Origin: Dactylosporangium sp. AC04546
Lineage (GTDB): Bacteria > Actinomycetota > Actinomycetes > Mycobacteriales > Micromonosporaceae
Direction of reading: 5' to 3'
Length of the DNA stretch: 64,000 bases
Assembly: GCF_022095675.1 (NCBI RefSeq)
Contig: NZ_JAHYSG010000058.1
Span: 12,749-76,748 of the forward strand
Shown one piece after another: positions 1 to 64,000 of this stretch. Below the pieces are notes generated by a model. It saw only the letters and a list, made by a program, of their open reading frames with translations, searched no databases and was not told the DNA's origin. Positions within the stretch are counted from its first letter, which is position 1. Each line of letters opens with the position of its first letter. The position numbers and the translations under genes are program-made.

Positions 1-1
1 C

Positions 2-178
2 ACCTACGCCGACCCTCAAGCCGCCATCTGCTGGTCGGCCAACCTGCAGACCGGCTACCACCGCGCCGACCAACTCGGCCTCGGCACCCTCATCGGCCGA
101 TCCACCGGCGAAACATTCACCATGAGCTTCACCGGCCATGGCTTCGTCATCGTCCAACCCAGCGAGCAGGCGCACTGA
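2..178 (+). CDS. AIM24 family protein, C-terminal fragment cut by the window edge
   Basis: The first 58 codons are open in frame 2 and end at TGA 176-178. The peptide contains WSANLQTGYH and then IGRSTGETFTMSFTGHG followed by FVIVQPSE. That is the usual ending of AIM24/TIGR00266 proteins, a beta-rich family of unknown biochemical role common in actinobacteria. The start lies outside the window. No downstream partner is implied, because the next gene begins 175 bp later with its own leader. The family call rests on this ending only. Confidence 0.75.
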   Translation, partial: TYADPQAAICWSANLQTGYHRADQLGLGTLIGRSTGETFTMSFTGHGFVIVQPSEQAH

Positions 179-353
179 CAGCCCGGCCCACACCGACCCG
201 ACCCCACGGCCTGCCAACCGCACGGCCCTGCCCACCCGCTCGACGAAGTCCAATACCCCCGGGTCGCTTCACGGCGACCATCAGGTGTGGCCGCCCGGCG
301 ACAAGACGGGCAGCGACATCTGAACTGAACGTGGAAACGAGGAATGCATACCT

Positions 354-1643
354 GTGGGCGGCTATAGCACCCAGATCCTGCTGGTGCTCGTGTTGATCCT
401 GCTCAACGGAGCCTTGTCCGGCAGCGAGATGGCGCTGGTCTCGCTGCGCGAGTCGCAGGTGCAACGGCTGGAGCGCACGTCCCGGGGCGGGCGGGTCTTG
501 GCGCGTCTGTCGCGGGACCCGAACCGGTTTCTGGCGACCATCCAGATCGGTATCACACTCGCTGGATTCCTCGCCTCGGCGTTCGCCGCCACTTCATTGG
601 CCCAGCCGCTGATTCCGCCGCTGGGCTTCCTCGGCAGCGCCGCGGAAACGGTCGCCATCATCTCGGTCACGCTGATCCTCACGTTCGTCACACTCGTGCT
701 CGGGGAACTCGCACCCAAACGGATCGCCATGCAACGCGCTGAAGGATGGGCGCTCGCAGTCGCTCGCCCCCTCGATTGGCTCGCCACTGCGGCGCGACCT
801 TTCGTCTGGTTGCTCGGCCGGTCGACCAACCTGATCGTGCGGATCACCGGCGGGGATCCGGGTGCCGGCCGTGACGAGATCACCACCGAGGAGATCCGGG
901 AGCTGGTCGTCGCGCAGCGAGGATTCACCGCACAGCAACGCGACATCATCTCCGGTGCCTTCGAGATCACTGAACGCGATCTTCGGGACATTCTGGTCCC
1001 TCACAATCGCGTCGCCACCCTGCCCGGCTCGTTGCCAATCGTTGAAGCGCTGCAGGTGCTGGCCGGCTCCGGGTACACCCGGGCCCCTGTCGTCGGCCCG
1101 GGCGGCCTCGACGACCTCATCGGCGTCGTGCACCTGCGGGACCTGCTCGCCACTGACGGCGGCCCGACCGCCGCTGACCGGGCCCGCCAGCCGCTGCTGC
1201 TGCCCGAGACACTGCAGGTTGCCGACGCCATGCGCCGGCTACGTCACCAGCGTGAGCAATTCGCCCTCGTCGTCGACGAACACGGCTCCATCGACGGCAT
1301 CGTCACGATGGAAGACATGGTCGAAGAGGTTGTCGGCGAGATCTATGACGAAACCGACCGTGATGTCGTGGCCGTCGTCCGCGAGGCAGACGACGTCTTT
1401 CTGGTCCCGGGATCCTTCCCCGTCCACGATCTACCCGACCTTGGGATCGACGTACACAAGATTGCGGATGCGGACTACACCACGGTGGCCGGACTGGTCC
1501 TCGACCGGCTCGGCCACATCCCCACCGCGCCAGGCGAAAACGTCACCCTGCCCAGATTCACCGCTGAGATCACCGCGATCGCCGGTCGCTCCATCGCCCA
1601 GGTACGGCTACGACTCATCAACCGCAACGCCAACCGCCAGTAA
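354..1643 (+). CDS. CNNM/DUF21-CBS-CorC membrane protein (HlyC/CorC family)
   Basis: The 429-residue protein begins at GTG. An N-terminal DUF21 (CNNM) membrane domain occupies about residues 5-155, with helices near 7-27, 61-82, 98-118 and 133-155, the early NGALSGSEMALVS motif and GELAPKRIA at 118-126. Two CBS motifs follow at about 205-330 (LGVVHLRDLL-type and GIVTMEDMVEEVVGE). The final 85 residues form a CorC_HlyC domain. The family is linked to Mg/Co efflux or cation homeostasis in the plasma membrane, and the CBS pair probably senses adenine nucleotides. Length and domain order are complete. It faces the CDF transporter across a hairpin, so both neighbours handle cations, but they are not co-transcribed. 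Confidence 0.9.
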   Translation: MGGYSTQILLVLVLILLNGALSGSEMALVSLRESQVQRLERTSRGGRVLARLSRDPNRFLATIQIGITLAGFLASAFAATSLAQPLIPPLGFLGSAAETVAIISVTLILTFVTLVLGELAPKRIAMQRAEGWALAVARPLDWLATAARPFVWLLGRSTNLIVRITGGDPGAGRDEITTEEIRELVVAQRGFTAQQRDIISGAFEITERDLRDILVPHNRVATLPGSLPIVEALQVLAGSGYTRAPVVGPGGLDDLIGVVHLRDLLATDGGPTAADRARQPLLLPETLQVADAMRRLRHQREQFALVVDEHGSIDGIVTMEDMVEEVVGEIYDETDRDVVAVVREADDVFLVPGSFPVHDLPDLGIDVHKIADADYTTVAGLVLDRLGHIPTAPGENVTLPRFTAEITAIAGRSIAQVRLRLINRNANRQ

Positions 1644-1682
1644 CCGGAACCGACTTCGACTTGAGTCCTGGTTGCCGTTCCC

Positions 1683-2588
1683 CTACCGGCGGCAGCAACC
1701 GCACCGCCGGATGACACTCTGAGACAGACTCTCAACGATGGCCGGTGACGGCGCCGCGCTCAACCCGCCGCCGTCACCTGCGCGCGCATCACCCGGCGCG
1801 ACCGCGACCTTGGCGGCGACCAGGAGCTCGTCCGGGCCGAGGTGCATGGTGCGCAGGTGGATGACCCGGTCGAAGCGGGGCTCGGCCACCAGCGCCTCGC
1901 GGATCTTTGCGATGTTCGCCTTCGACGCCGCCTCGCCGACGAGCAGGCTCTTGGTCTCCATCGCCAGGATCCAGGCGATCGCCACGAGCAGTACGCCGAT
2001 GATGAAGGTGCCGATGCCGTCGAAGACGGCATTGCCGGCCAGCACGCTCAGGCCGACACCGAGCAGCGCGACCACCAGGCCAGTGACGGCGCCCGCGTCC
2101 TCCAGCAGGATCGCCGGCAGCTCAGGCGCCTTCGCGTGGCGGATGAACTGCCACCAGGTCTTCGTGCCGCGCACGGCGTTCGCCGACTTCGCCGCCGTGA
2201 ACAACGCGTAGCCCTCCAGTCCGACGGCGATCTCCAGGATCGCCACGGCGACGAGCGGCGAGGTGAGCTCGTGCGGGTGGACGATCTTCTGGTACCCCTC
2301 GTAGAGCGCGAACAGCCCGCCGAGCGTGAAGAGCACGATCAAGACGATGAACGCGTAGATGTACCGCTCCCGGGCGTAGCCGAAGGGATGCTGCTCATCG
2401 GCCTCCTGCCGGGCCCGGCGCCCACCGACCAGCAGCAGCGCCTGATTGGTGGTGTCGGCCAGGGAGTGCACCGCCTCGGCCAGCATCGACGACGAACCGG
2501 TGATCAGGGCGCCAACGCCCTTGCTCACCGCGATGCCCAGGTTCGCCACCAGGGCGGTCACGACCGCCACCTGAGGCGGAGTGCGCAT
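1683..2588 (-). CDS. Cation diffusion facilitator transporter (CDF family)
   Basis: The 301-residue inner-membrane antiporter for divalent metals has the CDF signature at the N-terminus (NLGIAVSKGVGALITGSSSM) and the metal-binding HSLAD at 41-45. A second helix pair carries LLEDAGAVTGL. Helices lie near 10-30, 38-54, 78-98, 112-128 and 165-205. The cytoplasmic domain begins normally (VIHLRTMHLGPDELLVAAKVAV) but becomes non-homologous after about residue 265. Family members usually continue with an acidic helix and a YLEPD-type ending. The last 35 residues here look like an out-of-frame tail, and a +1 frame gives AQVTAAG at that point. The C-terminal subdomain may therefore be truncated. The start ATG lies 82 bp from the divergent DUF1963 gene. 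Confidence 0.85.
   Translation of the reverse strand: MRTPPQVAVVTALVANLGIAVSKGVGALITGSSSMLAEAVHSLADTTNQALLLVGGRRARQEADEQHPFGYARERYIYAFIVLIVLFTLGGLFALYEGYQKIVHPHELTSPLVAVAILEIAVGLEGYALFTAAKSANAVRGTKTWWQFIRHAKAPELPAILLEDAGAVTGLVVALLGVGLSVLAGNAVFDGIGTFIIGVLLVAIAWILAMETKSLLVGEAASKANIAKIREALVAEPRFDRVIHLRTMHLGPDELLVAAKVAVAPGDARAGDGGGLSAAPSPAIVESLSQSVIRRCGCCRR
1686..1710. terminator. Hairpin between convergent genes
   Basis: A perfect 7-bp stem, CCGGCGG (1686-1692) and CCGCCGG (1704-1710), has an 11-nt loop. It sits 42 bp after the CNNM stop and inside the extreme 3' end of the facing CDF reading frame. There is no T-run. A role as a bidirectional terminator is inferred from position. Confidence 0.45.
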
Positions 2589-2669
2589 CCATCAGATCTA
2601 GGGGCCGTATCGAAGTGGCTGACCGGCCTGTGGCGGACCCGGAACACCCATTTGCGATGATGCTCCGCT

Positions 2670-3566
2670 ATGGAACTATACGGGCCGTTTCGCCGCGAGG
2701 CGATTGAGCGGGGCGTTCCGGCGGATCAGGTTGACAGGTTCGCCGAGCAGCTGCGATTCGCGATCTGGGTAGGTGGCGGTGACCGCGGCGAGGATGTTGT
2801 CGGGCAGAGCGGCGGCCTGCCCCGGCTACCTGCCGGCATGGAGTGGCCGTCCGAGCGCGGAATTCCGTTGCCGTTCGTCGCGTCCCTCGACTGCGCGGCC
2901 CTTCCGAAGGTCGAGAAGCTTCCCCTGCCGGTGGACGGCTCGCTGCTCTTCTTCCTGGATCCTGAGAAAGCCTTTGACGCGTGTAGTCGCGGCTACGACG
3001 CGTACGCGCGGGTCCTGTACGTCCCCGCAGGCACCGAGACAGCGGTCCGGCAGCTGCCGTCCGACGGTGAGGTCCCGCGCCCTTACCCCGAGTACAAACT
3101 TTATGCCGAGGTCGTGCCGGAGCTGCCACCCGGGCTCGAGCCCGACGACGAGGACATGGACGACCCCCTCATGTTCGCGTCGGACACCGTGAAGCAGCTG
3201 GTCAGTGAGCTGACGCACACCGATGAACTCATCGCACTGGTCCAGGATCTCTGGCCGACGGAGATGGGCCTGTCATCCCTATGCATCGGTGGATACACGA
3301 AAAGAATCGGAGGCTCGTACTCTCCGGAGGAGCAGATGGCACGTGCCGGCCTCCGGGCCCGACTGGAGACCGAACCTGACCTTCCGCGGTCCGAGAGGAT
3401 CCGCTGGCGCCGCGAAGAGGAATCCCGACTGATTCGGGAATGGGTGCCGCTCGCCCAGTTCCCCACCGAATACTTTGTTCACTTCGGACGCTTCTTGATC
3501 AGATTCGACGACCTGACCGCCGGCCGCTTCGACAAGATGCGCTCCTTCCCCGCATTCACCGAGTAG
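2670..3566 (+). CDS. DUF1963 (YwqG-like) protein
   Basis: The 298-residue soluble protein has the DUF1963 hallmarks in order: GGLPRLPAGMEWP near residue 50, PLPFVASLDCAALP, then GSLLFFLDPE, RVLYVPAG, and IGGYTKRIGG in the C-terminal half. The family is frequent in bacteria and has no established activity, although many members behave as immunity-type or SMI1-like partners. ATG at 2670 is the first start after a leader divergent from the CDF gene. Nothing in its surroundings suggests a toxin partner. Confidence 0.8.
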   Translation: MELYGPFRREAIERGVPADQVDRFAEQLRFAIWVGGGDRGEDVVGQSGGLPRLPAGMEWPSERGIPLPFVASLDCAALPKVEKLPLPVDGSLLFFLDPEKAFDACSRGYDAYARVLYVPAGTETAVRQLPSDGEVPRPYPEYKLYAEVVPELPPGLEPDDEDMDDPLMFASDTVKQLVSELTHTDELIALVQDLWPTEMGLSSLCIGGYTKRIGGSYSPEEQMARAGLRARLETEPDLPRSERIRWRREEESRLIREWVPLAQFPTEYFVHFGRFLIRFDDLTAGRFDKMRSFPAFTE

Positions 3567-3951
3567 GCCGAGAGAGCTACCTCTCCGACGTCGACGCAGG
3601 CCCTAGCCGGACGTGTCACCCACGTCCCGACGCTGATCCGTCACGCAAGTCCTCAGACCCGACAATGGAGCCGTGTTGGAGCCGTGTTCGGTGTCGGGTC
3701 TCGGCTGATGCTTGACGTGCCCACTGAGACGGGCTAGAGCCGCTAACAGTCGGTGACGGTGGGCGCGCCCTCATCGCGGCAGATGCGGAATCAACATCAC
3801 CAAGTCGTCCACCACCGCAGGCGCCGTTGATCACACCGCAGCCGGGGGCTGTTCCCGCGCGGAACGACCCCCCGCTGGTTGCCCGGGCCACACGTGGGAT
3901 GAGCTCACGGCTCGGACTCCGCCACGGGAGGGTCCTGGTAATCGGCTCACG

Positions 3952-4125
3952 CCGACGCAGAAAGGCTGGCGCCCACCAAGTTGGCGTAGCTTCGGACCAC
4001 CTGGCCGACGGGAGCACTACCGCACGGATGATGGTCGCGTCGAGCAGGATTACCGCCGCGAGACCGGCACCGAGTTGCTTCATGCCGATCGGATGATGGC
4101 GTTTTGAGATCAAGTGTGCGCTCAT
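3952..4125 (-). pseudogene. Relic of an MMPL-family transporter C-terminus
   Basis: In one minus-strand frame, about 58 residues read MKQLGAGLAAVILLDATIIR and then AVVLPSARW...WWAPAFLRR. This matches the last transmembrane helix and tail of MMPL lipid/drug exporters (typically KQLGxGLAxAVLLDATIVRxVLLP). Nothing on either side continues the protein: about 670 residues are missing upstream, and the frame runs into unrelated sequence downstream. The rest of 3567-4337 contains no gene I can support. Confidence 0.6.
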
Positions 4126-4337
4126 GGCATGACGGCGCGCCTCGCGTCGCCAACGGCGCCTCCGAGCAGTCAGGACGGACCGTGACGGCCGCGTCGGCGC
4201 CATCGCGCACGGTCAGCGGCATAGCGGATGCCAAGATCCGGACGGCGCGCCACCTGCAAGATGACATCGCCAAGCTGGTCGGACACTCCATGATCTGACC
4301 GGCGGAGGTGTTTGCTCGGCCGCAGGGTTCGGATCGA

Positions 4338-4910
4338 TCAGAGTTGGCCGAGATCGACCTCGAATAGGAAGGGCGCGGTGAGCTTGACGACGTCGGTGAA
4401 GATTTCACCCTCGCGGTAGCGTCGGGTCGCCGGATCAAGGACGTACGTGTAGAGGAGAGGCGCACCAGTGGCCGCCTGCTCAACCCGCCAATAGAACTGA
4501 ATTCCGGCCTTCGCGTACTGGTCGGCCTTGACGATCCGGTCGGTCGTCTCCGACCCGGGAGAGACCACCTCGACCACAAGCAGCACATGCTCGGGTCGGG
4601 TCGGAGTGACATCGATGCTTTCCGCCCGGTAGACCGTCACGTCAGGACGACGGTTGTTCAGCGGCACGTCTTGAAGCCGGACATCGAAGTCGGTGTCAGC
4701 GTTCCAATCCGGCCCCGCGGCGGCATCCAGGGCGTTCGCCAGAAGCCTGGCCAGGCGGTTGTGCCGCTTGGAGGCACTCGGACTCACCAGGACCATCCCA
4801 TCCACGATCTCGATGCCCGCACATTGCTCTTCTGTCCACATCGCGTATTGCTCGGCCGTAACCTGCTCATGCATCCAGGCCGGCGCGACCATCGCGGCAG
4901 TCATACACAC
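4338..4910 (-). CDS. Uma2 family (DUF820) endonuclease-like protein
   Basis: The 190-residue protein has a PD-(D/E)xK nuclease fold. IEIVDGMVLVSPSA supplies the first acidic residue near 34. RRPDVTVYR (Asp90) and VVEVVSPGS (Glu114) supply the core, followed by a KADQYAKAGI helix with the lysine. Uma2 proteins are expanded in actinobacteria and cyanobacteria, but their substrate is unproven. It is free-standing, with no co-directional neighbour. Two in-frame ATGs lie near the 5' end (residues 1 and 3), so the start may be off by a few codons. Confidence 0.85.
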   Translation of the reverse strand: MCMTAAMVAPAWMHEQVTAEQYAMWTEEQCAGIEIVDGMVLVSPSASKRHNRLARLLANALDAAAGPDWNADTDFDVRLQDVPLNNRRPDVTVYRAESIDVTPTRPEHVLLVVEVVSPGSETTDRIVKADQYAKAGIQFYWRVEQAATGAPLLYTYVLDPATRRYREGEIFTDVVKLTAPFLFEVDLGQL

Positions 4911-5198
4911 CTCCTGAACGGCGATCGGCCACCGACCTCAAGATACCGTGGCTTGGCGACAAGCGGACCTACCGACACCTCTCCGCCGATCGTCCGAATT
5001 ACACCACTATCTCGCACGCTCGCCCGCCGGCAGGACACGAAGCCTCGACCTCGGGGTTGCTCAGCGTGACGAGGCTCGTCCCCCGATTCCTCTGGATCTG
5101 GTGTATCCGCCTGAGCATGATCACGTTCACGCACATCAGCATGTCCGGACGCCGGCTCCATCGACTTAGCGTGACGCTCCGTGACGAGCGGATCGCGG

Positions 5199-5562
5199 CT
5201 AGTGCGGTGACCACAAACGTTCATGGTGTTGGCAGCCCAGGACGTGAGTCGCCATGCTTCCCTCATGGGCTACCGCGACGACCTGGACTCCGACGTTCAA
5301 CGACTCCTCAACGAACTATGCATCAAGCTGGGGTTCTGCCTGCCACCCGATGAGAACCGTCGGCTCCAAGAGTCGCCTCCGGGCGACGTGGACAGCTTCA
5401 CCGATGCGGTCATTGAGGCGGAAGGGCTGGGCGATATGAGCTACACGGACCTCCGCCGCCAGGTCCGAGAGGTCGTCGATCAGCACATGAGCCGCTGGGT
5501 GGAGAACGATCGTCGGGCGGGCGGAGCCTCAACCCGGTGAACGTTTGTGGTCACCGCACTAG
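5199..5562. repeat. Perfect 25-bp inverted repeat flanking one small gene
   Basis: The left arm is 5199-5223 and the right arm 5538-5562. They are exact reverse complements (left arm begins CTAGTGCGGTGACC and ends ACAAACGTTCA). The first mismatches are 5198/5563 outside and 5224/5537 inside. The arms enclose 314 bp holding a single gene, whose TGA stop (5538-5540) is the first codon of the right arm. I see no clear target-site duplication and no transposase. It could be a non-autonomous mobile unit, an invertible segment or a long-range hairpin. Confidence 0.8.
5265..5540 (+). CDS. Small acidic protein of unknown function inside the inverted repeat
   Basis: The 91-residue protein begins MGYRDDLDSDVQRLLNEL and has the recurring actinobacterial layout CIKLGFCLPPDENRRL...DSFTDAVIEAEGL. 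It ends in a charged helical stretch (RRQVREVVDQHMSRW). ATG 5265 was chosen over an upstream GTG at 5223 because the protein-like sequence begins there and 5223 lies in the repeat arm. No membrane segment, zinc site or catalytic motif is visible. Similar unassigned short proteins are common in actinomycetes. The exact overlap of its stop with the repeat arm suggests that gene and repeats move or are expressed as one unit. Confidence 0.65.
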   Translation: MGYRDDLDSDVQRLLNELCIKLGFCLPPDENRRLQESPPGDVDSFTDAVIEAEGLGDMSYTDLRRQVREVVDQHMSRWVENDRRAGGASTR

Positions 5563-5789
5563 ATGAGGATGCGGCGGCGCAGGGGTCGGACCCGGGTCGA
5601 CACATCCAGTAACGAGGTGGACCCGTCGGTGAACGCATGGTGACCGGCGGCCAAGACCGCCAAGTAGTGCGGGCCACCGCGGGTTCACGCTGCAACTGGC
5701 ATCGCGCCACCCAGCGAAAACGCCGGCATCGGGCAGCATGCGACGGCGCTTTTCCCGACCCCCATCCAGGGGCCGGTATCGTCCCATGC

Positions 5790-5999
5790 ATGAACCCGCC
5801 AGTGCCCGTCAAGGCCCGCACTGACACGAATCCTGTCCCACCTGGCGACTTGGCCGACGTCGTCACTGCACTCGTCGCCTGTCTCGGCCTAGTCCTGCTT
5901 CTGTCGCAGGTCAGCTCCTGGTCTGTGGCGGCGGCTGGCATCGTTTGGCTCGTCGTTTCGGTCGGCTTGCTGTTTGGCGCCCGCCCGCTCCTGCGGTAG
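5790..5999 (+). CDS. Small two-helix membrane protein
   Basis: The 69-residue protein begins at ATG 5790. After a short polar N-terminus come two hydrophobic helices (about 27-43, VVTALVACLGLVLLLSQ, and 48-66, AAAGIVWLVVSVGLLFG) joined by a short turn. No family is recognised. The nearest neighbours are equally small membrane proteins, which may indicate a local set of envelope peptides. Confidence 0.45.
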   Translation: MNPPVPVKARTDTNPVPPGDLADVVTALVACLGLVLLLSQVSSWSVAAAGIVWLVVSVGLLFGARPLLR

Positions 6000-6056
6000 G
6001 AGCCTGCGTCGGCGGGCTAAAGGGCCCGCGGGGCTCCGCGCAGAGCGGAGACCAAA

Positions 6057-6311
6057 GTGCCAAACCAATCATCCGTGTCAATCGATCTAAGTCCTCTGCC
6101 TGCCCCGTTCTGGTGGATCTTAGGCGGCATCACGAGCGCGTTTCTGCTCTTCGTGCTGCTGGCGCTGCTGGTCGCGTTGTTCGCCAGGAAGAAGTCGACC
6201 AGGAAAAACGCATGGAAGATCCTGCGCACGCTGCTGCGGTTCCTCGGCACGGCCCTGCGCGAGATCCTCGACCTGCTGCATGCCATCTTCGGCAAGGGCG
6301 GCAAGCGGTGA
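6057..6311 (+). CDS. Small single-pass membrane protein with basic tail
   Basis: The 84-residue protein has a GTG start. One long hydrophobic segment lies at about 17-43 (FWWILGGITSAFLLFVLLAL). It is followed by a strongly basic cytoplasmic amphipathic region (RKKSTRKN...LRTLLRFLGTALREI) ending GKGGKR. Its stop overlaps the next possible start as GTGA. The function is unknown. The positive-inside pattern predicts the C-terminus in the cytoplasm. Confidence 0.45.
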   Translation: MPNQSSVSIDLSPLPAPFWWILGGITSAFLLFVLLALLVALFARKKSTRKNAWKILRTLLRFLGTALREILDLLHAIFGKGGKR

Positions 6312-6832
6312 GTGCCGTCAAGCGTGGTCGACCGCGCTCCTGCTGCTCGCTCGTGCTGCTGCTCGTCGTCCTGCACCGGCTCAACGACAGTTCAATGCAA
6401 CAGACCGCCCAGTCGATGAACGCCGCAGCCATTCCGACTCCGAGCGGCCTGGAGGAGTGGACTAAGGGCATCGTTTCGAGCATGCTTGCGGAGTCGACGG
6501 ATGGCCACCGCCTGCTCTGGTCGGATGATCCTCTGGCCGAAGTAGCCGCCGTGGCGCCCTGCTCAAGCAGCTGCCCTCCGCAGGTCAAGGCTGAGCTGGT
6601 TCGGTTCCTTGAGAGCGACCAATGTATCGAGCCAGCATCGCGCCCAGCCGCGACGGATGTTGCACAAGCCGCAATACTCGCATCTGGACACACGGATCTT
6701 GTTGAGGCTGACTGTGTGCGGTCGAAATCCCGGCTACACGGGGGCGCTGGCCGCGCCCGTCATGGTGTCACCGGCGCACACGAGGGACCCCGGGAGCGCC
6801 GGGATACCCGACATTGTCCAGGTCACGCATGA
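6308..6832 (+). CDS. Possible secreted or anchored protein coupled to the preceding gene
   Basis: GTG 6308 overlaps the previous TGA. The frame encodes an N-terminus like a signal sequence: basic VKRGRPR, then a hydrophobic CCSLVLLLVVL. It continues with about 85 residues of ordinary composition (GLEEWTKGIVSSMLAESTDG, CSSSCPPQVKAELVRFLES). Beyond about residue 110 the composition becomes Arg/Gly-rich and protein-like character fades, so the true C-terminus may be earlier or frameshifted. No homology is recognised. Confidence 0.3.
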   Translation: MSAVKRGRPRSCCSLVLLLVVLHRLNDSSMQQTAQSMNAAAIPTPSGLEEWTKGIVSSMLAESTDGHRLLWSDDPLAEVAAVAPCSSSCPPQVKAELVRFLESDQCIEPASRPAATDVAQAAILASGHTDLVEADCVRSKSRLHGGAGRARHGVTGAHEGPRERRDTRHCPGHA

Positions 6833-7021
6833 CCACGTGCGCTGTCATCGGTATGTCCGGACACCCGCACTGGCGAGGGGGTCGGCTACGACCAGCGACA
6901 TGCGCCGACCTTGCGCTCGCGGCCGGCGGCATGAAAAGTGCACGTGATCAAGCCCGCTCGTCGGCAGTTGAGGATGCTGCCGCGATCCGTGATGCTCGCT
7001 CTGTGGCAGCAGACGGTGATC

Positions 7022-7250
7022 GTGACCATCCAGTTGAGCCGCGACGAGGCGCTGGTCCTCTTCGAATGGCTGCACCGTTGCGAGGACGAAGACGGAGTCA
7101 GCCCGACGGATGTCGCACTACGCTGAGCTGATTGCGCTCTGGAACCTGTCCGATCTTCTCGAACGCACATCGCTCGAGCCCTTCAGGCAGAACTACCGCC
7201 AGTTGGTCGACGAGGTACGCGAGCGCCTTGCCGGCGACGGCCAAGCCTGA
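7022..7250 (+). pseudogene. Frameshifted small actinobacterial protein (LSRDEALVLFEWLHR family)
   Basis: GTG 7022 begins VTIQLSRDEALVLFEWLHR, a recurrent small actinobacterial protein of unknown role. The frame stops at 7124-7126. The expected second half (AELIALWNLSDLLERTSLEP then FRQNYRQLVDEVRERL) continues in the +1 frame from 7122 to TGA 7248-7250. Joined, the two halves give about 75 residues of the usual family length. Either the gene carries a one-base lesion or the assembly does. An ATG at 6989 is an alternative start. Confidence 0.5.
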
Positions 7251-7333
7251 CCGCACGACTTGCGGCATGAACGCATGCTGGAATGCCGGCCCGGCGCAGC
7301 TATCGCCTGGACCACGTGCGCCGCGGTGGTCGG

Positions 7334-8149
7334 CTATCCCGACGTGCCCGGCGGCGTTTCCGATGGTCTGCCGGTGCTGTGCTCGTCCTGGGACGGGCCG
7401 TTGAAGTATTGCCGCAGCCGCTGGAACACGTCTGGTTCGCCGGGCGGCAGCACGCGGATCGAACGCGCCCACGGTCGCGCGGCCGCGGCGGTCAGCGCCA
7501 GTGCGGCCACGGAGAGCACCACCGCCCACTCATCGGTCTCGGCGTCCTCCAGCAGCAATGGTTGTAGCGTTCCGTCCGGGTCGGCGTAGACGTCGACCCG
7601 GTCGCCGACCCGCCACGGCTCATGGCCGGTGCCGTCGAGCCACCGGGAGAGATAGCGACCGTGAGCATCGTCGAAAAGCTGGATGTCGTACCGAGTATGC
7701 GGCGCCACCCGCGTGAAATGCGTGCCGACGGCGGTCACCGACGCGTGCACGACGGCACCCTGTGAGCGCTCGTAGAACGCCGGCACCCAGATCACGACCG
7801 ATACGATGGCCAGGAGATGCCCGATCGAGACGGCCCACACCCCACGCGGCCGGTCGAAGTCCGCGCCCCGGCGGTAGAACGCGGTGGCGAAGCTGCCCAC
7901 CACCAGACCGGCCACCCCGCTCTGCACGGGATGCCGGCCACCGGAGACGAACAGCCACCCGACCGTCACCAGCATGCCCGCGACAGCGCCGCCGACACAG
8001 CGCACGGCGGCCCACCGCAACGCCCATCCCGCCAGCGGCCGACCGCGGACGGTCGGGCGCAGGGCCATCCGCCACGACTGAATCGGCGGCCGTCCCCAGT
8101 CCGCCGAGTGCGATTCCCGCTTGAGTCGCCTACGCCGCCGCATCGACAT
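7334..8149 (-). CDS. Membrane protein with extracytoplasmic DUF3592-like domain
   Basis: The 271-residue protein has a very basic N-terminus and hydrophobic helices at about 46-68, 78-92, 103-125 and 206-228. Between helices 3 and 4 lies an 80-residue soluble region (HTRYDIQLFDDAHGRYLSRW, then WRVGDRVDVYADPDG). Its pattern of a beta-strand segment followed by 'GDRVDVYADPDG' resembles DUF3592 envelope proteins. The function is unknown. It stands alone on the minus strand, and its C-terminus runs into low-complexity Pro/Gly/Ser. Confidence 0.6.
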   Translation of the reverse strand: MSMRRRRRLKRESHSADWGRPPIQSWRMALRPTVRGRPLAGWALRWAAVRCVGGAVAGMLVTVGWLFVSGGRHPVQSGVAGLVVGSFATAFYRRGADFDRPRGVWAVSIGHLLAIVSVVIWVPAFYERSQGAVVHASVTAVGTHFTRVAPHTRYDIQLFDDAHGRYLSRWLDGTGHEPWRVGDRVDVYADPDGTLQPLLLEDAETDEWAVVLSVAALALTAAAARPWARSIRVLPPGEPDVFQRLRQYFNGPSQDEHSTGRPSETPPGTSG

Positions 8150-8487
8150 TCATCGTAGCGGCCCGGGCGAGTTCACGATGTCCGCAGCGCTGCCTGAATC
8201 CCGCCGGTACGCGGTTATCGGCCTCGACGACCGTGCGTTCCTCCAAACGCCCGGACCGACGCATGATGTCGCCCGGCAAAGCGGGCACAATGCAATACGG
8301 CCTCTCAGAGGGCGGTGTGCCCGCTCATCCGCATGATGGTGCGGCTCCCATCGCCGACGAGGGCTGGGTGGTCGGCTACCGACAGTAACGAACTCGTCAA
8401 GGGCCGGCGCGCGCGACCTGCGGCATGAGCGGATGTCTGATCGACCTGTGTTCTCGCCTCGCGGACTGAACGTTCGATCGTTGACCG
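8150..8487. other. Intergenic stretch without recognisable gene
   Basis: No frame on either strand gives protein-like sequence here. A short GCCCG/GCGGGC-type dyad near 8270-8290 is the only structure seen. Both flanking genes are on the minus strand, so this contains the promoter of the 7334-8149 gene. Confidence 0.5.
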
Positions 8488-9099
8488 TCACCAGGTGGCA
8501 GCTGTTGCGGCTGCCGTTGCCGCGGCCGATGCGACGTCCTGGACCGGACCGATCGGACCGTCGTAGACGTGGACCTTGAAGGCGTCCTCGTCGGTCGGGT
8601 GGAACGCCAGGCCGCGGCGTACACCGTGAACGGCGTCGGTTGCGTGCAGCAGATGCAGGGTGCCGTGGCTGACCCAGGGCCGCAGCGCTCGTAGTGTCGG
8701 ATCCGCCGAGGCCGCAGCGACGATCGCGTGCAGGTGCGGCTCGCCGTCGTCGGTCAGCACACTCCACAATGTCTCGATCGCGGCCGCAGGATCGCCGGCC
8801 TGCAGGTACCTCGCCACGGCGCTACACAGCTCCGGCAACGGCACACCGTCCTGCCAGGCCCGCAGCGTGTTGACGACGTCGTCCACAGCGGGCGCCTGCC
8901 CCCAGGCCGCGAGCTCACCACGGTGGTCCCAGACCGTTACCAAGGTTGTGCCGTTGCTCCGTCGGCGGACGCTGGCGAAGCTGCGTTGCGCAAACAAGAT
9001 CGCCGCAACCGGCCCGTAGCGGTCGCGGCCGTCACTGAGCTGCGGTAGCGGCGCCCCAGCCAGCTCAGCGTGTTCACGCAACTCCTCCACGAACGTCAC
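8488..9099 (-). CDS. DUF6193-like protein
   Basis: The 203-residue soluble protein opens MTFVEELREHAELAG. Its middle (GTTLVTVWDHRGELAAWGQA, then a VDDVVNTLRAWQDG helix) and its end (LRALRPWVSHGTLHLLHAT) match the layout I associate with DUF6193 proteins of actinomycetes. Their role is unknown, and some sit in natural-product loci. The last 15 residues are an Ala/Thr-rich tail. Assignment from memory of the family pattern is tentative. Confidence 0.5.
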   Translation of the reverse strand: MTFVEELREHAELAGAPLPQLSDGRDRYGPVAAILFAQRSFASVRRRSNGTTLVTVWDHRGELAAWGQAPAVDDVVNTLRAWQDGVPLPELCSAVARYLQAGDPAAAIETLWSVLTDDGEPHLHAIVAAASADPTLRALRPWVSHGTLHLLHATDAVHGVRRGLAFHPTDEDAFKVHVYDGPIGPVQDVASAAATAAATAATW

Positions 9100-9266
9100 G
9101 TACTCACGATATCCACGCGCCGGCGACAGGCCTGAACAAGACGCAGGGACGCACCGACCAGCGGCAGATGAGGATGTCGGCCAGCTGCCGGTGAGCGGCC
9201 TGCAATGATCGTGGTCGTGACGTCGCAGCCTGCGGCGACTATTCAGTGGCTGCGCCCTCCAGGCGA

Positions 9267-10205
9267 TCAGCCTTTCAGGGTGTGGCGTCGGAGCCGCCCG
9301 TCGTCGGTGGTGCTGAGCCAGGAACCATCGCCGAGCGGTTCGAAGTCGTATTGGTGCGCTGACGGCGCGTCGAGCCGGCGGCGGATCTCACCGGTATACG
9401 GATCGACGAGGTACCGGTGAAACCACTCCTCCTCGTCCTCGGTTTCACCTGCGACAGTGACCACAGCGGTGGAATCGTCGACGTACCCGCCGGCGTACTC
9501 GATGAACGCGTCGAGCGGCTCAAAGCCCAGCGCCTCGATCGGTACCTGCGCCACCACCACGCCGTCGGGATAGGTGTGAAACGCTGCGTCCGCGTTGTCA
9601 TGGTCCACCGTCATCACGTGGCTGCCGTCCGACGTCATCGAGACCAGAACGCGGTTGCCCCACTCGTACTCGAATACCTCGATCCGGTCGCCGTCGAGCC
9701 GGCCCCGGTAGACGCGGGTGCCGTCCTGCCCCTCGCCGACATCGAGCAACATGTGCACGCCGTCCGGGTGCGCAATGTGTTCGCCGCCGTGACCAACCGA
9801 GCCGAGGTCCGCCTGGGCCAGGATCTGGCCGGTGCCGGCGTCGACCGCCAGCCACTTGTCAGCGCCGCTGCGGGCCATCCCGTCCGGGCGGTAGACCCAT
9901 ACAACCGTGCCATCGAGCGAGAAGTCGCAGCGGTTGTAGGCGTTCGGCCGCTCCGACGACGCGCGTGGGAAGTCGAGCTGCCACAGCGTCGCTCCGTCAC
10001 GGTCGATACAGTTCACGCGACTCGGCGTCGCGTACACCGCACGGCTCAAATCCGGCGCCACGGCGCAACTGTCAGGCTTCAAGGTCACCGCATCGGTGAC
10101 TGGGAAGGCCACAGTCGGAACCACGTCTGACGCCATCGCCGCGCCGGTCGAGAAGTCGTACGCCTGCACCAGACCGGTCGAGAACCGGGTGATCACACGT
10201 GACAT
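9267..10205 (-). CDS. Beta-propeller-like (WD40/PQQ-type repeat) protein
   Basis: The 312-residue protein is made of short beta-strand repeats. Examples are AVAPDLSRAVYA, NRCDFSLDGTVVWVYRPDG, KWLAVDAGTGQILAQADLG, HIAHPDGVHMLLDVGEG, LVSMTSDGSHVMTVDHDN and YLVDPYTGEIRRRL. This is the 'data, then derived value' pattern of a bacterial propeller of about seven blades. No signal peptide is present, so it is probably cytoplasmic. No catalytic site is visible. It may be a scaffold or a gene of the same small set as the minus-strand 8488-9099 protein. Confidence 0.6.
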   Translation of the reverse strand: MSRVITRFSTGLVQAYDFSTGAAMASDVVPTVAFPVTDAVTLKPDSCAVAPDLSRAVYATPSRVNCIDRDGATLWQLDFPRASSERPNAYNRCDFSLDGTVVWVYRPDGMARSGADKWLAVDAGTGQILAQADLGSVGHGGEHIAHPDGVHMLLDVGEGQDGTRVYRGRLDGDRIEVFEYEWGNRVLVSMTSDGSHVMTVDHDNADAAFHTYPDGVVVAQVPIEALGFEPLDAFIEYAGGYVDDSTAVVTVAGETEDEEEWFHRYLVDPYTGEIRRRLDAPSAHQYDFEPLGDGSWLSTTDDGRLRRHTLKG

Positions 10206-10373
10206 GACATCAACTTAGCCTGGTCGAGATCGGCAGGTTGCTGCGTCGTGACCCCCTTTGATCAGCCATCCGTACATCCCCTTGACTCCGCTCAACGCAA
10301 CAGTGGGGAGTTCAGCGAGCACGCCGGGCGACCGCCGACGACGCAAACCGTACGGTCGTACTGGCAAAATCGT

Positions 10374-10404
10374 GTGTCATGACACAATCAGAACATTGAT
10401 TGTG
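10374..10404. promoter_or_regulatory. Two adjacent perfect dyads
   Basis: GTGTCATGACAC (10374-10385) is a 12-bp palindrome. It overlaps a second dyad, CACAATCA (10383-10390) and TGATTGTG (10397-10404), with a 6-nt spacer. No gene starts nearby in either direction, so these may be recombinase arm sites or remnants of an operator. Only the symmetry is observed. Confidence 0.35.
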
Positions 10405-10412
10405 GTCAAGAA

Positions 10413-10437
10413 AAAAGGCCAGCTGAGCTGGCCTTTT
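10413..10437. terminator. Bidirectional intrinsic terminator after the tRNA-Pro relic
   Basis: The 25-bp palindrome AAAAGGCCAGCT - G - AGCTGGCCTTTT has A/T tracts on both outer sides (six A on the left, four T on the right). It is a classic stem plus T-run in both directions. It lies immediately 3' of the minus-strand tRNA-Pro fragment and probably terminated the original tRNA gene. Confidence 0.8.
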
Positions 10438-10443
10438 ACAAAG

Positions 10444-10485
10444 TCGGGACGGCGGGATTCGAACCCACGACCCCTTGACCCCCAG
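10444..10485 (-). pseudogene. 3' half of tRNA-Pro(GGG), probable attachment-site relic
   Basis: The minus strand reads anticodon loop CTGGGGG (U33, anticodon GGG, G37 as in proline tRNAs), stem strand TCAAG, variable GGGTC, T-stem GTGGG/CCCGC around TTCGAAT, then acceptor CGTCCCG and discriminator A. The matching 5' strands (CTTGA stem, CGGGACG acceptor) are absent upstream. The homology starts exactly at the anticodon loop, a usual crossover point for tyrosine recombinases. It is therefore a hybrid or abandoned att site, not a functional tRNA. No intact partner is in the window. Confidence 0.7.
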
Positions 10486-10885
10486 GGGGTAGCCAGAGGC
10501 CCCGGCGACGTGCTCAAGCACGTTCCCCCAGGTCGCCACAAGCCTGAACCGGCCGAGTAAAGGGGTCGGTGATCCGGCCTTCGTGGCAACGGATCGAGTC
10601 TCGGTGGTAAGTCGGGGTGGTCGGCCTGACAGGTGCTGGTGGTCATCGGCGACCGTTGCGGCGACCTGCGGGGTGGTACGTCGGCGCCGTTGCGAGCCGC
10701 TCCAGCTCCGCGGCCGCAGCCGCACCGTTCGCCGGCGCGGGTGCCGGGCCAGAAGCTGACGGACGTCCAGCGGGCCGCTCGAGGGTCGCCGGACCTTAGC
10801 CGCCTCCGCGGGCGCCGTAGACCGGGGAATTTCTCGGCGGCTCCGCAACCTGGCCAAGGCTTATGACCGCGCGACCCCCAACCGA
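10486..10885. other. Region without recognisable gene next to the tRNA relic
   Basis: All six frames give Arg/Pro-rich shadow translations without motifs. The segment directly abuts the tRNA half on the side where an integrated element would begin, so it may be element-end DNA. Confidence 0.4.
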
Positions 10886-11677
10886 TCAGGGCTTCCGGGC
10901 CACGGCTCCGTAGGCATCGATTCCCTCGGCGTCGGGGTCACGCCACTGGGTGATCGGCACCAGGCCTGGATCGACCATCGTCAGACCCTCGAAGCACCCA
11001 GCCAACTCGTCGAGGCTGCGCAGGATGTACGGGACCCCGCCGCTGTCGGCCAGCTTGTTGGCGCCCTCGACAACGGCCTTACTGGTGTTGGTGCCATCCC
11101 ACAGCACCAGGTGGCTGCCGGACGGGGCGGGGGCCATCAAGGTACCCACGATCGAGCGCACCACGTCGAGGTCGGGCTCGTAGCCCATGACACCCATGAA
11201 CATCACGGCGATCGGCTTCTGGAAGTCTAGCGCCTGCGCCGCCTCGGCGAGAATCTTGTCCGGGTCGTGATAGTCGGATTCGACGTAGACGATCGGCCCG
11301 TTGGAGGGGGCGCCGACCAGCAGCGCACGCGCGTGCACCAGCACCATCGGGTCGTTGTCGACGTAGAGGACGCGCGACTCGGGCGCGATCTCCTGGGCGA
11401 CCTCGTGAGTGTTCTGCATGGTGGGTAGGCCGGTCCCGACGTCGATGAACTGCCGGATGCCCGCTTCGGCGGCCAGGTAACGCACGACACGAATGAGGAA
11501 CTGCCGCGACTGCCGCGCCATGATCGCGATCTCCGGGTAGACCCCGGCTACGGCATCCCCAGCGGCCCGGTCGGCCTCGAAGTTGTCCTTGCCGCCCATC
11601 CAGTAGTTCCACATCCGCGCCGCGTGCGGCACATCAACCTGCAGCTTCGAGGCAAGGTCGGCGTCCAGCTCGGTCAT
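10886..11677 (-). CDS. SAM-dependent methyltransferase, DUF574 (Methyltransf_19) type
   Basis: The 263-residue cytoplasmic protein begins at ATG 11677 (MTELDADLASKLQVDVPHAA). Family landmarks appear in order: RMWNYWMGGKDNFEADR near residues 20-36, then RQSRQFLIRVVRYLA, the SAM-binding FIDVGTGLPTMQNTHEVA and YVDNDPMVLVHARALL (second acidic residue). It ends with PITQWRDPD...YGAVARKP. This is one of the most duplicated protein families in streptomycetes and relatives, and the substrate is generally unknown. The upstream 35 codons of the open frame lack family similarity, so the internal ATG is preferred. Confidence 0.9.
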   Translation of the reverse strand: MTELDADLASKLQVDVPHAARMWNYWMGGKDNFEADRAAGDAVAGVYPEIAIMARQSRQFLIRVVRYLAAEAGIRQFIDVGTGLPTMQNTHEVAQEIAPESRVLYVDNDPMVLVHARALLVGAPSNGPIVYVESDYHDPDKILAEAAQALDFQKPIAVMFMGVMGYEPDLDVVRSIVGTLMAPAPSGSHLVLWDGTNTSKAVVEGANKLADSGGVPYILRSLDELAGCFEGLTMVDPGLVPITQWRDPDAEGIDAYGAVARKP

Positions 11678-12249
11678 GGCCAGGCTCCTATACGGGGATC
11701 GTCGTCTGCGCGGACCAGTGCGGCAATAACGAGCGAACTGATCGTACTTCCACATGGGCCCGAAGGCCGACCCGGGCCACAACGCCTGTCATATCCGGAT
11801 TGTCTATACCATCAAGACCCTGTATTGAGCACGGCGATCGCGGCGACCAGGAGCGGACCGCACCGCACCGCATCGCGTCCGCGCATCGCATGGAGGCGGG
11901 ATGTGAAAGACCTCCGGGCCTCGTGATGTCGCTCGGTTGAGGGTCTAGGCGACGGGGTCGATTGACTTGCCCGGTCGTTCCGCGCCGGGTATGTGCAGGC
12001 CGGACGCGCCGCGGACCGGTCGGCGACGGCATTGGCGGTGGTCGAGACCCGCGCAACCGTCCTGGACGCGCAGCACGGGGTGGCCGTCGTGTACGCCGAC
12101 GCCAACATCCTGGCGTCGATCGGCGACGAGCAGGGCCATCACGACGCGCCGGCCGAACTCGACGAGCACGCGGGCGAACTGCGCGAACACACCGACCAGC
12201 TGCGCGCCGCGCACGTAAGGGGTTGGTGGGGAAGCCGGCGGTCTCGGGC
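11678..12249. other. Long gap with no supportable gene
   Basis: There is about 570 bp between the methyltransferase start and the MerR-type promoter. A plus-strand frame near 11993-12253 shows helical, Glu/Asp-containing sequence ([18 protein letters not shown]) but no recognisable family and no start with a ribosome site. I regard the region as decayed or non-coding. Confidence 0.4.
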
Positions 12250-12288
12250 TTGACCTTGACGTGCGCGTCAAGGCCTACCGTTCCGCAC
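12250..12288 (+). promoter_or_regulatory. MerR-type promoter with 20-bp dyad, leaderless start
   Basis: The -35 TTGACC (12250-12255) and -10 TACCGT (12276-12281) are separated by 20 bp, the over-long spacer typical of MerR-activated promoters. The spacer carries a perfect dyad, CCTTGACG - TGCG - CGTCAAGG (12254-12273). The ATG of the oxidoreductase (12289) lies 7 bp after the -10, so transcription probably starts at the start codon. The regulator is encoded immediately downstream of the target gene. Confidence 0.65.
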
Positions 12289-13233
12289 ATGCGAAGTGCG
12301 GAGATCAGACTGGGGCGCCGGCCGGATGGGGCGCCGGTCCTGCAGGACTTCGAGCCGGTCGTGCGCGAGATCGCCGAGCCGGGCGACGGCGAGGTGGTGG
12401 TCCGCAACCGGCTCATGGCGCTGGGCGCGGCGATGCGGTCGCTGCTGGCCGGTGGGCTCGGCGTGGTGCCCGGCTACGCGGTCGGCGCACCGCTGTTCGG
12501 CCGGGCGGTCGGCGAGGTGGTGGCCTCGGCGAGCCCCGGCCTGCCGGTCGGTGCGACCGTCCTGCACGGGGTCGGTTGGCGCGAGTACGCGGCCGGCCGG
12601 CGGTGCAGTTCCGCCGGATCGACCCGGGCGACGCGGTCGCGCTGCTGTCGGGCGGCCTGACCGCGTACGCGGGGCTGCGGACCGCCGGGCTGCGGCCGGG
12701 CGAGACGGTCTACGTGTCGGGGGCGGCGGGCGGAATCGGCAGCGTGGCCGGCGCGATGGCTCGGGCGCTCGGGGCCGGTCGGGTCGTCGGCAGTACCGGC
12801 AGCGCGGACAAGGTCGCGGCGCTGACCGAGCGGTTCGGCTACGACGCCGGCTTCCGGCACGGTGAGCGGGCGCTGCATTTCGTGGTCCCGGACGGTGTCG
12901 ACGTCGGATTCGACACCGTCGGCGGCCTGGTACTCGCCGACCTGGTCGGCGCGATGCGCCCGCACGGCCGCATCGCGCTGTGTGGGGCGCTCGCGGCGCA
13001 GCTCGGCGGCGCCGGCGACCCGCCGCTCGTCCTGACCACGGTCATCGGCCGGCGGCTGTCGTTGCACGGGTTCACCGCGACCGGCGATCCGCGCCACGAG
13101 GCGGACTTTCTCGGCCTCGGGATCGCGGTGCCGCACACCGTGGTCGACGGGCTGGCCGCAGCGCCGCCGGCCTTGCTCGACCTGTTCGCCGGTCGCCACA
13201 CCGGGACGGTGCTGGTCCGGCTGGCATCATCGG
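12289..13233 (+). pseudogene. NADP-dependent quinone oxidoreductase-like (MDR family), frameshifted
   Basis: ATG 12289 begins [20 protein letters not shown], followed by [20 protein letters not shown] and a [18 protein letters not shown] beta-barrel stretch. This is the curcumin/leukotriene-type MDR pattern without catalytic zinc. At about 12598 the homology jumps to another frame: [19 protein letters not shown], the cofactor loop YVSGAAGGIGSVAGAMARAL, FDTVGG, and the ending GTVLVRLA near 13227. Joined, it gives about 315 residues of normal length. A missing base in the GGCCGGCGG stretch explains the break. It would reduce alpha,beta-unsaturated ketones or quinones with NADPH. Its stop also seems lost, because the frame reads into the MerR gene. 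Confidence 0.7.
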
Positions 13234-13236
13234 GCG

Positions 13237-13752
13237 ATGCGCATCGGAGCACTGGCGCGGGCCGTCGGGACAACCACCAGGACGCTGCGGTACTACGAGC
13301 AGGAGGGCCTGCTCACCAGCGCCCGCACGGCGGCGGGCTACCGCGACTACGCCCCCGCCACCGTGCGGCGCGTGCGCAACGTCCGCGAGCTGCTCGCCCT
13401 CGGCTTCACTATCGCCGACGTGCGGGAGTTCCGGCCGTGGCTGGACCAGGAGCTGCCGCCGACCTTCGTGGCCGGTCCGGGCTGCGCCGCCGCGATGCGC
13501 GTCGCCGAGGAGCGGCTCGCGCTCATCCGTCAGCGGCTGGACACGCTGACCCAGCTGCACGACAGCCTCATGGCGCCTCGACCGTCCGGTGCCGGCCCGC
13601 ACGGGCTGACCGGACGAGGCCGGCGGTCTGGGCCGGCGACTTCGGCGGCCGTCAGCGCGACGGCAGCCCGAGCCGGCGCAGGATCTCGCGGAGGCGGTCG
13701 CGGCCGGCCATCGACTCCGGCCCGGCGAGCCGTTGCAGCACGCGGGCGCTAA
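13237..13752 (+). CDS. MerR family transcriptional regulator
   Basis: MRIGALARAVGTTTRTLRYY then EQEGLL is the diagnostic MerR winged helix-turn-helix start. The second helix motif is GYRDYAPATVRRVRNVRELLALGF, followed by a dimerisation helix (AEERLALIRQRLDTLTQLHDSL). A lone Cys in PGCAAAM could be an effector contact but does not make a metal site. Residues after about 112 are Arg/Gly/Ala-rich and unlike the family (normally about 125-135 residues in total), so the natural stop has probably been lost. It lies just after its likely target gene, whose promoter carries a MerR-type dyad. Confidence 0.8.
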   Translation: MRIGALARAVGTTTRTLRYYEQEGLLTSARTAAGYRDYAPATVRRVRNVRELLALGFTIADVREFRPWLDQELPPTFVAGPGCAAAMRVAEERLALIRQRLDTLTQLHDSLMAPRPSGAGPHGLTGRGRRSGPATSAAVSATAARAGAGSRGGGRGRPSTPARRAVAARGR

Positions 13753-13899
13753 TTGCCGGTGAGGCCGAAGCGGGCGTTGTACGCGGCGAGACGCTCGTCG
13801 TACACGTCGATGTACGCGTCGGCGCGGTCGGCGTGGTACCGCTCGCGGTGCAGGACGGCGCCCTCCGGCCGGCGTGGCTTGAGCAACTCCGGATCATTC

Positions 13900-14290
13900 A
13901 ACGCCCGCCCCGCGGCGGAGCATAGGCCAGGAACACACCCACCTGAGCGTTCTCGATCCGCCCCGACGTCCCGGAGTGCTGCCGCGCCACACCAGCAGAC
14001 TTCACAACCTTCTTCAGAAAACCCCGTCTCGTCCACCACCAACACCCCACGCTGAGCATCCCCGATCGCCTCCACCACCGCCCCGCGGACCTCGTCACGG
14101 ACCCCATCGGTGTCCCACGCATAAAGGTTCAGCAATCGCTGCATCCGCTCCGGACCAACGTCCCCAGCCGCCCCCGCGAGGGTCCGTTCTTGCGCTCCAC
14201 CTCACCGAGCAGACCTCGCACATAGATCCGCATCTGACGTCGCGACTCCACCCTGTGAAACAGGCCGGCAAACCGGCCCAGAAGGGTCCG
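13900..14290 (-). mobile_element. Decayed IS701-family transposase fragment
   Basis: The minus strand encodes, across several frames, FAGLFHRVESRRQMRIYVRG, then [30 protein letters not shown] and [14 protein letters not shown]...[20 protein letters not shown]. This is the N-terminal half of IS701-type DDE transposases, including the first catalytic Asp (VVDETGF). Frame changes occur near 13990 and 14140, and the C-terminal half is gone. Past the break (13752-13900) a minus frame ends YIDVYDERLAAYNARFGLTG, a protein tail I do not recognise. A GGCCGG-CAAA-CCGGCC hairpin lies near 14262-14277. Confidence 0.65.
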
Positions 14291-14329
14291 TTGCGTTGAG
14301 CGGTCGCCTGGTCAGGCAGGCTTCAGCGG

Positions 14330-15050
14330 GTGAAGGTCTCAAACCGTTTGCGGACGGCCTTACCGCCGCGGTCGGCGTTCGCTGGGTTCCGGTTCCCCGC
14401 CGATGCGATCGTGGTCGCAGTCCGCTGGCACCTGCGCTACAACCTCTCCTACCGCGACCTCGAGGAACTGCTCCTCGAGCATGGTGTCGAGGTCGACCAC
14501 GTCACGATCTTCCGGTGGGGTGCAGCGGTTTACACCGCTGCTGGCGGACACGGCCAGGTTCTGCCGGCACGCGCCGGGTAACCGATGGTTCGTCGACGAG
14601 ACCTACGTCAAGGTCGGCGGCGTCTGGCGGTACGTGTACCGCGCCGTCGACCAATACGGCCAGGTCATCGACGTACTCCTCTCAGCCCGCCGCGACGCCG
14701 CCGCGGCCCGCCGGTTCTTCCGGCGCGCGTTGGCCGTGTTGAAGGTGACACCGAGCAAGGTGGTCACCGACGCCGCCCAGGTATACCCGGCCGTGCTCGA
14801 CGAGCTGATCCCGTCGGCGTGGCACCACGTCGAGCAGTACGCCAACAACCCGATCGAAGCCGATCACAGCCAACTGAAACACCGGCTCAGACCGATGCGC
14901 GGCCTGCGCACCGACCGGACCGCACAGATCATCATCACTGGGCACGCCTTCATGCAGAACCTCCGCCGGGGCCACTACGAACTCGCCGTCGACGCCCCGC
15001 CCGCACTGCGGGTCGCCGCTGCGTTCACCGATCTCGCCCCGGCGATCTGA
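14330..15050 (+). mobile_element. IS6-family transposase with single-base frameshift
   Basis: The N-terminal part (GTG 14330) reads SAFAGFRFPADAIVVAVRWH and then LRYNLSYRDLEELLLEHGVE, the IS6 helix-turn-helix. After VTIFRW the frame breaks. VQRFTPLLADTARFCRHAPG and NRWFVDETYVKVGG (first Asp of the DDE) continue one frame later and run through VVTDAAQVYPAVLDELIP (second Asp) and NPIEADHSQLKHRLRPMRG (Glu) to the stop. The break is a GGGG where CGG-TGG-GTG is expected, consistent with one extra G. All three catalytic residues survive, so the copy would be active if the shift were an assembly error. Terminal repeats were not located. Confidence 0.8.
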
Positions 15051-15180
15051 CCATCGACCCGACACGGGTTCAACGCGTCCGACGATCCCACAACGCAACG
15101 ACGCCGCCCGGTCCACCCCAGGGCCCCGAGCGGCGACAGCAGCGAGCGGCACTCGCCGCTCCCTGCCACCCATGTGGGAG

Positions 15181-15699
15181 CTACGGCCGAGGCGTGCTCC
15201 CATCCCGGCCCCACAGGTAGACCGGGTCGCTGCGGTCCCGGCGAGACACGACCCACTCGTCACGACGCAGGTCCTGCACCTGGTTGGTCAGGAACTCGTC
15301 GAAGACCACGACGCGGTCCGCGATCGCCCACCGGCCCTCGCGCCGCTCGAAGCGGTCGACGTATCGGCACCGCGACATCGCCTCGTTCTGGGGCTGCCCC
15401 TCCTCGGATGCCTGCTCGCGCAGGAAGGCCAGGCAGTAGGACTCCACATGCGCGCGATCCTCGCCGTCGAAGTCGATGATCACGTTGGTGATGTAGTGCT
15501 GCGAGGAGTCGATGATCTGGTGCCGACTCCGGATGTCCTCCACGAGTCCCGCGGCCGAGCCGACGTAGGACCCGTGTGCGTCCACAGCGTCGTCGAAGTA
15601 GCAATCGACGATCGCGTCGTAGTCCAGCCGATCCACGCCTCGGGCGTATCGGTACAAGCACTCGTGGATCTCCAGCCGGTCGGCGATCCGGTTGCTCAA
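15181..15699 (-). CDS. SnoaL-like / NTF2-fold protein, copy 1
   Basis: The 172-residue protein begins at TTG 15699, chosen because GAGAGGA lies 7 nt upstream. The SnoaL_4 pattern is IHECLYRYARGVDRLDYDAI, CYFDDAVDAHGSYVG, then VTNVIIDFDG-type strands and CRYVDRFERREGRWAIADRV. Such small alpha+beta barrels act as cyclases, dehydratases or isomerases in polyketide, steroid and aromatic pathways. The Asp/His pair in the barrel here fits a general acid/base. It is last in the minus-strand operon that starts at LivH. It is a close paralogue of the 44217-44762 gene, with a nearly identical order of motifs, linking the two halves of the island. Confidence 0.85.
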   Translation of the reverse strand: MSNRIADRLEIHECLYRYARGVDRLDYDAIVDCYFDDAVDAHGSYVGSAAGLVEDIRSRHQIIDSSQHYITNVIIDFDGEDRAHVESYCLAFLREQASEEGQPQNEAMSRCRYVDRFERREGRWAIADRVVVFDEFLTNQVQDLRRDEWVVSRRDRSDPVYLWGRDGSTPRP

Positions 15700-15781
15700 G
15701 GGTGTTCCTCTCGTTCGGGGTTTCGGGGCTTCAGGCGTCGGTACTGGTGGCACGGCTCGCCGGCCACGGCAGCCGGCGGTC

Positions 15782-16783
15782 TCATCGGGGTACGGCTGCG
15801 GGGCCGGCGGCACGCGCCGCGGCCCTGAGGGCAGGCAACACCTCCGCGCTCAACAGGTCGATCGATTCGGCAGCCTGCTGCTCACTCATGCCGGCCCAGT
15901 GGGTCCGCAGCACCAGCTGGTCGATGCCGGCGTGCACGTAGGGCAGGAGCGCGGCCACACACTCCTCGGGCGTACCGACGGCGAACCGCTCGTCCCTCTC
16001 GGGCGTGACGGAGGGGTCGGTCTCCAGCCCCGACCAGCGTCCGTAAACGTCGTACTTGTCGCGCAGGAACCGGTCGGCGACGGACTGCGCCTGCGCCGAC
16101 GTGGCCGCGCAGTAGACCTCGCGCCCCAGCATGATCGTGCCCGGCGCCTCGTGACCGGCATCGCGACGTGTGGCGGTGAAGGTCTCCATGCCCGCGACCA
16201 GCTCGGCGCGCGTCATCCGTGGGCTGGCCAGCCACCCGTCGGAGACCCGCGCCGCACGTGCGATGCCCAGTGGCCCCTCCGCCCCGACCACCACGGGTGG
16301 GCGGGGGTGCCGTACCGGTGGAGCGGTCAGCAAGTCGCGGTCGCGACCCCAGAGACGCAGCAGGGTCTCCAGGTTCTGCTCGAACAGGCGCACCCGGTCC
16401 TTGCGGAGCAGGCCGAAGGCCTCGAACTCCTCGCTGCGATAGCCCAGGCCCACGCCGAGTACCAGCCGGCCGTCGGACAGGGCGTCGATCGACCCGTAGG
16501 TCTCGGCCACGTCCACCGCGTGCGGCAGCGGCAGCAGCATGATGCCCGTGCCGAGCTGCATGTCACCGGTCTCGGGAATCAGCCGCGAAAGCCACACCGC
16601 GGGCTGCGGCATCGCCACGGCGGGCGTCACGTAGTGGTGGGAGACCCACACCGAGTCCCAGCCGCCGTCGCGCGCGCGCCGGATCAGGCGCACCTCCTGC
16701 TCGGCCGCGGCGGCCAGGTCGGCGCCACCGACCGTCTGGCAGGACGCAGCCAGGCCGATCCTCAGTCCGGATGCGTCAGTCAT
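15782..16783 (-). CDS. LLM-class (F420/FMN luciferase-like) oxidoreductase
   Basis: The 333-residue TIM-barrel protein begins at ATG 16783, preceded by AGGAGG. Landmarks are LRIGLAASCQTVGGADLAAA, GWDSVWVSHHYVTP, GTGIMLLPLPHAVDVAETYG, a YGSIDALSDGRLVLGVGLGY loop, PPVVVGAEGPLGIARAAR and SDGWLASPRM. These define the F420-dependent or FMNH2-dependent luciferase-like superfamily. Presence beside a Ddn-type protein favours F420. It lies 11 bp after the SnoaL/Ddn fusion gene in the same operon. The likely role is reduction or oxidation of an imported ring or carbonyl compound, but the substrate is unknown. Confidence 0.85.
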   Translation of the reverse strand: MTDASGLRIGLAASCQTVGGADLAAAAEQEVRLIRRARDGGWDSVWVSHHYVTPAVAMPQPAVWLSRLIPETGDMQLGTGIMLLPLPHAVDVAETYGSIDALSDGRLVLGVGLGYRSEEFEAFGLLRKDRVRLFEQNLETLLRLWGRDRDLLTAPPVRHPRPPVVVGAEGPLGIARAARVSDGWLASPRMTRAELVAGMETFTATRRDAGHEAPGTIMLGREVYCAATSAQAQSVADRFLRDKYDVYGRWSGLETDPSVTPERDERFAVGTPEECVAALLPYVHAGIDQLVLRTHWAGMSEQQAAESIDLLSAEVLPALRAAARAAGPAAVPR

Positions 16784-16794
16784 GCGGACTCCTC

Positions 16795-17736
16795 CTACGC
16801 CGGATCGAGAAGAACGACGGGGATCTCCCGGGTCGTGCGCTCCTGGTACTCGGCGTACTGGGGGAACGCGGCCACCGCCCGGTCCCACCACGTGGCCCGC
16901 TCGTCGCCGGTCAGCACGTGGCTGCGGTAGGCGCGTCTGGTCGGGCCGTCCTGGAGTTCGACGACCGGGTGGGCCTGCAGGTTCTCGAACCATGTGGGAT
17001 GGGTCGGGGCGCCTCCCATCGAGGCGACCACGACGTACTGTCCCTCGTGCTCGACCCGCATGAGGGGGTTCTTGCGCAGCTTGCCCGACGTCCGGCCGCG
17101 CGTGGTCAGCACCACCACGGGTAGCCCGTGCATGGTGTTGCCCTCGGCGCCCTCGGAGCGCTCGAACAACTCGACCTGCTCGTTGGCATAGCCCCTTCCC
17201 CCCGGCTCGTGGTGGCCGGTGAGCGCCCCCGAGATCGTCGACGAGCCGAGCAGGGTGGCTCGCAGCAGGTCGCGCGCCTCGACCGAGCCGTTGAGGAGCC
17301 GGTTGGTGCGCCGCTTGACCCGCCAGCCCTTGTCCGTGCGCACGAGGTCCCACCGGTTGGCGGTCTGACGCCGGATCGTGAACCCGTCGGAGGTGCGCTG
17401 GATCAGTGACATGAAGCCGAGGGCCGTGGCCGTGTCGCCATGCACGTCCACCACCGGCATCGAGACCTGGTGGGCCGATCCGGTGGCGATATACGGCTGG
17501 TGGTGCTCGCCGGCCAGCATCTCGCGGATCTCGCCGCGCCCCTCCATCTCCCAGCCGTCAACGTCGTAGACGCCGTCCTCGACCCAGATCTCCCCGGCCA
17601 GGTCGTGGGAGTCGCTGTCGACGGATGGCCCGTAGGAGGCCAACAGCCGGATGATGTCCAGCGTGTCGGTCAACCGGGAGACCATCTGCTCGAGCCGGTC
17701 GACGCGATCAGCCAGCTCGTCGAGCTCTGCGCCCAT
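16795..17736 (-). CDS. SnoaL domain fused to Ddn-type F420 nitroreductase-family domain, copy 1
   Basis: The 313-residue protein begins at ATG 17736, overlapping the previous stop as ATGA. A short coiled start (ADRVDRLEQMVSRL) precedes a SnoaL-like domain to about residue 150 (LLASYGPSVDSDSHDLAGEI, VEDGVYDVDGWE, RWDLVRTDKGWRVKRRTNRL). After a linker comes a deazaflavin-dependent nitroreductase-like domain, about 190-313: NTMHGLPVVVLTTRGRTSGK, LRKNPLMRVEHEGQYVVVAS, VELQDG and FPQYAEYQERTTREIPVVLL. The fusion implies that a cyclase/hydratase-like step and an F420H2-dependent reduction act on one intermediate. Its paralogue at 49012-49953 has the same length. The two domains are recognised separately, and the joint activity is inferred. 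Confidence 0.8.
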   Translation of the reverse strand: MGAELDELADRVDRLEQMVSRLTDTLDIIRLLASYGPSVDSDSHDLAGEIWVEDGVYDVDGWEMEGRGEIREMLAGEHHQPYIATGSAHQVSMPVVDVHGDTATALGFMSLIQRTSDGFTIRRQTANRWDLVRTDKGWRVKRRTNRLLNGSVEARDLLRATLLGSSTISGALTGHHEPGGRGYANEQVELFERSEGAEGNTMHGLPVVVLTTRGRTSGKLRKNPLMRVEHEGQYVVVASMGGAPTHPTWFENLQAHPVVELQDGPTRRAYRSHVLTGDERATWWDRAVAAFPQYAEYQERTTREIPVVLLDPA

Positions 17737-18278
17737 CAGGCGAAACCCAGCCGGTAGATCTCGTCGTCGGGTGCGTGCCGCCCGAAGGGACGGCGTTCGC
17801 CGAAGACCTCCTCGCCCATCCCCTCGGGAAGCGGCAGGCGGTGGATCCAGTCGTAGACGCAGGTGCGCTTCAGGATCCTCCACTCGTCGCCGCGCTTCTC
17901 GAACAGGTCGAGGTAGCGACCGGCGACGAAGGTCTGGACGCGGGCGCCGTCGTCGTCGTTCTCCGTGCCGAACCAGGCCAGGTAGTAGGCCTCCACGTTC
18001 GCCTGCGATCCGCGCAGGTCGATCCCCACCGACGCCACGGTGTGGACCACGTGATCCGTGGCGCCGTAGATCTCCTGGGTGCGCTCGATCAGGCCCTCGG
18101 GGCCGCCGGTGTAGGCGCCGTGCGTGTCGTGGGCATCGGGCCAGTAGGCCGAGCGGATCGCGTCAGCGTCGACGCGATCGACGCCGCGGCAGTAGCGATG
18201 GAGGGTCTCCCGGATGGCCTCCCGGTCCAGCAGCTGCTGGACCAGATGCGTCGTGGATCCGTCGTCGGTGGCGTTCAC
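17736..18278 (-). CDS. SnoaL-like / NTF2-fold protein, copy 2
   Basis: The 180-residue protein begins at GTG 18278 with GGAG upstream. Landmarks are LLDREAIRETLHRYCRGVDR, WPDAHDTHGAYTGGPEGL, ANVEAYYLAWFG and FVAGRYLDLFEKRGDEWRIL. It diverges from copy 1 and is probably not redundant. It ends in the ATGA overlap with the SnoaL/Ddn gene, indicating translational coupling. It is separated from the upstream binding-protein gene by a strong hairpin and GGCAC repeats, so expression may drop at that point. Confidence 0.85.
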   Translation of the reverse strand: MNATDDGSTTHLVQQLLDREAIRETLHRYCRGVDRVDADAIRSAYWPDAHDTHGAYTGGPEGLIERTQEIYGATDHVVHTVASVGIDLRGSQANVEAYYLAWFGTENDDDGARVQTFVAGRYLDLFEKRGDEWRILKRTCVYDWIHRLPLPEGMGEEVFGERRPFGRHAPDDEIYRLGFA

Positions 18279-18340
18279 GTGCTGTGCTCCGTTCCAAGAT
18301 GTCGTGTGGTGTGTCGAGCGGTGGGCGTGCGCGAGCGTGC

Positions 18341-18375
18341 GTGCCATGGGTGGGCGCGAGGCGCACCCATGGCAC
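18341..18375. terminator. Strong hairpin between binding protein and SnoaL gene
   Basis: GTGCCATGGGTG (18341-18352) and CACCCATGGCAC (18364-18375) form a perfect 12-bp stem around an 11-nt GC-rich loop. There is no T-run. It lies in the 120-bp gap after the LivK-type gene within an otherwise tight operon. Partial termination or mRNA stabilisation, giving more binding protein than enzyme, is a reasonable inference. Confidence 0.5.
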
Positions 18376-18390
18376 GGCACGGCACGGCAC
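18371..18390. repeat. Four tandem GGCAC units
   Basis: Four exact 5-bp repeats overlap the right arm of the 18341-18375 hairpin. They lie just after the stop of the binding-protein gene. A slippage-prone tract is possible, but nothing coding is affected. Confidence 0.6.
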
Positions 18391-18398
18391 GAAGGGAC

Positions 18399-19604
18399 CT
18401 AGGGGACCAACATGCCGTCGTTGAATGCCGAGACCGAGGTGTAGATGAGGTCGTCACCGGTGTAGTCGAAGGCGTGGTTGCTCTCGCTCAGGCCCAGCTC
18501 GCCCGGGCCCACGATCAGCTGGGCGTACCGCTCCGGAAGGGCCCCCGACTCTAGATACCTGCGAACCTTCTCGGTGTCGATCGAGTCGGCACCCTCGTAT
18601 CCCCCGGCCGCCAGGAGGACCGAGTTATATCCCTGGATGTACTGCTGCATGGGCGAGGTGATCTTCTTTCCGCCCACCTGCTTGTCGACCGCCTCGCGGA
18701 ACGTCTTCCAGGCCTTCGTTTTGGTCATGTCGGAGCCCTGCACGATGGCGGGGAAGGCCAGCACCTGCATGCGGGACAGGACGTCGGGGGCCACGGCGGC
18801 CACGAAGTTGGTCGCGGCCATGTTGGGGTCCGCCACGATCGGCAGATCCCAGCCGAGCTTCGAGATCGCCTTGAAGATCGGCGCGTAGCCGAAGGACCCG
18901 CTCACGACCAGCGCATCGGGGTCGGAGGACTGCAGCTTGAGCAGCGTCGGCGAGGCGTCGACGGCCGTCGGGTCCAGGAGCTGGCTGTCGACAGTGATGC
19001 CGGCGGCCTTGCCCGCCTCCACGATCGTCTTGGAGAAGTTCTGGCCGCTGGCGTCGTTGACACCGGTGTGGGCGATCTGCTTGTAGCCCTCCTCGGCGAG
19101 GTGCTCGACGATGATGTCGATCGACGTGGTGGGCCGCGGGTAGACGTTGAACTCGTAGGGGTACTTCTCGACGTCGTTGACCTCGTCGTTGCCGATGGCG
19201 TTGACGGTGAGAATCTTGCGCTGGGTGGTCTGGGGAAGCAGCGCCAGGGTCTCGCCGCTGCATCCGGGGATCAGCACGTCGGGGGTCTTACCGGAGTCGA
19301 CGACCCGCTCCTGGAACTCCGCGACCGACTTGGTCGCGTCGCACGCGGTGTCGGCCGCCGTCACCTCGATCTGGCGGCCGTTGACGCCGCCGTCGGCGTT
19401 GATGACATCCGCGGCGGCCTGCTCGCCCGCGCGGTAGGCCTGGCCGAGCTCGGTGAACGGCGCGCCGAGGCCTAGGAAGGTCAGGACCCGGAACGGGTCG
19501 TCGGAACTGCGTGCGGCTTCGTCGCCGCCGCAGGCGGCCAGGGTGCTGGCCAACAGCACGGCCGTGCCCAGGAGGCTGGCCTTACGGGTGATGGAACGGT
19601 TCAT
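18399..19604 (-). CDS. LivK-type ABC substrate-binding lipoprotein
   Basis: The 401-residue precursor begins at ATG 19604, chosen for its AGGAG site and signal peptide (RKASLLGTAVLLASTLAAC). Lipobox Cys25 anchors the mature protein outside the membrane. The Peripla_BP_6 fold is visible as GAPFTELGQAYRAGEQAAAD, GGVNGRQIEVTAADTACDA, a VLIPGCSGETLALLP hinge and LQSSDPDALVVSGSFGYAP. It supplies ligand to the LivHMGF proteins encoded just upstream on the same strand. Relatives bind branched amino acids, but also aromatic and alicyclic acids. The enzymes that follow make an organic-acid ligand more likely than leucine. Confidence 0.9.
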   Translation of the reverse strand: MNRSITRKASLLGTAVLLASTLAACGGDEAARSSDDPFRVLTFLGLGAPFTELGQAYRAGEQAAADVINADGGVNGRQIEVTAADTACDATKSVAEFQERVVDSGKTPDVLIPGCSGETLALLPQTTQRKILTVNAIGNDEVNDVEKYPYEFNVYPRPTTSIDIIVEHLAEEGYKQIAHTGVNDASGQNFSKTIVEAGKAAGITVDSQLLDPTAVDASPTLLKLQSSDPDALVVSGSFGYAPIFKAISKLGWDLPIVADPNMAATNFVAAVAPDVLSRMQVLAFPAIVQGSDMTKTKAWKTFREAVDKQVGGKKITSPMQQYIQGYNSVLLAAGGYEGADSIDTEKVRRYLESGALPERYAQLIVGPGELGLSESNHAFDYTGDDLIYTSVSAFNDGMLVP

Positions 19605-19682
19605 CTTGCTCCTCGTTGAGAGTGTCGAAAGGGTGACGTTGCTCTTCGGTGACGGGCCATCCGGCGCCACGTGCGTCTCTCC

Positions 19683-20447
19683 TCATCCACCACCGATCCC
19701 CGAGAGGAGCGACTCGGCGGTGACCGAGGCGGCCGCCGCTTCCCGAACCACGTGGCCGCGCTCCATGACAACGACCTGGTCGGCGACACCCGAGGAGAGC
19801 ACCTCGGTGACCTGTTGCTCCACGAGCAGGATGGCCAGGCCGCGATCACGCAGGTTGCGCAGAATGCCGAGGATCTCCTCGAACACCTGCGGCGCCAGCC
19901 CGGACGACGGCTCGTCGACGAGGAGCACCGCCGGGCGCCCGGCCACGGCCTGCGCGATCGCCAGCAGCTGCTGCTGTCCGCCACTGAGGTCGGCGGCCGT
20001 CTTGCGTCGCATGTCCGCGAGCTTGGGAAACTCCGCGTAGGTCTCCTCGAGGCGCTCGGCCTGGGCCCGGCGTCCCGACGGCAGCGAGACGAGGAGGTTC
20101 TCCTCGACGCTCAGGTCTCGGAAGACACGCTTGCCCTCCGGCACCAGCGCGATCCCCCGTGAAGCTCGGCGCCAGGCCGGGAGCCGGGTGATGTCGGCCT
20201 CGCCCAGCCGGATTGAGCCCCTCTTGGCCGACACCAGGCCGCACAGACCGAACAGGAGCGTGGACTTGCCGGCCCCGTTGTGGCCCAGCAGCACGGTCAC
20301 CTGGTGAGGACGGACCGTGAGGGAGGCATCCCAGACTGCGGTGATGTCGCCGTAGGCCAGCTGCAGACCCTGGGCGGACAGCGCGGAGGCGGCCTCGCTG
20401 CCGGTGGCGGCGGCCGGGCTGCCGACGGGGGTGCTCGCTGTGCTCAT
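19683..20447 (-). CDS. livF: LivF-type ABC ATPase
   Basis: The 254-residue cytoplasmic ATPase has Walker A GHNGAGKST near residue 55, DLSGGQQQLLAIAQAVAGRP as the signature, and VLLVDEPSSGLAP as Walker B. The H-loop region falls in the final third. A 25-residue Ala/Ser/Thr-rich N-terminal extension precedes the usual start. The ATG overlaps the stop of the LivM-LivG fusion, so the two ATPase domains are made in coupled amounts. It works as the second ATPase of the importer for the lipoprotein at 18399-19604. Confidence 0.9.
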   Translation of the reverse strand: MSTASTPVGSPAAATGSEAASALSAQGLQLAYGDITAVWDASLTVRPHQVTVLLGHNGAGKSTLLFGLCGLVSAKRGSIRLGEADITRLPAWRRASRGIALVPEGKRVFRDLSVEENLLVSLPSGRRAQAERLEETYAEFPKLADMRRKTAADLSGGQQQLLAIAQAVAGRPAVLLVDEPSSGLAPQVFEEILGILRNLRDRGLAILLVEQQVTEVLSSGVADQVVVMERGHVVREAAAASVTAESLLSGIGGG

Positions 20448-22267
20448 CAGGCGTTGGTCCCTTCCGTGCGGCGTCCGAGGTAGCTGGCAATCACCTCGGG
20501 GTGGTTGCGGATCTCGTCCGGCGTCCCGTCGGCGATGGTGCGTCCCAGCTCCATGGCGAAGGCGTAGTCGGCCAGCCCCAGCACGAAGGAGACGTTGTGC
20601 TCGATCACCACGATGGTCGCGCCGGCGTCGCGCAGGTCCTCGAGCAGCCGGCCCAAGGCACTCAGTGCCTCGTCGTCGAGACCGGCGGCCGGCTCGTCGA
20701 GCATGATCACGCGGGGGGAACCGGCGACGCAGCGCAGCACCTCGAGCATCCGACGCGATCCGAGGGGGAGGTCACGAGCCTTCAGGTGTGCCTTGTCCAG
20801 GAGGCCGGCCAGCTCGAGCAGCGCGTAGGCCGCCACGTCCGCCTCTCGGCGGTCGCGCCGGAACGCAGGCAGCCGGACGATAGACTGGAGGACGTTCCAG
20901 TGCCCGTCGAGGAGGCGGCCGCTGGCGATCACCTCCTTGGCCGTCATCTCCTCGGGGATCAGCGGGGTCTGGAAGGACCGGCCGATGCCCATGCGCGCGA
21001 CCTTGGAGGGGCTCAGCCGGTCGATGCGCGCGTCGTCGATGCGCACCGTGCCCTCGTCGGGCTGGATGAGACCGGAGATCACATTGAGCAGGGTCGTCTT
21101 CCCCGCGCCGTTGCTGCCGATCAGCGCGGTGATCTGACCGGGCGAGGCCTCGATGCGGGCCGAGCGCAGGGCTGCCACCCCTCCGAACGCCTTGGCGACG
21201 CCCTCGGCGACGAGCCGGCCACCGGGGACACTCAGCTCGGTGGCGTCGAGCCGGCGGATCGAGGCAGGCGCGGGGGGCGTGGTCCAGTGCGACAGCAGGT
21301 TGCGTGCCAGGCCCGCGAGTCCCTTGGAGAAGACGGTGCCTGCGAGTAGCAGGAAGGCGCCGTAGACGACCACGGCGTAGGACTGGAACGCGTCGGCCTG
21401 GGTCGGCCCGACCACGAGCAGGGCAGCGCCGAAGACGGCTCCGTAGGTGCTGCCAGCCCCGCCCACGACGGAGGCGGCGATGACCGCGATCACGAGCTCG
21501 ATGGCGAAGGGGACCGGCGAGATGTAGGTGGCCAGGTGTGCATACACGCAGCCGGCGAGGCCGGCGGGTAGGGCGCCGATCACGTAGGCGCTCAGGCGAA
21601 GGTTGCGACTCGAGACACCCAGGGACTCGGTCAGCGTCGGGCTGCGGTGCAGGGTCTGGAGGGCCTGTCCGTACCGGGAGTCGATCAGGTTGCGGAACAC
21701 CACGAACCAGAGACCGCACACGATCAGGGCGAGCATGTACAGGTCGTAGGTGGAGTCGAGCTGGCGGCCCAGGAACGTCGCGAAGGGAACGGCCGTGCCG
21801 ATCAGGCCGCCAGTCTCGGACTCGCTCGCCTCTACCACGCTGGGCAGCAGCAGGACGAGGAAGAAGGAGACCAGCCCGAGGGCCCACTGGCTCAGACGCA
21901 GCGCGGGCACTCCCGTGACCAGGCCGATCACCGCGGCCGCCGCCGCGGCCACCGCGAGCCCGATGAGGATGTCGGTGTAGCCGTGGGCACCGGCGATGGC
22001 GGTGGCGTAGGCACCCACCGCCATTACCGCGACCTGGCCGAGCGCGAGCTCGCCGGCGTAGCCGAAGCTCAGGTTCAGCCCCGAGACGACCAGGGCGTAG
22101 ACCGCGATCAGCGCGATCTGGCGCAGCGAGTAGGCGGAGGTGCCGAGAGCAGGCAGGAGCAGCGCCCCGATCCAGAGCCCGAGAGGGACCAGCCAGGCCC
22201 TGCGGACGGCGGTGGGCACGAGGTTCTCGAAGCGGGATCTCTTGGTGCTCGACGTTGTGGCAACCAT
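20447..22267 (-). CDS. Fused LivM permease - LivG ATPase
   Basis: The 606-residue protein combines two subunits. Residues 25-325 form the LivM permease, with about nine helices, GLNLSFGYAGELALGQ near 63-78 and SVVGGAGSTYGAVFGAALL near 267-285 in the conserved loop. A linker of about 25 residues follows. Residues 350-606 form the LivG ATPase: Walker A GSNGAGKTT at 384-392, LPLGSRRMLEVLRCVAG as a modified signature, and VIMLDEPAAGLDDEAL as Walker B. This fusion recurs in actinobacteria and proteobacteria for aromatic- and acyl-compound importers. It starts one base before the LivH stop region and overlaps LivF. Confidence 0.9.
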   Translation of the reverse strand: MVATTSSTKRSRFENLVPTAVRRAWLVPLGLWIGALLLPALGTSAYSLRQIALIAVYALVVSGLNLSFGYAGELALGQVAVMAVGAYATAIAGAHGYTDILIGLAVAAAAAAVIGLVTGVPALRLSQWALGLVSFFLVLLLPSVVEASESETGGLIGTAVPFATFLGRQLDSTYDLYMLALIVCGLWFVVFRNLIDSRYGQALQTLHRSPTLTESLGVSSRNLRLSAYVIGALPAGLAGCVYAHLATYISPVPFAIELVIAVIAASVVGGAGSTYGAVFGAALLVVGPTQADAFQSYAVVVYGAFLLLAGTVFSKGLAGLARNLLSHWTTPPAPASIRRLDATELSVPGGRLVAEGVAKAFGGVAALRSARIEASPGQITALIGSNGAGKTTLLNVISGLIQPDEGTVRIDDARIDRLSPSKVARMGIGRSFQTPLIPEEMTAKEVIASGRLLDGHWNVLQSIVRLPAFRRDRREADVAAYALLELAGLLDKAHLKARDLPLGSRRMLEVLRCVAGSPRVIMLDEPAAGLDDEALSALGRLLEDLRDAGATIVVIEHNVSFVLGLADYAFAMELGRTIADGTPDEIRNHPEVIASYLGRRTEGTNA

Positions 22268-22268
22268 G

Positions 22269-23129
22269 TCAGACCATCCGCAGCTTCTGGATCCCCAGCA
22301 GCCCGGTGGGCCGCACCAGCAGGGTCGCGAGGAGGACTAGGAAGATCGCCGAGAGCGTGTAGGTGCCGCCCAGGTACCGGTCGGACAGGGCTTGGAGCAG
22401 TCCCACCGACAGCCCTCCCGCGAGGCACCCCCAATAGCTGCCGATGCCACCGACCGCCAGCGCCACGAAGGCGTAGATGATCAACACCGTGCCGAGGTTG
22501 AAGCCGACGTAGACCATCGGACCGGCCAGCACGCCGACGCAGCAGCCCAAGGCGCCGGCGACCGCGAACGCCGAGGTCTTTCCGGCCGGCACGTTGATGC
22601 CGCGCAGCATCGCAACCTCGCGGTCCGAGGTCGCGGCCCGGCCGAACAGCCCCCAGCGCGTGCGGTGGGTGACCAGGTGCATGGCCGTCACCACCAGGAC
22701 AGCCGCCACGATGGCCACGATGTCCACCGTTGCGACCCGGCCACCGAGGAGCGTGAAGGTCCGCTCACCGGCCAGGAAGTCCTGGCGCCGGATGTCCTCA
22801 CCCCAGATCACGTAGGCAGCGCCCTCGATGACGAACGCCGCGCCGACGGTGGTGACTAGGGCACCGTGGCCGCCGGCCGACAGCGGGCGGATGGCGACGA
22901 CCTCCACGAGGGCGCCGATCAGGGCGCCGACGAGGATGCAGGTCGCCAGGACGAAGACCGCGGGAACGCCGCGCGAGGCGCCCAGCTCGTAGCTGATGAA
23001 GGCCCCGATCATCACCGTCTGCGGTGCCGCGAAGTTGAACACAGCCGACTGCGCCATCCCGATGTTGAACACGACCGCGATGAGCGTGTAGAGCGACCCG
23101 AAGGCGAGGCCGGTCCAGATGATTGTCAA
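22269..23129 (-). CDS. livH: LivH-type ABC permease
   Basis: The integral membrane permease begins at TTG 23129 (MTIIWTGLAFGSLYTLIAVV). This start was chosen over TTG 23141 because GGGAG lies 5 nt upstream and LivH proteins begin at the first helix. It has 286 residues and about eight helices. The family loop near the C-terminus is VALAVGGIGSYWGCLAGGLS, and QSAVFNFAAPQTVMIGAF is the early amphipathic motif. It is the first gene of the 8-kb minus-strand operon. The tandem GTGCG operator lies only 18 nt upstream of the start codon, so the regulator would occupy the promoter or leader. Confidence 0.88.
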   Translation of the reverse strand: MTIIWTGLAFGSLYTLIAVVFNIGMAQSAVFNFAAPQTVMIGAFISYELGASRGVPAVFVLATCILVGALIGALVEVVAIRPLSAGGHGALVTTVGAAFVIEGAAYVIWGEDIRRQDFLAGERTFTLLGGRVATVDIVAIVAAVLVVTAMHLVTHRTRWGLFGRAATSDREVAMLRGINVPAGKTSAFAVAGALGCCVGVLAGPMVYVGFNLGTVLIIYAFVALAVGGIGSYWGCLAGGLSVGLLQALSDRYLGGTYTLSAIFLVLLATLLVRPTGLLGIQKLRMV

Positions 23130-23146
23130 CGGTTCTCCCAACGGTT

Positions 23147-23180
23147 GTGCGGTGAGCGCACGTTTGTGCGTTTACGATCT
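23147..23180. promoter_or_regulatory. IclR-type tandem operator, site A (livH promoter)
   Basis: The first unit, GTGCG-GTGAG-CGCAC (23147-23161), has perfect arms. A second half-unit GTGCG begins exactly 19 bp later (23166-23170). The same arrangement occurs at 41203, 48516 and 50134. Its position directly upstream of the livH start fits a repressor site. Confidence 0.65.
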
Positions 23181-23370
23181 CGAAACAATGGCAAGTGACG
23201 CTCGTCATGTCAACAACGGATTGAGAGGGTGGGCGTTCGAGCGCGCCGACCACGACCCGGCGCACCTCGCGGCGCCGCCGGGTCATGCGGGTATGAGCGC
23301 TCACAGCAACGCGCGGAGGCGCCCCTCCCTGAGGGGTGGAGGCGCTACAGCAGCGCCAGCTTCACGCTGA

Positions 23371-24393
23371 GCCTTCCCAACCGATCCACGACCCCGCGCG
23401 GCGCCCTGCGCGGCCCTGCTCACCCTGGCCGATGCCCTCACCCGCGCCGGTGGCCCGGACACCGTCCGCGGCCTGATAGCGCCGCTGGCCGCCGCCCTGC
23501 CGGCCGGCGGCCATGACTGGGTCAAGCAGTTCCTGCACGGCCCAGGGCTCTGCTCACGAGGGCTACAAACCGCGCTCGGGCCCGCTGTCGGCGCCATGCA
23601 CATCGTGGCCCGCACCGGGATCGCCTCGTTCACCGCGAAGCGGCGCTACCCGCGGCAGCGCCCGGTGAGCTTCGGCCTGCACCATGTTTCCCCAACGCAT
23701 CCCGACAGCTGGATCGACGCGTACTTCGCCGCGTTCGCCGACCTGCCGCCACGATCGCTGCACCACGCCATCGCCGCTCACCTCGCCCGGATGGTGCTCG
23801 GCGGAACACCCACCAACACCAACCTGTCCGAAGCTGTCCTCCCGCTGGGCATGTCCCGCTGGGCCACCAGCTACGCGCTGGCACACGTGAGCGACCGGCT
23901 CGCCGACAGCGGCCGGCAGGCCGCTTTCGACCAGGCCATCGACGCACTGGCCGGACACCTCGACACCACCCGGCACGAGTTGACCGACTACGGCCAACGC
24001 CGCCGCGCCCTCGCCGACTGGTCCATTCCCGCCACCGACTGGGCCCACATCACCGACGGTCTGCCCACCCGACTGCAGACCTCGACATGGCGATGGCGCC
24101 ACCTGCCCTGGGACGACCGGGAACGGGTACTCTCCTCGGTCTGGATCTGGTACCACGCCACCCACGGCGACCGCGCCTACAACGCCCACATGCGCCGCGA
24201 CTGGACCGACCGCGGCCGACTCAAACCCACCGCCAAGTACGTCAGCAACCGCTGGCGCGCACTCACCACCCGCGACGGTCTCTACCAGGCGCTGTTCGAC
24301 CGCCTGAACACCCATCTGTCCGGCATCGCGCGGACGATCGACTCAGGCGGAATCGCGGGGTGGGCGGTGGATCCCGTCCCAGCGCCGCCGTGA
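23371..24393 (+). pseudogene. 5'-truncated protein of unknown family
   Basis: The frame is open from 23371 (after a TGA at 23368) to TGA 24391, but the first ATG is at 23596. Protein-like sequence exists upstream of that ATG (LLTLADALTRAGGPDTVRGL, WVKQFLHGPGL), so a longer N-terminus has been lost. The remaining 340 residues are helical and rich in Trp, His and Arg: HPDSWIDAYFAAFADLPPRS, ADWSIPATDWAHITDGLPTR, RWRHLPWDDRERVLSSVWIW, YVSNRWRAL. I do not recognise it. The layout of helices with conserved Trp recalls accessory proteins of transposons, but this is only an impression. It faces the frameshifted methyltransferase. Confidence 0.4.
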
Positions 24394-24441
24394 GCGGAAA
24401 ATGCGGGTCCTGGGTGAGTACGGTTGACTGTCGACCCGCCG

Positions 24442-25258
24442 TCAGCCGGTCGGCTTGCTGACGAGATCGCAGGCGAAGCTGACCTGATCGATGAGGGCGC
24501 CGTTGTGGAGATGGGATTCAAGACGGTTCGCTAGATCGGCTTCGAATGCGGGAGCTCGGTCACCGAATACGGGAGCGGCCAGGAACGAGGTCGAGTACAC
24601 GAACCCAGCCAGTTCGGCCACGGTCCAGCGGTGCTCGACCTGGAACTCGTAGTGGCCGATCAACTCAAAGCCTGCATCGGCCAGAACGGCTAGGTCCGGC
24701 CTGGCCCGACGGGCGCCTTCCCAGTCTTGCGGGAGCCGGTCGCAGACATTCAGCTGGCTTCGCCACTCGTCAAGAACCGCGTTCAGCGCCGTCTGCCAGC
24801 CGGCGTCGCCGGTCCACGGGGAACTCGACCAGCACAGCGCCAGGTGCCCGCCCGGGCACAACCATTCGAGCGCGCGCCGAGCCACCTCGTCCCGGCGAAG
24901 CCGTTGGAATGCATTGCCGATGGTGATCAGTTCGAAACTCGCCGACTCGGCAGACAGTTCCTCAGCACTTGAGGTGATCGCCCTCACGACGTGCCCGCCG
25001 CGAGCCGCTTTGGCTGTCACGAGACGGACCATGTCCAGTTCCTGATCGACGGCCCAGATCTCGGCGAAGGAATCCTGCAGTGCGAAGGCGAGCTGGCCGG
25101 TTCCGCACGCCAGGTCCAGCAGCCGCCCTCGCCGCGATGGTTGCACACGGCTGAGCAGGTCTTCGGTCAGGACCTGCGGGTACGCGAGCCGGAAACCGGT
25201 CGTAAGACTCTGCCGTGCCGCGGTACAGATTGACGGCGAAGTTCGGCTCGGTCTGCAT
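24442..25258 (-). pseudogene. Class I SAM methyltransferase, frameshifted near its N-terminus
   Basis: ATG 25258 starts MQTEPNFAVNLYRGTAESYDRF. The frame then breaks. FRLAYPQVLTEDLLSRVQPS and GRLLDLACGTGQLAFALQD (SAM motif I) continue in another frame to the stop at 24442, with EIWAVDQELDMVRL as the acidic strand and ELITIGNAFQRL as motif II. One T too many in CGGTTTCCGG accounts for it. The repaired length is about 271 residues, normal for UbiE/Methyltransf_11-type enzymes. The substrate is unknown, and no neighbour suggests one. Confidence 0.7.
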
Positions 25259-25431
25259 GGCATGGATCGTCTCAGATGCCCCGGACTCAATGACAGTCGC
25301 CGGTCGCTGGAGTGCCAGCCAGCGGTGGTCGGGACATCCGCCAGCTTCGACGCGTACCGCGTTCGCTCATTCTGAGCGACACAACACACTGAGCGACGTC
25401 CAGCGGAACCTTCGAAGCACCAAAGAGCGGC

Positions 25432-25466
25432 CAAAGTTGAGGGGACTCGAACCCCTGACCCTTGGT
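25432..25466 (-). pseudogene. 3' end of a tRNA abutting a lanC fragment
   Basis: The minus strand shows variable GGGTC, T-stem AGGGG/CCCCT around TTCGAGT, then acceptor-strand CAACTTT and discriminator G. No D-arm, anticodon stem partner or 5' acceptor strand (AAAGTTG) follows upstream. Instead the sequence enters a lanthionine-synthetase-like frame within a few bases. The amino-acid identity cannot be fixed. It is a second tRNA-derived junction, 15 kb from the tRNA-Pro half. Confidence 0.6.
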
Positions 25467-25924
25467 GATCGACGGCGCTGACGCGGTCCGCCAGTCCCTG
25501 GCCACCGGAACCCCAGGCGTCGCCCTGCTGCACCTCGAACGCGCCATGAACGGCACCGGATCCTGGTCCGAGGCCCACGCGCACATCCGGCAAACAGCCA
25601 CCGGACCGGTCGACGGCGGCGTACACGCCGGCCTCTACTACGGCACCCCCGCCATCGCGTTCCTCCTCCATCCCGCCGCCGCCGCAGACGAGCGCTACCA
25701 AGCCGCCGCGGCCACACTCGACCAGCACATCCTGCGACTCACCAGGCGCCGCCTCACCGCGGCCACCGACCGCATGCGACACGGCGATACCGCCACGCTC
25801 GGCGAGTACGACCTGTTCTACGGCCTCACCGGCATCGGCGCACTGCTGCTGCACCGCATGCCGGGCAGCGACACCTTCGCCGACCTCCTGCAGTACCTGA
25901 GCCGGCTCACCCAGCGCGGCCGGC
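25462..25924 (+). pseudogene. Lanthionine synthetase C-like fragment
   Basis: About 150 residues match the start of LanC-like proteins: LATGTPGVALLHLERA, SWSEAHAHIRQ, GGVHAGLYYGTPAIAFLLH, GEYDLFYGLTGIGALLLHRM and LLQYLSRLTQ. The N-terminus begins within a few bases of a tRNA 3' end. The homology stops near 25924, before the zinc-binding Cys/His motifs of the second half. It is therefore cut at both ends and cannot be active. The downstream DNA already belongs to the promoter of the TetR-controlled SDR. Confidence 0.65.
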
Positions 25925-26013
25925 TATCTCCACTGGCGAACATGTCTGTGAACAAGCACATGGCGCGGCCCTGCCCTTTCGCGATGCACCCAGACGGACT
26001 ACAGTGCCGTCCT

Positions 26014-26037
26014 GTACCTAAGCGAGCGCTTAGGTAC
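26014..26037. promoter_or_regulatory. TetR-type operator 1 (before SDR 26130)
   Basis: Perfect 11-bp arms GTACCTAAGCG and CGCTTAGGTAC are separated by AG. The 16-bp core CTAAGCGAGCGCTTAG (26018-26033) recurs with 12/16 identities at 26946 and 32643. Length and symmetry fit a TetR dimer-of-dimers or single-dimer site. The SDR start codon is 93 bp downstream. Confidence 0.75.
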
Positions 26038-26129
26038 GGGACAGCGTGCAAATGCCGATGGCCACCGATGGCGGCCGCCTGACGTTTCACGCCCGTCCCC
26101 CAACTCAGCGCCGTCGAGGGACTTGTCTG

Positions 26130-26918
26130 ATGCTTACCAACGAGCACGGAGTTGTGGTGACCGGTGCGGCCCGGGGTATCGGCCGCGCGATCGCGACCAA
26201 GCTCGCGTTGGAAGGATGCCGAGTGGTGGCCGCCGACATCGACGTGATCGAACTTGAAGAGGTCGCCCGTGAGATCGGCGCATACGCCGTGCCCGGCGAT
26301 GCCGCTTCGGCCGAAGGGGCAGCCGCCCTTGTCGCGCAAGCCCGCGAGCATCTCAAGGCGATCGACGCGTGGTATGGCAACGCCGGGGTCGATCGCGGGC
26401 GTGGCCTGTATGCCACGGAGCAGGATTGGGCCAGTTCGTGGGATATCAACGTGATGGCCCATGTGCGAGCCGCGCAACTGCTGCTACCCGAGTGGCTCGA
26501 CCGGGGCGAAGGCCGGTTCGTTGTCACGGCCTCGGCGGCCGGCTTGCTGACAATGCTGACTGCGCCGTCCTACAGCGTCACGAAGCACGCTGCCCTGGCG
26601 TTCGCGGAATGGCTCTCTGCCACTTACCGCCATCGCGGGGTGGTGGTTCAAGCGATTTGCCCACAAGGCGTGAAGACCTCGATGCTGGACCGCGCCGGGA
26701 GAGTGCAGGAGATCCTTAGCCACGACGCCGCCCTGGATCCCGCCGACGTGGCCGAGTTCGTATGGCAGTCCGCACAGGACGACCGCTTCCTGGTCCTACC
26801 ACATGGTCGAGTCGCTGCGTACTACAAGGCTCGCGCTGCCGACACCGACGCATGGCTCGTGAACATGAACCATCTTCAGGTCCGCCTGGAGAACAGCGAA
26901 CAAGAACCGCCCTTGTGA
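26130..26918 (+). CDS. Short-chain dehydrogenase/reductase (classical SDR)
   Basis: The 262-residue NAD(P)-binding protein begins at ATG 26130. The cofactor motif TGAARGIG is at 11-18, NAG within WYGNAGV near 82-88, catalytic Ser135, and Tyr148-x3-Lys152 (SYSVTKHAAL). The 'AICPQGVKTSM' and C-terminal 'VNMNHLQVRLEN' stretches are distinctive, because a decayed copy with the same sequences lies at 50341-50542. It carries its own TetR-type operator and is the first gene of the TetR-controlled set. It is expected to oxidise or reduce a hydroxyacyl or alcohol intermediate. Confidence 0.88.
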   Translation: MLTNEHGVVVTGAARGIGRAIATKLALEGCRVVAADIDVIELEEVAREIGAYAVPGDAASAEGAAALVAQAREHLKAIDAWYGNAGVDRGRGLYATEQDWASSWDINVMAHVRAAQLLLPEWLDRGEGRFVVTASAAGLLTMLTAPSYSVTKHAALAFAEWLSATYRHRGVVVQAICPQGVKTSMLDRAGRVQEILSHDAALDPADVAEFVWQSAQDDRFLVLPHGRVAAYYKARAADTDAWLVNMNHLQVRLENSEQEPPL

Positions 26919-26945
26919 CTGCCTCCCACCGGATCCGTGGCAATA

Positions 26946-26961
26946 CTAAGCAATCGCTCAT
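26946..26961. promoter_or_regulatory. TetR-type operator 2 (before tetR 27032)
   Basis: CTAAGCAATCGCTCAT shares 12 of 16 positions with the core of operator 1 and 13 of 16 with operator 3. It lies 71-86 bp upstream of the TetR start, so autoregulation is likely. Confidence 0.6.
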
Positions 26962-27031
26962 GTGGGTGTTCGCCTCAGCGCGAATGGCGTAGCCACAGCA
27001 ACTCGGCCCGAGGAGAACCCGAGGAGAAGAT

Positions 27032-27727
27032 GTGGAGCCTTCGGCAGCACAGCAGCGGCTTCTGGACGCCGCCGTAGACGCCTTTGCCGAGAGCGGATTC
27101 GGTGGCACCAGCACAAGGGACATCGCTACCCGTGCCGGCCGAAGCCCTGCCGCGGTGTACATCCATCACGAGTCCAAGGAGGATCTGCTCTTCGCAGTTA
27201 GCATCCAGGGCCACATCGACTCCATGGAGTGCCTCAGGCAGGCGGCAGCGTCCAGCGACGACCCAGCTGAACGACTGCATGGCATGGTTTACGCGTATAG
27301 CCGGTGGCACATGGTCAACGCCAAGCTCGCGCGTGTTGTCCAGTACGAGTTTCATGCGCTAACCGCGGAGCACAGGCAGGAAATTCTCGCGCTACGCCGG
27401 CAGTTCCAGAAGGTAATGGTCGAAGCGGTGTTGGACGGAGTGCACGCCGGCCGATTCTCCGTGGACGACGCAGCCGGCACTGCCAGGGCGTTGCTGTCGC
27501 TGTGTATCGACCTGGCGCGCTGGTTCGAGCCGGGCCCGGGACGCAAAGTGGACGTCGTTGCCGATCTCAACGCCAACCTTGCCTTGCGCATTGTGGACGC
27601 GCGGCCTTCCGGCGCGCCGCGCGCAGCCCAGAACCGGAACCCCGTCGAACGTCCAGCCAAGGCGTCGAGCCGACGGGGAGACGCCGCTGCCAAGGCGACG
27701 GTCCAGAGGAAAGGGACATCGAAGTGA
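27032..27727 (+). CDS. TetR/AcrR family regulator of the CoA-pathway block
   Basis: The 231-residue protein begins at GTG with GAGGAGA upstream. The helix-turn-helix is ALDAAVDAF-type helix 1, then FGGTSTRDIATRAGRSPAAV and YIHHESKEDLLFAV. The ligand domain is helical and ends in a basic Arg/Lys-rich tail of about 40 residues that may add DNA contacts. Its stop overlaps the start of the acyl-CoA dehydrogenase gene (GTGA), so regulator and enzyme are co-translated. KstR2/FadR-like relatives sense CoA thioesters. A CoA ester of this pathway is the expected inducer. Confidence 0.88.
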   Translation: MEPSAAQQRLLDAAVDAFAESGFGGTSTRDIATRAGRSPAAVYIHHESKEDLLFAVSIQGHIDSMECLRQAAASSDDPAERLHGMVYAYSRWHMVNAKLARVVQYEFHALTAEHRQEILALRRQFQKVMVEAVLDGVHAGRFSVDDAAGTARALLSLCIDLARWFEPGPGRKVDVVADLNANLALRIVDARPSGAPRAAQNRNPVERPAKASSRRGDAAAKATVQRKGTSK

Positions 27728-28869
27728 GGCGCTCTGTTTACGGCGAGGAGCACGAGGCCTTTCGCGACTCGGTCAGAAGGTTCTTGGAACGAAGCGCCGT
27801 ACCCAACGTAGGAAAGTACCTGGAAGATCACGCCATCTCTCGGGAATTCTGGCTCGCGGCCGGCGAGCAGGGACTGCTCGGCCTGGAAATCCCAGAGGCC
27901 TACGGCGGAGTCGGGGCCGGCGACTACCGCTTTAACGCCGTACTCGGAGAAGAACTCGCCAAGGTCAGCGCCGCGCTCAATAGCTGCTGGGGTGTCCACG
28001 CGGAAATCGTGGCGCCCTATCTGGTCGCACTCACGAACGATGAACAGCGCAAGCGGTGGCTACCGGGAGTCGCCTCGGGCGAAATTCTCTGCGCCATCGC
28101 CATGACCGAGCCCAGCGGTGGCTCTGACCTAGCCGCGCTGAAGACCACCGCCGTGCGCGATGGGGACTCGTGGGTGATCAACGGCTCGAAAACGTTCATC
28201 ACGAATGGCTACTCCGCGGACCTGGTGATCGTCGCAACCCGCACCTCTTCTGAGAAGAGGGCCCATGGCATCACCCTTTTCGCCGTGGAGTCGACCACGA
28301 GCGGCTTTTCTCGGGGACGCAAGCTGGACAAGGTCGGCCAAGAGGAATCAGACACCGCCGAACTCTTCTTCGACGACGTCCGCGTCACCGAAGGCGAGAT
28401 GATCGGCGGCCTCGACGGCGGATTCATCCACATGATGCAGAACTTGCCGCAGGAAAGACTGAGCTGCGCGGTGAGCAACGTGGCGCACGCCAAACAGATC
28501 CTCAACGAGACGCTTGCCTACACCAAGGAGCGGCAGGCCTTCGGGAAGCCCATCGGCTCGTTTCAGCACAACAAGTTCCTGCTGGCACAACTGTTCACGC
28601 AGATCGAGGTGATCGAGGCATACGTCGACAAGTGCGTCGATGCATACACCCGGCAGGAGCTCACCTCCATCGACGCGGCCAAGGCCAAGTGGTGGTCCTC
28701 TCAGGTCCAGTCCGAGGTGCTCGACCACTGTGTGCAGCTCCACGGGGGCTACGGCTACATGAACGAATACCGCGTCGCCCGCGCGTGGCGCGATGCCAGA
28801 GTCACGAAGATCTGGGCCGGTTCCAACGAAATCATGAGAGAACTCATCGGCCGCGACCTGGGGTTGTGA
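27724..28869 (+). CDS. Acyl-CoA dehydrogenase (FadE, long-chain-type active site)
   Basis: The 381-residue FAD enzyme begins at GTG 27724, overlapping the tetR stop. FAD/substrate motifs are CAIAMTEPSGGSDLA (127-ff) and WVINGSKTFITNG (150-162). The C-terminal motif reads KIWAGSNEIMRELIG, so the usual Glu of the medium-chain enzymes (EGTxEI) is replaced. Glu244 in LPQERLSCAV occupies the alternative helix-G position used by isovaleryl-CoA and long-chain dehydrogenases. It catalyses alpha,beta-desaturation of an acyl-CoA and passes electrons to ETF. It is the first oxidative step of the TetR block, followed by SDR and MaoC genes. Confidence 0.9.
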   Translation: MRRSVYGEEHEAFRDSVRRFLERSAVPNVGKYLEDHAISREFWLAAGEQGLLGLEIPEAYGGVGAGDYRFNAVLGEELAKVSAALNSCWGVHAEIVAPYLVALTNDEQRKRWLPGVASGEILCAIAMTEPSGGSDLAALKTTAVRDGDSWVINGSKTFITNGYSADLVIVATRTSSEKRAHGITLFAVESTTSGFSRGRKLDKVGQEESDTAELFFDDVRVTEGEMIGGLDGGFIHMMQNLPQERLSCAVSNVAHAKQILNETLAYTKERQAFGKPIGSFQHNKFLLAQLFTQIEVIEAYVDKCVDAYTRQELTSIDAAKAKWWSSQVQSEVLDHCVQLHGGYGYMNEYRVARAWRDARVTKIWAGSNEIMRELIGRDLGL

Positions 28870-28951
28870 GATCCACCTGCATTCCTGCGTCGTCCGACCA
28901 ATCTTAACTCGCCTTTCCGTCACATGATGATGTCGATCCAAGGAGCAGTCG

Positions 28952-29707
28952 ATGCCTGAAACCCGTATTGCCGTCATCACTGGAGCCGCTCGGGGCATCG
29001 GTGCTGCCACTGCCCGCCGATTGGCCAGTGACGGGCACAAGGTAGCTGTCCTCGATCTCGACGCCGAGGCCTGCCGCGGCACGGTCGACTCCATCGTCTC
29101 CGCCGGCGGCACCGCATTGGCAGTGGGAGCGGACGTCAGCGACGAAGCCGCCGTCTTGGAGGCGTTCGAGACGATCGTCAACGGACTCGGCGCCCCAACA
29201 ATCCTCGTCAACAACGCTGGCATCATCCGCGACAACCTGCTGTTCAAGATGACCGTAGACGACTGGGACGCAGTGACGGGCGTCCACCTTCGCGGGGCAT
29301 TCCTGATGAGTCGCGCCGCGCAGCGGCACATGACCGAAGCGAAGTTCGGACGCATCGTCAATGTCTCCAGCACGTCCGCCCTGGGCAATCGCGGACAGGC
29401 CAACTACTCTGCCGCGAAGGCCGGTCTGCAAGGCTTCACGAAGACCTTGGCTATCGAGCTGGGCAAGTTCGGAGTGACGGTGAACGCGGTCGCGCCCGGC
29501 TTCACCCAAACTGACATGACCGCCGCTACCGCTGAGCGTATGGGGATGTCGTTCGACGACTTCATCGCGGCCTCCGCTGCCCAGATCCCGGTGGCTCGGA
29601 CCGGTCAGCCAGAGGACGTCGCGCACGCTGTCCGGTTCCTCGTGAGTGAGGAAGCCGGGTTCGTCTCCGGCCAGGTGCTCTACGTAGCCGGCGGCCCCAC
29701 CGACTGA
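28952..29707 (+). CDS. FabG-like short-chain dehydrogenase
   Basis: The 251-residue SDR has AAGGAG before the ATG. The cofactor loop is GAARGIGAAT, NNAG at 87-90 followed by IIRDNLLFKM (very FabG-like). Ser140, Tyr152 and Lys156 (NYSAAKAGLQ) form the catalytic set, and the ending is SGQVLYVAGG. It most resembles 3-oxoacyl-ACP/CoA reductases and probably interconverts 3-hydroxyacyl-CoA and 3-ketoacyl-CoA in the pathway. It lies 82 bp after the dehydrogenase gene and just before the hydratase. Confidence 0.9.
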   Translation: MPETRIAVITGAARGIGAATARRLASDGHKVAVLDLDAEACRGTVDSIVSAGGTALAVGADVSDEAAVLEAFETIVNGLGAPTILVNNAGIIRDNLLFKMTVDDWDAVTGVHLRGAFLMSRAAQRHMTEAKFGRIVNVSSTSALGNRGQANYSAAKAGLQGFTKTLAIELGKFGVTVNAVAPGFTQTDMTAATAERMGMSFDDFIAASAAQIPVARTGQPEDVAHAVRFLVSEEAGFVSGQVLYVAGGPTD

Positions 29708-29760
29708 AGCATGGATCGTTCGGCCACCCGGCCTTATCGATCTGAGAACGGACAACGATA

Positions 29761-30213
29761 TTGAGAATATTGAATGGCATTGATAACCTCGAACGTTCGG
29801 TCGGCACCCACTTGGGCTATTCGGAGTGGCACCAGGTCACGCAGGAGCAGGTCAACGCCTTTGCTGACGCCACCGGAGACCGCCAGTGGATCCACGTCGA
29901 CCTGGCCCGCGCCGCCGTCGGCCCTTTCGGGGCCGCGATCGCGCACGGCTACCTGACGTTGTCGCTAGTACCGATGTTCTTGAGTCAGATCTACCGCGTC
30001 GACGGGCTGTCGATGATGGTCAACTACGGCACGGACAAGGTCAGGTTTCCGTCAATTGTCCCAGTGGGTTCCCGGCTGCGGGGCGGCGCGGAGTTGCTCG
30101 CTGTCACGCCGATCAGCTCGGGTCATCAGTTCGCGATCAGGGTGACCGTGGAGCGCCAGAGCGGTGGCAAGCCGGCCTGTGTTGCCGATGTCCTCACAGT
30201 CGCCGTGTCGTGA
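29761..30213 (+). CDS. MaoC-type (R)-enoyl-CoA hydratase
   Basis: The 150-residue hotdog-fold protein has a TTG start at 29761 (another TTG follows at 29770). The hydratase-2 motif is intact: FADATGDRQWIHVDLARA supplies Asp40 and His45, with the HGYLTLSLV helix after it. It ends VADVLTVAVS. It hydrates trans-2-enoyl-CoA to 3-hydroxyacyl-CoA. The stop overlaps the next start as TGATG. Placement between FabG-like SDR and kinase/ACAD pair fits a beta-oxidation route. Confidence 0.9.
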   Translation: MRILNGIDNLERSVGTHLGYSEWHQVTQEQVNAFADATGDRQWIHVDLARAAVGPFGAAIAHGYLTLSLVPMFLSQIYRVDGLSMMVNYGTDKVRFPSIVPVGSRLRGGAELLAVTPISSGHQFAIRVTVERQSGGKPACVADVLTVAVS

Positions 30214-31256
30214 TGAGCGAGTTTGACGTCCGAACCGATGACGATCCGCCCGGACTGGATATCAGCCGCCTAGCCGGGTGGTTCGTGCTCTACGTGCCCG
30301 GAGCCGGCGAGATCACGAGCGCTCGACTGATCGCCGGGGGCAGGTCCAACCTCACCTACGAGGTCGGCGACGGAACAAACTCCTGGATACTGCGGCGCCC
30401 ACCGGTGGGCCATCTGGTAGCGACGGCCCACGAAATGGGACGGGAGTACCGGGTCATGTCGGCACTCGCCGAGACCGCGGTGCCGGTGCCGGTCACCTAC
30501 GTACTCTGCGAGGACGACTCGGTGATCGGCGCGCAGTTCTACGTGATGCAGAAGGTGGACGGCACACCGTTCCGTCGCGCAAGCGAGCTCGAGGCGCTCG
30601 GCGCGGAGCGTGTCCGCGCGATTTCGACCCGGCTCGTCGACGTACTCGCCACATTGCACAGCATCGATCAGCAGGCTGTCGGGTTAGGTGAATTCGGCCG
30701 CTCGACCGGGTTTCTGTCGCGCCAGATACGGCGGTGGAGTACACAGTTCCAGGCGACCAAGACGCGGGAGCTGCCCGCTGCGGCCGAGTTGGCGCAACGA
30801 TTGGCTGCCCGCGTCCCAGATCAGTCCGCCGCTACCATCGTGCACGGCGACTACCGGCTGGACAACGTGCTGATCGACGACAACGACCAGGTGACCGCTG
30901 TCCTCGACTGGGAAATGGCCACGCTGGGCGACCCGATCACAGACCTCGCCCTGCTCAGCCTCTACCAACGCCTGGCGCGCCTCCCAGGCGGGACCGTGGT
31001 GACCGACGCCGCCGACACTCCCGGCTTCCTCTCCGAGGCCGAGGTGCGGCAGCGATACGTCGAAGTCAGTGGCCGCAGGCTCGACAATTTCGGCTTCTAT
31101 CTCGGGCTGGCGCACTACAAGTTCGCCGGGATCGTTGAGGGCATCCACTACCGCTCCGTGAACCACCAGACCGTCGGCGAGGGCTTCGACCAATACGGCC
31201 TGCTCACCGAGCCACTCCTGGAAGCCGGGCTGGCCGCACTGAAGGAGCAATTTTGA
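30213..31256 (+). CDS. APH-fold kinase of the LvaA/ACAD10-11 type
   Basis: The 347-residue protein begins at ATG 30213. The aminoglycoside-phosphotransferase kinase fold is complete: [13 protein letters not shown] nucleotide loop near 42-54, [20 protein letters not shown], catalytic [12 protein letters not shown] (211-222) and [18 protein letters not shown] (231-248). This subgroup does not modify drugs. In the levulinate pathway the homologue LvaA phosphorylates the 4-hydroxyl of 4-hydroxyacyl-CoA. In animals the domain is fused to acyl-CoA dehydrogenase (ACAD10/11). Here the dehydrogenase partner follows immediately in the same overlap-coupled operon. Confidence 0.88.
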
Positions 31257-32497
31257 TGGAGTTTGCATTCGATGCCCGAACCCTTGGGCTGCGCGACAAC
31301 CTCTTGGACTTCATGGACAGGCACATCTACCCGGCGGAGGCAGTCTTCGAGGAAGAACTCGACGGACTGGACAACCGCTGGGCCTGGGACTCCTCACCGA
31401 CGCTGCACCACTTGCGCGCCGAGGCTCGTAAACGAGGACTGTGGAACTTGTTCCTCCCCGGCGAGAACGGCGCCGGACTCACCAATCTGCAGTATGCGCC
31501 GTTGGCGGAGATCACCGGACGCAGCCCGCATCTCGCGCCCGCAGTGCTGAATTGCGCCGCACCGGACACGGGAAACATGGAGGTGCTGTCACTGTTCGGT
31601 ACGCCTGAGCAGAAGATGCAGTGGCTGGAGCCATTGCTGGCAGGTGAGATCCGGTCGTCTTTCGCGATGACCGAACCCGAGGTCGCCTCTTCTGACGCCA
31701 CCAACATCTCGACCAGCATCGAGCGCGACGGCAGCCACTACCTGATCAACGGGCATAAGTGGTGGATCACAGGCGCCATGAATCCCAATGCCAAGATTTT
31801 TATCGTCATGGGCAAGACCGATCCCGACGCCGAGCGTCACCGCCAACAGTCGATGATCCTTGTCCCGCGTGAAACGCCTGGCGTGCGCATCGAACGCGCC
31901 ATGCACGTGCTGGGCTACGACGACCACGAGCACGGCGGTCACGGAGAGCTATTCTTCGACGACGTCCGGGTGCCCGCGGCCAACATCATCAGTGCCGAGG
32001 GCGACGGCTTTGCGATCGCCCAAGCTCGCCTCGGGCCGGGACGCATCCACCATTGCATGCGCTCGATCGGACTCGCCGAACGATCGCTGCAACTGCTCTG
32101 TGCACGCGCGGACAAGCGCGTCGCCTTCGGCAAGCCTTTGTCCGAACAGGGTGTGATTCGGAGTTGGATCGCCGAGTCGCGCGTGAAGATCGAACAACTT
32201 CGGCTGCTGACCCTGAAGGCGGCTTGGAACATGGATGTCAACGGAAACAAGGCCGCGCACAGCGACATACAGGCGATCAAGATCGCGACGCCGGCAACGG
32301 TCCAGTGGATCCTCGACAAAGCCATTCAGGCCCACGGAGCCGCGGGTCTCTCCCAAGACTTTCCGTTGGCCTACGCCTACGCACTCATCCGTACCCTGCG
32401 GTTCGCCGATGGACCGGACGAAGTGCACAAGGACGCGCTTGCCCGTGCCGAGCTACGGCATCAGCGAGCGGCTCGTAGCGCGAAGGCCTCGACCTGA
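31256..32497 (+). CDS. ACAD10/11-like acyl-CoA dehydrogenase (LvaC-type partner)
   Basis: The 413-residue protein begins at ATG 31256, overlapping the kinase stop (TGATG). It has the characteristic [15 protein letters not shown] (136-150) and [16 protein letters not shown] (162-177) rather than the usual GGSDL motif, plus [20 protein letters not shown] and [11 protein letters not shown] at the end. These are features of ACAD10/11 and of LvaC. LvaC and ACAD10/11 act with the kinase to convert 4-phospho-acyl-CoA into 3-hydroxyacyl-CoA. The adjacency makes a 4-hydroxyacyl-CoA isomerisation step plausible here. The substrate chain is unknown. Confidence 0.88.
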
Positions 32498-32642
32498 CCG
32501 ACGGGGCCCGGCAGCCGCCGGCATACCTTTCTGATTGGCACTGGTTCCGTCCGCGCTCCGATCGGTTCGCAACGAAGGACAGCGATCCGTACGCGCGGTG
32601 GACAAACAGCTGCCTCAGTGACAACCCTAAGCACGCGCATAC

Positions 32643-32658
32643 CTATGCAATCGCTTAC
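32643..32658. promoter_or_regulatory. TetR-type operator 3 (before thiolase)
   Basis: CTATGCAATCGCTTAC matches the core of operator 1 at 12 of 16 positions. It lies 28-43 bp upstream of the thiolase ATG, in the only sizeable gap (188 bp) between the kinase/ACAD genes and the thiolase. It implies a separate, co-regulated promoter. Confidence 0.6.
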
Positions 32659-32685
32659 TTTTGAAATCAAGCCCGTGGAGCTGTC

Positions 32686-33900
32686 ATGCCTGAGGCCGTT
32701 ATCGTCGCCGCCGCTCGCACGCCTATCGGTCGAGCGAACAAAGGGTCGCTCAGAGACTTTCGTCCGGATCACCTCGCAGCGCTCATCACCAGTGCCGCGG
32801 TCGCCAAGGTGCCGCAGCTCGATCCGTCCGATATCGACGACCTGATTTTGGGGTGCGGGTTGCCCGGCGGCGAGAGCGGCAACAACATGAGCCGTGTCGT
32901 CAGCGTCCTCAACGGCTGGGACGCCGTCCCCGGGACGACAGTGAACCGTTACTGCGCCTCCTCGGTGCAGACGACCCGGATGGCCTTCCACGCCATCAAG
33001 GCCGGCGAGGGCAACACGTTTGTCTCCGCCGGCGTCGAAACCGTCTCTCGTTTCAGCAAGGGCACCTCTGATCACATCCCGGGCACCGTCAACCCGTTGT
33101 TCGACGGGGCTCAGAACCGGACGACAGAGACAGCCACAACCAACAGGCCCTGGCACGACCCTCGCGAAGACAGCCAGCTCCCAGACGTCTACATCGCCAT
33201 GGGGCAGACCGCTGAGAACGTCGCCACACTGCGCGGCTTGTCTCGCCGCGAGCTGGACGAGTTCGGCGTCCGCTCCCAGAACCTCGCCGAGAAGGCCCTC
33301 AATGACGGCTTCTGGGCCCGGGAGATAACCCCGGTCACCACCCCCGACGGCACCCTCGTCTCCGCCGACGACGGCCCCCGCCCCGGAGTCACTTACGAGG
33401 CCATGGCCGCCCTGAAGCCCGTATTCCGGGAAGAGGGCCTCGTCACTGCCGGGAACTGCTGTCCCCTCAACGACGGTGCTGCCGCGGTGGTCATCATGTC
33501 CGACGCAAAGGCTGCCCAGCTCGGCGTCGCGCCGTTGGCCCGAATCGTCGCCACCGGCGTGTCCGCGCTATCCCCCGAGATCATGGGCTTGGGTCCGGTA
33601 GAGGCGACTCGAAGAGTTCTTGCGCACGCCAGCATGAGCATCAACGACATCGACCTGGTCGAGATCAATGAGGCTTTCGCGGCTCAGGTCGTTCCCTCGT
33701 ACCAAGACCTGGATATCGACATCGACCGGCTCAATGTCAACGGCGGCGCCATCGCGGTCGGCCATCCCTTTGGCATGACTGGTGCCCGTCTGCAGAACAC
33801 GATGCTGAACGCGCTGGAATGGCATGACAAGACCACAGCACTGATCACGATGTGCGTTGGCGGCGGCCAAGGCATGGCCCTGATCCTCGAACGACTGTAG
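32686..33900 (+). CDS. Thiolase (acetyl-CoA C-acyltransferase)
   Basis: The 404-residue protein has GGAG before the ATG. The nucleophile is Cys90 in NRYCASSVQ. EAFAAQV, GGAIAVGHPFGMTGARL (His) and ITMCVGGGQGMALIL (second Cys) complete the active site. It lacks a signal or targeting element and is of FadA/degradative length. It releases acetyl-CoA or propionyl-CoA from a 3-ketoacyl-CoA and closes the beta-oxidation sequence. Acetoacetyl-CoA made by the ligase at 36531-38504 could also be a substrate. It has its own TetR-type operator. Confidence 0.92.
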   Translation: MPEAVIVAAARTPIGRANKGSLRDFRPDHLAALITSAAVAKVPQLDPSDIDDLILGCGLPGGESGNNMSRVVSVLNGWDAVPGTTVNRYCASSVQTTRMAFHAIKAGEGNTFVSAGVETVSRFSKGTSDHIPGTVNPLFDGAQNRTTETATTNRPWHDPREDSQLPDVYIAMGQTAENVATLRGLSRRELDEFGVRSQNLAEKALNDGFWAREITPVTTPDGTLVSADDGPRPGVTYEAMAALKPVFREEGLVTAGNCCPLNDGAAAVVIMSDAKAAQLGVAPLARIVATGVSALSPEIMGLGPVEATRRVLAHASMSINDIDLVEINEAFAAQVVPSYQDLDIDIDRLNVNGGAIAVGHPFGMTGARLQNTMLNALEWHDKTTALITMCVGGGQGMALILERL

Positions 33901-33909
33901 GAGCCTGCC

Positions 33910-34674
33910 GTGACTGTGCTCGATCTGTTTCGCATCGACGGCAAGGTAGCAGTCATAACCGGGGCGTCTAGCGGACTCGGGGTCGCGTTCGCGCAGGCTA
34001 TGTCCGAGGCCGGAGCAAATGTCGTCCTCGGTGCGCGCCGGGCCGACCGCCTCGGTGACACCGCCCGACTAGTGGAGCAATCAGGTCACGAGGCCCTAGC
34101 AATCGCGACGGACGTCAGCGACCCTGAGTCCTGCCGTTCGCTGGTTGATTCGGCCATGGAGCGTTTCGGCCGCGTAGACATCCTGGTGAACAACGCGGGG
34201 GTTGGAACGGCAGTGCCGGCCACTCGCGAGCGCCCCGAGGAGTTCCGGCAGGTCATCGACGTCAACCTGAACGGCTGCTACTGGATGGCTCAGGCATGCG
34301 GTCGGGTCATGAAGCCCGGCTCAAGCATCACCAATATTTCCTCGATCTTGGGGATCACGACAGCGGGCCTACCCCAAGCTGCATACGCAGCTTCAAAAGC
34401 CGGACTGATCGGCCTGACCCGCGACCTGGCACAGCAGTGGACCGGCCGCAAGGGCATCCGGGTCAACGCCGTAGCTCCCGGCTTCTTCACCTCGGAGATG
34501 ACTGACCAGTACCCGCCCGGCTACATCGAGTCGCTTCTTGCGTCCCGAGTGCCCTCGGGACGCAAGGGCGACCCCCGTGAACTCGCGGCAACAGTGGTCT
34601 TCCTGGCATCAGATGCTGCGGGATACATCACCGGCCAGACACTGGCGGTCGATGGCGGCATGACTATCACCTGA
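33910..34674 (+). CDS. Short-chain dehydrogenase/reductase
   Basis: The 254-residue classical SDR has a GTG start 9 bp after the thiolase stop with GGAG between. TGASSGLG is at 18-25, NNAGVG at 95-100, Ser144, and Tyr159-x3-Lys163 (AAYAASKAGLI). The ending is ITGQTLAVDGGMTIT. It closest resembles gluconate-5-dehydrogenase/KduD-like and 3-hydroxyacyl-CoA reductases. It is the last gene of the plus-strand block and converges on the minus-strand SDR pair. Confidence 0.88.
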   Translation: MTVLDLFRIDGKVAVITGASSGLGVAFAQAMSEAGANVVLGARRADRLGDTARLVEQSGHEALAIATDVSDPESCRSLVDSAMERFGRVDILVNNAGVGTAVPATRERPEEFRQVIDVNLNGCYWMAQACGRVMKPGSSITNISSILGITTAGLPQAAYAASKAGLIGLTRDLAQQWTGRKGIRVNAVAPGFFTSEMTDQYPPGYIESLLASRVPSGRKGDPRELAATVVFLASDAAGYITGQTLAVDGGMTIT

Positions 34675-34926
34675 CGGGTCGGCAGGCACGCCCCGACCGA
34701 CGGCCCGTGTGCTCGATGATCGCGTTCGCGGGGATACTGCCCGGCCAGCGGTCGTGAATCGGATTCGTGACGTGACGGTTGAACGGACCAGCAGGCGAGG
34801 CGGATGCATGAACCTGTCCACCGCGCCACGTCGGCCTGCCAGCAGTGCTCACCCAGACCACCCAGCCTGCGTGCTCTGGCGCAAGCGATAACCAAACCAC
34901 CGACCTACCGTTGATCACGGCGTGGA

Positions 34927-34943
34927 CCAGGCACTAGGCCTGG
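34927..34943. terminator. Small hairpin at the convergent junction
   Basis: CCAGGC (34927-34932) and GCCTGG (34938-34943) form a 6-bp stem with a 5-nt loop covering the TAG stop of the minus-strand SDR. There is no T-run. It is weak and possibly only partly effective. The 250 bp between 34675 and 34926 shows no gene. Confidence 0.3.
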
Positions 34944-35764
34944 CCGCCTACTCGATCGCTGGAGGGCGGTATCCCGTTGACGCCGAGAATCAAGCCTGGC
35001 GTGGCCGTCGCGCCACCGTCGACGAGGAGCGTCTGACCGGAGATGTAGCTGGCGAGGTCGCTGACGAGAAACGCCACGGCGTCAGCGATCTCCGCCGGAA
35101 CACCCATACGTCGCAGTGGGATGCTACCGGTGAAGTCGACCTGCTGCTGGCCCGGCTCGGGTGCTGTCGCCGGAGTGTTGATGCGTCCGGGGGCGATGCA
35201 GTTCACGCGAATGCCGAAGGGCCCGTACTCATAGGCGAGGGTCCGCGTCAACGATGAGATGCCGGCCTTCGCGGCGCCGTAGGCGGCGGCCAGCGGTGAA
35301 CTCAACACGCCTGCAATGGAGCCGACATGCACGATCGTCCCGCCGCCGGACTGCACCATCTCGCCAAGCGCGCTCCGAGTGAGTTGGAAGACGTACGTCA
35401 GGTTCATGGCTTGAATCAGCGACCACTCCTCGTCGGTCACCTCGTGAGTCAACCGGTAGGGGGCGAGCGCCCAGGAACCGCCGGCGACGTTCACGAGGAT
35501 GTCGACGCTGCCGAGTTGCTCGGTTGCCGACGGGACGATCTGATCAACCTGGCTGGCATCGAGCAGATTCGCGATAATCGGCACCGCCGTGCCGCCGGCT
35601 TGCCGGACTGCCGCTACAGTGCCCGCCGCGCGATCCGCGCGGGAGTCGACGACAGCCACCGCCGCACCCGCCTCGGCGAGACGCAGCGCGACCGCTTCGC
35701 CGATACCGCGCCCGGCACCGGCGACCACAGCGACGCGGCCGGCTAGGGACAACGAAATCGGCAT
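34934..35764 (-). CDS. Short-chain dehydrogenase/reductase with variant cofactor motif
   Basis: The 276-residue SDR overlaps the upstream gene's stop. The cofactor loop reads VAGAGRGIG (14-22), with Ala in place of the usual Thr. The next motif is VNVAGG instead of NNAG. Catalytic Ser149, Tyr162 and Lys166 (AAYGAAKAGIS) are present, and the C-terminus extends about 25 residues beyond TLLVDGG. It belongs to the bicupin-led operon on the minus strand. The two motif changes suggest a specialised member, perhaps acting on a cyclic ketone or diketone. Confidence 0.85.
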   Translation of the reverse strand: MPISLSLAGRVAVVAGAGRGIGEAVALRLAEAGAAVAVVDSRADRAAGTVAAVRQAGGTAVPIIANLLDASQVDQIVPSATEQLGSVDILVNVAGGSWALAPYRLTHEVTDEEWSLIQAMNLTYVFQLTRSALGEMVQSGGGTIVHVGSIAGVLSSPLAAAYGAAKAGISSLTRTLAYEYGPFGIRVNCIAPGRINTPATAPEPGQQQVDFTGSIPLRRMGVPAEIADAVAFLVSDLASYISGQTLLVDGGATATPGLILGVNGIPPSSDRVGGQA

Positions 35765-36534
35765 CAGAATGCGACCTCGCCCTGGCCGCCACTCATGACC
35801 AGGTCGTGGCCGGTGAGAAAGCTCGCCTCGTCCGAAGCAAGGAATAGGACCCCGTAGGCGATCTCGATCGGCTGGGCGGCCCGTTTGAAATAGCGGTTCG
35901 ACTCCTGCTTGTGAGCCCAGGCCTCCGTGTCCTCGGCCCCGCGAGCATGCGCAAGCGGGGTGTCCACCAGACCGGGCGAGATGCAGTTGACACGGATGTT
36001 CGGCGCGTAGTCCAAAGCCATCTGACGAGTGAGCGCCTTGATTGCACCTTTCGAGGCATGGTACGAGGCGAGCCGCGGCGAGGCCGTCGTCGCATGGTTG
36101 GAGCAGGTGTTCACAATGGCGCCCCGACCGCGGTCGAGCATCACCCTCAAGGCGGCCTTCGACACCATGAAGGTCCCCGTCACGTTCACGTCAAAGACCC
36201 GCTCCCACTCGGCTCGGGCTATCTCATGGACGGCACCCGGCTCTCCGGTACCGGCGTTGTTGTGCAGCACGTCGACGGTGCCGTACTCCGCCACAGCATG
36301 CGCGATCATGGCCTCCGCCGCGGCCTCGTCGGAGACGTCCAGGACGAACGGAGAAGCGGTGCCGCCTGCTGCGATGATCTCGTCGCACACGCCGCGAGCC
36401 GCGTCACCCGACATGTCACCCACGACCACGCCGGCGGCGCCGTGCGCGGCGAAGAGCTTGGCCGTTGCGGCCCCGATGCCGCTTGCTGCGCCGGTGACAA
36501 CGCAGACCTTTCCCTCCATGCGTCCAGCGGTCAT
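35764..36534 (-). CDS. Short-chain dehydrogenase/reductase
   Basis: The 256-residue classical SDR has TGAASGIG (14-21), NNAGTG at 92-97, Ser145, Tyr158 and Lys162 (SYHASKGAIK). The ending FLTGHDLVMSGGQGE is atypical in lacking the VDGG motif. ATG 36534 overlaps the stop of the CoA ligase (ATGA), indicating coupling. A second Met (residue 6) could be used, but the overlap favours the first. It lies in an uninterrupted chain of six coupled or nearly coupled genes from the bicupin gene. Confidence 0.87.
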   Translation of the reverse strand: MTAGRMEGKVCVVTGAASGIGAATAKLFAAHGAAGVVVGDMSGDAARGVCDEIIAAGGTASPFVLDVSDEAAAEAMIAHAVAEYGTVDVLHNNAGTGEPGAVHEIARAEWERVFDVNVTGTFMVSKAALRVMLDRGRGAIVNTCSNHATTASPRLASYHASKGAIKALTRQMALDYAPNIRVNCISPGLVDTPLAHARGAEDTEAWAHKQESNRYFKRAAQPIEIAYGVLFLASDEASFLTGHDLVMSGGQGEVAF

Positions 36535-38504
36535 GGCGTCCTCTCGGCTGCGAGTTTCAGGAAGGCGTCGAGCGACTCCGGCACTGAGAGGCTTTCGCGC
36601 TCTAGGGCGACCTCTGGCGGGACGCCCTGAAAGATCCGCTTGAGCGGGACTTCGACGAGCTTGCCGGTGCGCGTGCGCGGAATCGCAGAAACCTGGATCA
36701 CCTCATCCGGTACGTGCCTTGGGCTGGCGTGGCGGCGCACCGCATCCTTGATCGCCGCGACGAGATCCTCGGAAAAGTCGGTGCCGTCCTCCAAGACGAC
36801 GAACAATGGCATGTAGTAGCCGCCGTCCAGCAGTTCGATACCGAGAACGAGAGAGTCCGCCACGTCGGGCAGCCGGCCGAGCGCGGCATAGATTTCGGCC
36901 GAACCGATGCGCACTCCTCCCCTGTTCAGGGTCGAGTCGGAGCGACCCAGGATGCGGCAGGTGCCGCGTTCAGTGATCTCCAGCCAGTCGCCGTGGCGCC
37001 ACACCCCCGGCCATGGCTCGAAGTACGAGGACCGGTAGCGCTTCCCGTCGGCGTCGTTCCACAGCCGCAACGGCATCGATGGCATGGGCTGCGTAACGAC
37101 CAATTCCCCGAGTTCGCCGATCACGGGCTTGCCGTCCCTGTTCCACGACTGGACGTCCACACCGAGCAGAGGGCGCTGCAGCTCGCCTTCGGTGACCGAC
37201 ACCAGCGAGGTGCCCCCGATGAAGCCGCTGGCGATGTCGGTGCCTCCGGAAGAGGAGGCGAGGAGCACGTCGGGCTTGACCGCCTCGTACACCCAGCGGA
37301 ACGTCGAGGCAGGCAACGGCGACCCCGTCGAACCGATAGTGCGCAGGCGAGAGAGGTCGAATCGCTCCCCCGGCTTCGCGCCCGCCCTCTCACAAGCGGT
37401 GAGGTAACCGGCGCTGGTGCCGAGGTAGGTGATGCCGAGCCTCTCCACAAGGGCGAACTGCACTTGGAGGTCGGGGTAGTTCGGGCTGCCGTCATGAACG
37501 ACGACCGTGGCACCGCTCAGCAGCGCGGAGGTCGCGATATTCCACATGATCCAGCCGGTGGAGGTGTACCAGTAGAAGCGGTCACCCGGCCCGATGTCGT
37601 TCTGCAGCATCGACATCTTGCGCTGCTCGAGGACGATCCCACCGTGACCGTGCACGATTCCCTTAGGCCGGCCGGTGGTCCCAGAGGAGTAGACAATCCA
37701 TAGTGGATGGTCGAACGGCACGCGCACGAACGCTGGTTCTTGCTCCTCGGCGATCGCATCGGCCCAGGCGAGAACGTCGGCCGAGCGCGTCTGCAGACCG
37801 AGAACGGGCACCGCGATGGTCGCGCGCAGACTCGGCAGCGAGGCTCGGATCAGGTCCACTTGCTCGCGACGGTCGTGCTGCTTGCCGTTGAATCTGTACC
37901 CGTCGGCAGCGACGAGCACCGTCGGCTCGACTTGAGAAATTCGATCGAGCACGGCCGAGGTGCCGAAGTCGGGCGGACAGACGGTCCACACGGCACCGAT
38001 CGATGCGCAGCCGAGCAGGGCGACGACTGCTTCCAGGCCGTTCGGGAGGTAGGCGGCGACCCGGTCGCCGGGCTTGACGCCGAGGCCTCTCAGCGTTGCC
38101 GCGAAGGCGCCGGCCCGGCGTCGCAGTTGCAACTGGGAAACCTCCGTGACGCGGTACTGCTCGTCCACGAGGACGAGGGCCGGGTGACCTTCTGTGGCGT
38201 CTCGCAGCATCTGCTCCGCGTAGTTGATCGAGCACTCCGGAAACCAGACGGCGCCCGGCATCCGGGCATCCGGCAGGACCGGCCCGTGATCTGTCGGTAG
38301 CGTCCCGCTCCATATGGCGAGGTCCGACCAGAAATCCTCCAGTTGCTGCACTGACCAGCGCCATACGGCGTCGTAGTCGGTGGGGTCGCCGAAGGTCAGG
38401 CCGCGTCGCTGGCCAACCCAGGTCGCGAAGGCGTGCAGACGTGTGGCGCGAATCGACTCTGGAGTCGGTCGCCAGAGCACCGGCGGTTCAGGTTCGTCTG
38501 GCAC
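36531..38504 (-). CDS. Acetoacetate-CoA ligase
   Basis: The 657-residue protein begins at GTG 38504 after GAGGAG. The ANL-family adenylation domain has WIVYSSGTTGRPKGIVHGHG at about 270-289 and the GDRFYWYTSTGWIMWN stretch with SSGGTDIASGFIGGT typical of acetoacetyl-CoA synthetases. The C-terminal domain carries the catalytic lysine in TRTGKLVEVPLKRI. The full length and the N-terminal 'FGDPTDYDAVWRWSV' domain separate it from acetyl-CoA synthetase. It activates acetoacetate, or a close 3-keto acid, with ATP. A diketone hydrolase two genes upstream could release such an acid, and the thiolase would consume the product. Confidence 0.92.
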   Translation of the reverse strand: MPDEPEPPVLWRPTPESIRATRLHAFATWVGQRRGLTFGDPTDYDAVWRWSVQQLEDFWSDLAIWSGTLPTDHGPVLPDARMPGAVWFPECSINYAEQMLRDATEGHPALVLVDEQYRVTEVSQLQLRRRAGAFAATLRGLGVKPGDRVAAYLPNGLEAVVALLGCASIGAVWTVCPPDFGTSAVLDRISQVEPTVLVAADGYRFNGKQHDRREQVDLIRASLPSLRATIAVPVLGLQTRSADVLAWADAIAEEQEPAFVRVPFDHPLWIVYSSGTTGRPKGIVHGHGGIVLEQRKMSMLQNDIGPGDRFYWYTSTGWIMWNIATSALLSGATVVVHDGSPNYPDLQVQFALVERLGITYLGTSAGYLTACERAGAKPGERFDLSRLRTIGSTGSPLPASTFRWVYEAVKPDVLLASSSGGTDIASGFIGGTSLVSVTEGELQRPLLGVDVQSWNRDGKPVIGELGELVVTQPMPSMPLRLWNDADGKRYRSSYFEPWPGVWRHGDWLEITERGTCRILGRSDSTLNRGGVRIGSAEIYAALGRLPDVADSLVLGIELLDGGYYMPLFVVLEDGTDFSEDLVAAIKDAVRRHASPRHVPDEVIQVSAIPRTRTGKLVEVPLKRIFQGVPPEVALERESLSVPESLDAFLKLAAERTP

Positions 38505-38515
38505 TGCTGCTCCTC

Positions 38516-39349
38516 TTACGGGTAGTTGGCGTTGTAGGCCGCCGCCACGTCGACGGTGCATCCCGAGATGAAGCGGGACTCCTCGGCCGCGAGGTGGAGC
38601 ACCTCGTGAGAGATGTCCGTCGGCTCGACCCAGGTCGTGGGCATGGGATTCATCTGCGTGAGCCGCGCCTCCATGTCCTCAAGGCCGGGAGCGTCCTTCT
38701 CGGGCACGAACACCTTGTAGACCTCGTCGTGGTGCATCATCGGCGTGTTCACAGCACCGGGTAGCACCGCGTTGCAGGTGATCATGTACGGCGCGGCCTC
38801 CAGCGCGACGGCCTTCGTCAGGCCGATCAGCGCCCACTTCGAGGCGGCGTAGTGGCTCAGGTTCGGTACGCCGCGCCGGGCGGCCTGCGACGAGGTAACG
38901 ACGATCCGCCCGTACTTTCGCTCCATCATGTGCGGCAGTACGGCGCGGATGCTGTTGGCGACGCCGGTGAGGTTGACGTCGATCGTGTCCTGCCACGCCT
39001 GGTCGTCCATGTCAACGAGCTGGTGGTACGTGACGACGCCGGCATTGGCCGCCAAGATGTCGATGTGACCGAAGGCCGCGATGCCGTCCGCCACGACGGC
39101 ACGCATCGCGTCGATGCTGCGTACATCCGCCTCGACCACGAGGGCCTTCCGCTCCAGGCCCTCGACCGCAGAGGCGGTCTCACGCAACTCCGCGGAGGTT
39201 CCCAATGGGTACGGCACCGAATCGACCGGCTTGGGCACGTCGACGAGGATGACGTCTGCACCGTTCTTGGCGAACTGGATCGCATGCTCACGGCCCTGGC
39301 CATGGGCGGCGCCGGTGACAAGTGCTACCCGTCCGGTGAAATTTGGCAT
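38516..39349 (-). CDS. Mycofactocin-coupled SDR, copy 1
   Basis: The 277-residue SDR begins at ATG 39349. Landmarks are TGAAHGQGR (12-20), the insertion PVDSVPYPLGTSAELRETAS after the second strand, NAGVV, Ser153/154, Tyr167 and Lys171, GAVNTPMMHHDEVY and TTWVEPTDISHEVL. The GQGR turn, the YPLGT insertion and the N-T-P-M/W-V-E-P elements define the subfamily that keeps NAD bound and passes electrons to mycofactocin. It oxidises a secondary alcohol. The mft locus lies 12 kb to the right. Copy 2 is at 42160-42987. Confidence 0.9.
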   Translation of the reverse strand: MPNFTGRVALVTGAAHGQGREHAIQFAKNGADVILVDVPKPVDSVPYPLGTSAELRETASAVEGLERKALVVEADVRSIDAMRAVVADGIAAFGHIDILAANAGVVTYHQLVDMDDQAWQDTIDVNLTGVANSIRAVLPHMMERKYGRIVVTSSQAARRGVPNLSHYAASKWALIGLTKAVALEAAPYMITCNAVLPGAVNTPMMHHDEVYKVFVPEKDAPGLEDMEARLTQMNPMPTTWVEPTDISHEVLHLAAEESRFISGCTVDVAAAYNANYP

Positions 39350-39357
39350 GGCGCCGA

Positions 39358-40335
39358 CTACTCCATCCTTGTCACGGTGTGCTGAATGAGGCCGAACAGC
39401 GAGGTGCCGTCGTCGGCGATCGCTTCGATGGTGACGGTGTCTCCGGCGGACAGGAAGGGCGTCACGGCAGCCCCGCTCTCCATGATTTCGACACCGCGCT
39501 TCTCCGCGATGCAGCCGAAGCCGCGCTCCGTGTCGCCGTTGGAAATGGTCCCAGTGCCGATCATCGACCCGGCGATAAGCGGTCGCGTCCTGGTGAACTC
39601 CCCGATGATCTGCGGAAGGCCGAAGGAGAAATCGCGATCGGCCCGAGGAGCGCCGTACAGCGTTCCGTTGACGCTGCACTGCAGCGCTGCCCGCAGGAAG
39701 GAATTCTGCCACGCGGTACCGAGGGTGGCTGGCGTGACGAGGAACGGAGCGAAGCCTCGGCCGGGCTTCGATCCGTATGTGCCTGTCCCTTGACGGCGTT
39801 CCTCCACCAGTAGACGTCGATATGTGACGTCGTTGGTGATGCCGACCAGCTTGATGTGTTCGGGCGCCTGTGCTGCTGTCGTTCCCTGTGGAGCATCACC
39901 GGTGACGACAAAGACGGTCGGCTCATAGTCGAGTTCCCACGTCTCGTCAGGTAACGGCACCTCGGCGCGGGGTGGCCAGTTCGGCGCGCCGCCGCTCTGA
40001 TAGACGATAGGGCGCTCGCGGTGTCGGTCAGGCAGCGCTTCGCCTCGACCGCCGCGAATCCGTTCCATGTGCGAGAGGTACGAACTGCCCTCCGCCCAGT
40101 GGTAAACCCGGGGCAGTGGCGCCGCGAAGACCGCGCCGTCAACGGGGCTCCCCAGCGTCGGGTCGTCGAGCGACTCGAAGACGCCCTCCAGCAACGTCAC
40201 GGATTCCGCCCAGGTGTCAAGCGCCTGCTGCATGGTCCGTGGGCCTTGCGGCGGGACCAGAAATCGCGTCCTGTCGCTGCTGACGACCACCAGCGTTCCG
40301 TCTAGGCCGCCACCGGCCAACGAGGCAAGGATCAT
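39358..40335 (-). CDS. Fumarylacetoacetase (FAH) family hydrolase
   Basis: The 325-residue protein has the FAH C-terminal domain: LDYEPTVFVVTGDAP, KLVGITNDVTYRRLLVEE, GRGFAPFLVTPATLGTAW, QIIGEFTRTRPLIAGSMIGT and FLSAGDTVTIEAIAD. The N-terminal part (LVPPQGPRTMQQALDTWAES) is the cap region of two-domain members. It uses Mg/Ca to cleave the C-C bond of 1,3-diketones or to decarboxylate beta-keto acids. ATG 40335 overlaps the bicupin stop. Placed with acetoacetate-CoA ligase, it could generate acetoacetate. The family has also been linked to hydratase activity, so cleavage is an inference. Confidence 0.85.
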   Translation of the reverse strand: MILASLAGGGLDGTLVVVSSDRTRFLVPPQGPRTMQQALDTWAESVTLLEGVFESLDDPTLGSPVDGAVFAAPLPRVYHWAEGSSYLSHMERIRGGRGEALPDRHRERPIVYQSGGAPNWPPRAEVPLPDETWELDYEPTVFVVTGDAPQGTTAAQAPEHIKLVGITNDVTYRRLLVEERRQGTGTYGSKPGRGFAPFLVTPATLGTAWQNSFLRAALQCSVNGTLYGAPRADRDFSFGLPQIIGEFTRTRPLIAGSMIGTGTISNGDTERGFGCIAEKRGVEIMESGAAVTPFLSAGDTVTIEAIADDGTSLFGLIQHTVTRME

Positions 40336-41180
40336 CTCGCTGCGGTGGCCACGGTGCTGTATTCGGCCGGTACGCAGAACTCAAGAGTCATGTAGTCAGG
40401 CGAGGCGTCGAACGCGTTGTGAATCGAACCGCGCGACAGCGTCATGAGGTCGCCCGCGAATACTCGCTGGTTCGGCTCCCCGGGGCGGGCGACGTCGAGC
40501 CATCCGCGGATCGGCAGGAAGAACTGCGCCATCGAGTGGGAGTGCTCTCCTGTGCCGCCAGGCGGCGAGGGCTCGATCTCATCGAGCTTGATGATGTGGA
40601 TGTGCACGCGCCCGTCGGTCGGGATGCGGGTGCCCAAGTCGCGGTACAGCGACCACCGGCGGGGGCCGTCGCCGCGCACGTACGCGTCGGGCCGGTCGAA
40701 GGTGTAGACGCCCTTCAGATGGGCGAACTCGGCGGCGCGCTCCGGCTTGGGAGCGTCTTTGCCGGTGACCGTGCCGTAGTCGGAGGGGCCGAAAACCTCG
40801 ACGCCTTCGAAGTCGTCGGACACCGCGCTGATCCGGTAGCGCCAGTAGGGCGGCTGGTAGGCGGAGGCACCCTTGTCGAGGACGAGGTCCTGGCCGTCCT
40901 CGGTCCGGACAGAGATCGAGCCGTTGAAGACGAAGAACCACTGAAAGTCGGCGTCGTGGAACTGCCAGTCCGTGCTGGCATCCCCCTCTTTGCCCGTGTA
41001 CCGGACGTGGCGGCCTACCAAGGCCCCGTCTGTGTTGGCGGCCAGGTGAAGGTCGCGGTACTCCAGTCCGGCGACCGGACCCTGCTCCCAGGTGCCCCCG
41101 TCCTTGCGGACCAGCTCGGTCTTGATGTCCAGGGGGTTGTCCACGTCCCAGCCGGAGCGCCAGGTCGTCGCGTGGGTCAT
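40332..41180 (-). CDS. Bicupin protein
   Basis: The 282-residue protein begins at ATG 41180. It carries two cupin barrels: FHDADFQWFFVFNGSISVRT followed by LVLDKGASAYQPPYW in the first, and GEHSHSMAQFFLPIRGWLDV, then VFAGDLMTLSRGSIHNAF in the second. Only the second barrel keeps HxH-type ligands (GEHSHS...H), so one metal site is likely. Such bicupins act as dioxygenases, isomerases or sensors. No substrate can be read from the sequence. It is the first gene of the six-gene minus-strand operon, directly behind the tandem IclR-type operator. Confidence 0.75.
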   Translation of the reverse strand: MTHATTWRSGWDVDNPLDIKTELVRKDGGTWEQGPVAGLEYRDLHLAANTDGALVGRHVRYTGKEGDASTDWQFHDADFQWFFVFNGSISVRTEDGQDLVLDKGASAYQPPYWRYRISAVSDDFEGVEVFGPSDYGTVTGKDAPKPERAAEFAHLKGVYTFDRPDAYVRGDGPRRWSLYRDLGTRIPTDGRVHIHIIKLDEIEPSPPGGTGEHSHSMAQFFLPIRGWLDVARPGEPNQRVFAGDLMTLSRGSIHNAFDASPDYMTLEFCVPAEYSTVATAAR

Positions 41181-41202
41181 CGCGTGTCTCACTTCCACTT
41201 GT

Positions 41203-41236
41203 GTGCGTCTAGCGCTCATATGAGCGCTGTGCGAAC
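41203..41236. promoter_or_regulatory. IclR-type tandem operator, site B, with 18-bp palindrome
   Basis: The units are GTGCG-TCTAG-CGCTC (41203-41217) and GAGCG-CTGTG-CGAAC (41222-41236), 19 bp apart. Between their arms is the perfect palindrome AGCGCTCATATGAGCGCT (41211-41228). The site lies between the divergent bicupin (start 23 nt away) and iclR (136 nt away) genes, so both promoters can be controlled. Confidence 0.7.
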
Positions 41237-41371
41237 GAAGCTTGTCACGCACATCACATGGCGTCAACAAGTCCTTGCCGTTCGATCCGTCGTGCGTGCG
41301 TTGCATTGCGGGGGCCTTGCGTCAACGCAGGTCTGGCAAGATGGTGGTTGCCTGTCCCGAGTAGGAGGCCC

Positions 41372-42142
41372 ATGTCCGAGGTAGCTGAAGGTCCGTATGT
41401 CCACGCGCTCGAACGCGGCCTCGCCGTCCTCCGGTGCTTCCACGACGACCGGGACCAGCTGACGATCTCGGACGTCGCGCGAGAGGCAGGGATGGATCGG
41501 GCGGTGGCTCGTCGCTTCCTGCACACGTTGGTGGCACTTGGCTATCTCGGCACGGTGAACTCCCGTTTCTATGTGCGCCCGAGAGTGCTCGAACTGGCGC
41601 GCCCGTACCTCGACTCAGTCACGAACGTCGACGTGATCCAGCCGCACCTCGAGCAGCTCACGAAAGAGGTCGGCGAGACGTCGATGGCCTTCGTTCTGGA
41701 TGGCTACGAGATCGTCTTCGTCGCTGGTGTTCAGGCCAAACGACTGGTGTCGGTCCACGTCGTTCTCGGCACGCGGGTTCCGGCGTACTGCAGCCCGCCA
41801 GGCAGGGTGCTGCTGGGCTCGCTCTCCCCCGACCAACTCGACGACTACTTCCGTCATGTCGAGCTGGTGCAACGCACTCCGCACACGGTCACCTCCGAGA
41901 ATGCGTTGCGGGAGGAGATCAAGAAAGTCGCCGAACAGGGCTACTCCCTCGTCGACCAGGAGCTGGAGCCACAGCTGCGCACCGTCGCCGTTCCCATTCG
42001 GGACCGCGAGGGCAAGATCGTCGCGGCAGCCTCCATCGGAACGACGCTGGACGTCGCGATGGAGCATCTCGGCGGCGAACTGCTGAGCAAGTTGAAGACA
42101 GCCGCCGCCGAGATCGAGCGAGACCTGGCGTTGATCCGCTGA
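41372..42142 (+). CDS. IclR-family regulator
   Basis: The 256-residue protein has TAGGAGG before ATG 41372. The winged helix is YVHALERGLAVLRCF, then LTISDVAREAGMDRAVARRF and TLVALGYL. The IclR effector domain includes ETSMAFVLDGYEIVFVAGVQ, HVVLGTRVPAYCSPPGRVLL and YSLVDQELEPQLRTVAVPIR, the PcaR/PobR pattern for aromatic and other acid ligands. Its own upstream region carries tandem operator site B. The same element stands before three other island operons, so it is the probable master regulator of the right and left blocks. Confidence 0.9.
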   Translation: MSEVAEGPYVHALERGLAVLRCFHDDRDQLTISDVAREAGMDRAVARRFLHTLVALGYLGTVNSRFYVRPRVLELARPYLDSVTNVDVIQPHLEQLTKEVGETSMAFVLDGYEIVFVAGVQAKRLVSVHVVLGTRVPAYCSPPGRVLLGSLSPDQLDDYFRHVELVQRTPHTVTSENALREEIKKVAEQGYSLVDQELEPQLRTVAVPIRDREGKIVAAASIGTTLDVAMEHLGGELLSKLKTAAAEIERDLALIR

Positions 42143-42159
42143 GCGGGAGCCACGTCCGC

Positions 42160-42987
42160 TCAGGCGTTGAACGCCGCCGCGACGTCCAGCATGGCGCCGG
42201 TGACGTACCGGGCCTCGTCGGCGACGAGATACAGCACCCCTGCCGAGATGTCCTCCGGCTGAATCCACTCGGTCGGCATCGGATTGAGCCGGCGGAGCAC
42301 CGCCTCCATATCCTCGAGCGTCGGGTTGTCCAGGTCCGGACGGAACGTCCGGTAGACCTCATCGTTCTTCATCATCGGCGTCTCCACGCCGCCCGGGAGG
42401 ATCGCGTTGCAGGTGATCCCGCCGAAGCGCGCCACTTCCAGCGCGACAGTACGAACCAGGCCTGACAGCCCCCATTTGGCAGAGCAGTAGTGCGCCAAGT
42501 TCGGCATGCCCCTTCGCCCGGCCTGCGACGATGTCACGACGATCCGGCCGTAGGAGCGCTCGATCATGTGCGGCAACACGGCTCGGATGGTGTTGGCCGT
42601 CCCGGTCAGATTGACGTCAATCATGTCGTGCCACATTTGGTCCGACATCGTGGCCAGTGGGCTGTACGAGGCGATGCCCGCGTTCGCCAGCAGGATATCG
42701 ATCTGGCCGAACCTCGCGATGGTGTCCGACACGACGCGTCGCATGTCCGCCATGGACCGGGTGTCGCCCTGCAGAGCGATCGCCGGGATGTTCTCCGCCT
42801 GGACCAGCTTCACCGTCTCATCCAGCTCGGCCTCGGTACCGAGCGGGTAGCTGACGGAGGCGATCGGCTTCGGGGCGTCGACCAGGGCGATCCTCGCCCC
42901 CTCCCGCGCGAGGGCAATGGCGTGAGACCTGCCCTGGCCCCGCGCGCCGCCGGTGATGAGGGCGACCTTGTTCTCCAACTTCCCCAT
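42160..42987 (-). CDS. Mycofactocin-coupled SDR, copy 2
   Basis: The 275-residue SDR has AAGGAG before the ATG. GGARGQGRSHA (13-23), the YPLGTEAELDETVK insertion (47-60), NAGIA, Ser153, Tyr167 and Lys171, GGVETPMMKNDEVYRTF and TEWIQPEDISAGVL give the same signature as copy 1, with about the same length. Two separate mycofactocin-coupled alcohol dehydrogenases in one island suggest two alcohol oxidations or two stereoisomers. It is the last gene of the ABC/serine-hydrolase operon and converges on iclR with a 17-bp gap. Confidence 0.9.
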   Translation of the reverse strand: MGKLENKVALITGGARGQGRSHAIALAREGARIALVDAPKPIASVSYPLGTEAELDETVKLVQAENIPAIALQGDTRSMADMRRVVSDTIARFGQIDILLANAGIASYSPLATMSDQMWHDMIDVNLTGTANTIRAVLPHMIERSYGRIVVTSSQAGRRGMPNLAHYCSAKWGLSGLVRTVALEVARFGGITCNAILPGGVETPMMKNDEVYRTFRPDLDNPTLEDMEAVLRRLNPMPTEWIQPEDISAGVLYLVADEARYVTGAMLDVAAAFNA

Positions 42988-43036
42988 GATGATGCGCTCC
43001 TTACGAGGTGTGAAACAACGTTGTGCCGCCTCGGCT

Positions 43037-44209
43037 CTAGTCGAGGGCGGCGTAGACCGAGCGGATGAGCGGCTCGGCCCGGTAACCGCCGACGATGCCG
43101 TTGTACGTGCCGAGAACCCCGGGCTCCATCCGGTTCATGATGTAGGCGAAGGTCAGCCCGCGGTCGATGTCGTTGATGACCATGGAGCCTCCCCAGCCCG
43201 CCCAGAAGCAGACTCGACTGTCGGGCAGGTACGGGAAGTGCTCCGGGTACGACAAGGCGTAACCGATGCCCCAGCGGATCGGCAGCCCGAGGTAGAGGTC
43301 GACACCTTTGGACTGCTCCTCGAAAATCCGGTCGATGGTCGCTTGGGAGAGCAACCGAACCCCGTGCGCCTCGCCGCCGTTCGAGACCACCGACTGGATC
43401 CTCGCCAGCGAACGGGCATTGCCGTGGCCGTTGCCCGCCGCGCAGAACTCCGAGCGCCGCCATCGGACGTCCCAGCAGGTTGCGGGGTCGGTCGCGAGAG
43501 CGGCGATGGTCAGCTTGTAGCCCACGCTGTTCTTGTCCTCGAAGGCGAGGTCCGCGTCGAAGGCCGGGCCGGGAGGTGGGAGGATCAACGGGGAGATCCG
43601 GTAGTCATCCCACTCTGGCAGGCCGATGCTGAAGTCGGCGCCGAGCGGAGCGGCGATCTCGGCGGCGACGAACTTGCCGAGACTAAGACCGGTCACCTTC
43701 AGCACGACGCCATGGATGAGGTGTCCGATGCTCAAGCCGTGGTAGCCGCCGGCGGTGCCGGGTTCCCACCACGGAGCCATGGCGGCCAGCTTGGCCAGGG
43801 AGATGTCCGGGTCGTAGATGTCGTCCATCGTCACCGGCATGTCCCAGCCGGCCACGCCGGAGGTGTGGGAGAGGATCTGCTTGACTAAGACGTTTTCCTT
43901 ACCGTTTTCCGCGAATTCGGGCCAGTACTTCGCTACCGGAGCATCCAGATCGACCAGACCCCGGTCGACCAGCATGAGCAGAGCGAGTACGGCGACCGTC
44001 TTCGTATTCGACCAGCAGTTGACGATCGTGTTTCTTTCCCACGCCCTGGTGTGTGCCTGGTCCATCCAGCCGCCCCAGGCGTCGATGACCGGCTCGCCCT
44101 TCACGAAAAGGGCGACCGAGGCGCCGACATCGTCGCCTGCGGCGAGGTGCTCGTCGAGGACGTCGATCACGCGCTGGAACTTCTTGTCCCACGTTCCTTC
44201 GACAGTCAT
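43037..44209 (-). CDS. Class-C beta-lactamase-fold serine hydrolase (EstB-like)
   Basis: The 390-residue cytoplasmic protein lacks a signal peptide. The nucleophile motif is SNTK in NCWSNTKTVAVLALL near residue 70. The second motif is Tyr-based (GYHGLSIGHLI), followed by ILSHTSG and the final WGIGYALSYPE and FWAGWGGSMVINDIDRG region (the third, HxG-like box, is replaced by WGG). This matches the carboxylesterase/EstB branch rather than a secreted beta-lactamase. It probably removes an ester from the imported compound before oxidation by the downstream mycofactocin-coupled SDR. It lies 7 bp after the SnoaL gene. Confidence 0.87.
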   Translation of the reverse strand: MTVEGTWDKKFQRVIDVLDEHLAAGDDVGASVALFVKGEPVIDAWGGWMDQAHTRAWERNTIVNCWSNTKTVAVLALLMLVDRGLVDLDAPVAKYWPEFAENGKENVLVKQILSHTSGVAGWDMPVTMDDIYDPDISLAKLAAMAPWWEPGTAGGYHGLSIGHLIHGVVLKVTGLSLGKFVAAEIAAPLGADFSIGLPEWDDYRISPLILPPPGPAFDADLAFEDKNSVGYKLTIAALATDPATCWDVRWRRSEFCAAGNGHGNARSLARIQSVVSNGGEAHGVRLLSQATIDRIFEEQSKGVDLYLGLPIRWGIGYALSYPEHFPYLPDSRVCFWAGWGGSMVINDIDRGLTFAYIMNRMEPGVLGTYNGIVGGYRAEPLIRSVYAALD

Positions 44210-44216
44210 GGCCTGC

Positions 44217-44762
44217 CTACCTTTCAGTCTCGTTCTTCGGTGCGTTGTTGCCTGCTTGGTGGCCGTCCCGACCCCACCAATAGACCGGGTCGGACCGGTC
44301 ACGTCGGGACATGACCCAGTCCTCGGGGGAGAGATCCTGCACATCTACCTGCAGCGACTCGTCGAAGACGACCACGCGGTCGGCGATCGCCCAGCGCCCG
44401 TCACGGCGTTCAAAGCGGTCCACGTAACGGCAGCGGCTCACGCGTTCGGCCTGCCGCGCCTGGCCGTCTTCGGGCCGCATGCGCAGGAATGCGATGCAGT
44501 ACGACTCGACGAAGGCCAGGTTGTCCCCGTCGAACTCGATGATGACGTTGGTGACGAAGTGCTGCGCGGAGTCGATGACCTGGTGGCGGCTGCGGATGTC
44601 CTCGACCAGGCCTACTGCCGTACCCGTATAGGAGCCATGCGTATCGATGGCGTCATCGAAATAGCATGCCGCGATGCCCTCGTAGTCCAGTCGATCGACT
44701 GAACGTGCATAGCGGTACAAGCACTCGTGAATAGCCAGCCGGTCGGCGAGGCGCTCCACCAT
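44217..44762 (-). CDS. SnoaL-like / NTF2-fold protein, copy 3
   Basis: The 181-residue protein reads MVERLADRLAIHECLYRYAR, then SVDRLDYEGIAACYFDDAID, VTNVIIEFDGDNLAFVESYC, CRYVDRFERRDGRWAIADRV and SRRDRSDPVYWWGRDG. The sequence and order of motifs are almost those of the 15181-15699 protein, which identifies a duplicated module in the two blocks. The function is a cyclase, isomerase or dehydratase on a ring or polyketide-like intermediate. It sits between the ABC permease and the serine hydrolase genes. Confidence 0.88.
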   Translation of the reverse strand: MVERLADRLAIHECLYRYARSVDRLDYEGIAACYFDDAIDTHGSYTGTAVGLVEDIRSRHQVIDSAQHFVTNVIIEFDGDNLAFVESYCIAFLRMRPEDGQARQAERVSRCRYVDRFERRDGRWAIADRVVVFDESLQVDVQDLSPEDWVMSRRDRSDPVYWWGRDGHQAGNNAPKNETER

Positions 44763-44792
44763 GTTGTTCCTCCGATTACTCGGTTGGCGCCG

Positions 44793-45782
44793 CTACCGGC
44801 GACGGGTGAGGCGGACAGAGAGGGCGACGGCCAGGATCAGGGCGCAGCCGTTGAAGAGACTGGAGATCCACGACGGAGCCCCGGCGAGTTGCAGCCCGTA
44901 GATGCCGGTCGCGAGGAGCACGCAGGCAACGAGGGTGCCGAGCACGTTCACTCGGCCGTTGTTGCGGACCTGCGTCGCACCCAGTAGCACCGTGGAAAAT
45001 GCAGGCAGCAGATACGGCGTGCCGATATCCGGTCCACCCGTCCCGAGTTGCGCGGAGAGCACGACGCCGGCGCAGGAGGCGATGAGCCCGGAGGCCACCA
45101 GCGAGCCGAAGGAGATCAAGTTCACCCGGACACCGGCGAGACGGGCCGCTTCGGAGTTGCCGCCGATGCCGTAGAGGTACCGCCCTACTGTGGTCGCCTC
45201 CGTGACGTACCAGATGATGATGGCGACGACGACCGCGTACCACACCGGGTAGGCCAGGCCGAGGAGGGTGCCCTGGCCCAGCTTGGTGAAGCTGTGGGCG
45301 TTGTCATTCGTCCCCACCAGCTGGTTGCCGTCGGTGATCCAGTACGCGATGGCGGCGAGGACGCTGGACATACCCAGGGTGGCGATGAAGGAGCTGACCT
45401 GCAGTCCCACGATCACCACGCCGTTGACGACGCCGATCACCAGGCCCACGCCGAAGGTGGCGAGGATCGCCAGCACGACTGGTGTCCCGCCTTCGATCAG
45501 CTTGAGCGAGAGAACCACGGCAACTCCCAGCGTGGCCGCCACGGAGAGATCGAAGATGCCGGCGGCCAGGGGCAGGATCAGCGCGAGCGCCGCCATGAAA
45601 GTGACGGCCTGGTTCTGGCTCACTGCCTTCAACGTGGTGGCAGTCAGGAAGGTGTCCGGCAGAGCCGCCCCGAAGATCACCACCAGCACTGCAAGGACGA
45701 GGACCCCGCTGAACTTATCCAAGGCGAGTTTCTCGGCAAACGATCGCTGCAGTGGCTTGGCCCCAGCCACTGACGTCGTCAT
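44793..45782 (-). CDS. Ribose-type ABC permease (BPD_transp_2)
   Basis: The 329-residue integral membrane protein begins at ATG 45782, overlapping the ATPase stop as ATGA. It has about nine helices and the family loop NSEAARLAGVRVNLISFGSL, with QVSSFIATLGMSSVLAAIAY and GTPYLLPAFSTVLLGATQV. It forms the channel for the binding protein and ATPase encoded upstream. Related permeases carry pentoses, autoinducer-2, polyols and also glycosides or hydroxylated acids. The neighbouring genes argue against simple sugar use. Confidence 0.9.
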   Translation of the reverse strand: MTTSVAGAKPLQRSFAEKLALDKFSGVLVLAVLVVIFGAALPDTFLTATTLKAVSQNQAVTFMAALALILPLAAGIFDLSVAATLGVAVVLSLKLIEGGTPVVLAILATFGVGLVIGVVNGVVIVGLQVSSFIATLGMSSVLAAIAYWITDGNQLVGTNDNAHSFTKLGQGTLLGLAYPVWYAVVVAIIIWYVTEATTVGRYLYGIGGNSEAARLAGVRVNLISFGSLVASGLIASCAGVVLSAQLGTGGPDIGTPYLLPAFSTVLLGATQVRNNGRVNVLGTLVACVLLATGIYGLQLAGAPSWISSLFNGCALILAVALSVRLTRRR

Positions 45783-47356
45783 GCCCCGGCCTCTTCTGTC
45801 TTTCGGGCCTCGGGCGTGGCGGCCAGGCACGCCGCAGTGATCGCAGCGGCTTCGACGGGTCCAGGGAGCTCACTTCCGACACGTCCTCCGGAGAAGACGA
45901 GTATGCGCGTACACAACAACGCCAGTTCCTCACTATCCGTCGAGCAGACGACCACCGAGCAGCCTGATGAGGCTGCTGCACGGATTCGGTCGTGGATGTC
46001 TTGTTTGGCCCCGACGTCAACGCCTTGAGTGGGTTCGTCGAGGATCAGTACTCGTGGCTCCAGGCGGAGCCACCTCGCGAGAATGACCTTCTGGGCGTTG
46101 CCGCCGGAAAGTTGCGACATCAACGCGCGCGGCTCGCGCGGACGTACGTCGAGTTCGCCCAGCCATCCCTGGACGGTGCGCATCTCCTCTCGACGACGCA
46201 GCCAGCCCTTCCGGCTGAAGTCCTTCAGACGCGCCAGCGTGAGGTTCTCGGCCACAGTGTGGCCGTGGACCACGGCGACTCGCGGCCGGTTCGCCGGCAC
46301 CATGGCGATCCCTGCCCCGATGCTCAGGTCTGGCCGGCCAGAAGGCACGAAGTGGCCGTCGACGACGACGTCGCCAGTCCGCGGAAGGCCGCCGAAGATG
46401 AGCGATGCTGCCGCCTCACGGCCCGAGCCGGTGATGCCGGCGATGCCGAGGATCTCGCCCTTTCGCACGTCGGCACTGAGCTTGTGAACCGTGGCGCCGG
46501 AGATCGACTTCAGCTCCAGGACCACGGAGCGCTCGTCGACGACGGCGGTCTGTGTTGAGGACTGGACCGGGTGGCCCACGATCAGCTCGATGAGGGTGCT
46601 CCGATCGAGGCCGGCGATCGGCCTCGTGGTGATCAGACGGCCGCCACGCAACACGGTGACCGAGTCCGCGAGTTCGAACACCTCGTCCAAGTGATGGGAG
46701 ATGAACAGGACCGCAACGCCGTTGTCGCGGACCCTGCGGATGAGGTCGAAAAGCCGCTCTACCTCGGGGCCGGGCAGGTTGGCTGTCGGTTCGTCCAGCA
46801 CCAACACTTGCGGCGTTGAGTGGTGCTCGGCCACCGCGCGGGCGACCGCGACCGCTGTCCTTTCGCTGGCCTGCAGCTTCCCGGTCGGGACAGTGACGTC
46901 GACGTCATAGCCGAGTTCGGCGAGGTTCTGCCGAGCTTCGCGGCGCCGGTCAGTCCAGTTGACCGGCCGGCCGCGGCCACAGCCGAAGCCTCTGCCCAGA
47001 CCGAGGTTCTCGACGACATTGAGCGAGTCGACGAGGGCCAAGTCCTGGTGCACGAATCGTAGTCCGGCATGCTCCGCCTCACCGGCGTGAGTAGTGGTGA
47101 CCGGGTTCCCAGCCACCACCACCTCAGTGCCCGCATCGGGTTCGTAGTAGCCGGCGAGGATCTTCACCAGCGTGCTCTTGCCTGAGCCGTTCTCACCAAC
47201 GATGGCCCGGATCTCTCCGGGAAGCACCGCTAGGCTCACGTCCTCCAGCACTCGCACGCCGCCAAAGGTCTTGCTGGCGGAGTGCACCTGCAGCGCTGGA
47301 GTGACCTGATCCTTGAAGAGCCCGGCATCCTCGTCGGATGACGACTCAACCAACAT
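45779..47356 (-). CDS. Ribose-type double ABC ATPase
   Basis: The 525-residue cytoplasmic protein has two ATPase halves. The N-terminal half has GENGSGKST (54-62), LQASERTAVAVARAVAE as the signature and VLVLDEPTANLPGPEVERLF as Walker B. The C-terminal half has the usual degenerate loop GITGSGREAA, the good signature LMSQLSGGNAQKVILARWLR and RVLILDEPTQGVDVGAKQDI. The architecture is that of RbsA. The start overlaps the binding-protein stop by 11 bp. It energises the permease of 44793-45782. Confidence 0.92.
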   Translation of the reverse strand: MLVESSSDEDAGLFKDQVTPALQVHSASKTFGGVRVLEDVSLAVLPGEIRAIVGENGSGKSTLVKILAGYYEPDAGTEVVVAGNPVTTTHAGEAEHAGLRFVHQDLALVDSLNVVENLGLGRGFGCGRGRPVNWTDRRREARQNLAELGYDVDVTVPTGKLQASERTAVAVARAVAEHHSTPQVLVLDEPTANLPGPEVERLFDLIRRVRDNGVAVLFISHHLDEVFELADSVTVLRGGRLITTRPIAGLDRSTLIELIVGHPVQSSTQTAVVDERSVVLELKSISGATVHKLSADVRKGEILGIAGITGSGREAAASLIFGGLPRTGDVVVDGHFVPSGRPDLSIGAGIAMVPANRPRVAVVHGHTVAENLTLARLKDFSRKGWLRRREEMRTVQGWLGELDVRPREPRALMSQLSGGNAQKVILARWLRLEPRVLILDEPTQGVDVGAKQDIHDRIRAAASSGCSVVVCSTDSEELALLCTRILVFSGGRVGSELPGPVEAAAITAACLAATPEARKTEEAGA

Positions 47357-48497
47357 GCCACGCCCTCTTGAACTGATCGCGGAATCCGGCCACGGCGACG
47401 TACTGGCCTCCCTCGACGGCGATTGTGTTCACGTTCGCCTTGGTGATCATCTGGCCAGGAAGTGGTACCGCGACCGCGGCAGCGACATCGTCTCCGGCGT
47501 AGTGGCGCGCCAGGGCGTCGATGGTGCGCCACCCCATCATTTCAACCGGATAGCCCGCCCATGCTCTCTCGTCACCGGACTTGAGGGCCTCCAGGTTAGG
47601 GGCTGAAGGAGACTCACCAATGATGTTGATGCCCGAGATGCCGGCGGTCTTGAGCGCAGTGCTCACACCCAGTGCAGTGTCGCCGTTGCCGAAGACAGCC
47701 CACTTGGCCTGCGGGTTGCGCTGGAAGTAGGCGACGACGTTGGCCGGTGTCTTCGTGCCGACGTCCGCAAGCTGCTGGTTTTGGTCGTCGACCGTGCAGC
47801 CCGGGCACCAAGCTTTGACGGCGGCGATGAAGGCGCCGGTGAACGCCTTCAGGATCGGGAACGCATTGACATTGAAGAGGCCAGCTCGGCCCTTGCCGTC
47901 CGACTCGGTGATGAAGTAAGCAGCCACCAGCTTGGCGTAGAGCACGATCTGGTCGGAGCCCGCCACGTTCGCCAGAACTCCGCCAACCGGGCCTTCGGCG
48001 CCGACGTTCTGGATCACGGTGATGCCCTTACGCTTCGCCTCGGCGATCTGGGACGTGAATACCGTCGAGTCAGCGGTGCCACAGATGCAGATCGCGTCGG
48101 GGGTCTGCTGCAGAGCAGCCTCGAAGGCCTTGATTGCATCGGCCGGCGAGGAACCCGCGTTGATCGTGCTGAAGTCCCAACCGAGGGCCGCGGAGCCTTC
48201 GCGCATGCCGGTAGCCACCCGCGCGGCGACCGGCTGCGGGGTGACCAGCAGCATGACGACCTTCTTGCCCTTCGGCGGGGCCACCTTGAGGTCGGAGACG
48301 CCGATGTTGGTCGGGTTCTGTGCGTTCGCTGCGATGTAGTCCGCGGCTTCCTTCAGGCCCAGGTTCCCGGCCGCAGTGCTGTTCTCGCCGCCCCCAGTGG
48401 CCCCTGGCGAGCCACCGGACGAACTGCACGCGGAGATCAGCAGGCACGCAGTGGCGAGAAACGCCACGAGCGCGAGGCGGCGAGACTCCGTTGTCAT
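47346..48497 (-). CDS. Ribose-type ABC substrate-binding lipoprotein
   Basis: The 383-residue precursor begins at ATG 48497 (GGGAG upstream). The signal LALVAFLATACLLISAC ends at lipobox Cys24. The Peripla_BP_4 fold is read from VVMLLVTPQPVAARVATGMR, DAICICGTADSTVFTSQIAE, GITVIQNVGAEGPVGG and WAVFGNGDTALGVSTALKTA. It captures the extracellular ligand. The operator at 48516 lies 19 nt from the start codon, so ligand uptake is set by the IclR-type regulator. The specific ligand is not deducible. Confidence 0.9.
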   Translation of the reverse strand: MTTESRRLALVAFLATACLLISACSSSGGSPGATGGGENSTAAGNLGLKEAADYIAANAQNPTNIGVSDLKVAPPKGKKVVMLLVTPQPVAARVATGMREGSAALGWDFSTINAGSSPADAIKAFEAALQQTPDAICICGTADSTVFTSQIAEAKRKGITVIQNVGAEGPVGGVLANVAGSDQIVLYAKLVAAYFITESDGKGRAGLFNVNAFPILKAFTGAFIAAVKAWCPGCTVDDQNQQLADVGTKTPANVVAYFQRNPQAKWAVFGNGDTALGVSTALKTAGISGINIIGESPSAPNLEALKSGDERAWAGYPVEMMGWRTIDALARHYAGDDVAAAVAVPLPGQMITKANVNTIAVEGGQYVAVAGFRDQFKRAWHVG

Positions 48498-48515
48498 GCT
48501 GCTCCCTAGGATTGT

Positions 48516-48549
48516 GTGCGCTGACCGCACAATCATGCGTTGGCCGCCC
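48516..48549. promoter_or_regulatory. IclR-type tandem operator, site C
   Basis: GTGCG-CTGAC-CGCAC (48516-48530) has perfect arms. A degenerate second unit, ATGCG-TTGGC-CGCCC, begins 19 bp later (48535-48549). A wider dyad GATTGTG/CACAATC (48510-48516 and 48528-48534) surrounds the first unit. It is 19 nt from the binding-protein start. Confidence 0.7.
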
Positions 48550-49011
48550 AACTCTGACAGGAGCCGGGTGTGGTGTCAATCACGTTGAGGACACGTTTCG
48601 CAGCCGTGAACGCCGACGGACGCGGCAGCGGCTCCGCCACCGCACCACAAGTCCGCGAGTGCCGCACTCCGCCCCGAGATGCTCCCTCGCCAGGGCGAAT
48701 ACCTGTTCTCCGCTCGTGACGCCGAAGAACTCGCGGCCGAGCGCGATCGTCCTCAGCGGTCAAGGCGCCGGCGACGGCGCCTTGGCAAAGACGCAGACTG
48801 GCGAGCACCGGTCAGCCATGTGAGCGGCCCTGAACGCCGAGTTTGCTCTCGGCCCCATGCTGGCGGGCGGTCTGGGATCTGGACTGGTGGGCAGGCCAGC
48901 TCCCCGCAGTTCGGTTCATCCTGAGCAAGGTGAAGTCGTCCGACTCCTCAACGCCGTCCGGAAGGAGCCGGACAACGCATGCAGGGCTGGTCGACGAAAG
49001 CTCGAGTGTCC
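48550..49011. other. Intergenic stretch without recognisable gene
   Basis: There is no protein-like frame with a start and ribosome site on either strand. A GGCGCC-GGCGAC-GGCGCC-type dyad occurs near 48765-48782. The segment separates the binding-protein promoter from the 3' end of the second SnoaL/Ddn fusion. Confidence 0.45.
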
Positions 49012-49953
49012 TCACAGGGGTTGGAGCAGCACGACGGGGATCCGTCGAGCCGTCTTCAACTGGTACTCGGCGTAGGTCGGGAACGCCTCGACGGCGCGAT
49101 CCCACCAGGTGTCACGCTCGGCGCCGGTGAGCACCCGCGTCAGGTAACGCCGCTTGGTCGCGCCGTCCTGCAATTCGACCAGCGGCTGATGCAGAAGGTT
49201 CCCGTACCCATCCGGGTTCTCGGGCCTGCCGCCATATGAGGCGATCGCGACGTACTGACCGTCGTGTTCGACGCGTATTAGAGGGCTCTTGCGGACCTTC
49301 CCACTCTTCCGTCCGATCGTGGCAAGCACCACGATCGGACGATCCTGCATTGTGTTCCCCTCGGCTCCGTTCGAGCGTTCAAACAGCTCGACCTGCTCGC
49401 GAGCGAAGACCCGCGGAGTGGGTTCGTACTCCTCCTCGAAGACTGCGAGCGGGTCGTCGACACCCTGCAACGAGTGTCGGAACAGCAGTCGGGCCGCCGG
49501 GGATCCGTTGAGCAGCTGGTTGGTGCGACGACGGACCCGCCACCCCTCGGGCCGACGTTCCAGGGCCCATCTGTTGGCGGTCAGACGGCGGATCATGAAA
49601 CCGTGTGGGCCGTTGGCGATGAGGATCTGGTAAGTAATCGCCACGGCCGTGTCGCCTTGCAAGGTGATCCGTGGCGGGGAGACCTGGTGGGACGAGCCGA
49701 CGCGCACGTACTCCTGATGCGTCTCGCTGTAGAGCATGTCGCGGATCTGTTGCCGGTCCCCCAACTCCCAGCCGTCGATTTCGTACATGCCGTCCTCGAC
49801 CCAGATTTCCCCTGCCAGGTCGATGGAGTTGCTGTCCACCGAGGGGCCATAGGAAGCGAGCAAGTGCTGAATCTCGCCGATGTCGGTCAGGCGTGTGACG
49901 GCTCGCTCGAGTTCAGCGACCCGCTGCTCCAGGCCCTGGCTGCTGTCTCCCAC
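49012..49953 (-). CDS. SnoaL domain fused to Ddn-type F420 nitroreductase-family domain, copy 2
   Basis: The 313-residue protein begins at GTG 49953 after GAGGGGAACC. It has the same length and domain order as copy 1: coiled start (LEQRVAELERAVTRL), LLASYGPSVDSNSIDLAGEI, VEDGMYEIDGWE, RWALERRPEGWRVRRRTNQL, then the Ddn part NTMQDRPIVVLATIGRKSGK, VRKSPLIRVEHDGQYVAIAS and FPTYAEYQLKTARRIPVVLL. The F420-binding nitroreductase-type fold suggests hydride transfer from F420H2. It is monocistronic, preceded by its own tandem operator (site D) about 180 nt upstream. This indicates co-control with the rest of the island. Confidence 0.8.
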   Translation of the reverse strand: MGDSSQGLEQRVAELERAVTRLTDIGEIQHLLASYGPSVDSNSIDLAGEIWVEDGMYEIDGWELGDRQQIRDMLYSETHQEYVRVGSSHQVSPPRITLQGDTAVAITYQILIANGPHGFMIRRLTANRWALERRPEGWRVRRRTNQLLNGSPAARLLFRHSLQGVDDPLAVFEEEYEPTPRVFAREQVELFERSNGAEGNTMQDRPIVVLATIGRKSGKVRKSPLIRVEHDGQYVAIASYGGRPENPDGYGNLLHQPLVELQDGATKRRYLTRVLTGAERDTWWDRAVEAFPTYAEYQLKTARRIPVVLLQPL

Positions 49954-50133
49954 TCCGGTTCCCCTCAGGCCTCGGTCATTTCGATCAACGGGCACCCTGG
50001 GCCGCCAGCAATGAACGCGGTACGACCGCCGAGTCCCGACATCCGCTTACTTCTCCAATCGCTGTTGCGATGGCAGCGCGTGCGCGGGTGCGATCACCAA
50101 CCGGCAAGGTTGAACCAGCAGCGCAACTTGGGT

Positions 50134-50167
50134 GTGCGGCCCGCGCTCTGATGTGCGCTCTGCGAAC
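50134..50167. promoter_or_regulatory. IclR-type tandem operator, site D
   Basis: GTGCG-GCCCG-CGCTC (50134-50148) and GTGCG-CTCTG-CGAAC (50153-50167) lie exactly 19 bp apart. The arm variants CGCTC and CGAAC occur in the same order as in site B. It stands upstream of the second SnoaL/Ddn gene. The rest of 49954-50340 shows no gene. Confidence 0.65.
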
Positions 50168-50340
50168 GTCCCATCTGAGTTGGGCCATGTCAACGCCCGC
50201 TAGGTCGCGGTGTTGTAACTTCCGACCATTGGCGACGTGACTGCTGCACGTCACGCGCTCGCCGAGGACACGCACGGAGCATCTGCTGCGGCTGCTCGCC
50301 TGCATCGCTGCCAGCATCTGATGAACGGAATGAGTTGAGC

Positions 50341-50542
50341 TGACCGCGCCGACCTACAGCATCAGCAAACATGCCGCCCTCGCGTTTGCCGAATGACTCT
50401 CGGCCACCTACCGCCATCGCGGCGTTGTGATACAGGCGATCTGCCCGCAGGCAGTAGAGACCTCGATGCCGGGCCGCGTGGGCAATGTGCCGCCTGGCTC
50501 GTCAATATGAACCACCTGCAAGCGCGGCTGGAGAACACCTAG
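50341..50542 (+). pseudogene. Decayed, internally deleted copy of the 26130-26918 SDR
   Basis: The frame reads LTAPTYSISKHAALAFAE, a stop where the parent has Trp, then LSATYRHRGVVIQAICPQ and AVETSM. After a deletion of about 60 codons the end reappears as WLVNMNHLQARLENT and TAG. All of these match the last half of the SDR at 26130-26918 in order and orientation. It has no N-terminal half. It is a clear relic rather than an independent gene. Confidence 0.8.
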
Positions 50543-50654
50543 CAAGAACCACGATCGCGCCTCCTGCGCGACAGTCGCCCCGACAGCTGCAAGGGCGCCA
50601 GGCGTGGTCCGCCGCCTGAGTCCGTGCTAGGGGTGGAGGCGGATCCCCGAACGA

Positions 50655-50820
50655 TCTTGTACTACGCGCGGCGACCGCCGCGCACCTCGGCCGCTACCGC
50701 GGTCAGACCGGACTGCACAGCGAGTCGGACCTACTGATTCTCCTGCGCTGGTGCACCGAGCAGGAAATTGACCCGCTCGCAGCGGTCCGGGTCGACACCG
50801 AGAGCTACCAGCGTTGGGCT
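50655..50820 (+). pseudogene. N-terminal fragment of a tyrosine integrase
   Basis: About 55 residues read LGRYRGQTGLHSESDLLILL, then RWCTEQEIDPLAAVRVDTES and YQRW. This is the core-binding (SAM-like) domain opening of actinobacterial phage-type integrases. The catalytic domain does not follow in any frame. It marks a former integration or excision event at the right edge of the island. Nothing recognisable lies in 50821-51111. Confidence 0.6.
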
Positions 50821-51111
50821 GCAGGACGAGCGTCACTACAAGCCCTTGACGGCTTGATCAGCGGCTTGTGGCGCGGCCGAACGAGGGCCAGATGCCAGCA
50901 TGATCGGCCCGTGAAGTGGTTCCGCTTGTCTCACAAGCCAGCGTACGGATTGGTCCGCCGCGCTGGTCGGACGCGGCGGTCTACTCCGGAGCACCTCCCT
51001 CCCGCCCGGGAGCTGACTGACGCTGGCCGGACGATGACTGCGACTGGCGCAGCCTCCCCGACTACTGTGGACGATCACCTAATTCGGTTCGTAGTTGTCC
51101 GCGTCGGAGGT

Positions 51112-51281
51112 CTGCTGATGGCCTGTCCGCCGATGCTGGCCTGTGCGGTCTGGTCCATTCGTAACCCGCGCATCGGTCTCAGCCGGTGTTTAAGCTGGCC
51201 GTGATCGGCCTTGAGCGGATTGTTGGCATTCTGCTCGACGTGCCATGCCTGCGGGATCAGTTCGTCGAGGACCGTGGGGTA
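51112..51281 (-). mobile_element. IS6-family transposase relic
   Basis: The minus strand reads YPTVLDELIPQAWHVEQNAN, then NPLKADHGQLKHRLRPMRGL and RMDQTAQASIGGQAI. It aligns residue by residue with the C-terminal catalytic part of the IS6 transposase at 14330-15050 (including the DDE Glu region) but in inverted orientation. The rest of the transposase is missing. It ends within a base or two of the mftR stop. Confidence 0.75.
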
Positions 51282-51920
51282 TCACGGCGTCGTGTTGTGG
51301 CGGCGCGGCATCGGCTCATCGGTGAAGGTGTGTTCGGCGAAGCCCGCGGCCAGCGCGATCAGCGCAGCGTCGAGGTACACCGTGAGGTTCGCGTCGGCGC
51401 GGGCGACCCATCGCTCGTAAGCGGCCCGGCACGCCGCCAGCGTCACTCGCCCGACCGCGAGCGGGTAGAGCGAGTCGGCTGGCTGGCCGACCCGCTGCGC
51501 GACGTATTCACTCACCACCCGCTCCCAGGCGTCGTAGTGCTTCGCCGCGCCGAGGTTGAGGCCGGGGATCGACCCGATCAGTCTCATCCGGGCGCGCAGC
51601 TCGGGCACGTCGTCGGCTCGGTAGTGGTTGACGGCCACCACCGCCTTGCGGATGGCCTCCATGATGGGAGTGCCGGGCGGCGCCGTGGCGAGCTCCTTGC
51701 GTAGCGCGTCGACCTCCGCGTCGAAGGCGCCCCACAGCACGTCGGCCTTGGAGTCGAAGTAGCGGAAGAACGAGCGCTTGTTGATCCCCGCCTCGGTGGC
51801 GATCTGGTCGACCGTGGTCTCGTCGAAGCCGTGTTCGGCGAAGAGCCGCAGCGCGATGCGCTCCAGCTGACGCCGGCTCGTGCCGGGGGGCCGCCCACGG
51901 CGCGGAACAGACTCGGTCAT
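51282..51920 (-). CDS. mftR: MftR, TetR-family regulator of mycofactocin genes
   Basis: The 212-residue protein begins at ATG 51920, chosen because the family starts MTESVPRRGRPPGTSRRQLE. The helix-turn-helix is LFAEHGFDETTVDQIATEAG and INKRSFFRYFDSKADVLWGA, with the FRYF signature of MftR. The ligand domain is AELRARMRLIGSIPGLN-type helices. Mycobacterial MftR represses the locus and responds to long-chain acyl-CoA. Divergent orientation from mftA with a perfect palindrome between them supports the same control. The open frame extends 65 codons further upstream, over the operator, and that extension is rejected. Confidence 0.9.
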   Translation of the reverse strand: MTESVPRRGRPPGTSRRQLERIALRLFAEHGFDETTVDQIATEAGINKRSFFRYFDSKADVLWGAFDAEVDALRKELATAPPGTPIMEAIRKAVVAVNHYRADDVPELRARMRLIGSIPGLNLGAAKHYDAWERVVSEYVAQRVGQPADSLYPLAVGRVTLAACRAAYERWVARADANLTVYLDAALIALAAGFAEHTFTDEPMPRRHNTTP

Positions 51921-52010
51921 AGATGCAGTCTCCTGCACCGGCCGGGGCCGGTGCACGCCCGGCACCGCCGACCTCTTGTGGCGGGCGCGTCCGCGGGCTA
52001 CCGTCCCTAC

Positions 52011-52031
52011 ATTCGTCATCCGATGACGAAT
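52011..52031. promoter_or_regulatory. Operator of the mftR-mftA intergenic region
   Basis: ATTCGTCATC (52011-52020), a central C, and GATGACGAAT (52022-52031) form a perfect 10-bp inverted repeat. An A/T-rich TATAGAG follows at once, as expected for a -10 element of mftA. The symmetry and location fit an MftR dimer site acting on both promoters. Confidence 0.75.
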
Positions 52032-52070
52032 ATAGAGCGGGTACACCCCAATCACCGCAAGGAGCGCCTG

Positions 52071-52223
52071 ATGAATCCACCCCTGGAGTCGGCGATTATT
52101 GTCACTAACACCCAAAATGCGCCGGTCGCGGTCGAGAGCCGCACGGAGGTTGACGAGTCCCTCGTCGAGGACGACCTCCTCGTCGAGGAGGTGTCGATCG
52201 ACGGCATGTGCGGTGTCTACTGA
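52071..52223 (+). CDS. mftA: MftA, mycofactocin precursor peptide
   Basis: The 50-residue peptide begins at ATG 52071 (AAGGAGCG upstream). An acidic leader (ESRTEVDESLVEDDLL) precedes VEEVSIDGMCGVY, the invariant mycofactocin ending. The last two residues, Val-Tyr, are decarboxylated and cross-linked by MftC and later released by MftE to build the cofactor core. Placement first in the operon and the IDGMCGVY end leave little doubt. Its final codons overlap the GTG start of mftB. Confidence 0.96.
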   Translation: MNPPLESAIIVTNTQNAPVAVESRTEVDESLVEDDLLVEEVSIDGMCGVY

Positions 52224-52512
52224 GTCTGCGCCGGACGGCTTCGATCCGCAGGCCGCATGGCGCCTGCACCCGCAGGTCTCCGTCCGGCCGGAGCGCTTCG
52301 GCGCGCTGCTCTACCACTTCGGCACCCGCCGTCTGTCGTTCCTCAAGAGCCCGACGCTGCTCACAGTGGTCAAGGGCCTGGCGGACGCTCAGACGGCCGA
52401 CGACGCCTGCCGGTCGGCCGGCGTCCGCCCGGACGAGCTGCCCACGTACCGCCGGGCCCTGGCAACGCTCGCAGGGTCACACATGATCTGCGAAAGGGAC
52501 GAGGACGCGTGA
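52213..52512 (+). CDS. mftB: MftB, precursor-binding chaperone
   Basis: The 99-residue protein has a RiPP recognition element fold: WRLHPQVSVRPERFGALLYH, FGTRRLSFLKSPTLLTVVKG and YRRALATLAGSHMICERDED. It binds the MftA leader and delivers the core to MftC. GTG 52213 lies inside the last four codons of mftA, so the two are translated in overlapping frames. The stop overlaps the mftC start as GTGA. The length is normal for the family. Confidence 0.93.
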   Translation: MSTESAPDGFDPQAAWRLHPQVSVRPERFGALLYHFGTRRLSFLKSPTLLTVVKGLADAQTADDACRSAGVRPDELPTYRRALATLAGSHMICERDEDA

Positions 52513-53693
52513 GTAGCACTCCGCTGCCGTTGATCGAGCAGTTTCAGTACGGGCTCGACGCGCCGATCTGCCTGACCTGGGAGCTGACCTATGCCTGCAA
52601 TTTGTCGTGCGTACACTGCCTGTCCAGCTCGGGGCGGCGCGATCCCCGCGAACTGAGCACCGCTGAATGCCAGGCCGTAATCGACGAGCTCGAGCGGATG
52701 CAGGTCTTCTACGTCAACATCGGCGGTGGTGAGCCGACGGTCCGGCCCGACTTCTGGGAGCTGGTCGACTACGCGACCGCCCACCACGTGGGCGTGAAGT
52801 TCTCCACCAACGGCGTGAAGATCACGCCTGCGGTCGCCCGCCGCCTCGCCGCCAGCGACTACGTCGACGTGCAGATCTCTCTGGACGGGGCGACCGCCGA
52901 GGTCAACGACGCGGTGCGCGGCCCCGGCTCCTACGACACCGCGATGCGGGCCATGCGAAACCTCGCCGACGCCGGGTTCCGTGGCTTCAAGATCTCCGTG
53001 GTGATGACCCGGCACAACGTCGGACAGCTGGACGCGTTCAAGGCGATCGCCGATCGCTTCGGCGCCCAGCTGCGCATCACCCGGCTGCGCCCGTCCGGTC
53101 GCGGCGCCGACGTCTGGGACGACCTGCACCCGACCGCCGCGCAGCAGCGGGTCCTCTACGACTGGCTGATCGCAAACGGCGAAGGGGTGCTGACCGGCGA
53201 CTCGTTCTTTCACCTGTCGGCCTACGGCGAGTCGCTGCCCGGGCTCAACCTGTGCGGGGCGGGCCGGGTCGTCTGCCTGATCGACCCGGTCGGCGACGTC
53301 TACGCCTGCCCTTTCGCGATCCATGACAACTTCCTCGCCGGCAACGTCCGCGCCGACGGCGGGTTCACCCGCGTGTGGCGCGAGTCGGCCCTCTTCGCCG
53401 ACCTGCGCGGCCCGCAGACCGGCGGCGCGTGCCGCTCGTGCTCGGCGTACGACGCCTGCCGGGGCGGCTGCATGGCCGCCAAGTTCTTCACCGGGCTACC
53501 ACTCGACGGCCCAGACCCGGAATGCGTCAAGGGACACGGCCAGACCGCCCTAGCCGCGACCCCGCCCGGCGACGTACCCCGGCCGTCGGCCGACCATTCA
53601 CACCGCGGTCGTCCTGTCCCGATCACCCTGACCCGGCGACGGCCCGATCGGGCCTGCGACGAGAACCCCCTGGTGGGATTCACGCCGGCCTGA
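52509..53693 (+). CDS. mftC: MftC, radical SAM maturase
   Basis: The 394-residue protein begins at GTG 52509. The radical SAM cluster motif is CNLSCVHC (Cys30, 34, 37), followed by NIGGGEPTVRPDFWELVDYA. The SPASM region has CGAGRVVCLIDPVGDVYACP and CRSCSAYDACRGGCMA for two auxiliary 4Fe-4S clusters. It decarboxylates the MftA C-terminal Tyr and forms the Val-Tyr carbon-carbon bond. The C-terminal 40 residues beyond PECVKGHGQ are extra Pro/Arg-rich sequence. It is co-translated with mftB and followed by a 98-bp gap before mftE. Confidence 0.95.
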   Translation: MSSTPLPLIEQFQYGLDAPICLTWELTYACNLSCVHCLSSSGRRDPRELSTAECQAVIDELERMQVFYVNIGGGEPTVRPDFWELVDYATAHHVGVKFSTNGVKITPAVARRLAASDYVDVQISLDGATAEVNDAVRGPGSYDTAMRAMRNLADAGFRGFKISVVMTRHNVGQLDAFKAIADRFGAQLRITRLRPSGRGADVWDDLHPTAAQQRVLYDWLIANGEGVLTGDSFFHLSAYGESLPGLNLCGAGRVVCLIDPVGDVYACPFAIHDNFLAGNVRADGGFTRVWRESALFADLRGPQTGGACRSCSAYDACRGGCMAAKFFTGLPLDGPDPECVKGHGQTALAATPPGDVPRPSADHSHRGRPVPITLTRRRPDRACDENPLVGFTPA

Positions 53694-53791
53694 CCCGTCT
53701 CCAACCTCCGCATTCCGCATCTGCCCGCCGCGGTGGGTGGCTCCATCGCGCCCCGAGTTATCCCGAGATCACCGTGAGGGAGGTGACCGCA

Positions 53792-54487
53792 ATGTCCGCC
53801 TGGGTGGCCGACCTGCCGTGGCCCGTCGTCCGGCAGCGCGCCGCCGCCGGAGCGATCCTCGCCGTCCCGCTCGGCTCGACCGAGCAGCACGGCCCACACC
53901 TACCGCTGTCCACCGACACGGACATCGCCGTCGCGCTGTGTTGCCGGCTCGCCGCGGCCCGCGACGACGTCCTGATCGCCCCGCCGGTGCCGTACGGCGC
54001 CAGCGACGAGCACGCCGGCTTCGCCGGAACCCTGTCGATCGGGCAGAACGTGCTGGAACATCTGGTGACCCGGCTCGTCCGTTCCGCCTGCGAGACGTTC
54101 GGCCGGGTCGTGCTCGTCTCCGCCCACGGCGGCAACGCCGAGGCTGTGACGCGCGCGGTGGACCGGCTGCACGCAGAGTCGCGTGACGTACTGCTACATA
54201 TGCCGCATTGGGAAGGCGAACCCCACGCCGGCCGCACCGAGACAGCCATGGTGCTGTCCATGAGGCCGGAACGCGTGTCGATGGCCGACGCGGTGGCCGG
54301 GGACACACGACCGATCGGCCAGCTCATGCCGCTGCTGCGGACCGGCGGCGTCCGGTCGGTCAGCCCGTCCGGCGTGCTCGGCGATCCGGCCGGCGCGACT
54401 GCGGCGGAGGGATCGCTGCTGCTCGACACGCTCGCGGCGCGCCTGATCAAGGAGGTGACGTCATGGCCGACCGGATCGCGCTCGTAA
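53792..54487 (+). CDS. mftE: MftE, creatininase-family peptidase
   Basis: The 231-residue metal-dependent hydrolase begins at ATG 53792. GSTEQHGPHLPLSTDTDIA supplies the metal ligands (Glu31, His33, Asp42). PPVPYGASDEHAGFAGTLSI and VVLVSAHGGNAEAVTRAVDR follow, then HAGRTETAMVL. It cleaves the modified precursor to release the Val-Tyr-derived pyrrolidinone. It precedes mftD in most mycobacterial loci, whereas here mftD is last. The 3' end overlaps the next gene by 25 bp in another frame. Confidence 0.93.
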   Translation: MSAWVADLPWPVVRQRAAAGAILAVPLGSTEQHGPHLPLSTDTDIAVALCCRLAAARDDVLIAPPVPYGASDEHAGFAGTLSIGQNVLEHLVTRLVRSACETFGRVVLVSAHGGNAEAVTRAVDRLHAESRDVLLHMPHWEGEPHAGRTETAMVLSMRPERVSMADAVAGDTRPIGQLMPLLRTGGVRSVSPSGVLGDPAGATAAEGSLLLDTLAARLIKEVTSWPTGSRS

Positions 54488-55266
54488 CCGGCGCCGCCCG
54501 CGGGATCGGCGCGGCCACGGTGATGGCGCTGGTCGACGACGGGTGGTCGGTGCTCGCGGTGGACGTCGCGGCGGACAACCCCGACCTGCCGTACCCGATG
54601 GGGACGCCGGAGGAGCTGGACGCGGTGGTCGCGGAGGGGAACCGGCGCGCCGGCGAACCAGGCCGGGTCCGCGCGTTCGCTGCGGACGTGCGCGATCCAG
54701 CGGCAGTGGATGCGGCGGTACTCACAGCAGAACGCACCTGGGGCGGCCTGGACGCTGCGCTCGCAGTTGCCGGGGTGATCGCCGGCGGCGTACCGCTGTG
54801 GCAGATGCCGGCGGCCCGGCAGCAGACGGTGCTGGACGTCGACCTCGGCGGCGTCGTGTCGCTGGCCCGCGCCGCCGTGCCGGCGCTGCTACGCCGGCCC
54901 GAGCCCCGGTCCGGCCGGTTCCTCGCGGTCGCCTCCGCTGCGGCGACCCGCGGGCTGCCGATGCTCGCCGCCTACTGCGCCGCGAAAGCCGGCGTCACCG
55001 GACTGATCCGGGCGCTCGCCGTCGAGCTCGGCGGCACCGGGGTGACGGCCAACGCGGTGAGCCCCGGCTCCACCGCGACGCCGATCCTCGACGAGAGCGC
55101 CCGACTCTACGGGCTTGCCGACGCCAAGGCGTTCGCCGCGCAGCAGCCGATGCGCCGCCTGCTCGACCCGGCCGAGGTCGCCGCCGTCCTGGCGTTCCTC
55201 GCTGGCCCAGGCGGCAGCGGCATGACCGGTGCGGTCGTCCCGGTCGACGGGGGGCTGGCGCTGTGA
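54463..55266 (+). CDS. Mycofactocin-locus SDR
   Basis: The 267-residue SDR has AAGGAGGTGACGTC just before ATG 54463. TGAARGIG (9-16), the YPMGTPEELDAVVAEGN insertion near 44-60, AVAGVIAGG in place of NNAG, Ser158, Tyr171 and Lys175 (AYCAAKAGVTG) and the NAVSPGSTATPILDESARLY end place it in the mycofactocin-associated SDR group, distinct from the two island copies. It lies inside the biosynthetic operon, so it may reduce or oxidise the cofactor or a general alcohol. The GTG start of mftF overlaps its stop. Confidence 0.88.
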   Translation: MADRIALVTGAARGIGAATVMALVDDGWSVLAVDVAADNPDLPYPMGTPEELDAVVAEGNRRAGEPGRVRAFAADVRDPAAVDAAVLTAERTWGGLDAALAVAGVIAGGVPLWQMPAARQQTVLDVDLGGVVSLARAAVPALLRRPEPRSGRFLAVASAAATRGLPMLAAYCAAKAGVTGLIRALAVELGGTGVTANAVSPGSTATPILDESARLYGLADAKAFAAQQPMRRLLDPAEVAAVLAFLAGPGGSGMTGAVVPVDGGLAL

Positions 55267-56723
55267 AACCGCTGCCGTTGCCGACCGGGTTCGGGGTGGT
55301 CTTCGATCCCGGCGTGCGGCTGCTCGACGATGCGACGCTGTCGGGCGGGGCGCCGCCGCGGATCCTGCGACTAGCGCCAGCGGGCCGCCGCGCCCTGCAG
55401 GAGCTGCGGTGCGGCTCGGTCACCACCGCCGCCGGCGGCGCGCTCGCCCGCAAGCTCACCGACGCCGGCCTGCTCCACCCGCGCCCACCGGCGCTGCGCG
55501 AACCGCCCGACGCGACCGTGGTCATCCCAGTGCGCGACCGAGCGCCGCAGCTCGACCGCTGCCTCGCCGGGCTCGGCCGCGCCTACCCGGTCATCGTCGT
55601 CGACGACGGCTCCCGGGACCCGAGCGCCGTCGCCGCGTGCGCCGCCCGGCACGGTGCCGCGATCGTCCACCGGGCCCGCAACGGTGGTCCGGGCGCCGCG
55701 CGCAACACCGGCCTGCGGCACGTCGGCACCGAGATCGTGGTCATGGTCGACAGCGACTGCGTCCCCGCTCCCGGCTGGATCGAGCGGCTCGCCGCGCACC
55801 TCGCCGACCCGCTGGTCGCGGTCGCCGCGCCGCGCATCGTGCCGCTGCCCACCGCCGAGCCGGCGACCGCGGTGAGCCGTTACAACCGGGCCCGCGGCAG
55901 CCTCGACCTCGGCGACCGCGAGGCCCGGGTCGTGCCGCTGACCCGCGTCGCCTACGTGCCCACCGCCGCGCTGGTGGTGCGCCGGGCCGCGCTACTCGAC
56001 GTGGCCCGCGGCGGCGACGTGTTCGACCCGGCGATGACCGTCGGCGAGGACGTCGACCTGATCTGGCGGCTGCATCATGCAGGCTGGCGGATCCGGTACG
56101 ACCCCGCCGTGCAGGTGTGGCACGACGAGCCGGCGACCTGGCCGGCACTACTGTCCCGGCGGTTCCGGTACGGCAGCTCCGCCCCGCTGCTGGCCCGGCG
56201 GCACCCGGCCGAGATGCCGCCGCTGGTGCTCTCGCCGCTGCCGGCAGCGACCGTCGCCGCCATGCTCGCCCGCTGGCCGCTGGCCGCTGGCGCCGGGTTC
56301 ACCGCGGCGGTGGCCTCGGCCGCACGTACGCTGCACCGGGCCGGCGTGCCCGGTGACCCGGTCCGCGGCGCCGTGCCCGCCATGCTCGGCGCCACCTACC
56401 GGACCTGGCTGAGCCTCGGCCGCTATGGCGTGCAGTTCGCCTCGCCGCTGCTGGTCGCCGCGGTCCTCACGCCCGCGGTCGGCCGGGAACGGCGCCCCTG
56501 GACCCGCCGTCTCGCCGCCGCTTCACTGCTGCTCGGTCCCGGCCTCGCCAGCTGGTATGAGCACCGCCGCCGGCTGGACCCGGCCCGCTTCACGGCGGCG
56601 TCGATCGCCGACGACATCGCCTACGGCAGCGGCGTGTGGTTCGGCTCCGTTCGTCACCGCACTCTTTCCGCAATCCGTCCGGTCATCGCGGGCGGCCGTC
56701 CCTCCGATCGGAGCAGCACATGA
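55263..56723 (+). CDS. mftF: MftF, mycofactocin glycosyltransferase
   Basis: The 486-residue GT2-family protein begins at GTG 55263. The N-terminal region (LPLPTGFGVVFDPGVRLLDD) is the MftF-specific extension. The GT-A fold has ATVVIPVRDRAPQLDRCLAG, VDDGSRDPSAVAAC, GPGAARNTGL and VMVDSDC (DxD), and HHAGWRIRYDPAVQVWHDEP. A C-terminal hydrophobic stretch (VAAMLARWPLAAGAGFTAAV) suggests membrane association. It adds beta-1,4-linked glucose units to the cofactor. The stop overlaps the mftD start as ATGA. Confidence 0.93.
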   Translation: MKPLPLPTGFGVVFDPGVRLLDDATLSGGAPPRILRLAPAGRRALQELRCGSVTTAAGGALARKLTDAGLLHPRPPALREPPDATVVIPVRDRAPQLDRCLAGLGRAYPVIVVDDGSRDPSAVAACAARHGAAIVHRARNGGPGAARNTGLRHVGTEIVVMVDSDCVPAPGWIERLAAHLADPLVAVAAPRIVPLPTAEPATAVSRYNRARGSLDLGDREARVVPLTRVAYVPTAALVVRRAALLDVARGGDVFDPAMTVGEDVDLIWRLHHAGWRIRYDPAVQVWHDEPATWPALLSRRFRYGSSAPLLARRHPAEMPPLVLSPLPAATVAAMLARWPLAAGAGFTAAVASAARTLHRAGVPGDPVRGAVPAMLGATYRTWLSLGRYGVQFASPLLVAAVLTPAVGRERRPWTRRLAAASLLLGPGLASWYEHRRRLDPARFTAASIADDIAYGSGVWFGSVRHRTLSAIRPVIAGGRPSDRSST

Positions 56724-57892
56724 GCAACGGATGGTTCGAGACGGTGGCGGTCGCCCAGCGCCGGGCCCGCAAGCACCTGCCGAAGTCGGTGTACGACGCG
56801 CTGGTCGCCGGCTCCGAGAAGGGCCTGACACTGGCCGACAACCAGACCGCGTTCGACGCGCTGGGCCTCGCGCCCCGCGTCGCCGGCCTGCCCGCCAAGC
56901 GCGACCTCGCCACCACCGTGATGGGCCAGTCGATCTCCCTCCCGGTGATCATCTCGCCGACCGGTGTCCAGGCCGTGCACCCCGACGGTGAGGTCGCCGT
57001 GGCCCGCGCCGCCGCCGCGCGGGGCACCGCGATGGGCCTCAGCTCGTTCGCGAGCAAGCCGATCGAGGAGGTCGTCAAGGCCAACCCGCAGACGTTTTTC
57101 CAGATGTACTGGGTCGGCACCCGCGAGCAGATGGCCGCGCGCATGGACCGCGCTCGCCGGGCCGGCGCGGTCGGCCTCATCGCCACCCTCGACTGGTCGT
57201 TCTCCAACGGCCGCGACTGGGGCAGCCCACACATTCCGGAGCGACTCACCTTCCGTGAGGCGCTGCGCTTCGCGCCTGAGGCGTTGACCCACCCTCGGTG
57301 GCTCGCCAAATTCGTCAAGACCGGACAAGTCCCGGACCTGCGCGTGCCGAACATGGCCGATGAGGGCAAGCAGCCGCCGACCTTCTTCGGCGCGTACTTC
57401 GAGTGGATGCAGTCCGCGCCGCCGAGCTGGGAGGACGTGGCCTGGCTGCGGGAAGAGTGGGGCGGCCCGTTCATGCTCAAGGGCGTGACCCGCGTCGACG
57501 ACGCCCGCCGCGCCGTAGACGCTGGCGTCACCGCAATCTCGGTGTCCAACCACGGCGGCAACAACCTCGACGGCACCCCGGCAACGATCCGCGTCCTGCC
57601 CTCGGTCGCCGCCGCCGTCGGTGATCAGATCGAGGTCCTGCTCGACGGCGGCGTACGCCGCGGCAGCGACGTGCTCAAGGCCCTAGCCCTTGGCGCCCGC
57701 GCGGTGATGATCGGCCGGGCGTACCTGTGGGGGCTCGCCGCCAACGGTCAGAAGGGCGTGCAGAACGTGCTGGACATCCTGCGCGGTGGCCTCGACTCAG
57801 GCCTGCTGGGGCTGGGCCGCTCGTCGATCGGCGAGCTGCGGTCCGAGGACCTCGTCATCCCGCCGGACTTCACGCGCACCCTGGGCGCCTAA
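56720..57892 (+). CDS. mftD: MftD, FMN-dependent mycofactocin dehydrogenase
   Basis: The 390-residue alpha-hydroxyacid-dehydrogenase-like TIM barrel reads FETVAVAQRRARKHLPKSVY, then LPVIISPTGVQAVHPDGEVA, FQMYWVGTREQMAARMDRAR, GPFMLKGVTRVDDARRAVDA, ISVSNHGGNNLDGTP and the phosphate-binding LLDGGVRRGSDVLKALALGA, RAVMIGRAYLWGL. In the pathway it oxidatively deaminates the amino-pyrrolidinone to the active dicarbonyl. It is the last operon gene here, an order different from the usual mftC-D-E-F. It converges with a 4-bp overlap on the phosphotransferase. Confidence 0.95.
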   Translation: MSNGWFETVAVAQRRARKHLPKSVYDALVAGSEKGLTLADNQTAFDALGLAPRVAGLPAKRDLATTVMGQSISLPVIISPTGVQAVHPDGEVAVARAAAARGTAMGLSSFASKPIEEVVKANPQTFFQMYWVGTREQMAARMDRARRAGAVGLIATLDWSFSNGRDWGSPHIPERLTFREALRFAPEALTHPRWLAKFVKTGQVPDLRVPNMADEGKQPPTFFGAYFEWMQSAPPSWEDVAWLREEWGGPFMLKGVTRVDDARRAVDAGVTAISVSNHGGNNLDGTPATIRVLPSVAAAVGDQIEVLLDGGVRRGSDVLKALALGARAVMIGRAYLWGLAANGQKGVQNVLDILRGGLDSGLLGLGRSSIGELRSEDLVIPPDFTRTLGA

Positions 57893-58890
57893 CCCAACTG
57901 CCACGGGCCGAGGCGCTCGCCGCGCAGCAGCGTCTCGATGTCAGCGGCCACGGCCGGAAGCTCGCCCCGGCGGCCCGACGCCGCGCAGTGGTTCCAGAAA
58001 TCGACGGCGTGCAGGAGGCGGTACACCGCGACGCGTTCGGCCCAGCCGGTCGGCAGCGGCCCATAGCCGCGCAGCAGTGCGTCGCGACGGCTGTCGTCGT
58101 CGCGGATCGCGTAATACTCGGTCTTGGCGAGATCGAGCATCGGATCCGCGGCGACCGCATTCTCCACGTCGATGCAGCCGGTGAGCGTGCACCGAACGCC
58201 CTCTCCGGCGACAAGCACATTGCCCTCGTGGAAATCGTTGTGACACAGCACCGGCTCGCGGCACGCCTCCAGCACGTCCGCGTGCCGCAGCGCCTGCGCG
58301 GAGACCGCCTCGCGCAACGCGGGATCGCCGCCGAGGTCGCCAAAACGCTGCAGCTTCTCGGCGAACTCGGCCTCCACGTAGGCGGTATTCGTCGGCTTCG
58401 GATCGTAGATGCCGGTCACGATGTACCCCCACCGGCCGCACCGGACCCGGTGCAGGGCCGCCAGCAGCGTCCCCATCTGCTCGTAGACGCGGCCGATGGC
58501 GGCCCCGGACAGCCGCCCGGCGACCGCGGACAGGGGCTCACCGTCGAGCAGGGTCAGCACGACGAACGGCATCGGCAGCGCCGGGACGCCTGCCGGTTCC
58601 GCGTGCAGCACCCGGGGAATGCCGGTGACGCCGCGCCGGGCCAGCTGCCGGTAGACGTACACCTCCTTGGCGAGCTTCCACCGCCACCGCTCCGTGTAAA
58701 CCTTGACGATGACCGGGCGGACCTGTCCGTCCAGCCGCACCTCAAAGACCCGGACTACCTCACCGCCGGGCCGCGCCACCACCTCGGCCACGCGGCAGCC
58801 AGGCGCGACCGGCTGCAGGATCGCCTCCGCATTGGCAACCTGCAACCACGGGACCTGCACACGGAGAACATTACTTCGGCTTCCCGCCAC
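57889..58890 (-). CDS. Phosphotransferase (APH/choline-kinase fold)
   Basis: The 333-residue cytoplasmic protein begins at GTG 58890 (GGAAGG upstream); GTG 58860 is an alternative. The kinase fold has RPVIVKVYTERWRWKLAKEV, LPMPFVVLTLLDGEPLSAVA, catalytic CHNDFHEGNVLVAGE (His-x-Asp) and CIDVENAVAADPMLDLAKTE (metal-binding Asp). The substrate is unknown. Relatives phosphorylate aminoglycosides, choline, homoserine or sugars. It abuts an IS5 relic at its 5' side, so its native promoter may have been lost. Confidence 0.85.
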   Translation of the reverse strand: MAGSRSNVLRVQVPWLQVANAEAILQPVAPGCRVAEVVARPGGEVVRVFEVRLDGQVRPVIVKVYTERWRWKLAKEVYVYRQLARRGVTGIPRVLHAEPAGVPALPMPFVVLTLLDGEPLSAVAGRLSGAAIGRVYEQMGTLLAALHRVRCGRWGYIVTGIYDPKPTNTAYVEAEFAEKLQRFGDLGGDPALREAVSAQALRHADVLEACREPVLCHNDFHEGNVLVAGEGVRCTLTGCIDVENAVAADPMLDLAKTEYYAIRDDDSRRDALLRGYGPLPTGWAERVAVYRLLHAVDFWNHCAASGRRGELPAVAADIETLLRGERLGPWQLG

Positions 58891-58929
58891 CAGGCCCTTC
58901 CTTATAGCGATCCGCGTTGCGGAACAGCG

Positions 58930-59445
58930 CTGGAACTGGGCTGTCTGTGTGAACGATGCGTCCGCACGCGCGATGAAGGGCGGGGCGAAGACGGGCCCAT
59001 CCTCGGTAGACCGCGGCAAAACCGGCAGCAAGCACCAAATGATCGTCGAGGACCACGGCATCCGGCTGGCCACGATCACCACCGGCGGCAACCGCAACGA
59101 CTGTCACCCAACTCATCCCGCTGATCGAGGCGATCCCGCCCATCCGGGGCAAGCGCGGGCACCCACTGCAACGACCCAGACATCTGTATGCCGACCGCGG
59201 CTACCACCACGACCCCTACTGGGACAAGGTGCGCCAGCTCGAGGTCACCCCGCACATCGACCGGCGCGGCACCGACCACGGTTCCGGCCTGGGCGTGCAC
59301 CGCTGGGTCGTCGAGGCCACCTTCGCCCTGCTGCACTGGTTCCGCCGCCTGCGCGTCCGCTGGGAGATCCGCGACGACATCCATCAGGCCTTCGTCACCC
59401 TCGGCTGCGCCGTCATCTGCTGGCGACGACTCCGCACCCGTCCCT
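58930..59445 (+). mobile_element. IS5-family transposase fragment, frameshifted
   Basis: The plus strand reads AMKGGAKTGPSSVDRGKTGS, then KHQMIVEDHGIRLATITTGG and NRND. A one-base excess in GACTGTCACC shifts the frame. It continues RHLYADRGYHHDPYWDKV-like, then TPHIDRRGTDHGSGLGVHRW and VVEATFALLHWFRRLRVRWE, ending CAVICWRRLRT. This is the C-terminal half of the common actinobacterial IS5/IS1647-type transposase, with the Asp and Glu of the DDE triad. The first about 120 residues are missing, so it is inactive. Confidence 0.7.
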
Positions 59446-59456
59446 GCCAGGAGTCG

Positions 59457-60557
59457 TCAGGCGTGCAGGCTCAGGAAGGCGTGCAGGTCCAGGGCGAGAG
59501 CTTCGGGTTGCTCCCAGGCGCCGAAGTGGCCGCCGGCCGGCAATTCGGTCCACCGCCGGATGGGCAGGGACCGTTCGGCGAGACTGCGCAGCGGCTTGGT
59601 GGGGTCGCCGGGAAGGGCGGCGATCGCGGTCGGGGCAGTGACGGGGCCGCGGCCGAGGATCTCGCCGAGTGCGGCCGCGGTCTCGAAGTAGAAGCGCACG
59701 GAGGACACTGCGGTCTGGGTGACCCAGTAGAGGGTGAGGTTGTCGAGTACCGCATCGGCGCCGAGGGCCTTGTCGTAACCGCCGTCCGTCCAGGACTGGT
59801 ATTTCTCCAGCAGCCAGGCGGCCAGGCCGGCCGGGGAGTCGTTCAGGCCGTAGCCGAGTGTCTGCGGTTTGGTGGTCTGCTGCTGGGCGTAGGCGCCTTC
59901 GCGCCGGGCCCACTCCTGCGCCTTGCCCAGGTAGGCCTGCTCCTCGATGGAGAGGGTGGCCGGGTCGAGGCCGAAGCTGTGCCAGAACGGCAGGTCGGTG
60001 ATGTGCAAGGCCGCAACGTGCTCGGGGTGACGCAGAGCGATCAGCTCGCCGATCTGCGCGCCGCAGTCTCCGCCGTGCACGGCGTAACGTGTCAGGCCAA
60101 GGTGGTCCATGAGTTCGTTGAACCGGTCGGCGGCCTGGGGCGCGCTGCTGCCGGCGGTGTCCGGGCGCTGCGAGAAGCCGAAGCCGGGGATGCTGGGGAC
60201 GATCAGGTCGAAGTCGTCGGCCAGCAGCGGCAGGATCTTCTCGAAGCGCAGGAACGAGTCGGGCCAGCCGTGGATCAGCAGCAGCGGCTGCTTGCCGCGG
60301 GTGCCGACGCGCACGAAGTGCAGCCCGTTGTAGGTGTAATGCGCAAGCCGGTTCAGCCGGGCTTCGGTCGCCCGCCAGTCGTAGCCGTCCGCCCAGCGTG
60401 CGACCAGTTCGCGCAGCGCCGAAGGTGCGGTGCCACGTGCCCAGTCGTCGGCGACGGCGTCGGCCCAGCGGGTGCGTTCCAGGCGTTCGCGCAGGTCGAT
60501 CAGGGTGGGCTCGGGGATCTCGATGCGGAACGGGGTCACAGTGTCGGTCGCGTTCAT
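59457..60557 (-). CDS. Epoxide hydrolase (EHN family alpha/beta hydrolase)
   Basis: The 366-residue enzyme begins at ATG 60557. The EHN N-terminal meander reads PFRIEIPEPTLIDLRERLER and TRWADAV. The alpha/beta core has LLLIHGWPDSFLRFEKILP (oxyanion hole) and the nucleophile Asp164 in VHGGDCGAQIG, then a helical lid. The catalytic His lies in PAGGHFGAWEQPE near the C-terminus. It hydrolyses epoxides of bulky substrates such as those from terpenes or steroids. It is transcribed away from the WYL regulator, which is probably its controller. Confidence 0.92.
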   Translation of the reverse strand: MNATDTVTPFRIEIPEPTLIDLRERLERTRWADAVADDWARGTAPSALRELVARWADGYDWRATEARLNRLAHYTYNGLHFVRVGTRGKQPLLLIHGWPDSFLRFEKILPLLADDFDLIVPSIPGFGFSQRPDTAGSSAPQAADRFNELMDHLGLTRYAVHGGDCGAQIGELIALRHPEHVAALHITDLPFWHSFGLDPATLSIEEQAYLGKAQEWARREGAYAQQQTTKPQTLGYGLNDSPAGLAAWLLEKYQSWTDGGYDKALGADAVLDNLTLYWVTQTAVSSVRFYFETAAALGEILGRGPVTAPTAIAALPGDPTKPLRSLAERSLPIRRWTELPAGGHFGAWEQPEALALDLHAFLSLHA

Positions 60558-60578
60558 GACTCCAGCCTGGCATCCATC

Positions 60579-60597
60579 GCGGAAGAGTAGCTTCCGC
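60579..60597. promoter_or_regulatory. Inverted-repeat operator between epoxide hydrolase and WYL regulator
   Basis: GCGGAAG (60579-60585), AGTAG, and CTTCCGC (60591-60597) form a perfect 7-bp dyad. It covers the -35 region of the regulator, whose -10 is TACGAT at 60607-60612. It also lies 22 bp upstream of the hydrolase start, so one site can repress both. Confidence 0.6.
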
Positions 60598-60619
60598 AAT
60601 GCGTTGTACGATTTTTTTC

Positions 60620-61618
60620 GTGCCCGCGACCTCGGAGCGCACCTTGCGCCTGCTTACGCTGCTCCAGGCCCGGCCGGTCTGGTCCGGCCGGGAACTCGCA
60701 GAGCGCCTGGAGACCACCACCCGCACTGTGCGCACCGACATCGCGCGGCTGCGGGAGCTCGGCTACCAGGTCGAGGGCGTCCCCGGGATCGCCGGGGGCT
60801 ATCGGCTGCGCTCCGGGGAGAACGTTCCACCGCTGCTGTTCGACGAGGACGAGGCCGTCGCCGTGCTGGTCGGCCTGCGCCAGATGATCAGCACGTCGAC
60901 GATCGGGATGGACGCCGCGGCCGAGTCCGCCATCGGCAAGATCCTGCAGTTGATGCCCGCTCGCCTGCGGAACCAGGCCAGGGCGGTGGCGGAGTTCACC
61001 GACACCGAGGACGCGGGGCACGGCGTCGAACCCGAACTCATCCGCGCCCTGACCGCCGCCTGCCAGCAGCGCGTCCACACTCGCTTCGACTACCAGACCC
61101 GCCAGGGCCCGAGCAGCCGCCGCGAAGTCGAGCCCTACCGCGTCGTCAACGCGCGGCGCCGCTGGTATCTGCTGGCCTGGGACACCGACCGGCGCGACTG
61201 GCGCACCTTCCGCCTCGACCGCATGACCCTGCCGTCCTTCCACACCGGCGCCCAGTTCGAGCCACGCCCCCTGCCCAGCGGGGATCCCGCAGGATACGTT
61301 CTGGCTCGCCTGAAGCTCATACCCTGGCCCTATCAGGCCTGGGTGATCGTCGACGCACCGGCATCAGAACTCGTGGACCGGCTGGCCCCCAACGCTGTGA
61401 TCGAACCCATCAGCGAGCGCACCTGCCGCGTACGGCTTTCGGCCGACTCGCCCCGCCTGCTCGCCCCCTGGCTCGGCCGGCTCGAGGCCGACTTCACCTT
61501 CGCCGACCCCGAACGCGACGCAGACCTCGTCCACGAGATCGACCGGGTCCGCGGTCACTTCACTCACGCACTGGACTGCACGCCGACAGCGCGAGCAACG
61601 GGTCTGAGTCGAAAATGA
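60620..61618 (+). CDS. WYL-domain (YafY/DeoR-like) transcriptional regulator
   Basis: The 332-residue protein begins at GTG 60620, seven bases after a -10 (leaderless), preferred over ATG 60599 because family members begin xxTSxRTLRLLxLLQ. The winged helix is SGRELAERLETTTRTVRTDI and ARLRELGYQVEGVPG, with GGYRLRSG. The WYL domain follows: ALTAACQQRVHTRFDYQTRQ, REVEPYRVVNARRRWYLLAW and TFRLDRM. The C-terminal WCX extension ends ADLVHEIDRVRGHF. It controls the divergent epoxide hydrolase by position. Confidence 0.88.
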   Translation: MPATSERTLRLLTLLQARPVWSGRELAERLETTTRTVRTDIARLRELGYQVEGVPGIAGGYRLRSGENVPPLLFDEDEAVAVLVGLRQMISTSTIGMDAAAESAIGKILQLMPARLRNQARAVAEFTDTEDAGHGVEPELIRALTAACQQRVHTRFDYQTRQGPSSRREVEPYRVVNARRRWYLLAWDTDRRDWRTFRLDRMTLPSFHTGAQFEPRPLPSGDPAGYVLARLKLIPWPYQAWVIVDAPASELVDRLAPNAVIEPISERTCRVRLSADSPRLLAPWLGRLEADFTFADPERDADLVHEIDRVRGHFTHALDCTPTARATGLSRK

Positions 61619-61634
61619 ACGTCAGTGGATCGGG

Positions 61635-62844
61635 TCAGTGGATCGGGTCGAGGGTGACTTGGTAGCCGAGTTGGTTGAGTTGGCCGATGAGTCGCCTGGC
61701 GTTCCTGACCGGATCGATTCGGGTGAGGAAGTGGGCAGTGCCGAGGTCGTGGTAGTCGGTGTCGTTGGTGATCATGTGCCAGGTCGCAATGAGGATGCTG
61801 TGGCCGACGGCGACGACGGCGCGTTTGGTGCCGCGTCGGCTGGCGATGCGCCGATAGCGGGCTTGGAGGTAGGTGTCTTTTGCTGCGGCCGGCCGCGGCG
61901 GCGGCTTCACCGAGGGCGCCGCGGAGCCATGGATCGCCTTTGCGGGTGGCGCCGCCGTGGTGTTTCCCGGCGGATTCATGGTTGCCGGGACACATACCGG
62001 CCCAGGATGCGAGGTGGCCTGCGGTCGAGAACCGGGTCATGTCGGCGCTTGTCTCCGCGATGATGACCTGGGCGGTGCGGAGACTGACGCCTCGGATGGT
62101 GTCGAGCCGTTCGATGATGTGTTGAAACGGCGCGATCTCCTGGTCGATCCGGGTGCTGAGGGCCTCGATCGTTGCGGTGGTGGCGTCGATGCGGTCGAGC
62201 ATGGCGCGACAGATGAAGGCGTGGTGGTCGCTGAACTGCCCGACGATCGCGTCACGCAGAGCCGCGATCTTGAGGCGCATCCTGGCTCTGGCGAGATCGG
62301 CGAGGACGTGTGGGTCTCGTTCGCCGGCGATGAGTGCCTCGATCATGGCGCGGCCGGAGATGCTGAGGGTGTGGGAGGCGACGGTGGACAGCTTGATGCC
62401 CGCGTCCTCGAGGACCTTCTCGAGGCGCTGGATCTCCCGGGTGCGTTCCTGGACGAGGGTGGTGCGGTAGCGGGTGAGGTCCCACAGCCGGCGGATCTGC
62501 GGCGGCGGGACGAAGCTCGGCCGGACGAGGCCATGCTCGATCAGCCGGGCGATCCAGGCGGAGTCCGCGACGTCGGTCTTGCGACCCGGGATGTTGCGCA
62601 TGTGCCGGGCGTTGAGCAACTGCACCTCGAACGCGTCCTCAAGCAGGTAGTAGACCGGCTTCCAGTAGTCGCCGGTCGCTTCCATCCCGACGACGGTGAC
62701 CGCGTTGTCCCGTAACCAATCCCGAAGCTGCAACAGCGCCAGTGTCGTCGTCGCGAAGGTCCGGACCTCTTGCTTTCGGCGTCCGCGTTCGCCGGGGATT
62801 CGCAGACAGGCCTTGAGATCGGCTTTGCCGATGTCCAGCAGACG
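61635..62844 (-). mobile_element. IS110-family transposase, frameshifted and lacking its first residues
   Basis: The minus strand begins LLDIGKADLKACLRIPGERG, the RuvC-like DEDD start with its first Asp, directly after a stop and without a start codon. It continues GMEATGDYWKPVYYLLEDAF, RKTDVADSAWIARLIEHG, then the C-terminal catalytic-Ser domain FQHIIERLDTIRGVSLRTAQ and HLASWAGMCPGNHESAGKHH. An extra A in AGCAAAAGAC shifts the frame. The remainder (DTYLQARYRRIASRRGTKRA, HMITNDTDYHDLG) ends at TAG 61635. IS110 elements use a bridge RNA, and I did not find its terminal sequence. Confidence 0.75.
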
Positions 62845-63096
62845 TCACATGCGCGGACCCGGCATCATGAACCCGCCGCGGATCCGGAGCACGATCATGC
62901 CCACGTCTGTGCCGATGACCAAGTCTGGGTCGAAGTCGCAGTAGACGATGTTGCCTGCGACGACCTCCTCGCGGCCGCCCTGCTCGCTCGTGATCCATCC
63001 GGCTCCGTGGGTTACGAAGAGGCCTTCCCCGTCGTCGTCACCCTTGGCTCTGGCCAGCTCCGCCCCTGGTGCCAGCGTAAGAGACGCGATCGACAC
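62845..63096 (-). CDS. Cupin-like protein, possibly truncated by the IS110 element
   Basis: The 83-residue protein begins at GTG 63096. The strand pattern GEGLFVTHGAGWITSEQGGR, EEVVAGNIVYCDFDPDLVIG and VGMIVLRIRGGF is that of a small single-domain cupin. It lacks the usual HxH and terminal His ligands, so metal binding is doubtful. Its stop TGA is immediately adjacent to the IS110 coding sequence (62844), so the natural C-terminus may have been replaced on insertion. No operon partner is present. Confidence 0.5.
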   Translation of the reverse strand: MSIASLTLAPGAELARAKGDDDGEGLFVTHGAGWITSEQGGREEVVAGNIVYCDFDPDLVIGTDVGMIVLRIRGGFMMPGPRM

Positions 63097-63437
63097 GCCG
63101 ACCGGAAGATGGATGAATCGGCAACTGTCACGTTGGCGGCTCCCGGAGGGCGCGCATTCGGTCGGTCATTCGGACGACCCTGGCCACGGCGAGATCGTAC
63201 GGCCACCTCCCCGCCCAGAGGCTGCACCACACGCAGACGGTCGTCCGCTCATGCGACCCGTTGTCAACGACGCAAATGGTCTTGGCGCACGGATGTCTGT
63301 CGCCGTCCGTGCAGGCCCGTGACTTGGTATCCGGCGCAGTCCGTGCGTGCTGCTGGCCGGAGTGGCCTGCCCGCATCTGGTGTCCCCTGGCACGATGTGG
63401 GACGCAGGAACCTTTGTGCGCTTCCTACGCTGTCGCC
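63097..63437. other. Stretch without recognisable gene
   Basis: Frames on both strands give Arg/Pro-rich translations without family features. The segment contains the promoter of the minus-strand cupin and the leader of the next plus-strand gene. Confidence 0.4.
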
Positions 63438-63817
63438 ATGATCGAACGTTTGCGGCGAGAGACGGCGGAGCAGCAGGCGGCGGTCGCCGCAGGGACGTTG
63501 TCGCCGGACGAGGCGTACGCGCTGACGTTCTTCCCGCCGATGTTTGTCGTCGCGGTTGACGCGGCCCTGGAGCCATACGAGCAGGAGATCGCGAGCCTGG
63601 ATTCCCCGACGGACGAGGCCGTGTGGGTTGCGGTCGAACGGGTCGTGGTCACGCTCAACGGCATCGACCTGGCGTTCGGTCAGCGCATCGAGACTATGAC
63701 CCGGAGGAGCTGAGCGGATACATCGAGGATGTCCTCGCCGAGGCCGGCATCGACGTCGAGGCGTTGCTGGAACGAGGTGGCCTTGACGTAGCGGCCGGCG
63801 AATGGCGCGACTGGTGA
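63438..63817 (+). pseudogene. Frameshifted small actinobacterial protein of unknown function
   Basis: ATG 63438 begins MIERLRRETAEQQAAVAAGT, LSPDEAYALTFFPPMFVVAV, then VWVAVERVVVTLNGIDLAFG and QRIET. The frame ends at 63713, but the family pattern continues in another frame as EELSGYIEDVLAEAGIDVEA and LLERGGLDVAAGEWRDW to 63817. One base is missing near 63690. The repaired protein of about 125 residues matches a short helical actinobacterial family without assigned role. The final 180 bp of the window shows nothing convincing. Confidence 0.55.
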
Positions 63818-64000
63818 TCAACACCGGCCCGCTTCATCGGGTGAGCACACATGCCGCAGTTGGTGCACGGCGGGTCGGCACAATGATCGTCACGGAAGGT
63901 GACTGGTCCGGCGAGGTCGCGGCTTCCGGTCCTGCCGATGAACGTGCGTCGTCAGCGCTGGCTCACGACGAGCCCTTCAACGTGCGGCAGCGTCAGTAAG

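What the first reader, a model, noticed from the sequence alone, without database searches (positions are those of the whole stretch)
23147..50167. One tandem operator class upstream of four operons defines an IclR regulon across 27 kb
Four sites share the pattern GTGCG-N5-CGCNC followed 19 bp later by a second NTGCG-like unit: 23147 (livH), 41203 (bicupin/iclR), 48516 (ribose-type binding protein) and 50134 (SnoaL/Ddn copy 2). Sites B and D use the same arm variants (CGCTC first, CGAAC second) in the same order. Sites A, B and C begin 18, 23 and 19 nt from the start codon they precede. Seen directly: sequences and spacing. Established: IclR regulators often bind repeated short dyads near their own promoter. 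Inference: the IclR protein at 41372-42142 controls both ABC importers, the mycofactocin-coupled SDRs and the F420 enzymes together.
Basis: partly seen in the sequence, partly recalled or inferred. Interest (0 to 1): 0.8.

Follow-up and report, generated by a model that had tools for sequence, protein, structure and literature searches.

The report
Local IclR operator set, four promoters
Four promoters in one catabolic gene neighbourhood carry the same rare two-part DNA switch of the kind that aromatic-degradation regulators of the IclR family use, so one nearby regulator probably controls them together; this is a new example of a known kind of control.

Summary
Sites at 23147 (A), 41203 (B), 48516 (C) and 50134 (D) share GTGCG-N5-CGCWC plus a third box 19 bp on; B and D have four full boxes. 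The dyad alone is not enriched in the 13.02-Mb genome (272 strand-hits against 342 for the reversed control). The strict tandem is confined to this cluster: exact three-box sites are A, C, D only, exact four-box sites B, C, D only. In Acrocarpospora pleiomorpha, which holds most of the stretch 25918-50222 at 91-98% DNA identity, B, C and D persist; changes hit 2 of 60 box positions against 10 of 42 spacer positions (Fisher p = 0.003). The divergent IclR protein is nearest PcaR/PcaU/PobR but under that cut-off. That group's operators are GTNCG-N5-6-CGNAC, and IclR sites often form tandems 18-22 nt apart (PMC8222616). Most likely two IclR dimers bind side by side near the start codon and repress the operons until a pathway metabolite releases them. 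Binding is inferred, not shown. Site A is least secure: no close match to its livH was found in A. pleiomorpha (best 41%). New member of a known kind.

The parts
23147..23180 (+). Site A: GTGCG GTGAG CGCAC GTTT GTGCG TTTAC GATCT; perfect 15-bp dyad plus third box, fourth box absent; 18 nt upstream of the livH-like start (TTG 23129)
41203..41236 (+). Site B: GTGCG TCTAG CGCTC ATAT GAGCG CTGTG CGAAC; four boxes; between bicupin start (41180, minus strand) and iclR start (41372)
   Evidence: boxes unchanged in A. pleiomorpha
48516..48549 (+). Site C: GTGCG CTGAC CGCAC AATC ATGCG TTGGC CGCCC; 19 nt upstream of the sugar-type binding protein start (48497)
   Evidence: 1 box change in A. pleiomorpha
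50134..50167 (+). Site D: GTGCG GCCCG CGCTC TGAT GTGCG CTCTG CGAAC; 92 nt upstream of an SDR-like stub ORF (ATG 50042), about 180 nt upstream of SnoaL/Ddn (GTG about 49953)
   Evidence: 1 box change in A. pleiomorpha
41372..42142 (+). IclR-family regulator, 256 aa, nearest PcaR/PcaU/PobR; likely reads the four sites
34934..41180 (-). Operon B, head to tail: bicupin 40332-41180, FAA-hydrolase family 39358-40335, mycofactocin-coupled SDR about 38516-39370, acetoacetate-CoA ligase 36531-38561, SDR 35764-36534, SDR 34934-35764
   Evidence: operon inferred from overlaps
42160..48497 (-). Operon C: Peripla_BP_4 binding protein, sugar-type ABC ATPase, permease, SnoaL, beta-lactamase-fold esterase, mycofactocin-coupled SDR
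   Evidence: operon inferred from overlaps and short gaps
49012..49953 (-). SnoaL-F420H2 quinone reductase (Ddn-like) fusion, copy 2 (operon D)
   Evidence: start inferred
16795..23129 (-). Operon A: LivH/UrtB-like permease, permease-ATPase fusion, ABC ATPase, Peripla_BP_6, SnoaL, SnoaL-Ddn copy 1; a further SnoaL gene 15181-15813 follows after a gap of about 1 kb
   Evidence: operon inferred

Best explanation
The sites are tandem operators of the IclR protein at 41372-42142, a relative of PcaR/PcaU/PobR. Each operator is an alternating box array (forward, N5, reverse, N4, forward, N5, reverse), that is two dyads whose centres are 19 bp apart, about two helical turns, so that two dimers can bind the same face of the DNA side by side. 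In A-C the near dyad is centred 25-30 nt before the start codon. A protein there would cover the transcription or translation start region, so the regulator is most likely a repressor that releases its DNA on binding a pathway metabolite, and co-induces two importers, mycofactocin-coupled SDRs, a bicupin/FAA-hydrolase pair and F420-type enzymes. Shown: the sites, their rarity, register, constraint of B-D, gene order and protein family. Inferred: binding by this protein, repression, the effector, and autoregulation of iclR (site B is 136-169 nt upstream of its start).
For: Exact three-box and four-box sites genome-wide fall only in this cluster; 0.010 expected per 64 kb; leave-one-out ranking. 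In A. pleiomorpha 2 of 60 box positions changed against 10 of 42 spacer positions, p = 0.003 (a mask shifted by -1 ties, the other shifts up to 6 nt are worse). The protein scores best against PcaR/PcaU/PobR and has R43, R47 and R48, invariant in an alignment of 15, the spacing of PobR Arg56/60/61 named in PMC8222616 (equivalence by spacing, not by alignment). Published: GTNCG-N5-6-CGNAC operators, three-box arrays in PcaU/PobR/HmgR, tandems 18-22 nt apart, commonest site centre -22 nt (PMC8222616: abstract, sections 4, 13, 14 and passages). Homologues carry like boxes by their own start: paralogue L005 (37%) three arrays with N5/N4 spacing, Nonomuraea L028 (45%) GTTCG-N5-CGCAC with CGAAC in box-4 register, Neorhizobium L029 (41%) GTTCG-N5-CGCAC with GTGCG 18 nt before it. 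IclR and bicupin homologues share 6 contig lengths (6 of 49 IclR hits, all among the best 14; 18 bicupin hits), so the pair tends to stay together.
Against: No binding or expression data. Of 28 IclR-like matches in the genome I held DNA for 8; besides L001 and L005, six (L002, L003, L004, L006, L007, L008) have no such dyad within 340 nt upstream, nor have the 46% Rhodococcus and Dietzia homologues L026 and L027, which lie inside operons; L009 has only a loose N6 match. In B and D box 2 is CGCTC, one letter off CGNAC. In A. pleiomorpha B, C and D each depart by one letter from the strict three-box pattern, while that genome's one exact match lies elsewhere inside an ORF, and its total at up to one mismatch, 24, is near the control's 17. 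Site A lacks box 4. D is far from its gene. PcaU and PobR are activators (recalled), so the direction of control is uncertain. The A. pleiomorpha test rests on 12 changes at three sites, and the box mask came from the window sites.
Confidence: 0.77

Rival explanations
1. A narrower form of the above: the sites are operators of the IclR protein, but mainly B and C (next to the gene) matter, D being a relic of a decayed SDR operon and A bound weakly or by another IclR paralogue.
For: IclR regulators generally control their own gene and one or two adjacent operons (PMC8222616 section 4). A lacks box 4, and A. pleiomorpha has no close livH match; the liv stretch found no match in the A. pleiomorpha DNA fetched. 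An SDR-like stub sits between D and the SnoaL/Ddn gene, longer by about 145 bp in A. pleiomorpha.
Against: A is an exact three-box match, one of 3 in 13 Mb, placed 18 nt from a start codon like B and C. D keeps 19 of 20 box positions in A. pleiomorpha.
Confidence: 0.3
2. The sites are bound by another regulator, for example the mycofactocin regulator MftR encoded at 51282-52115, or a second IclR paralogue.
For: MftR lies about 1.1 kb from site D and the cluster holds mycofactocin-coupled SDRs. The genome has 28 IclR-like matches at E <= 0.001.
Against: The MftR operator in mycobacteria is T-N2-GGCA-N5-TGCC-N2-A in a 27-bp site (PMC8728441, passages), unlike these boxes. Site B stands upstream of the IclR gene itself. 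Exact strict sites occur nowhere else in the genome. Of the 7 paralogues examined, the one with clear arrays at its own promoter uses mostly GTCCG boxes.
Confidence: 0.1
3. Chance or composition: GC-rich sequence throws up GTGCG and CGC words and the reader picked matching ones.
For: The bare dyad is not enriched (272 against 342 control), and loose versions of the tandem give no excess.
Against: Exact strict tandems are confined to this cluster, 0.010 expected per 64 kb, same orientation to the minus-strand genes in 4 of 4, and boxes conserved over spacers in a second genome.
Confidence: 0.03

Closest known systems
PcaU and PobR of Acinetobacter (three-box IclR operators, GTTCG/GTCCG boxes)
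   Same: GTNCG-N5-CGNAC dyad with an extra external direct half-site (PMC8222616); best-scoring family model of the protein
   Different: Boxes here are GTGCG; two sites have four boxes; position by the start codon suggests repression; the genes are not a recognised pca/pob set
Actinobacterial PcaR and CatR (GTTCGC-N3-GCGAAC; GTACG-N5-CGTAC)
   Same: IclR family and dyad geometry; 46%-identical plasmid homologues in Rhodococcus and Dietzia lie in pca gene runs
   Different: This protein sits with a bicupin, mycofactocin SDRs and ABC importers and falls under the curated PcaR/PcaU/PobR cut-off
Tandem IclR sites with centres 18-22 nt apart (94 orthologous groups, PMC8222616)
   Same: 19 nt here; published mainly 19-21
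   Different: Nothing in the spacing; only the box sequence and the genes

Membership tests
IclR family of regulators | IclR helix-turn-helix and IclR C-terminal effector domain | tested here: met
   PF09339 54.7 bits (cut-off 22), PF01614 122.2 bits (cut-off 24)
PcaR/PcaU/PobR subfamily (TIGR02431) | Score above the curated cut-off of 284.75 bits | tested here: not met
   262.4 bits, best of the 8 models listed but under the cut-off
PcaR/PcaU/PobR subfamily (TIGR02431) | Control of beta-ketoadipate pathway genes | tested here: inconclusive
   No protocatechuate or catechol pathway family appeared among the scanned genes of the four operons; distant targets were not examined
Group 1 IclR operators | GTNCG-N5-6-CGNAC dyad | tested here: met
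   A and C exactly; B and D with CGCTC in place of CGNAC in the near dyad
Tandem IclR operators | Two dyads, centres 18-22 nt apart | tested here: met
   19 bp in B and D with both dyads; C has a weak second dyad; A has three boxes only, so for A not met in full
Tandem IclR operators | Bound by two dimers of the IclR protein | not testable with these tools
   needs footprinting
MftR operator | T-N2-GGCA-N5-TGCC-N2-A | tested here: not met
   by eye, none of the four sites has this core (sequences; motif)

The most novel reading that the evidence does not exclude
A compact regulon with its own GTGCG box code moved between actinomycetes of different families as a block (regulator, bicupin operon, sugar-type importer operon, decayed SDR/F420 operon), and in this genome a liv-type importer operon that is not part of the shared block was wired into it through operator A. 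One regulator would then tie two unrelated importer classes to mycofactocin and F420 redox enzymes for one unknown substrate.
Probability: 0.35. Interest if true: 0.5.

Novelty: new member of a known kind. Interest (0 to 1): 0.34.

Why it matters
It gives an orphan catabolic neighbourhood one testable control switch and says which genes probably act together: two importers, a bicupin with an FAA-hydrolase-type partner, an acetoacetate-CoA ligase, mycofactocin-coupled SDRs and SnoaL-F420 enzymes. That narrows the search for its substrate. It is also an example in which the bare dyad is uninformative and the strict tandem is decisive when calling IclR sites in a GC-rich genome.

Tried and rejected
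Bare dyad as evidence: rejected, no excess over control. MftR as binder: rejected on motif. Extra sites: a matrix scan of the whole 76.7-kb contig showed no fifth site; leaving out the sites, their reverse readings and a 14.3-bit reading that overlaps site B, the best place scores 13.0 bits (4115) against 25.7-29.8 for the sites. In the plus-strand SDR/acyl-CoA dehydrogenase stretch 26046-34674 none of the top 22 scored above 10.8 bits. Orthologues in relatives: 1 of 354 genomes of the window's family (its own; E <= 1e-75), 1 of 394 class genomes drawn evenly from a larger group (its own; E <= 1e-80), 1 of 341 genomes of A. pleiomorpha's family (A. pleiomorpha; E <= 1e-70); in the rows shown only 5-7 candidates a genome were scored. 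In the genus, 2 of 7 at E <= 1e-60, the other being a 48% homologue. A last search for the bicupin in 59 genomes of one guessed genus found 0 and proves nothing. The scan of genome contigs gave 2 loci, A. pleiomorpha and a 27% relative. One exact three-box match elsewhere in A. pleiomorpha lies inside a 279-aa ORF that I take for a sulfurtransferase (name recalled). A promoter scan of 41100-41400 found none and says little in actinomycetes. Homologues in the Protein Data Bank were listed but no structure was predicted.

Paper searches: 'Acrocarpospora' with 'IclR' 0 papers; 'mycofactocin' with 'IclR' 1 paper, on Rhodococcus opacus 1CP, listing only. In these two searches I saw nothing in print on this locus; most subscription journals are not held. 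PMC12285266 was seen in passages and not used. Other papers were seen only as listings.
Full report
What was claimed. Four GTGCG-N5-CGCNC sites with a second unit 19 bp on, upstream of four operons, taken as an IclR regulon.

The observation. The four sites are at the stated places and are the only places matching GTGCG-N5-CGCWC in the window. In register they read: A GTGCG GTGAG CGCAC GTTT GTGCG TTTAC GATCT; B GTGCG TCTAG CGCTC ATAT GAGCG CTGTG CGAAC; C GTGCG CTGAC CGCAC AATC ATGCG TTGGC CGCCC; D GTGCG GCCCG CGCTC TGAT GTGCG CTCTG CGAAC. B and D have two whole dyads, A has three boxes, C three and a weak fourth. One correction: at +19 site B has GAGCG, not NTGCG. All four have the same orientation towards the minus-strand genes they precede.

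More than chance? The bare dyad is not: 272 strand-hits genome-wide against 342 for the reversed control, and 6 strand-hits in the window against a simulated mean of 2.33 and maximum of 10. A three-box form with a free gap of 3-6 is not either, genome-wide: 7 hits against 10, though 3 of the 7 are A, C and D. The strict tandem is confined to this cluster. Exact TGTGCGN5CGCNCN5TGCG occurs 3 times in 13,024,294 bases, at A, C and D; B is one of 24 places with one mismatch. Exact GTGCGN5CGCWCN4RNGCGN5CGNNC occurs 3 times, at B, C and D. No separate control for exact matches is given by those calls; with 2 or 3 mismatches allowed the totals do not exceed the control (448 against 485; 2413 against 2630). 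Simulated sequence with the window's dinucleotide make-up gives 0.010 three-box sites per 64 kb in 300 runs, with a pattern fitted to the four sites. Leave-one-out scans of the contig rank each left-out site behind only the other sites and their reverse readings.

A second genome. Acrocarpospora pleiomorpha NBRC 16267 holds the IclR gene at 98% protein identity. It matches window 25918-29949 and 34855-50222 at about 96-98% DNA identity, dropping to 91% in the last 220 bases around site D; 29950-34854 is not matched there. Sites B, C and D are there. Of 12 substitutions, 2 fall on 60 box positions and 10 on 42 spacer positions (p = 0.003); sliding the mask by -1 ties this, other shifts up to 6 nt do worse. 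By the strict three-box pattern each of the three departs by one letter in that genome, and its single exact match is elsewhere, inside an ORF. The livH-like gene behind site A has no close match in that genome (best 41%). The two organisms fall in different families, as each family search found only its own member (1 of 354; 1 of 341). Genes between 25900 and 50222 (19 chosen by hand, four of them in the unmatched gap) have lower third-position GC than 20 flanking genes (mean 0.803 against 0.871). The block therefore looks laterally moved. The window's genome carries 11.5% estimated contamination, so the contig's ownership is not beyond doubt. This hints at the genus but is indirect, and why that record would hold a 98% bicupin without a 98% IclR I cannot tell.

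The regulator. Pfam places it in the IclR family. NCBIfam's best model is PcaR/PcaU/PobR at 262.4 bits, under its 284.75 cut-off, so I call it a relative, not a member. The 46% homologues on a Rhodococcus and a Dietzia plasmid follow pcaG, a lyase gene and pcaD. Of 49 IclR homologues and 18 bicupin homologues, 6 IclR ones (all among the best 14) share an exact contig length with a bicupin one, and in three of these the organism names agree as far as shown. The regulator-bicupin pairing thus looks conserved, though it is read from contig lengths.

The operator class in print. Suvorova and Gelfand (PMC8222616; abstract, sections 4, 13, 14 and passages seen) give GTNCG-N5-6-CGNAC for a group with PcaR, PcaU, PobR and CatR, three-box arrays for PcaU, PobR and HmgR, tandems 18-22 nt apart in 94 orthologous groups, the commonest site centre at -22 nt, and general control of the own gene and one or two adjacent operons. 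The present sites fit these apart from the number of operons and box 2 of B and D. Three homologues of 37-45% identity show like boxes by their own start: L005, L028, L029. Six other IclR loci of the own genome (8 of 28 matches were held as DNA, L001 and L005 included) and the mid-operon L026 and L027 showed none within 340 nt upstream, and L009 only a loose one.

Mechanism. The near dyad of A-C is centred 25-30 nt before the start codon, and the far boxes two turns upstream. I infer side-by-side binding of two dimers and repression. The effector is unknown; the genes of operon B (bicupin, FAA-hydrolase family, mycofactocin-coupled SDR, acetoacetate-CoA ligase, two SDRs) suggest breakdown of a cyclic or aromatic compound ending in acetoacetate. 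That is inference.

Site D. Between D and the SnoaL/Ddn gene lies a short ORF (ATG 50042) with an SDR-like beginning; A. pleiomorpha has about 145 bp more of it. D was probably the operator of an SDR gene now mostly lost.

Verdict. The reading that one regulator ties two importers together, with A wired in outside the moved block, is the part worth testing. On checking, confidence in the best explanation was set from 0.78 to 0.77 because the A. pleiomorpha strict-pattern result had been left out.

Noticed in passing
window 51282-57892: A mycofactocin biosynthesis cluster (MftR, radical-SAM maturase, MftE, a coupled SDR, MftD) lies beside the block; A. pleiomorpha has a 79%-identical maturase stretch about 15 kb beyond the end of its block.
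   Followed up: partly
window 25918-50222: Stretch shared in two parts at about 96-98% DNA identity (91% at the site D end) with Acrocarpospora pleiomorpha, of a different family, with lower third-position GC than the flanks; looks like recent lateral transfer.
   Followed up: partly
window 49965-50042, minus strand; L010 about 19330-19558: Stub of an SDR-like gene between site D and the SnoaL/Ddn gene; the stretch is about 145 bp longer in A. pleiomorpha.
   Followed up: partly
window 41066-41080: A perfect GTCCG-N5-CGGAC palindrome inside the bicupin gene, also present in A. pleiomorpha; perhaps coding chance, not examined.
   Followed up: no
L005 1195-1218, 1363-1386, 1458-1481: An IclR paralogue (37%) in the same genome has three alternating three-box arrays within about 300 nt upstream of its gene, mostly GTCCG boxes.
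   Followed up: partly
window 16795-17883 and 49012-49953: Two SnoaL-F420H2 quinone reductase fusions behind two of the four operators.
   Followed up: no
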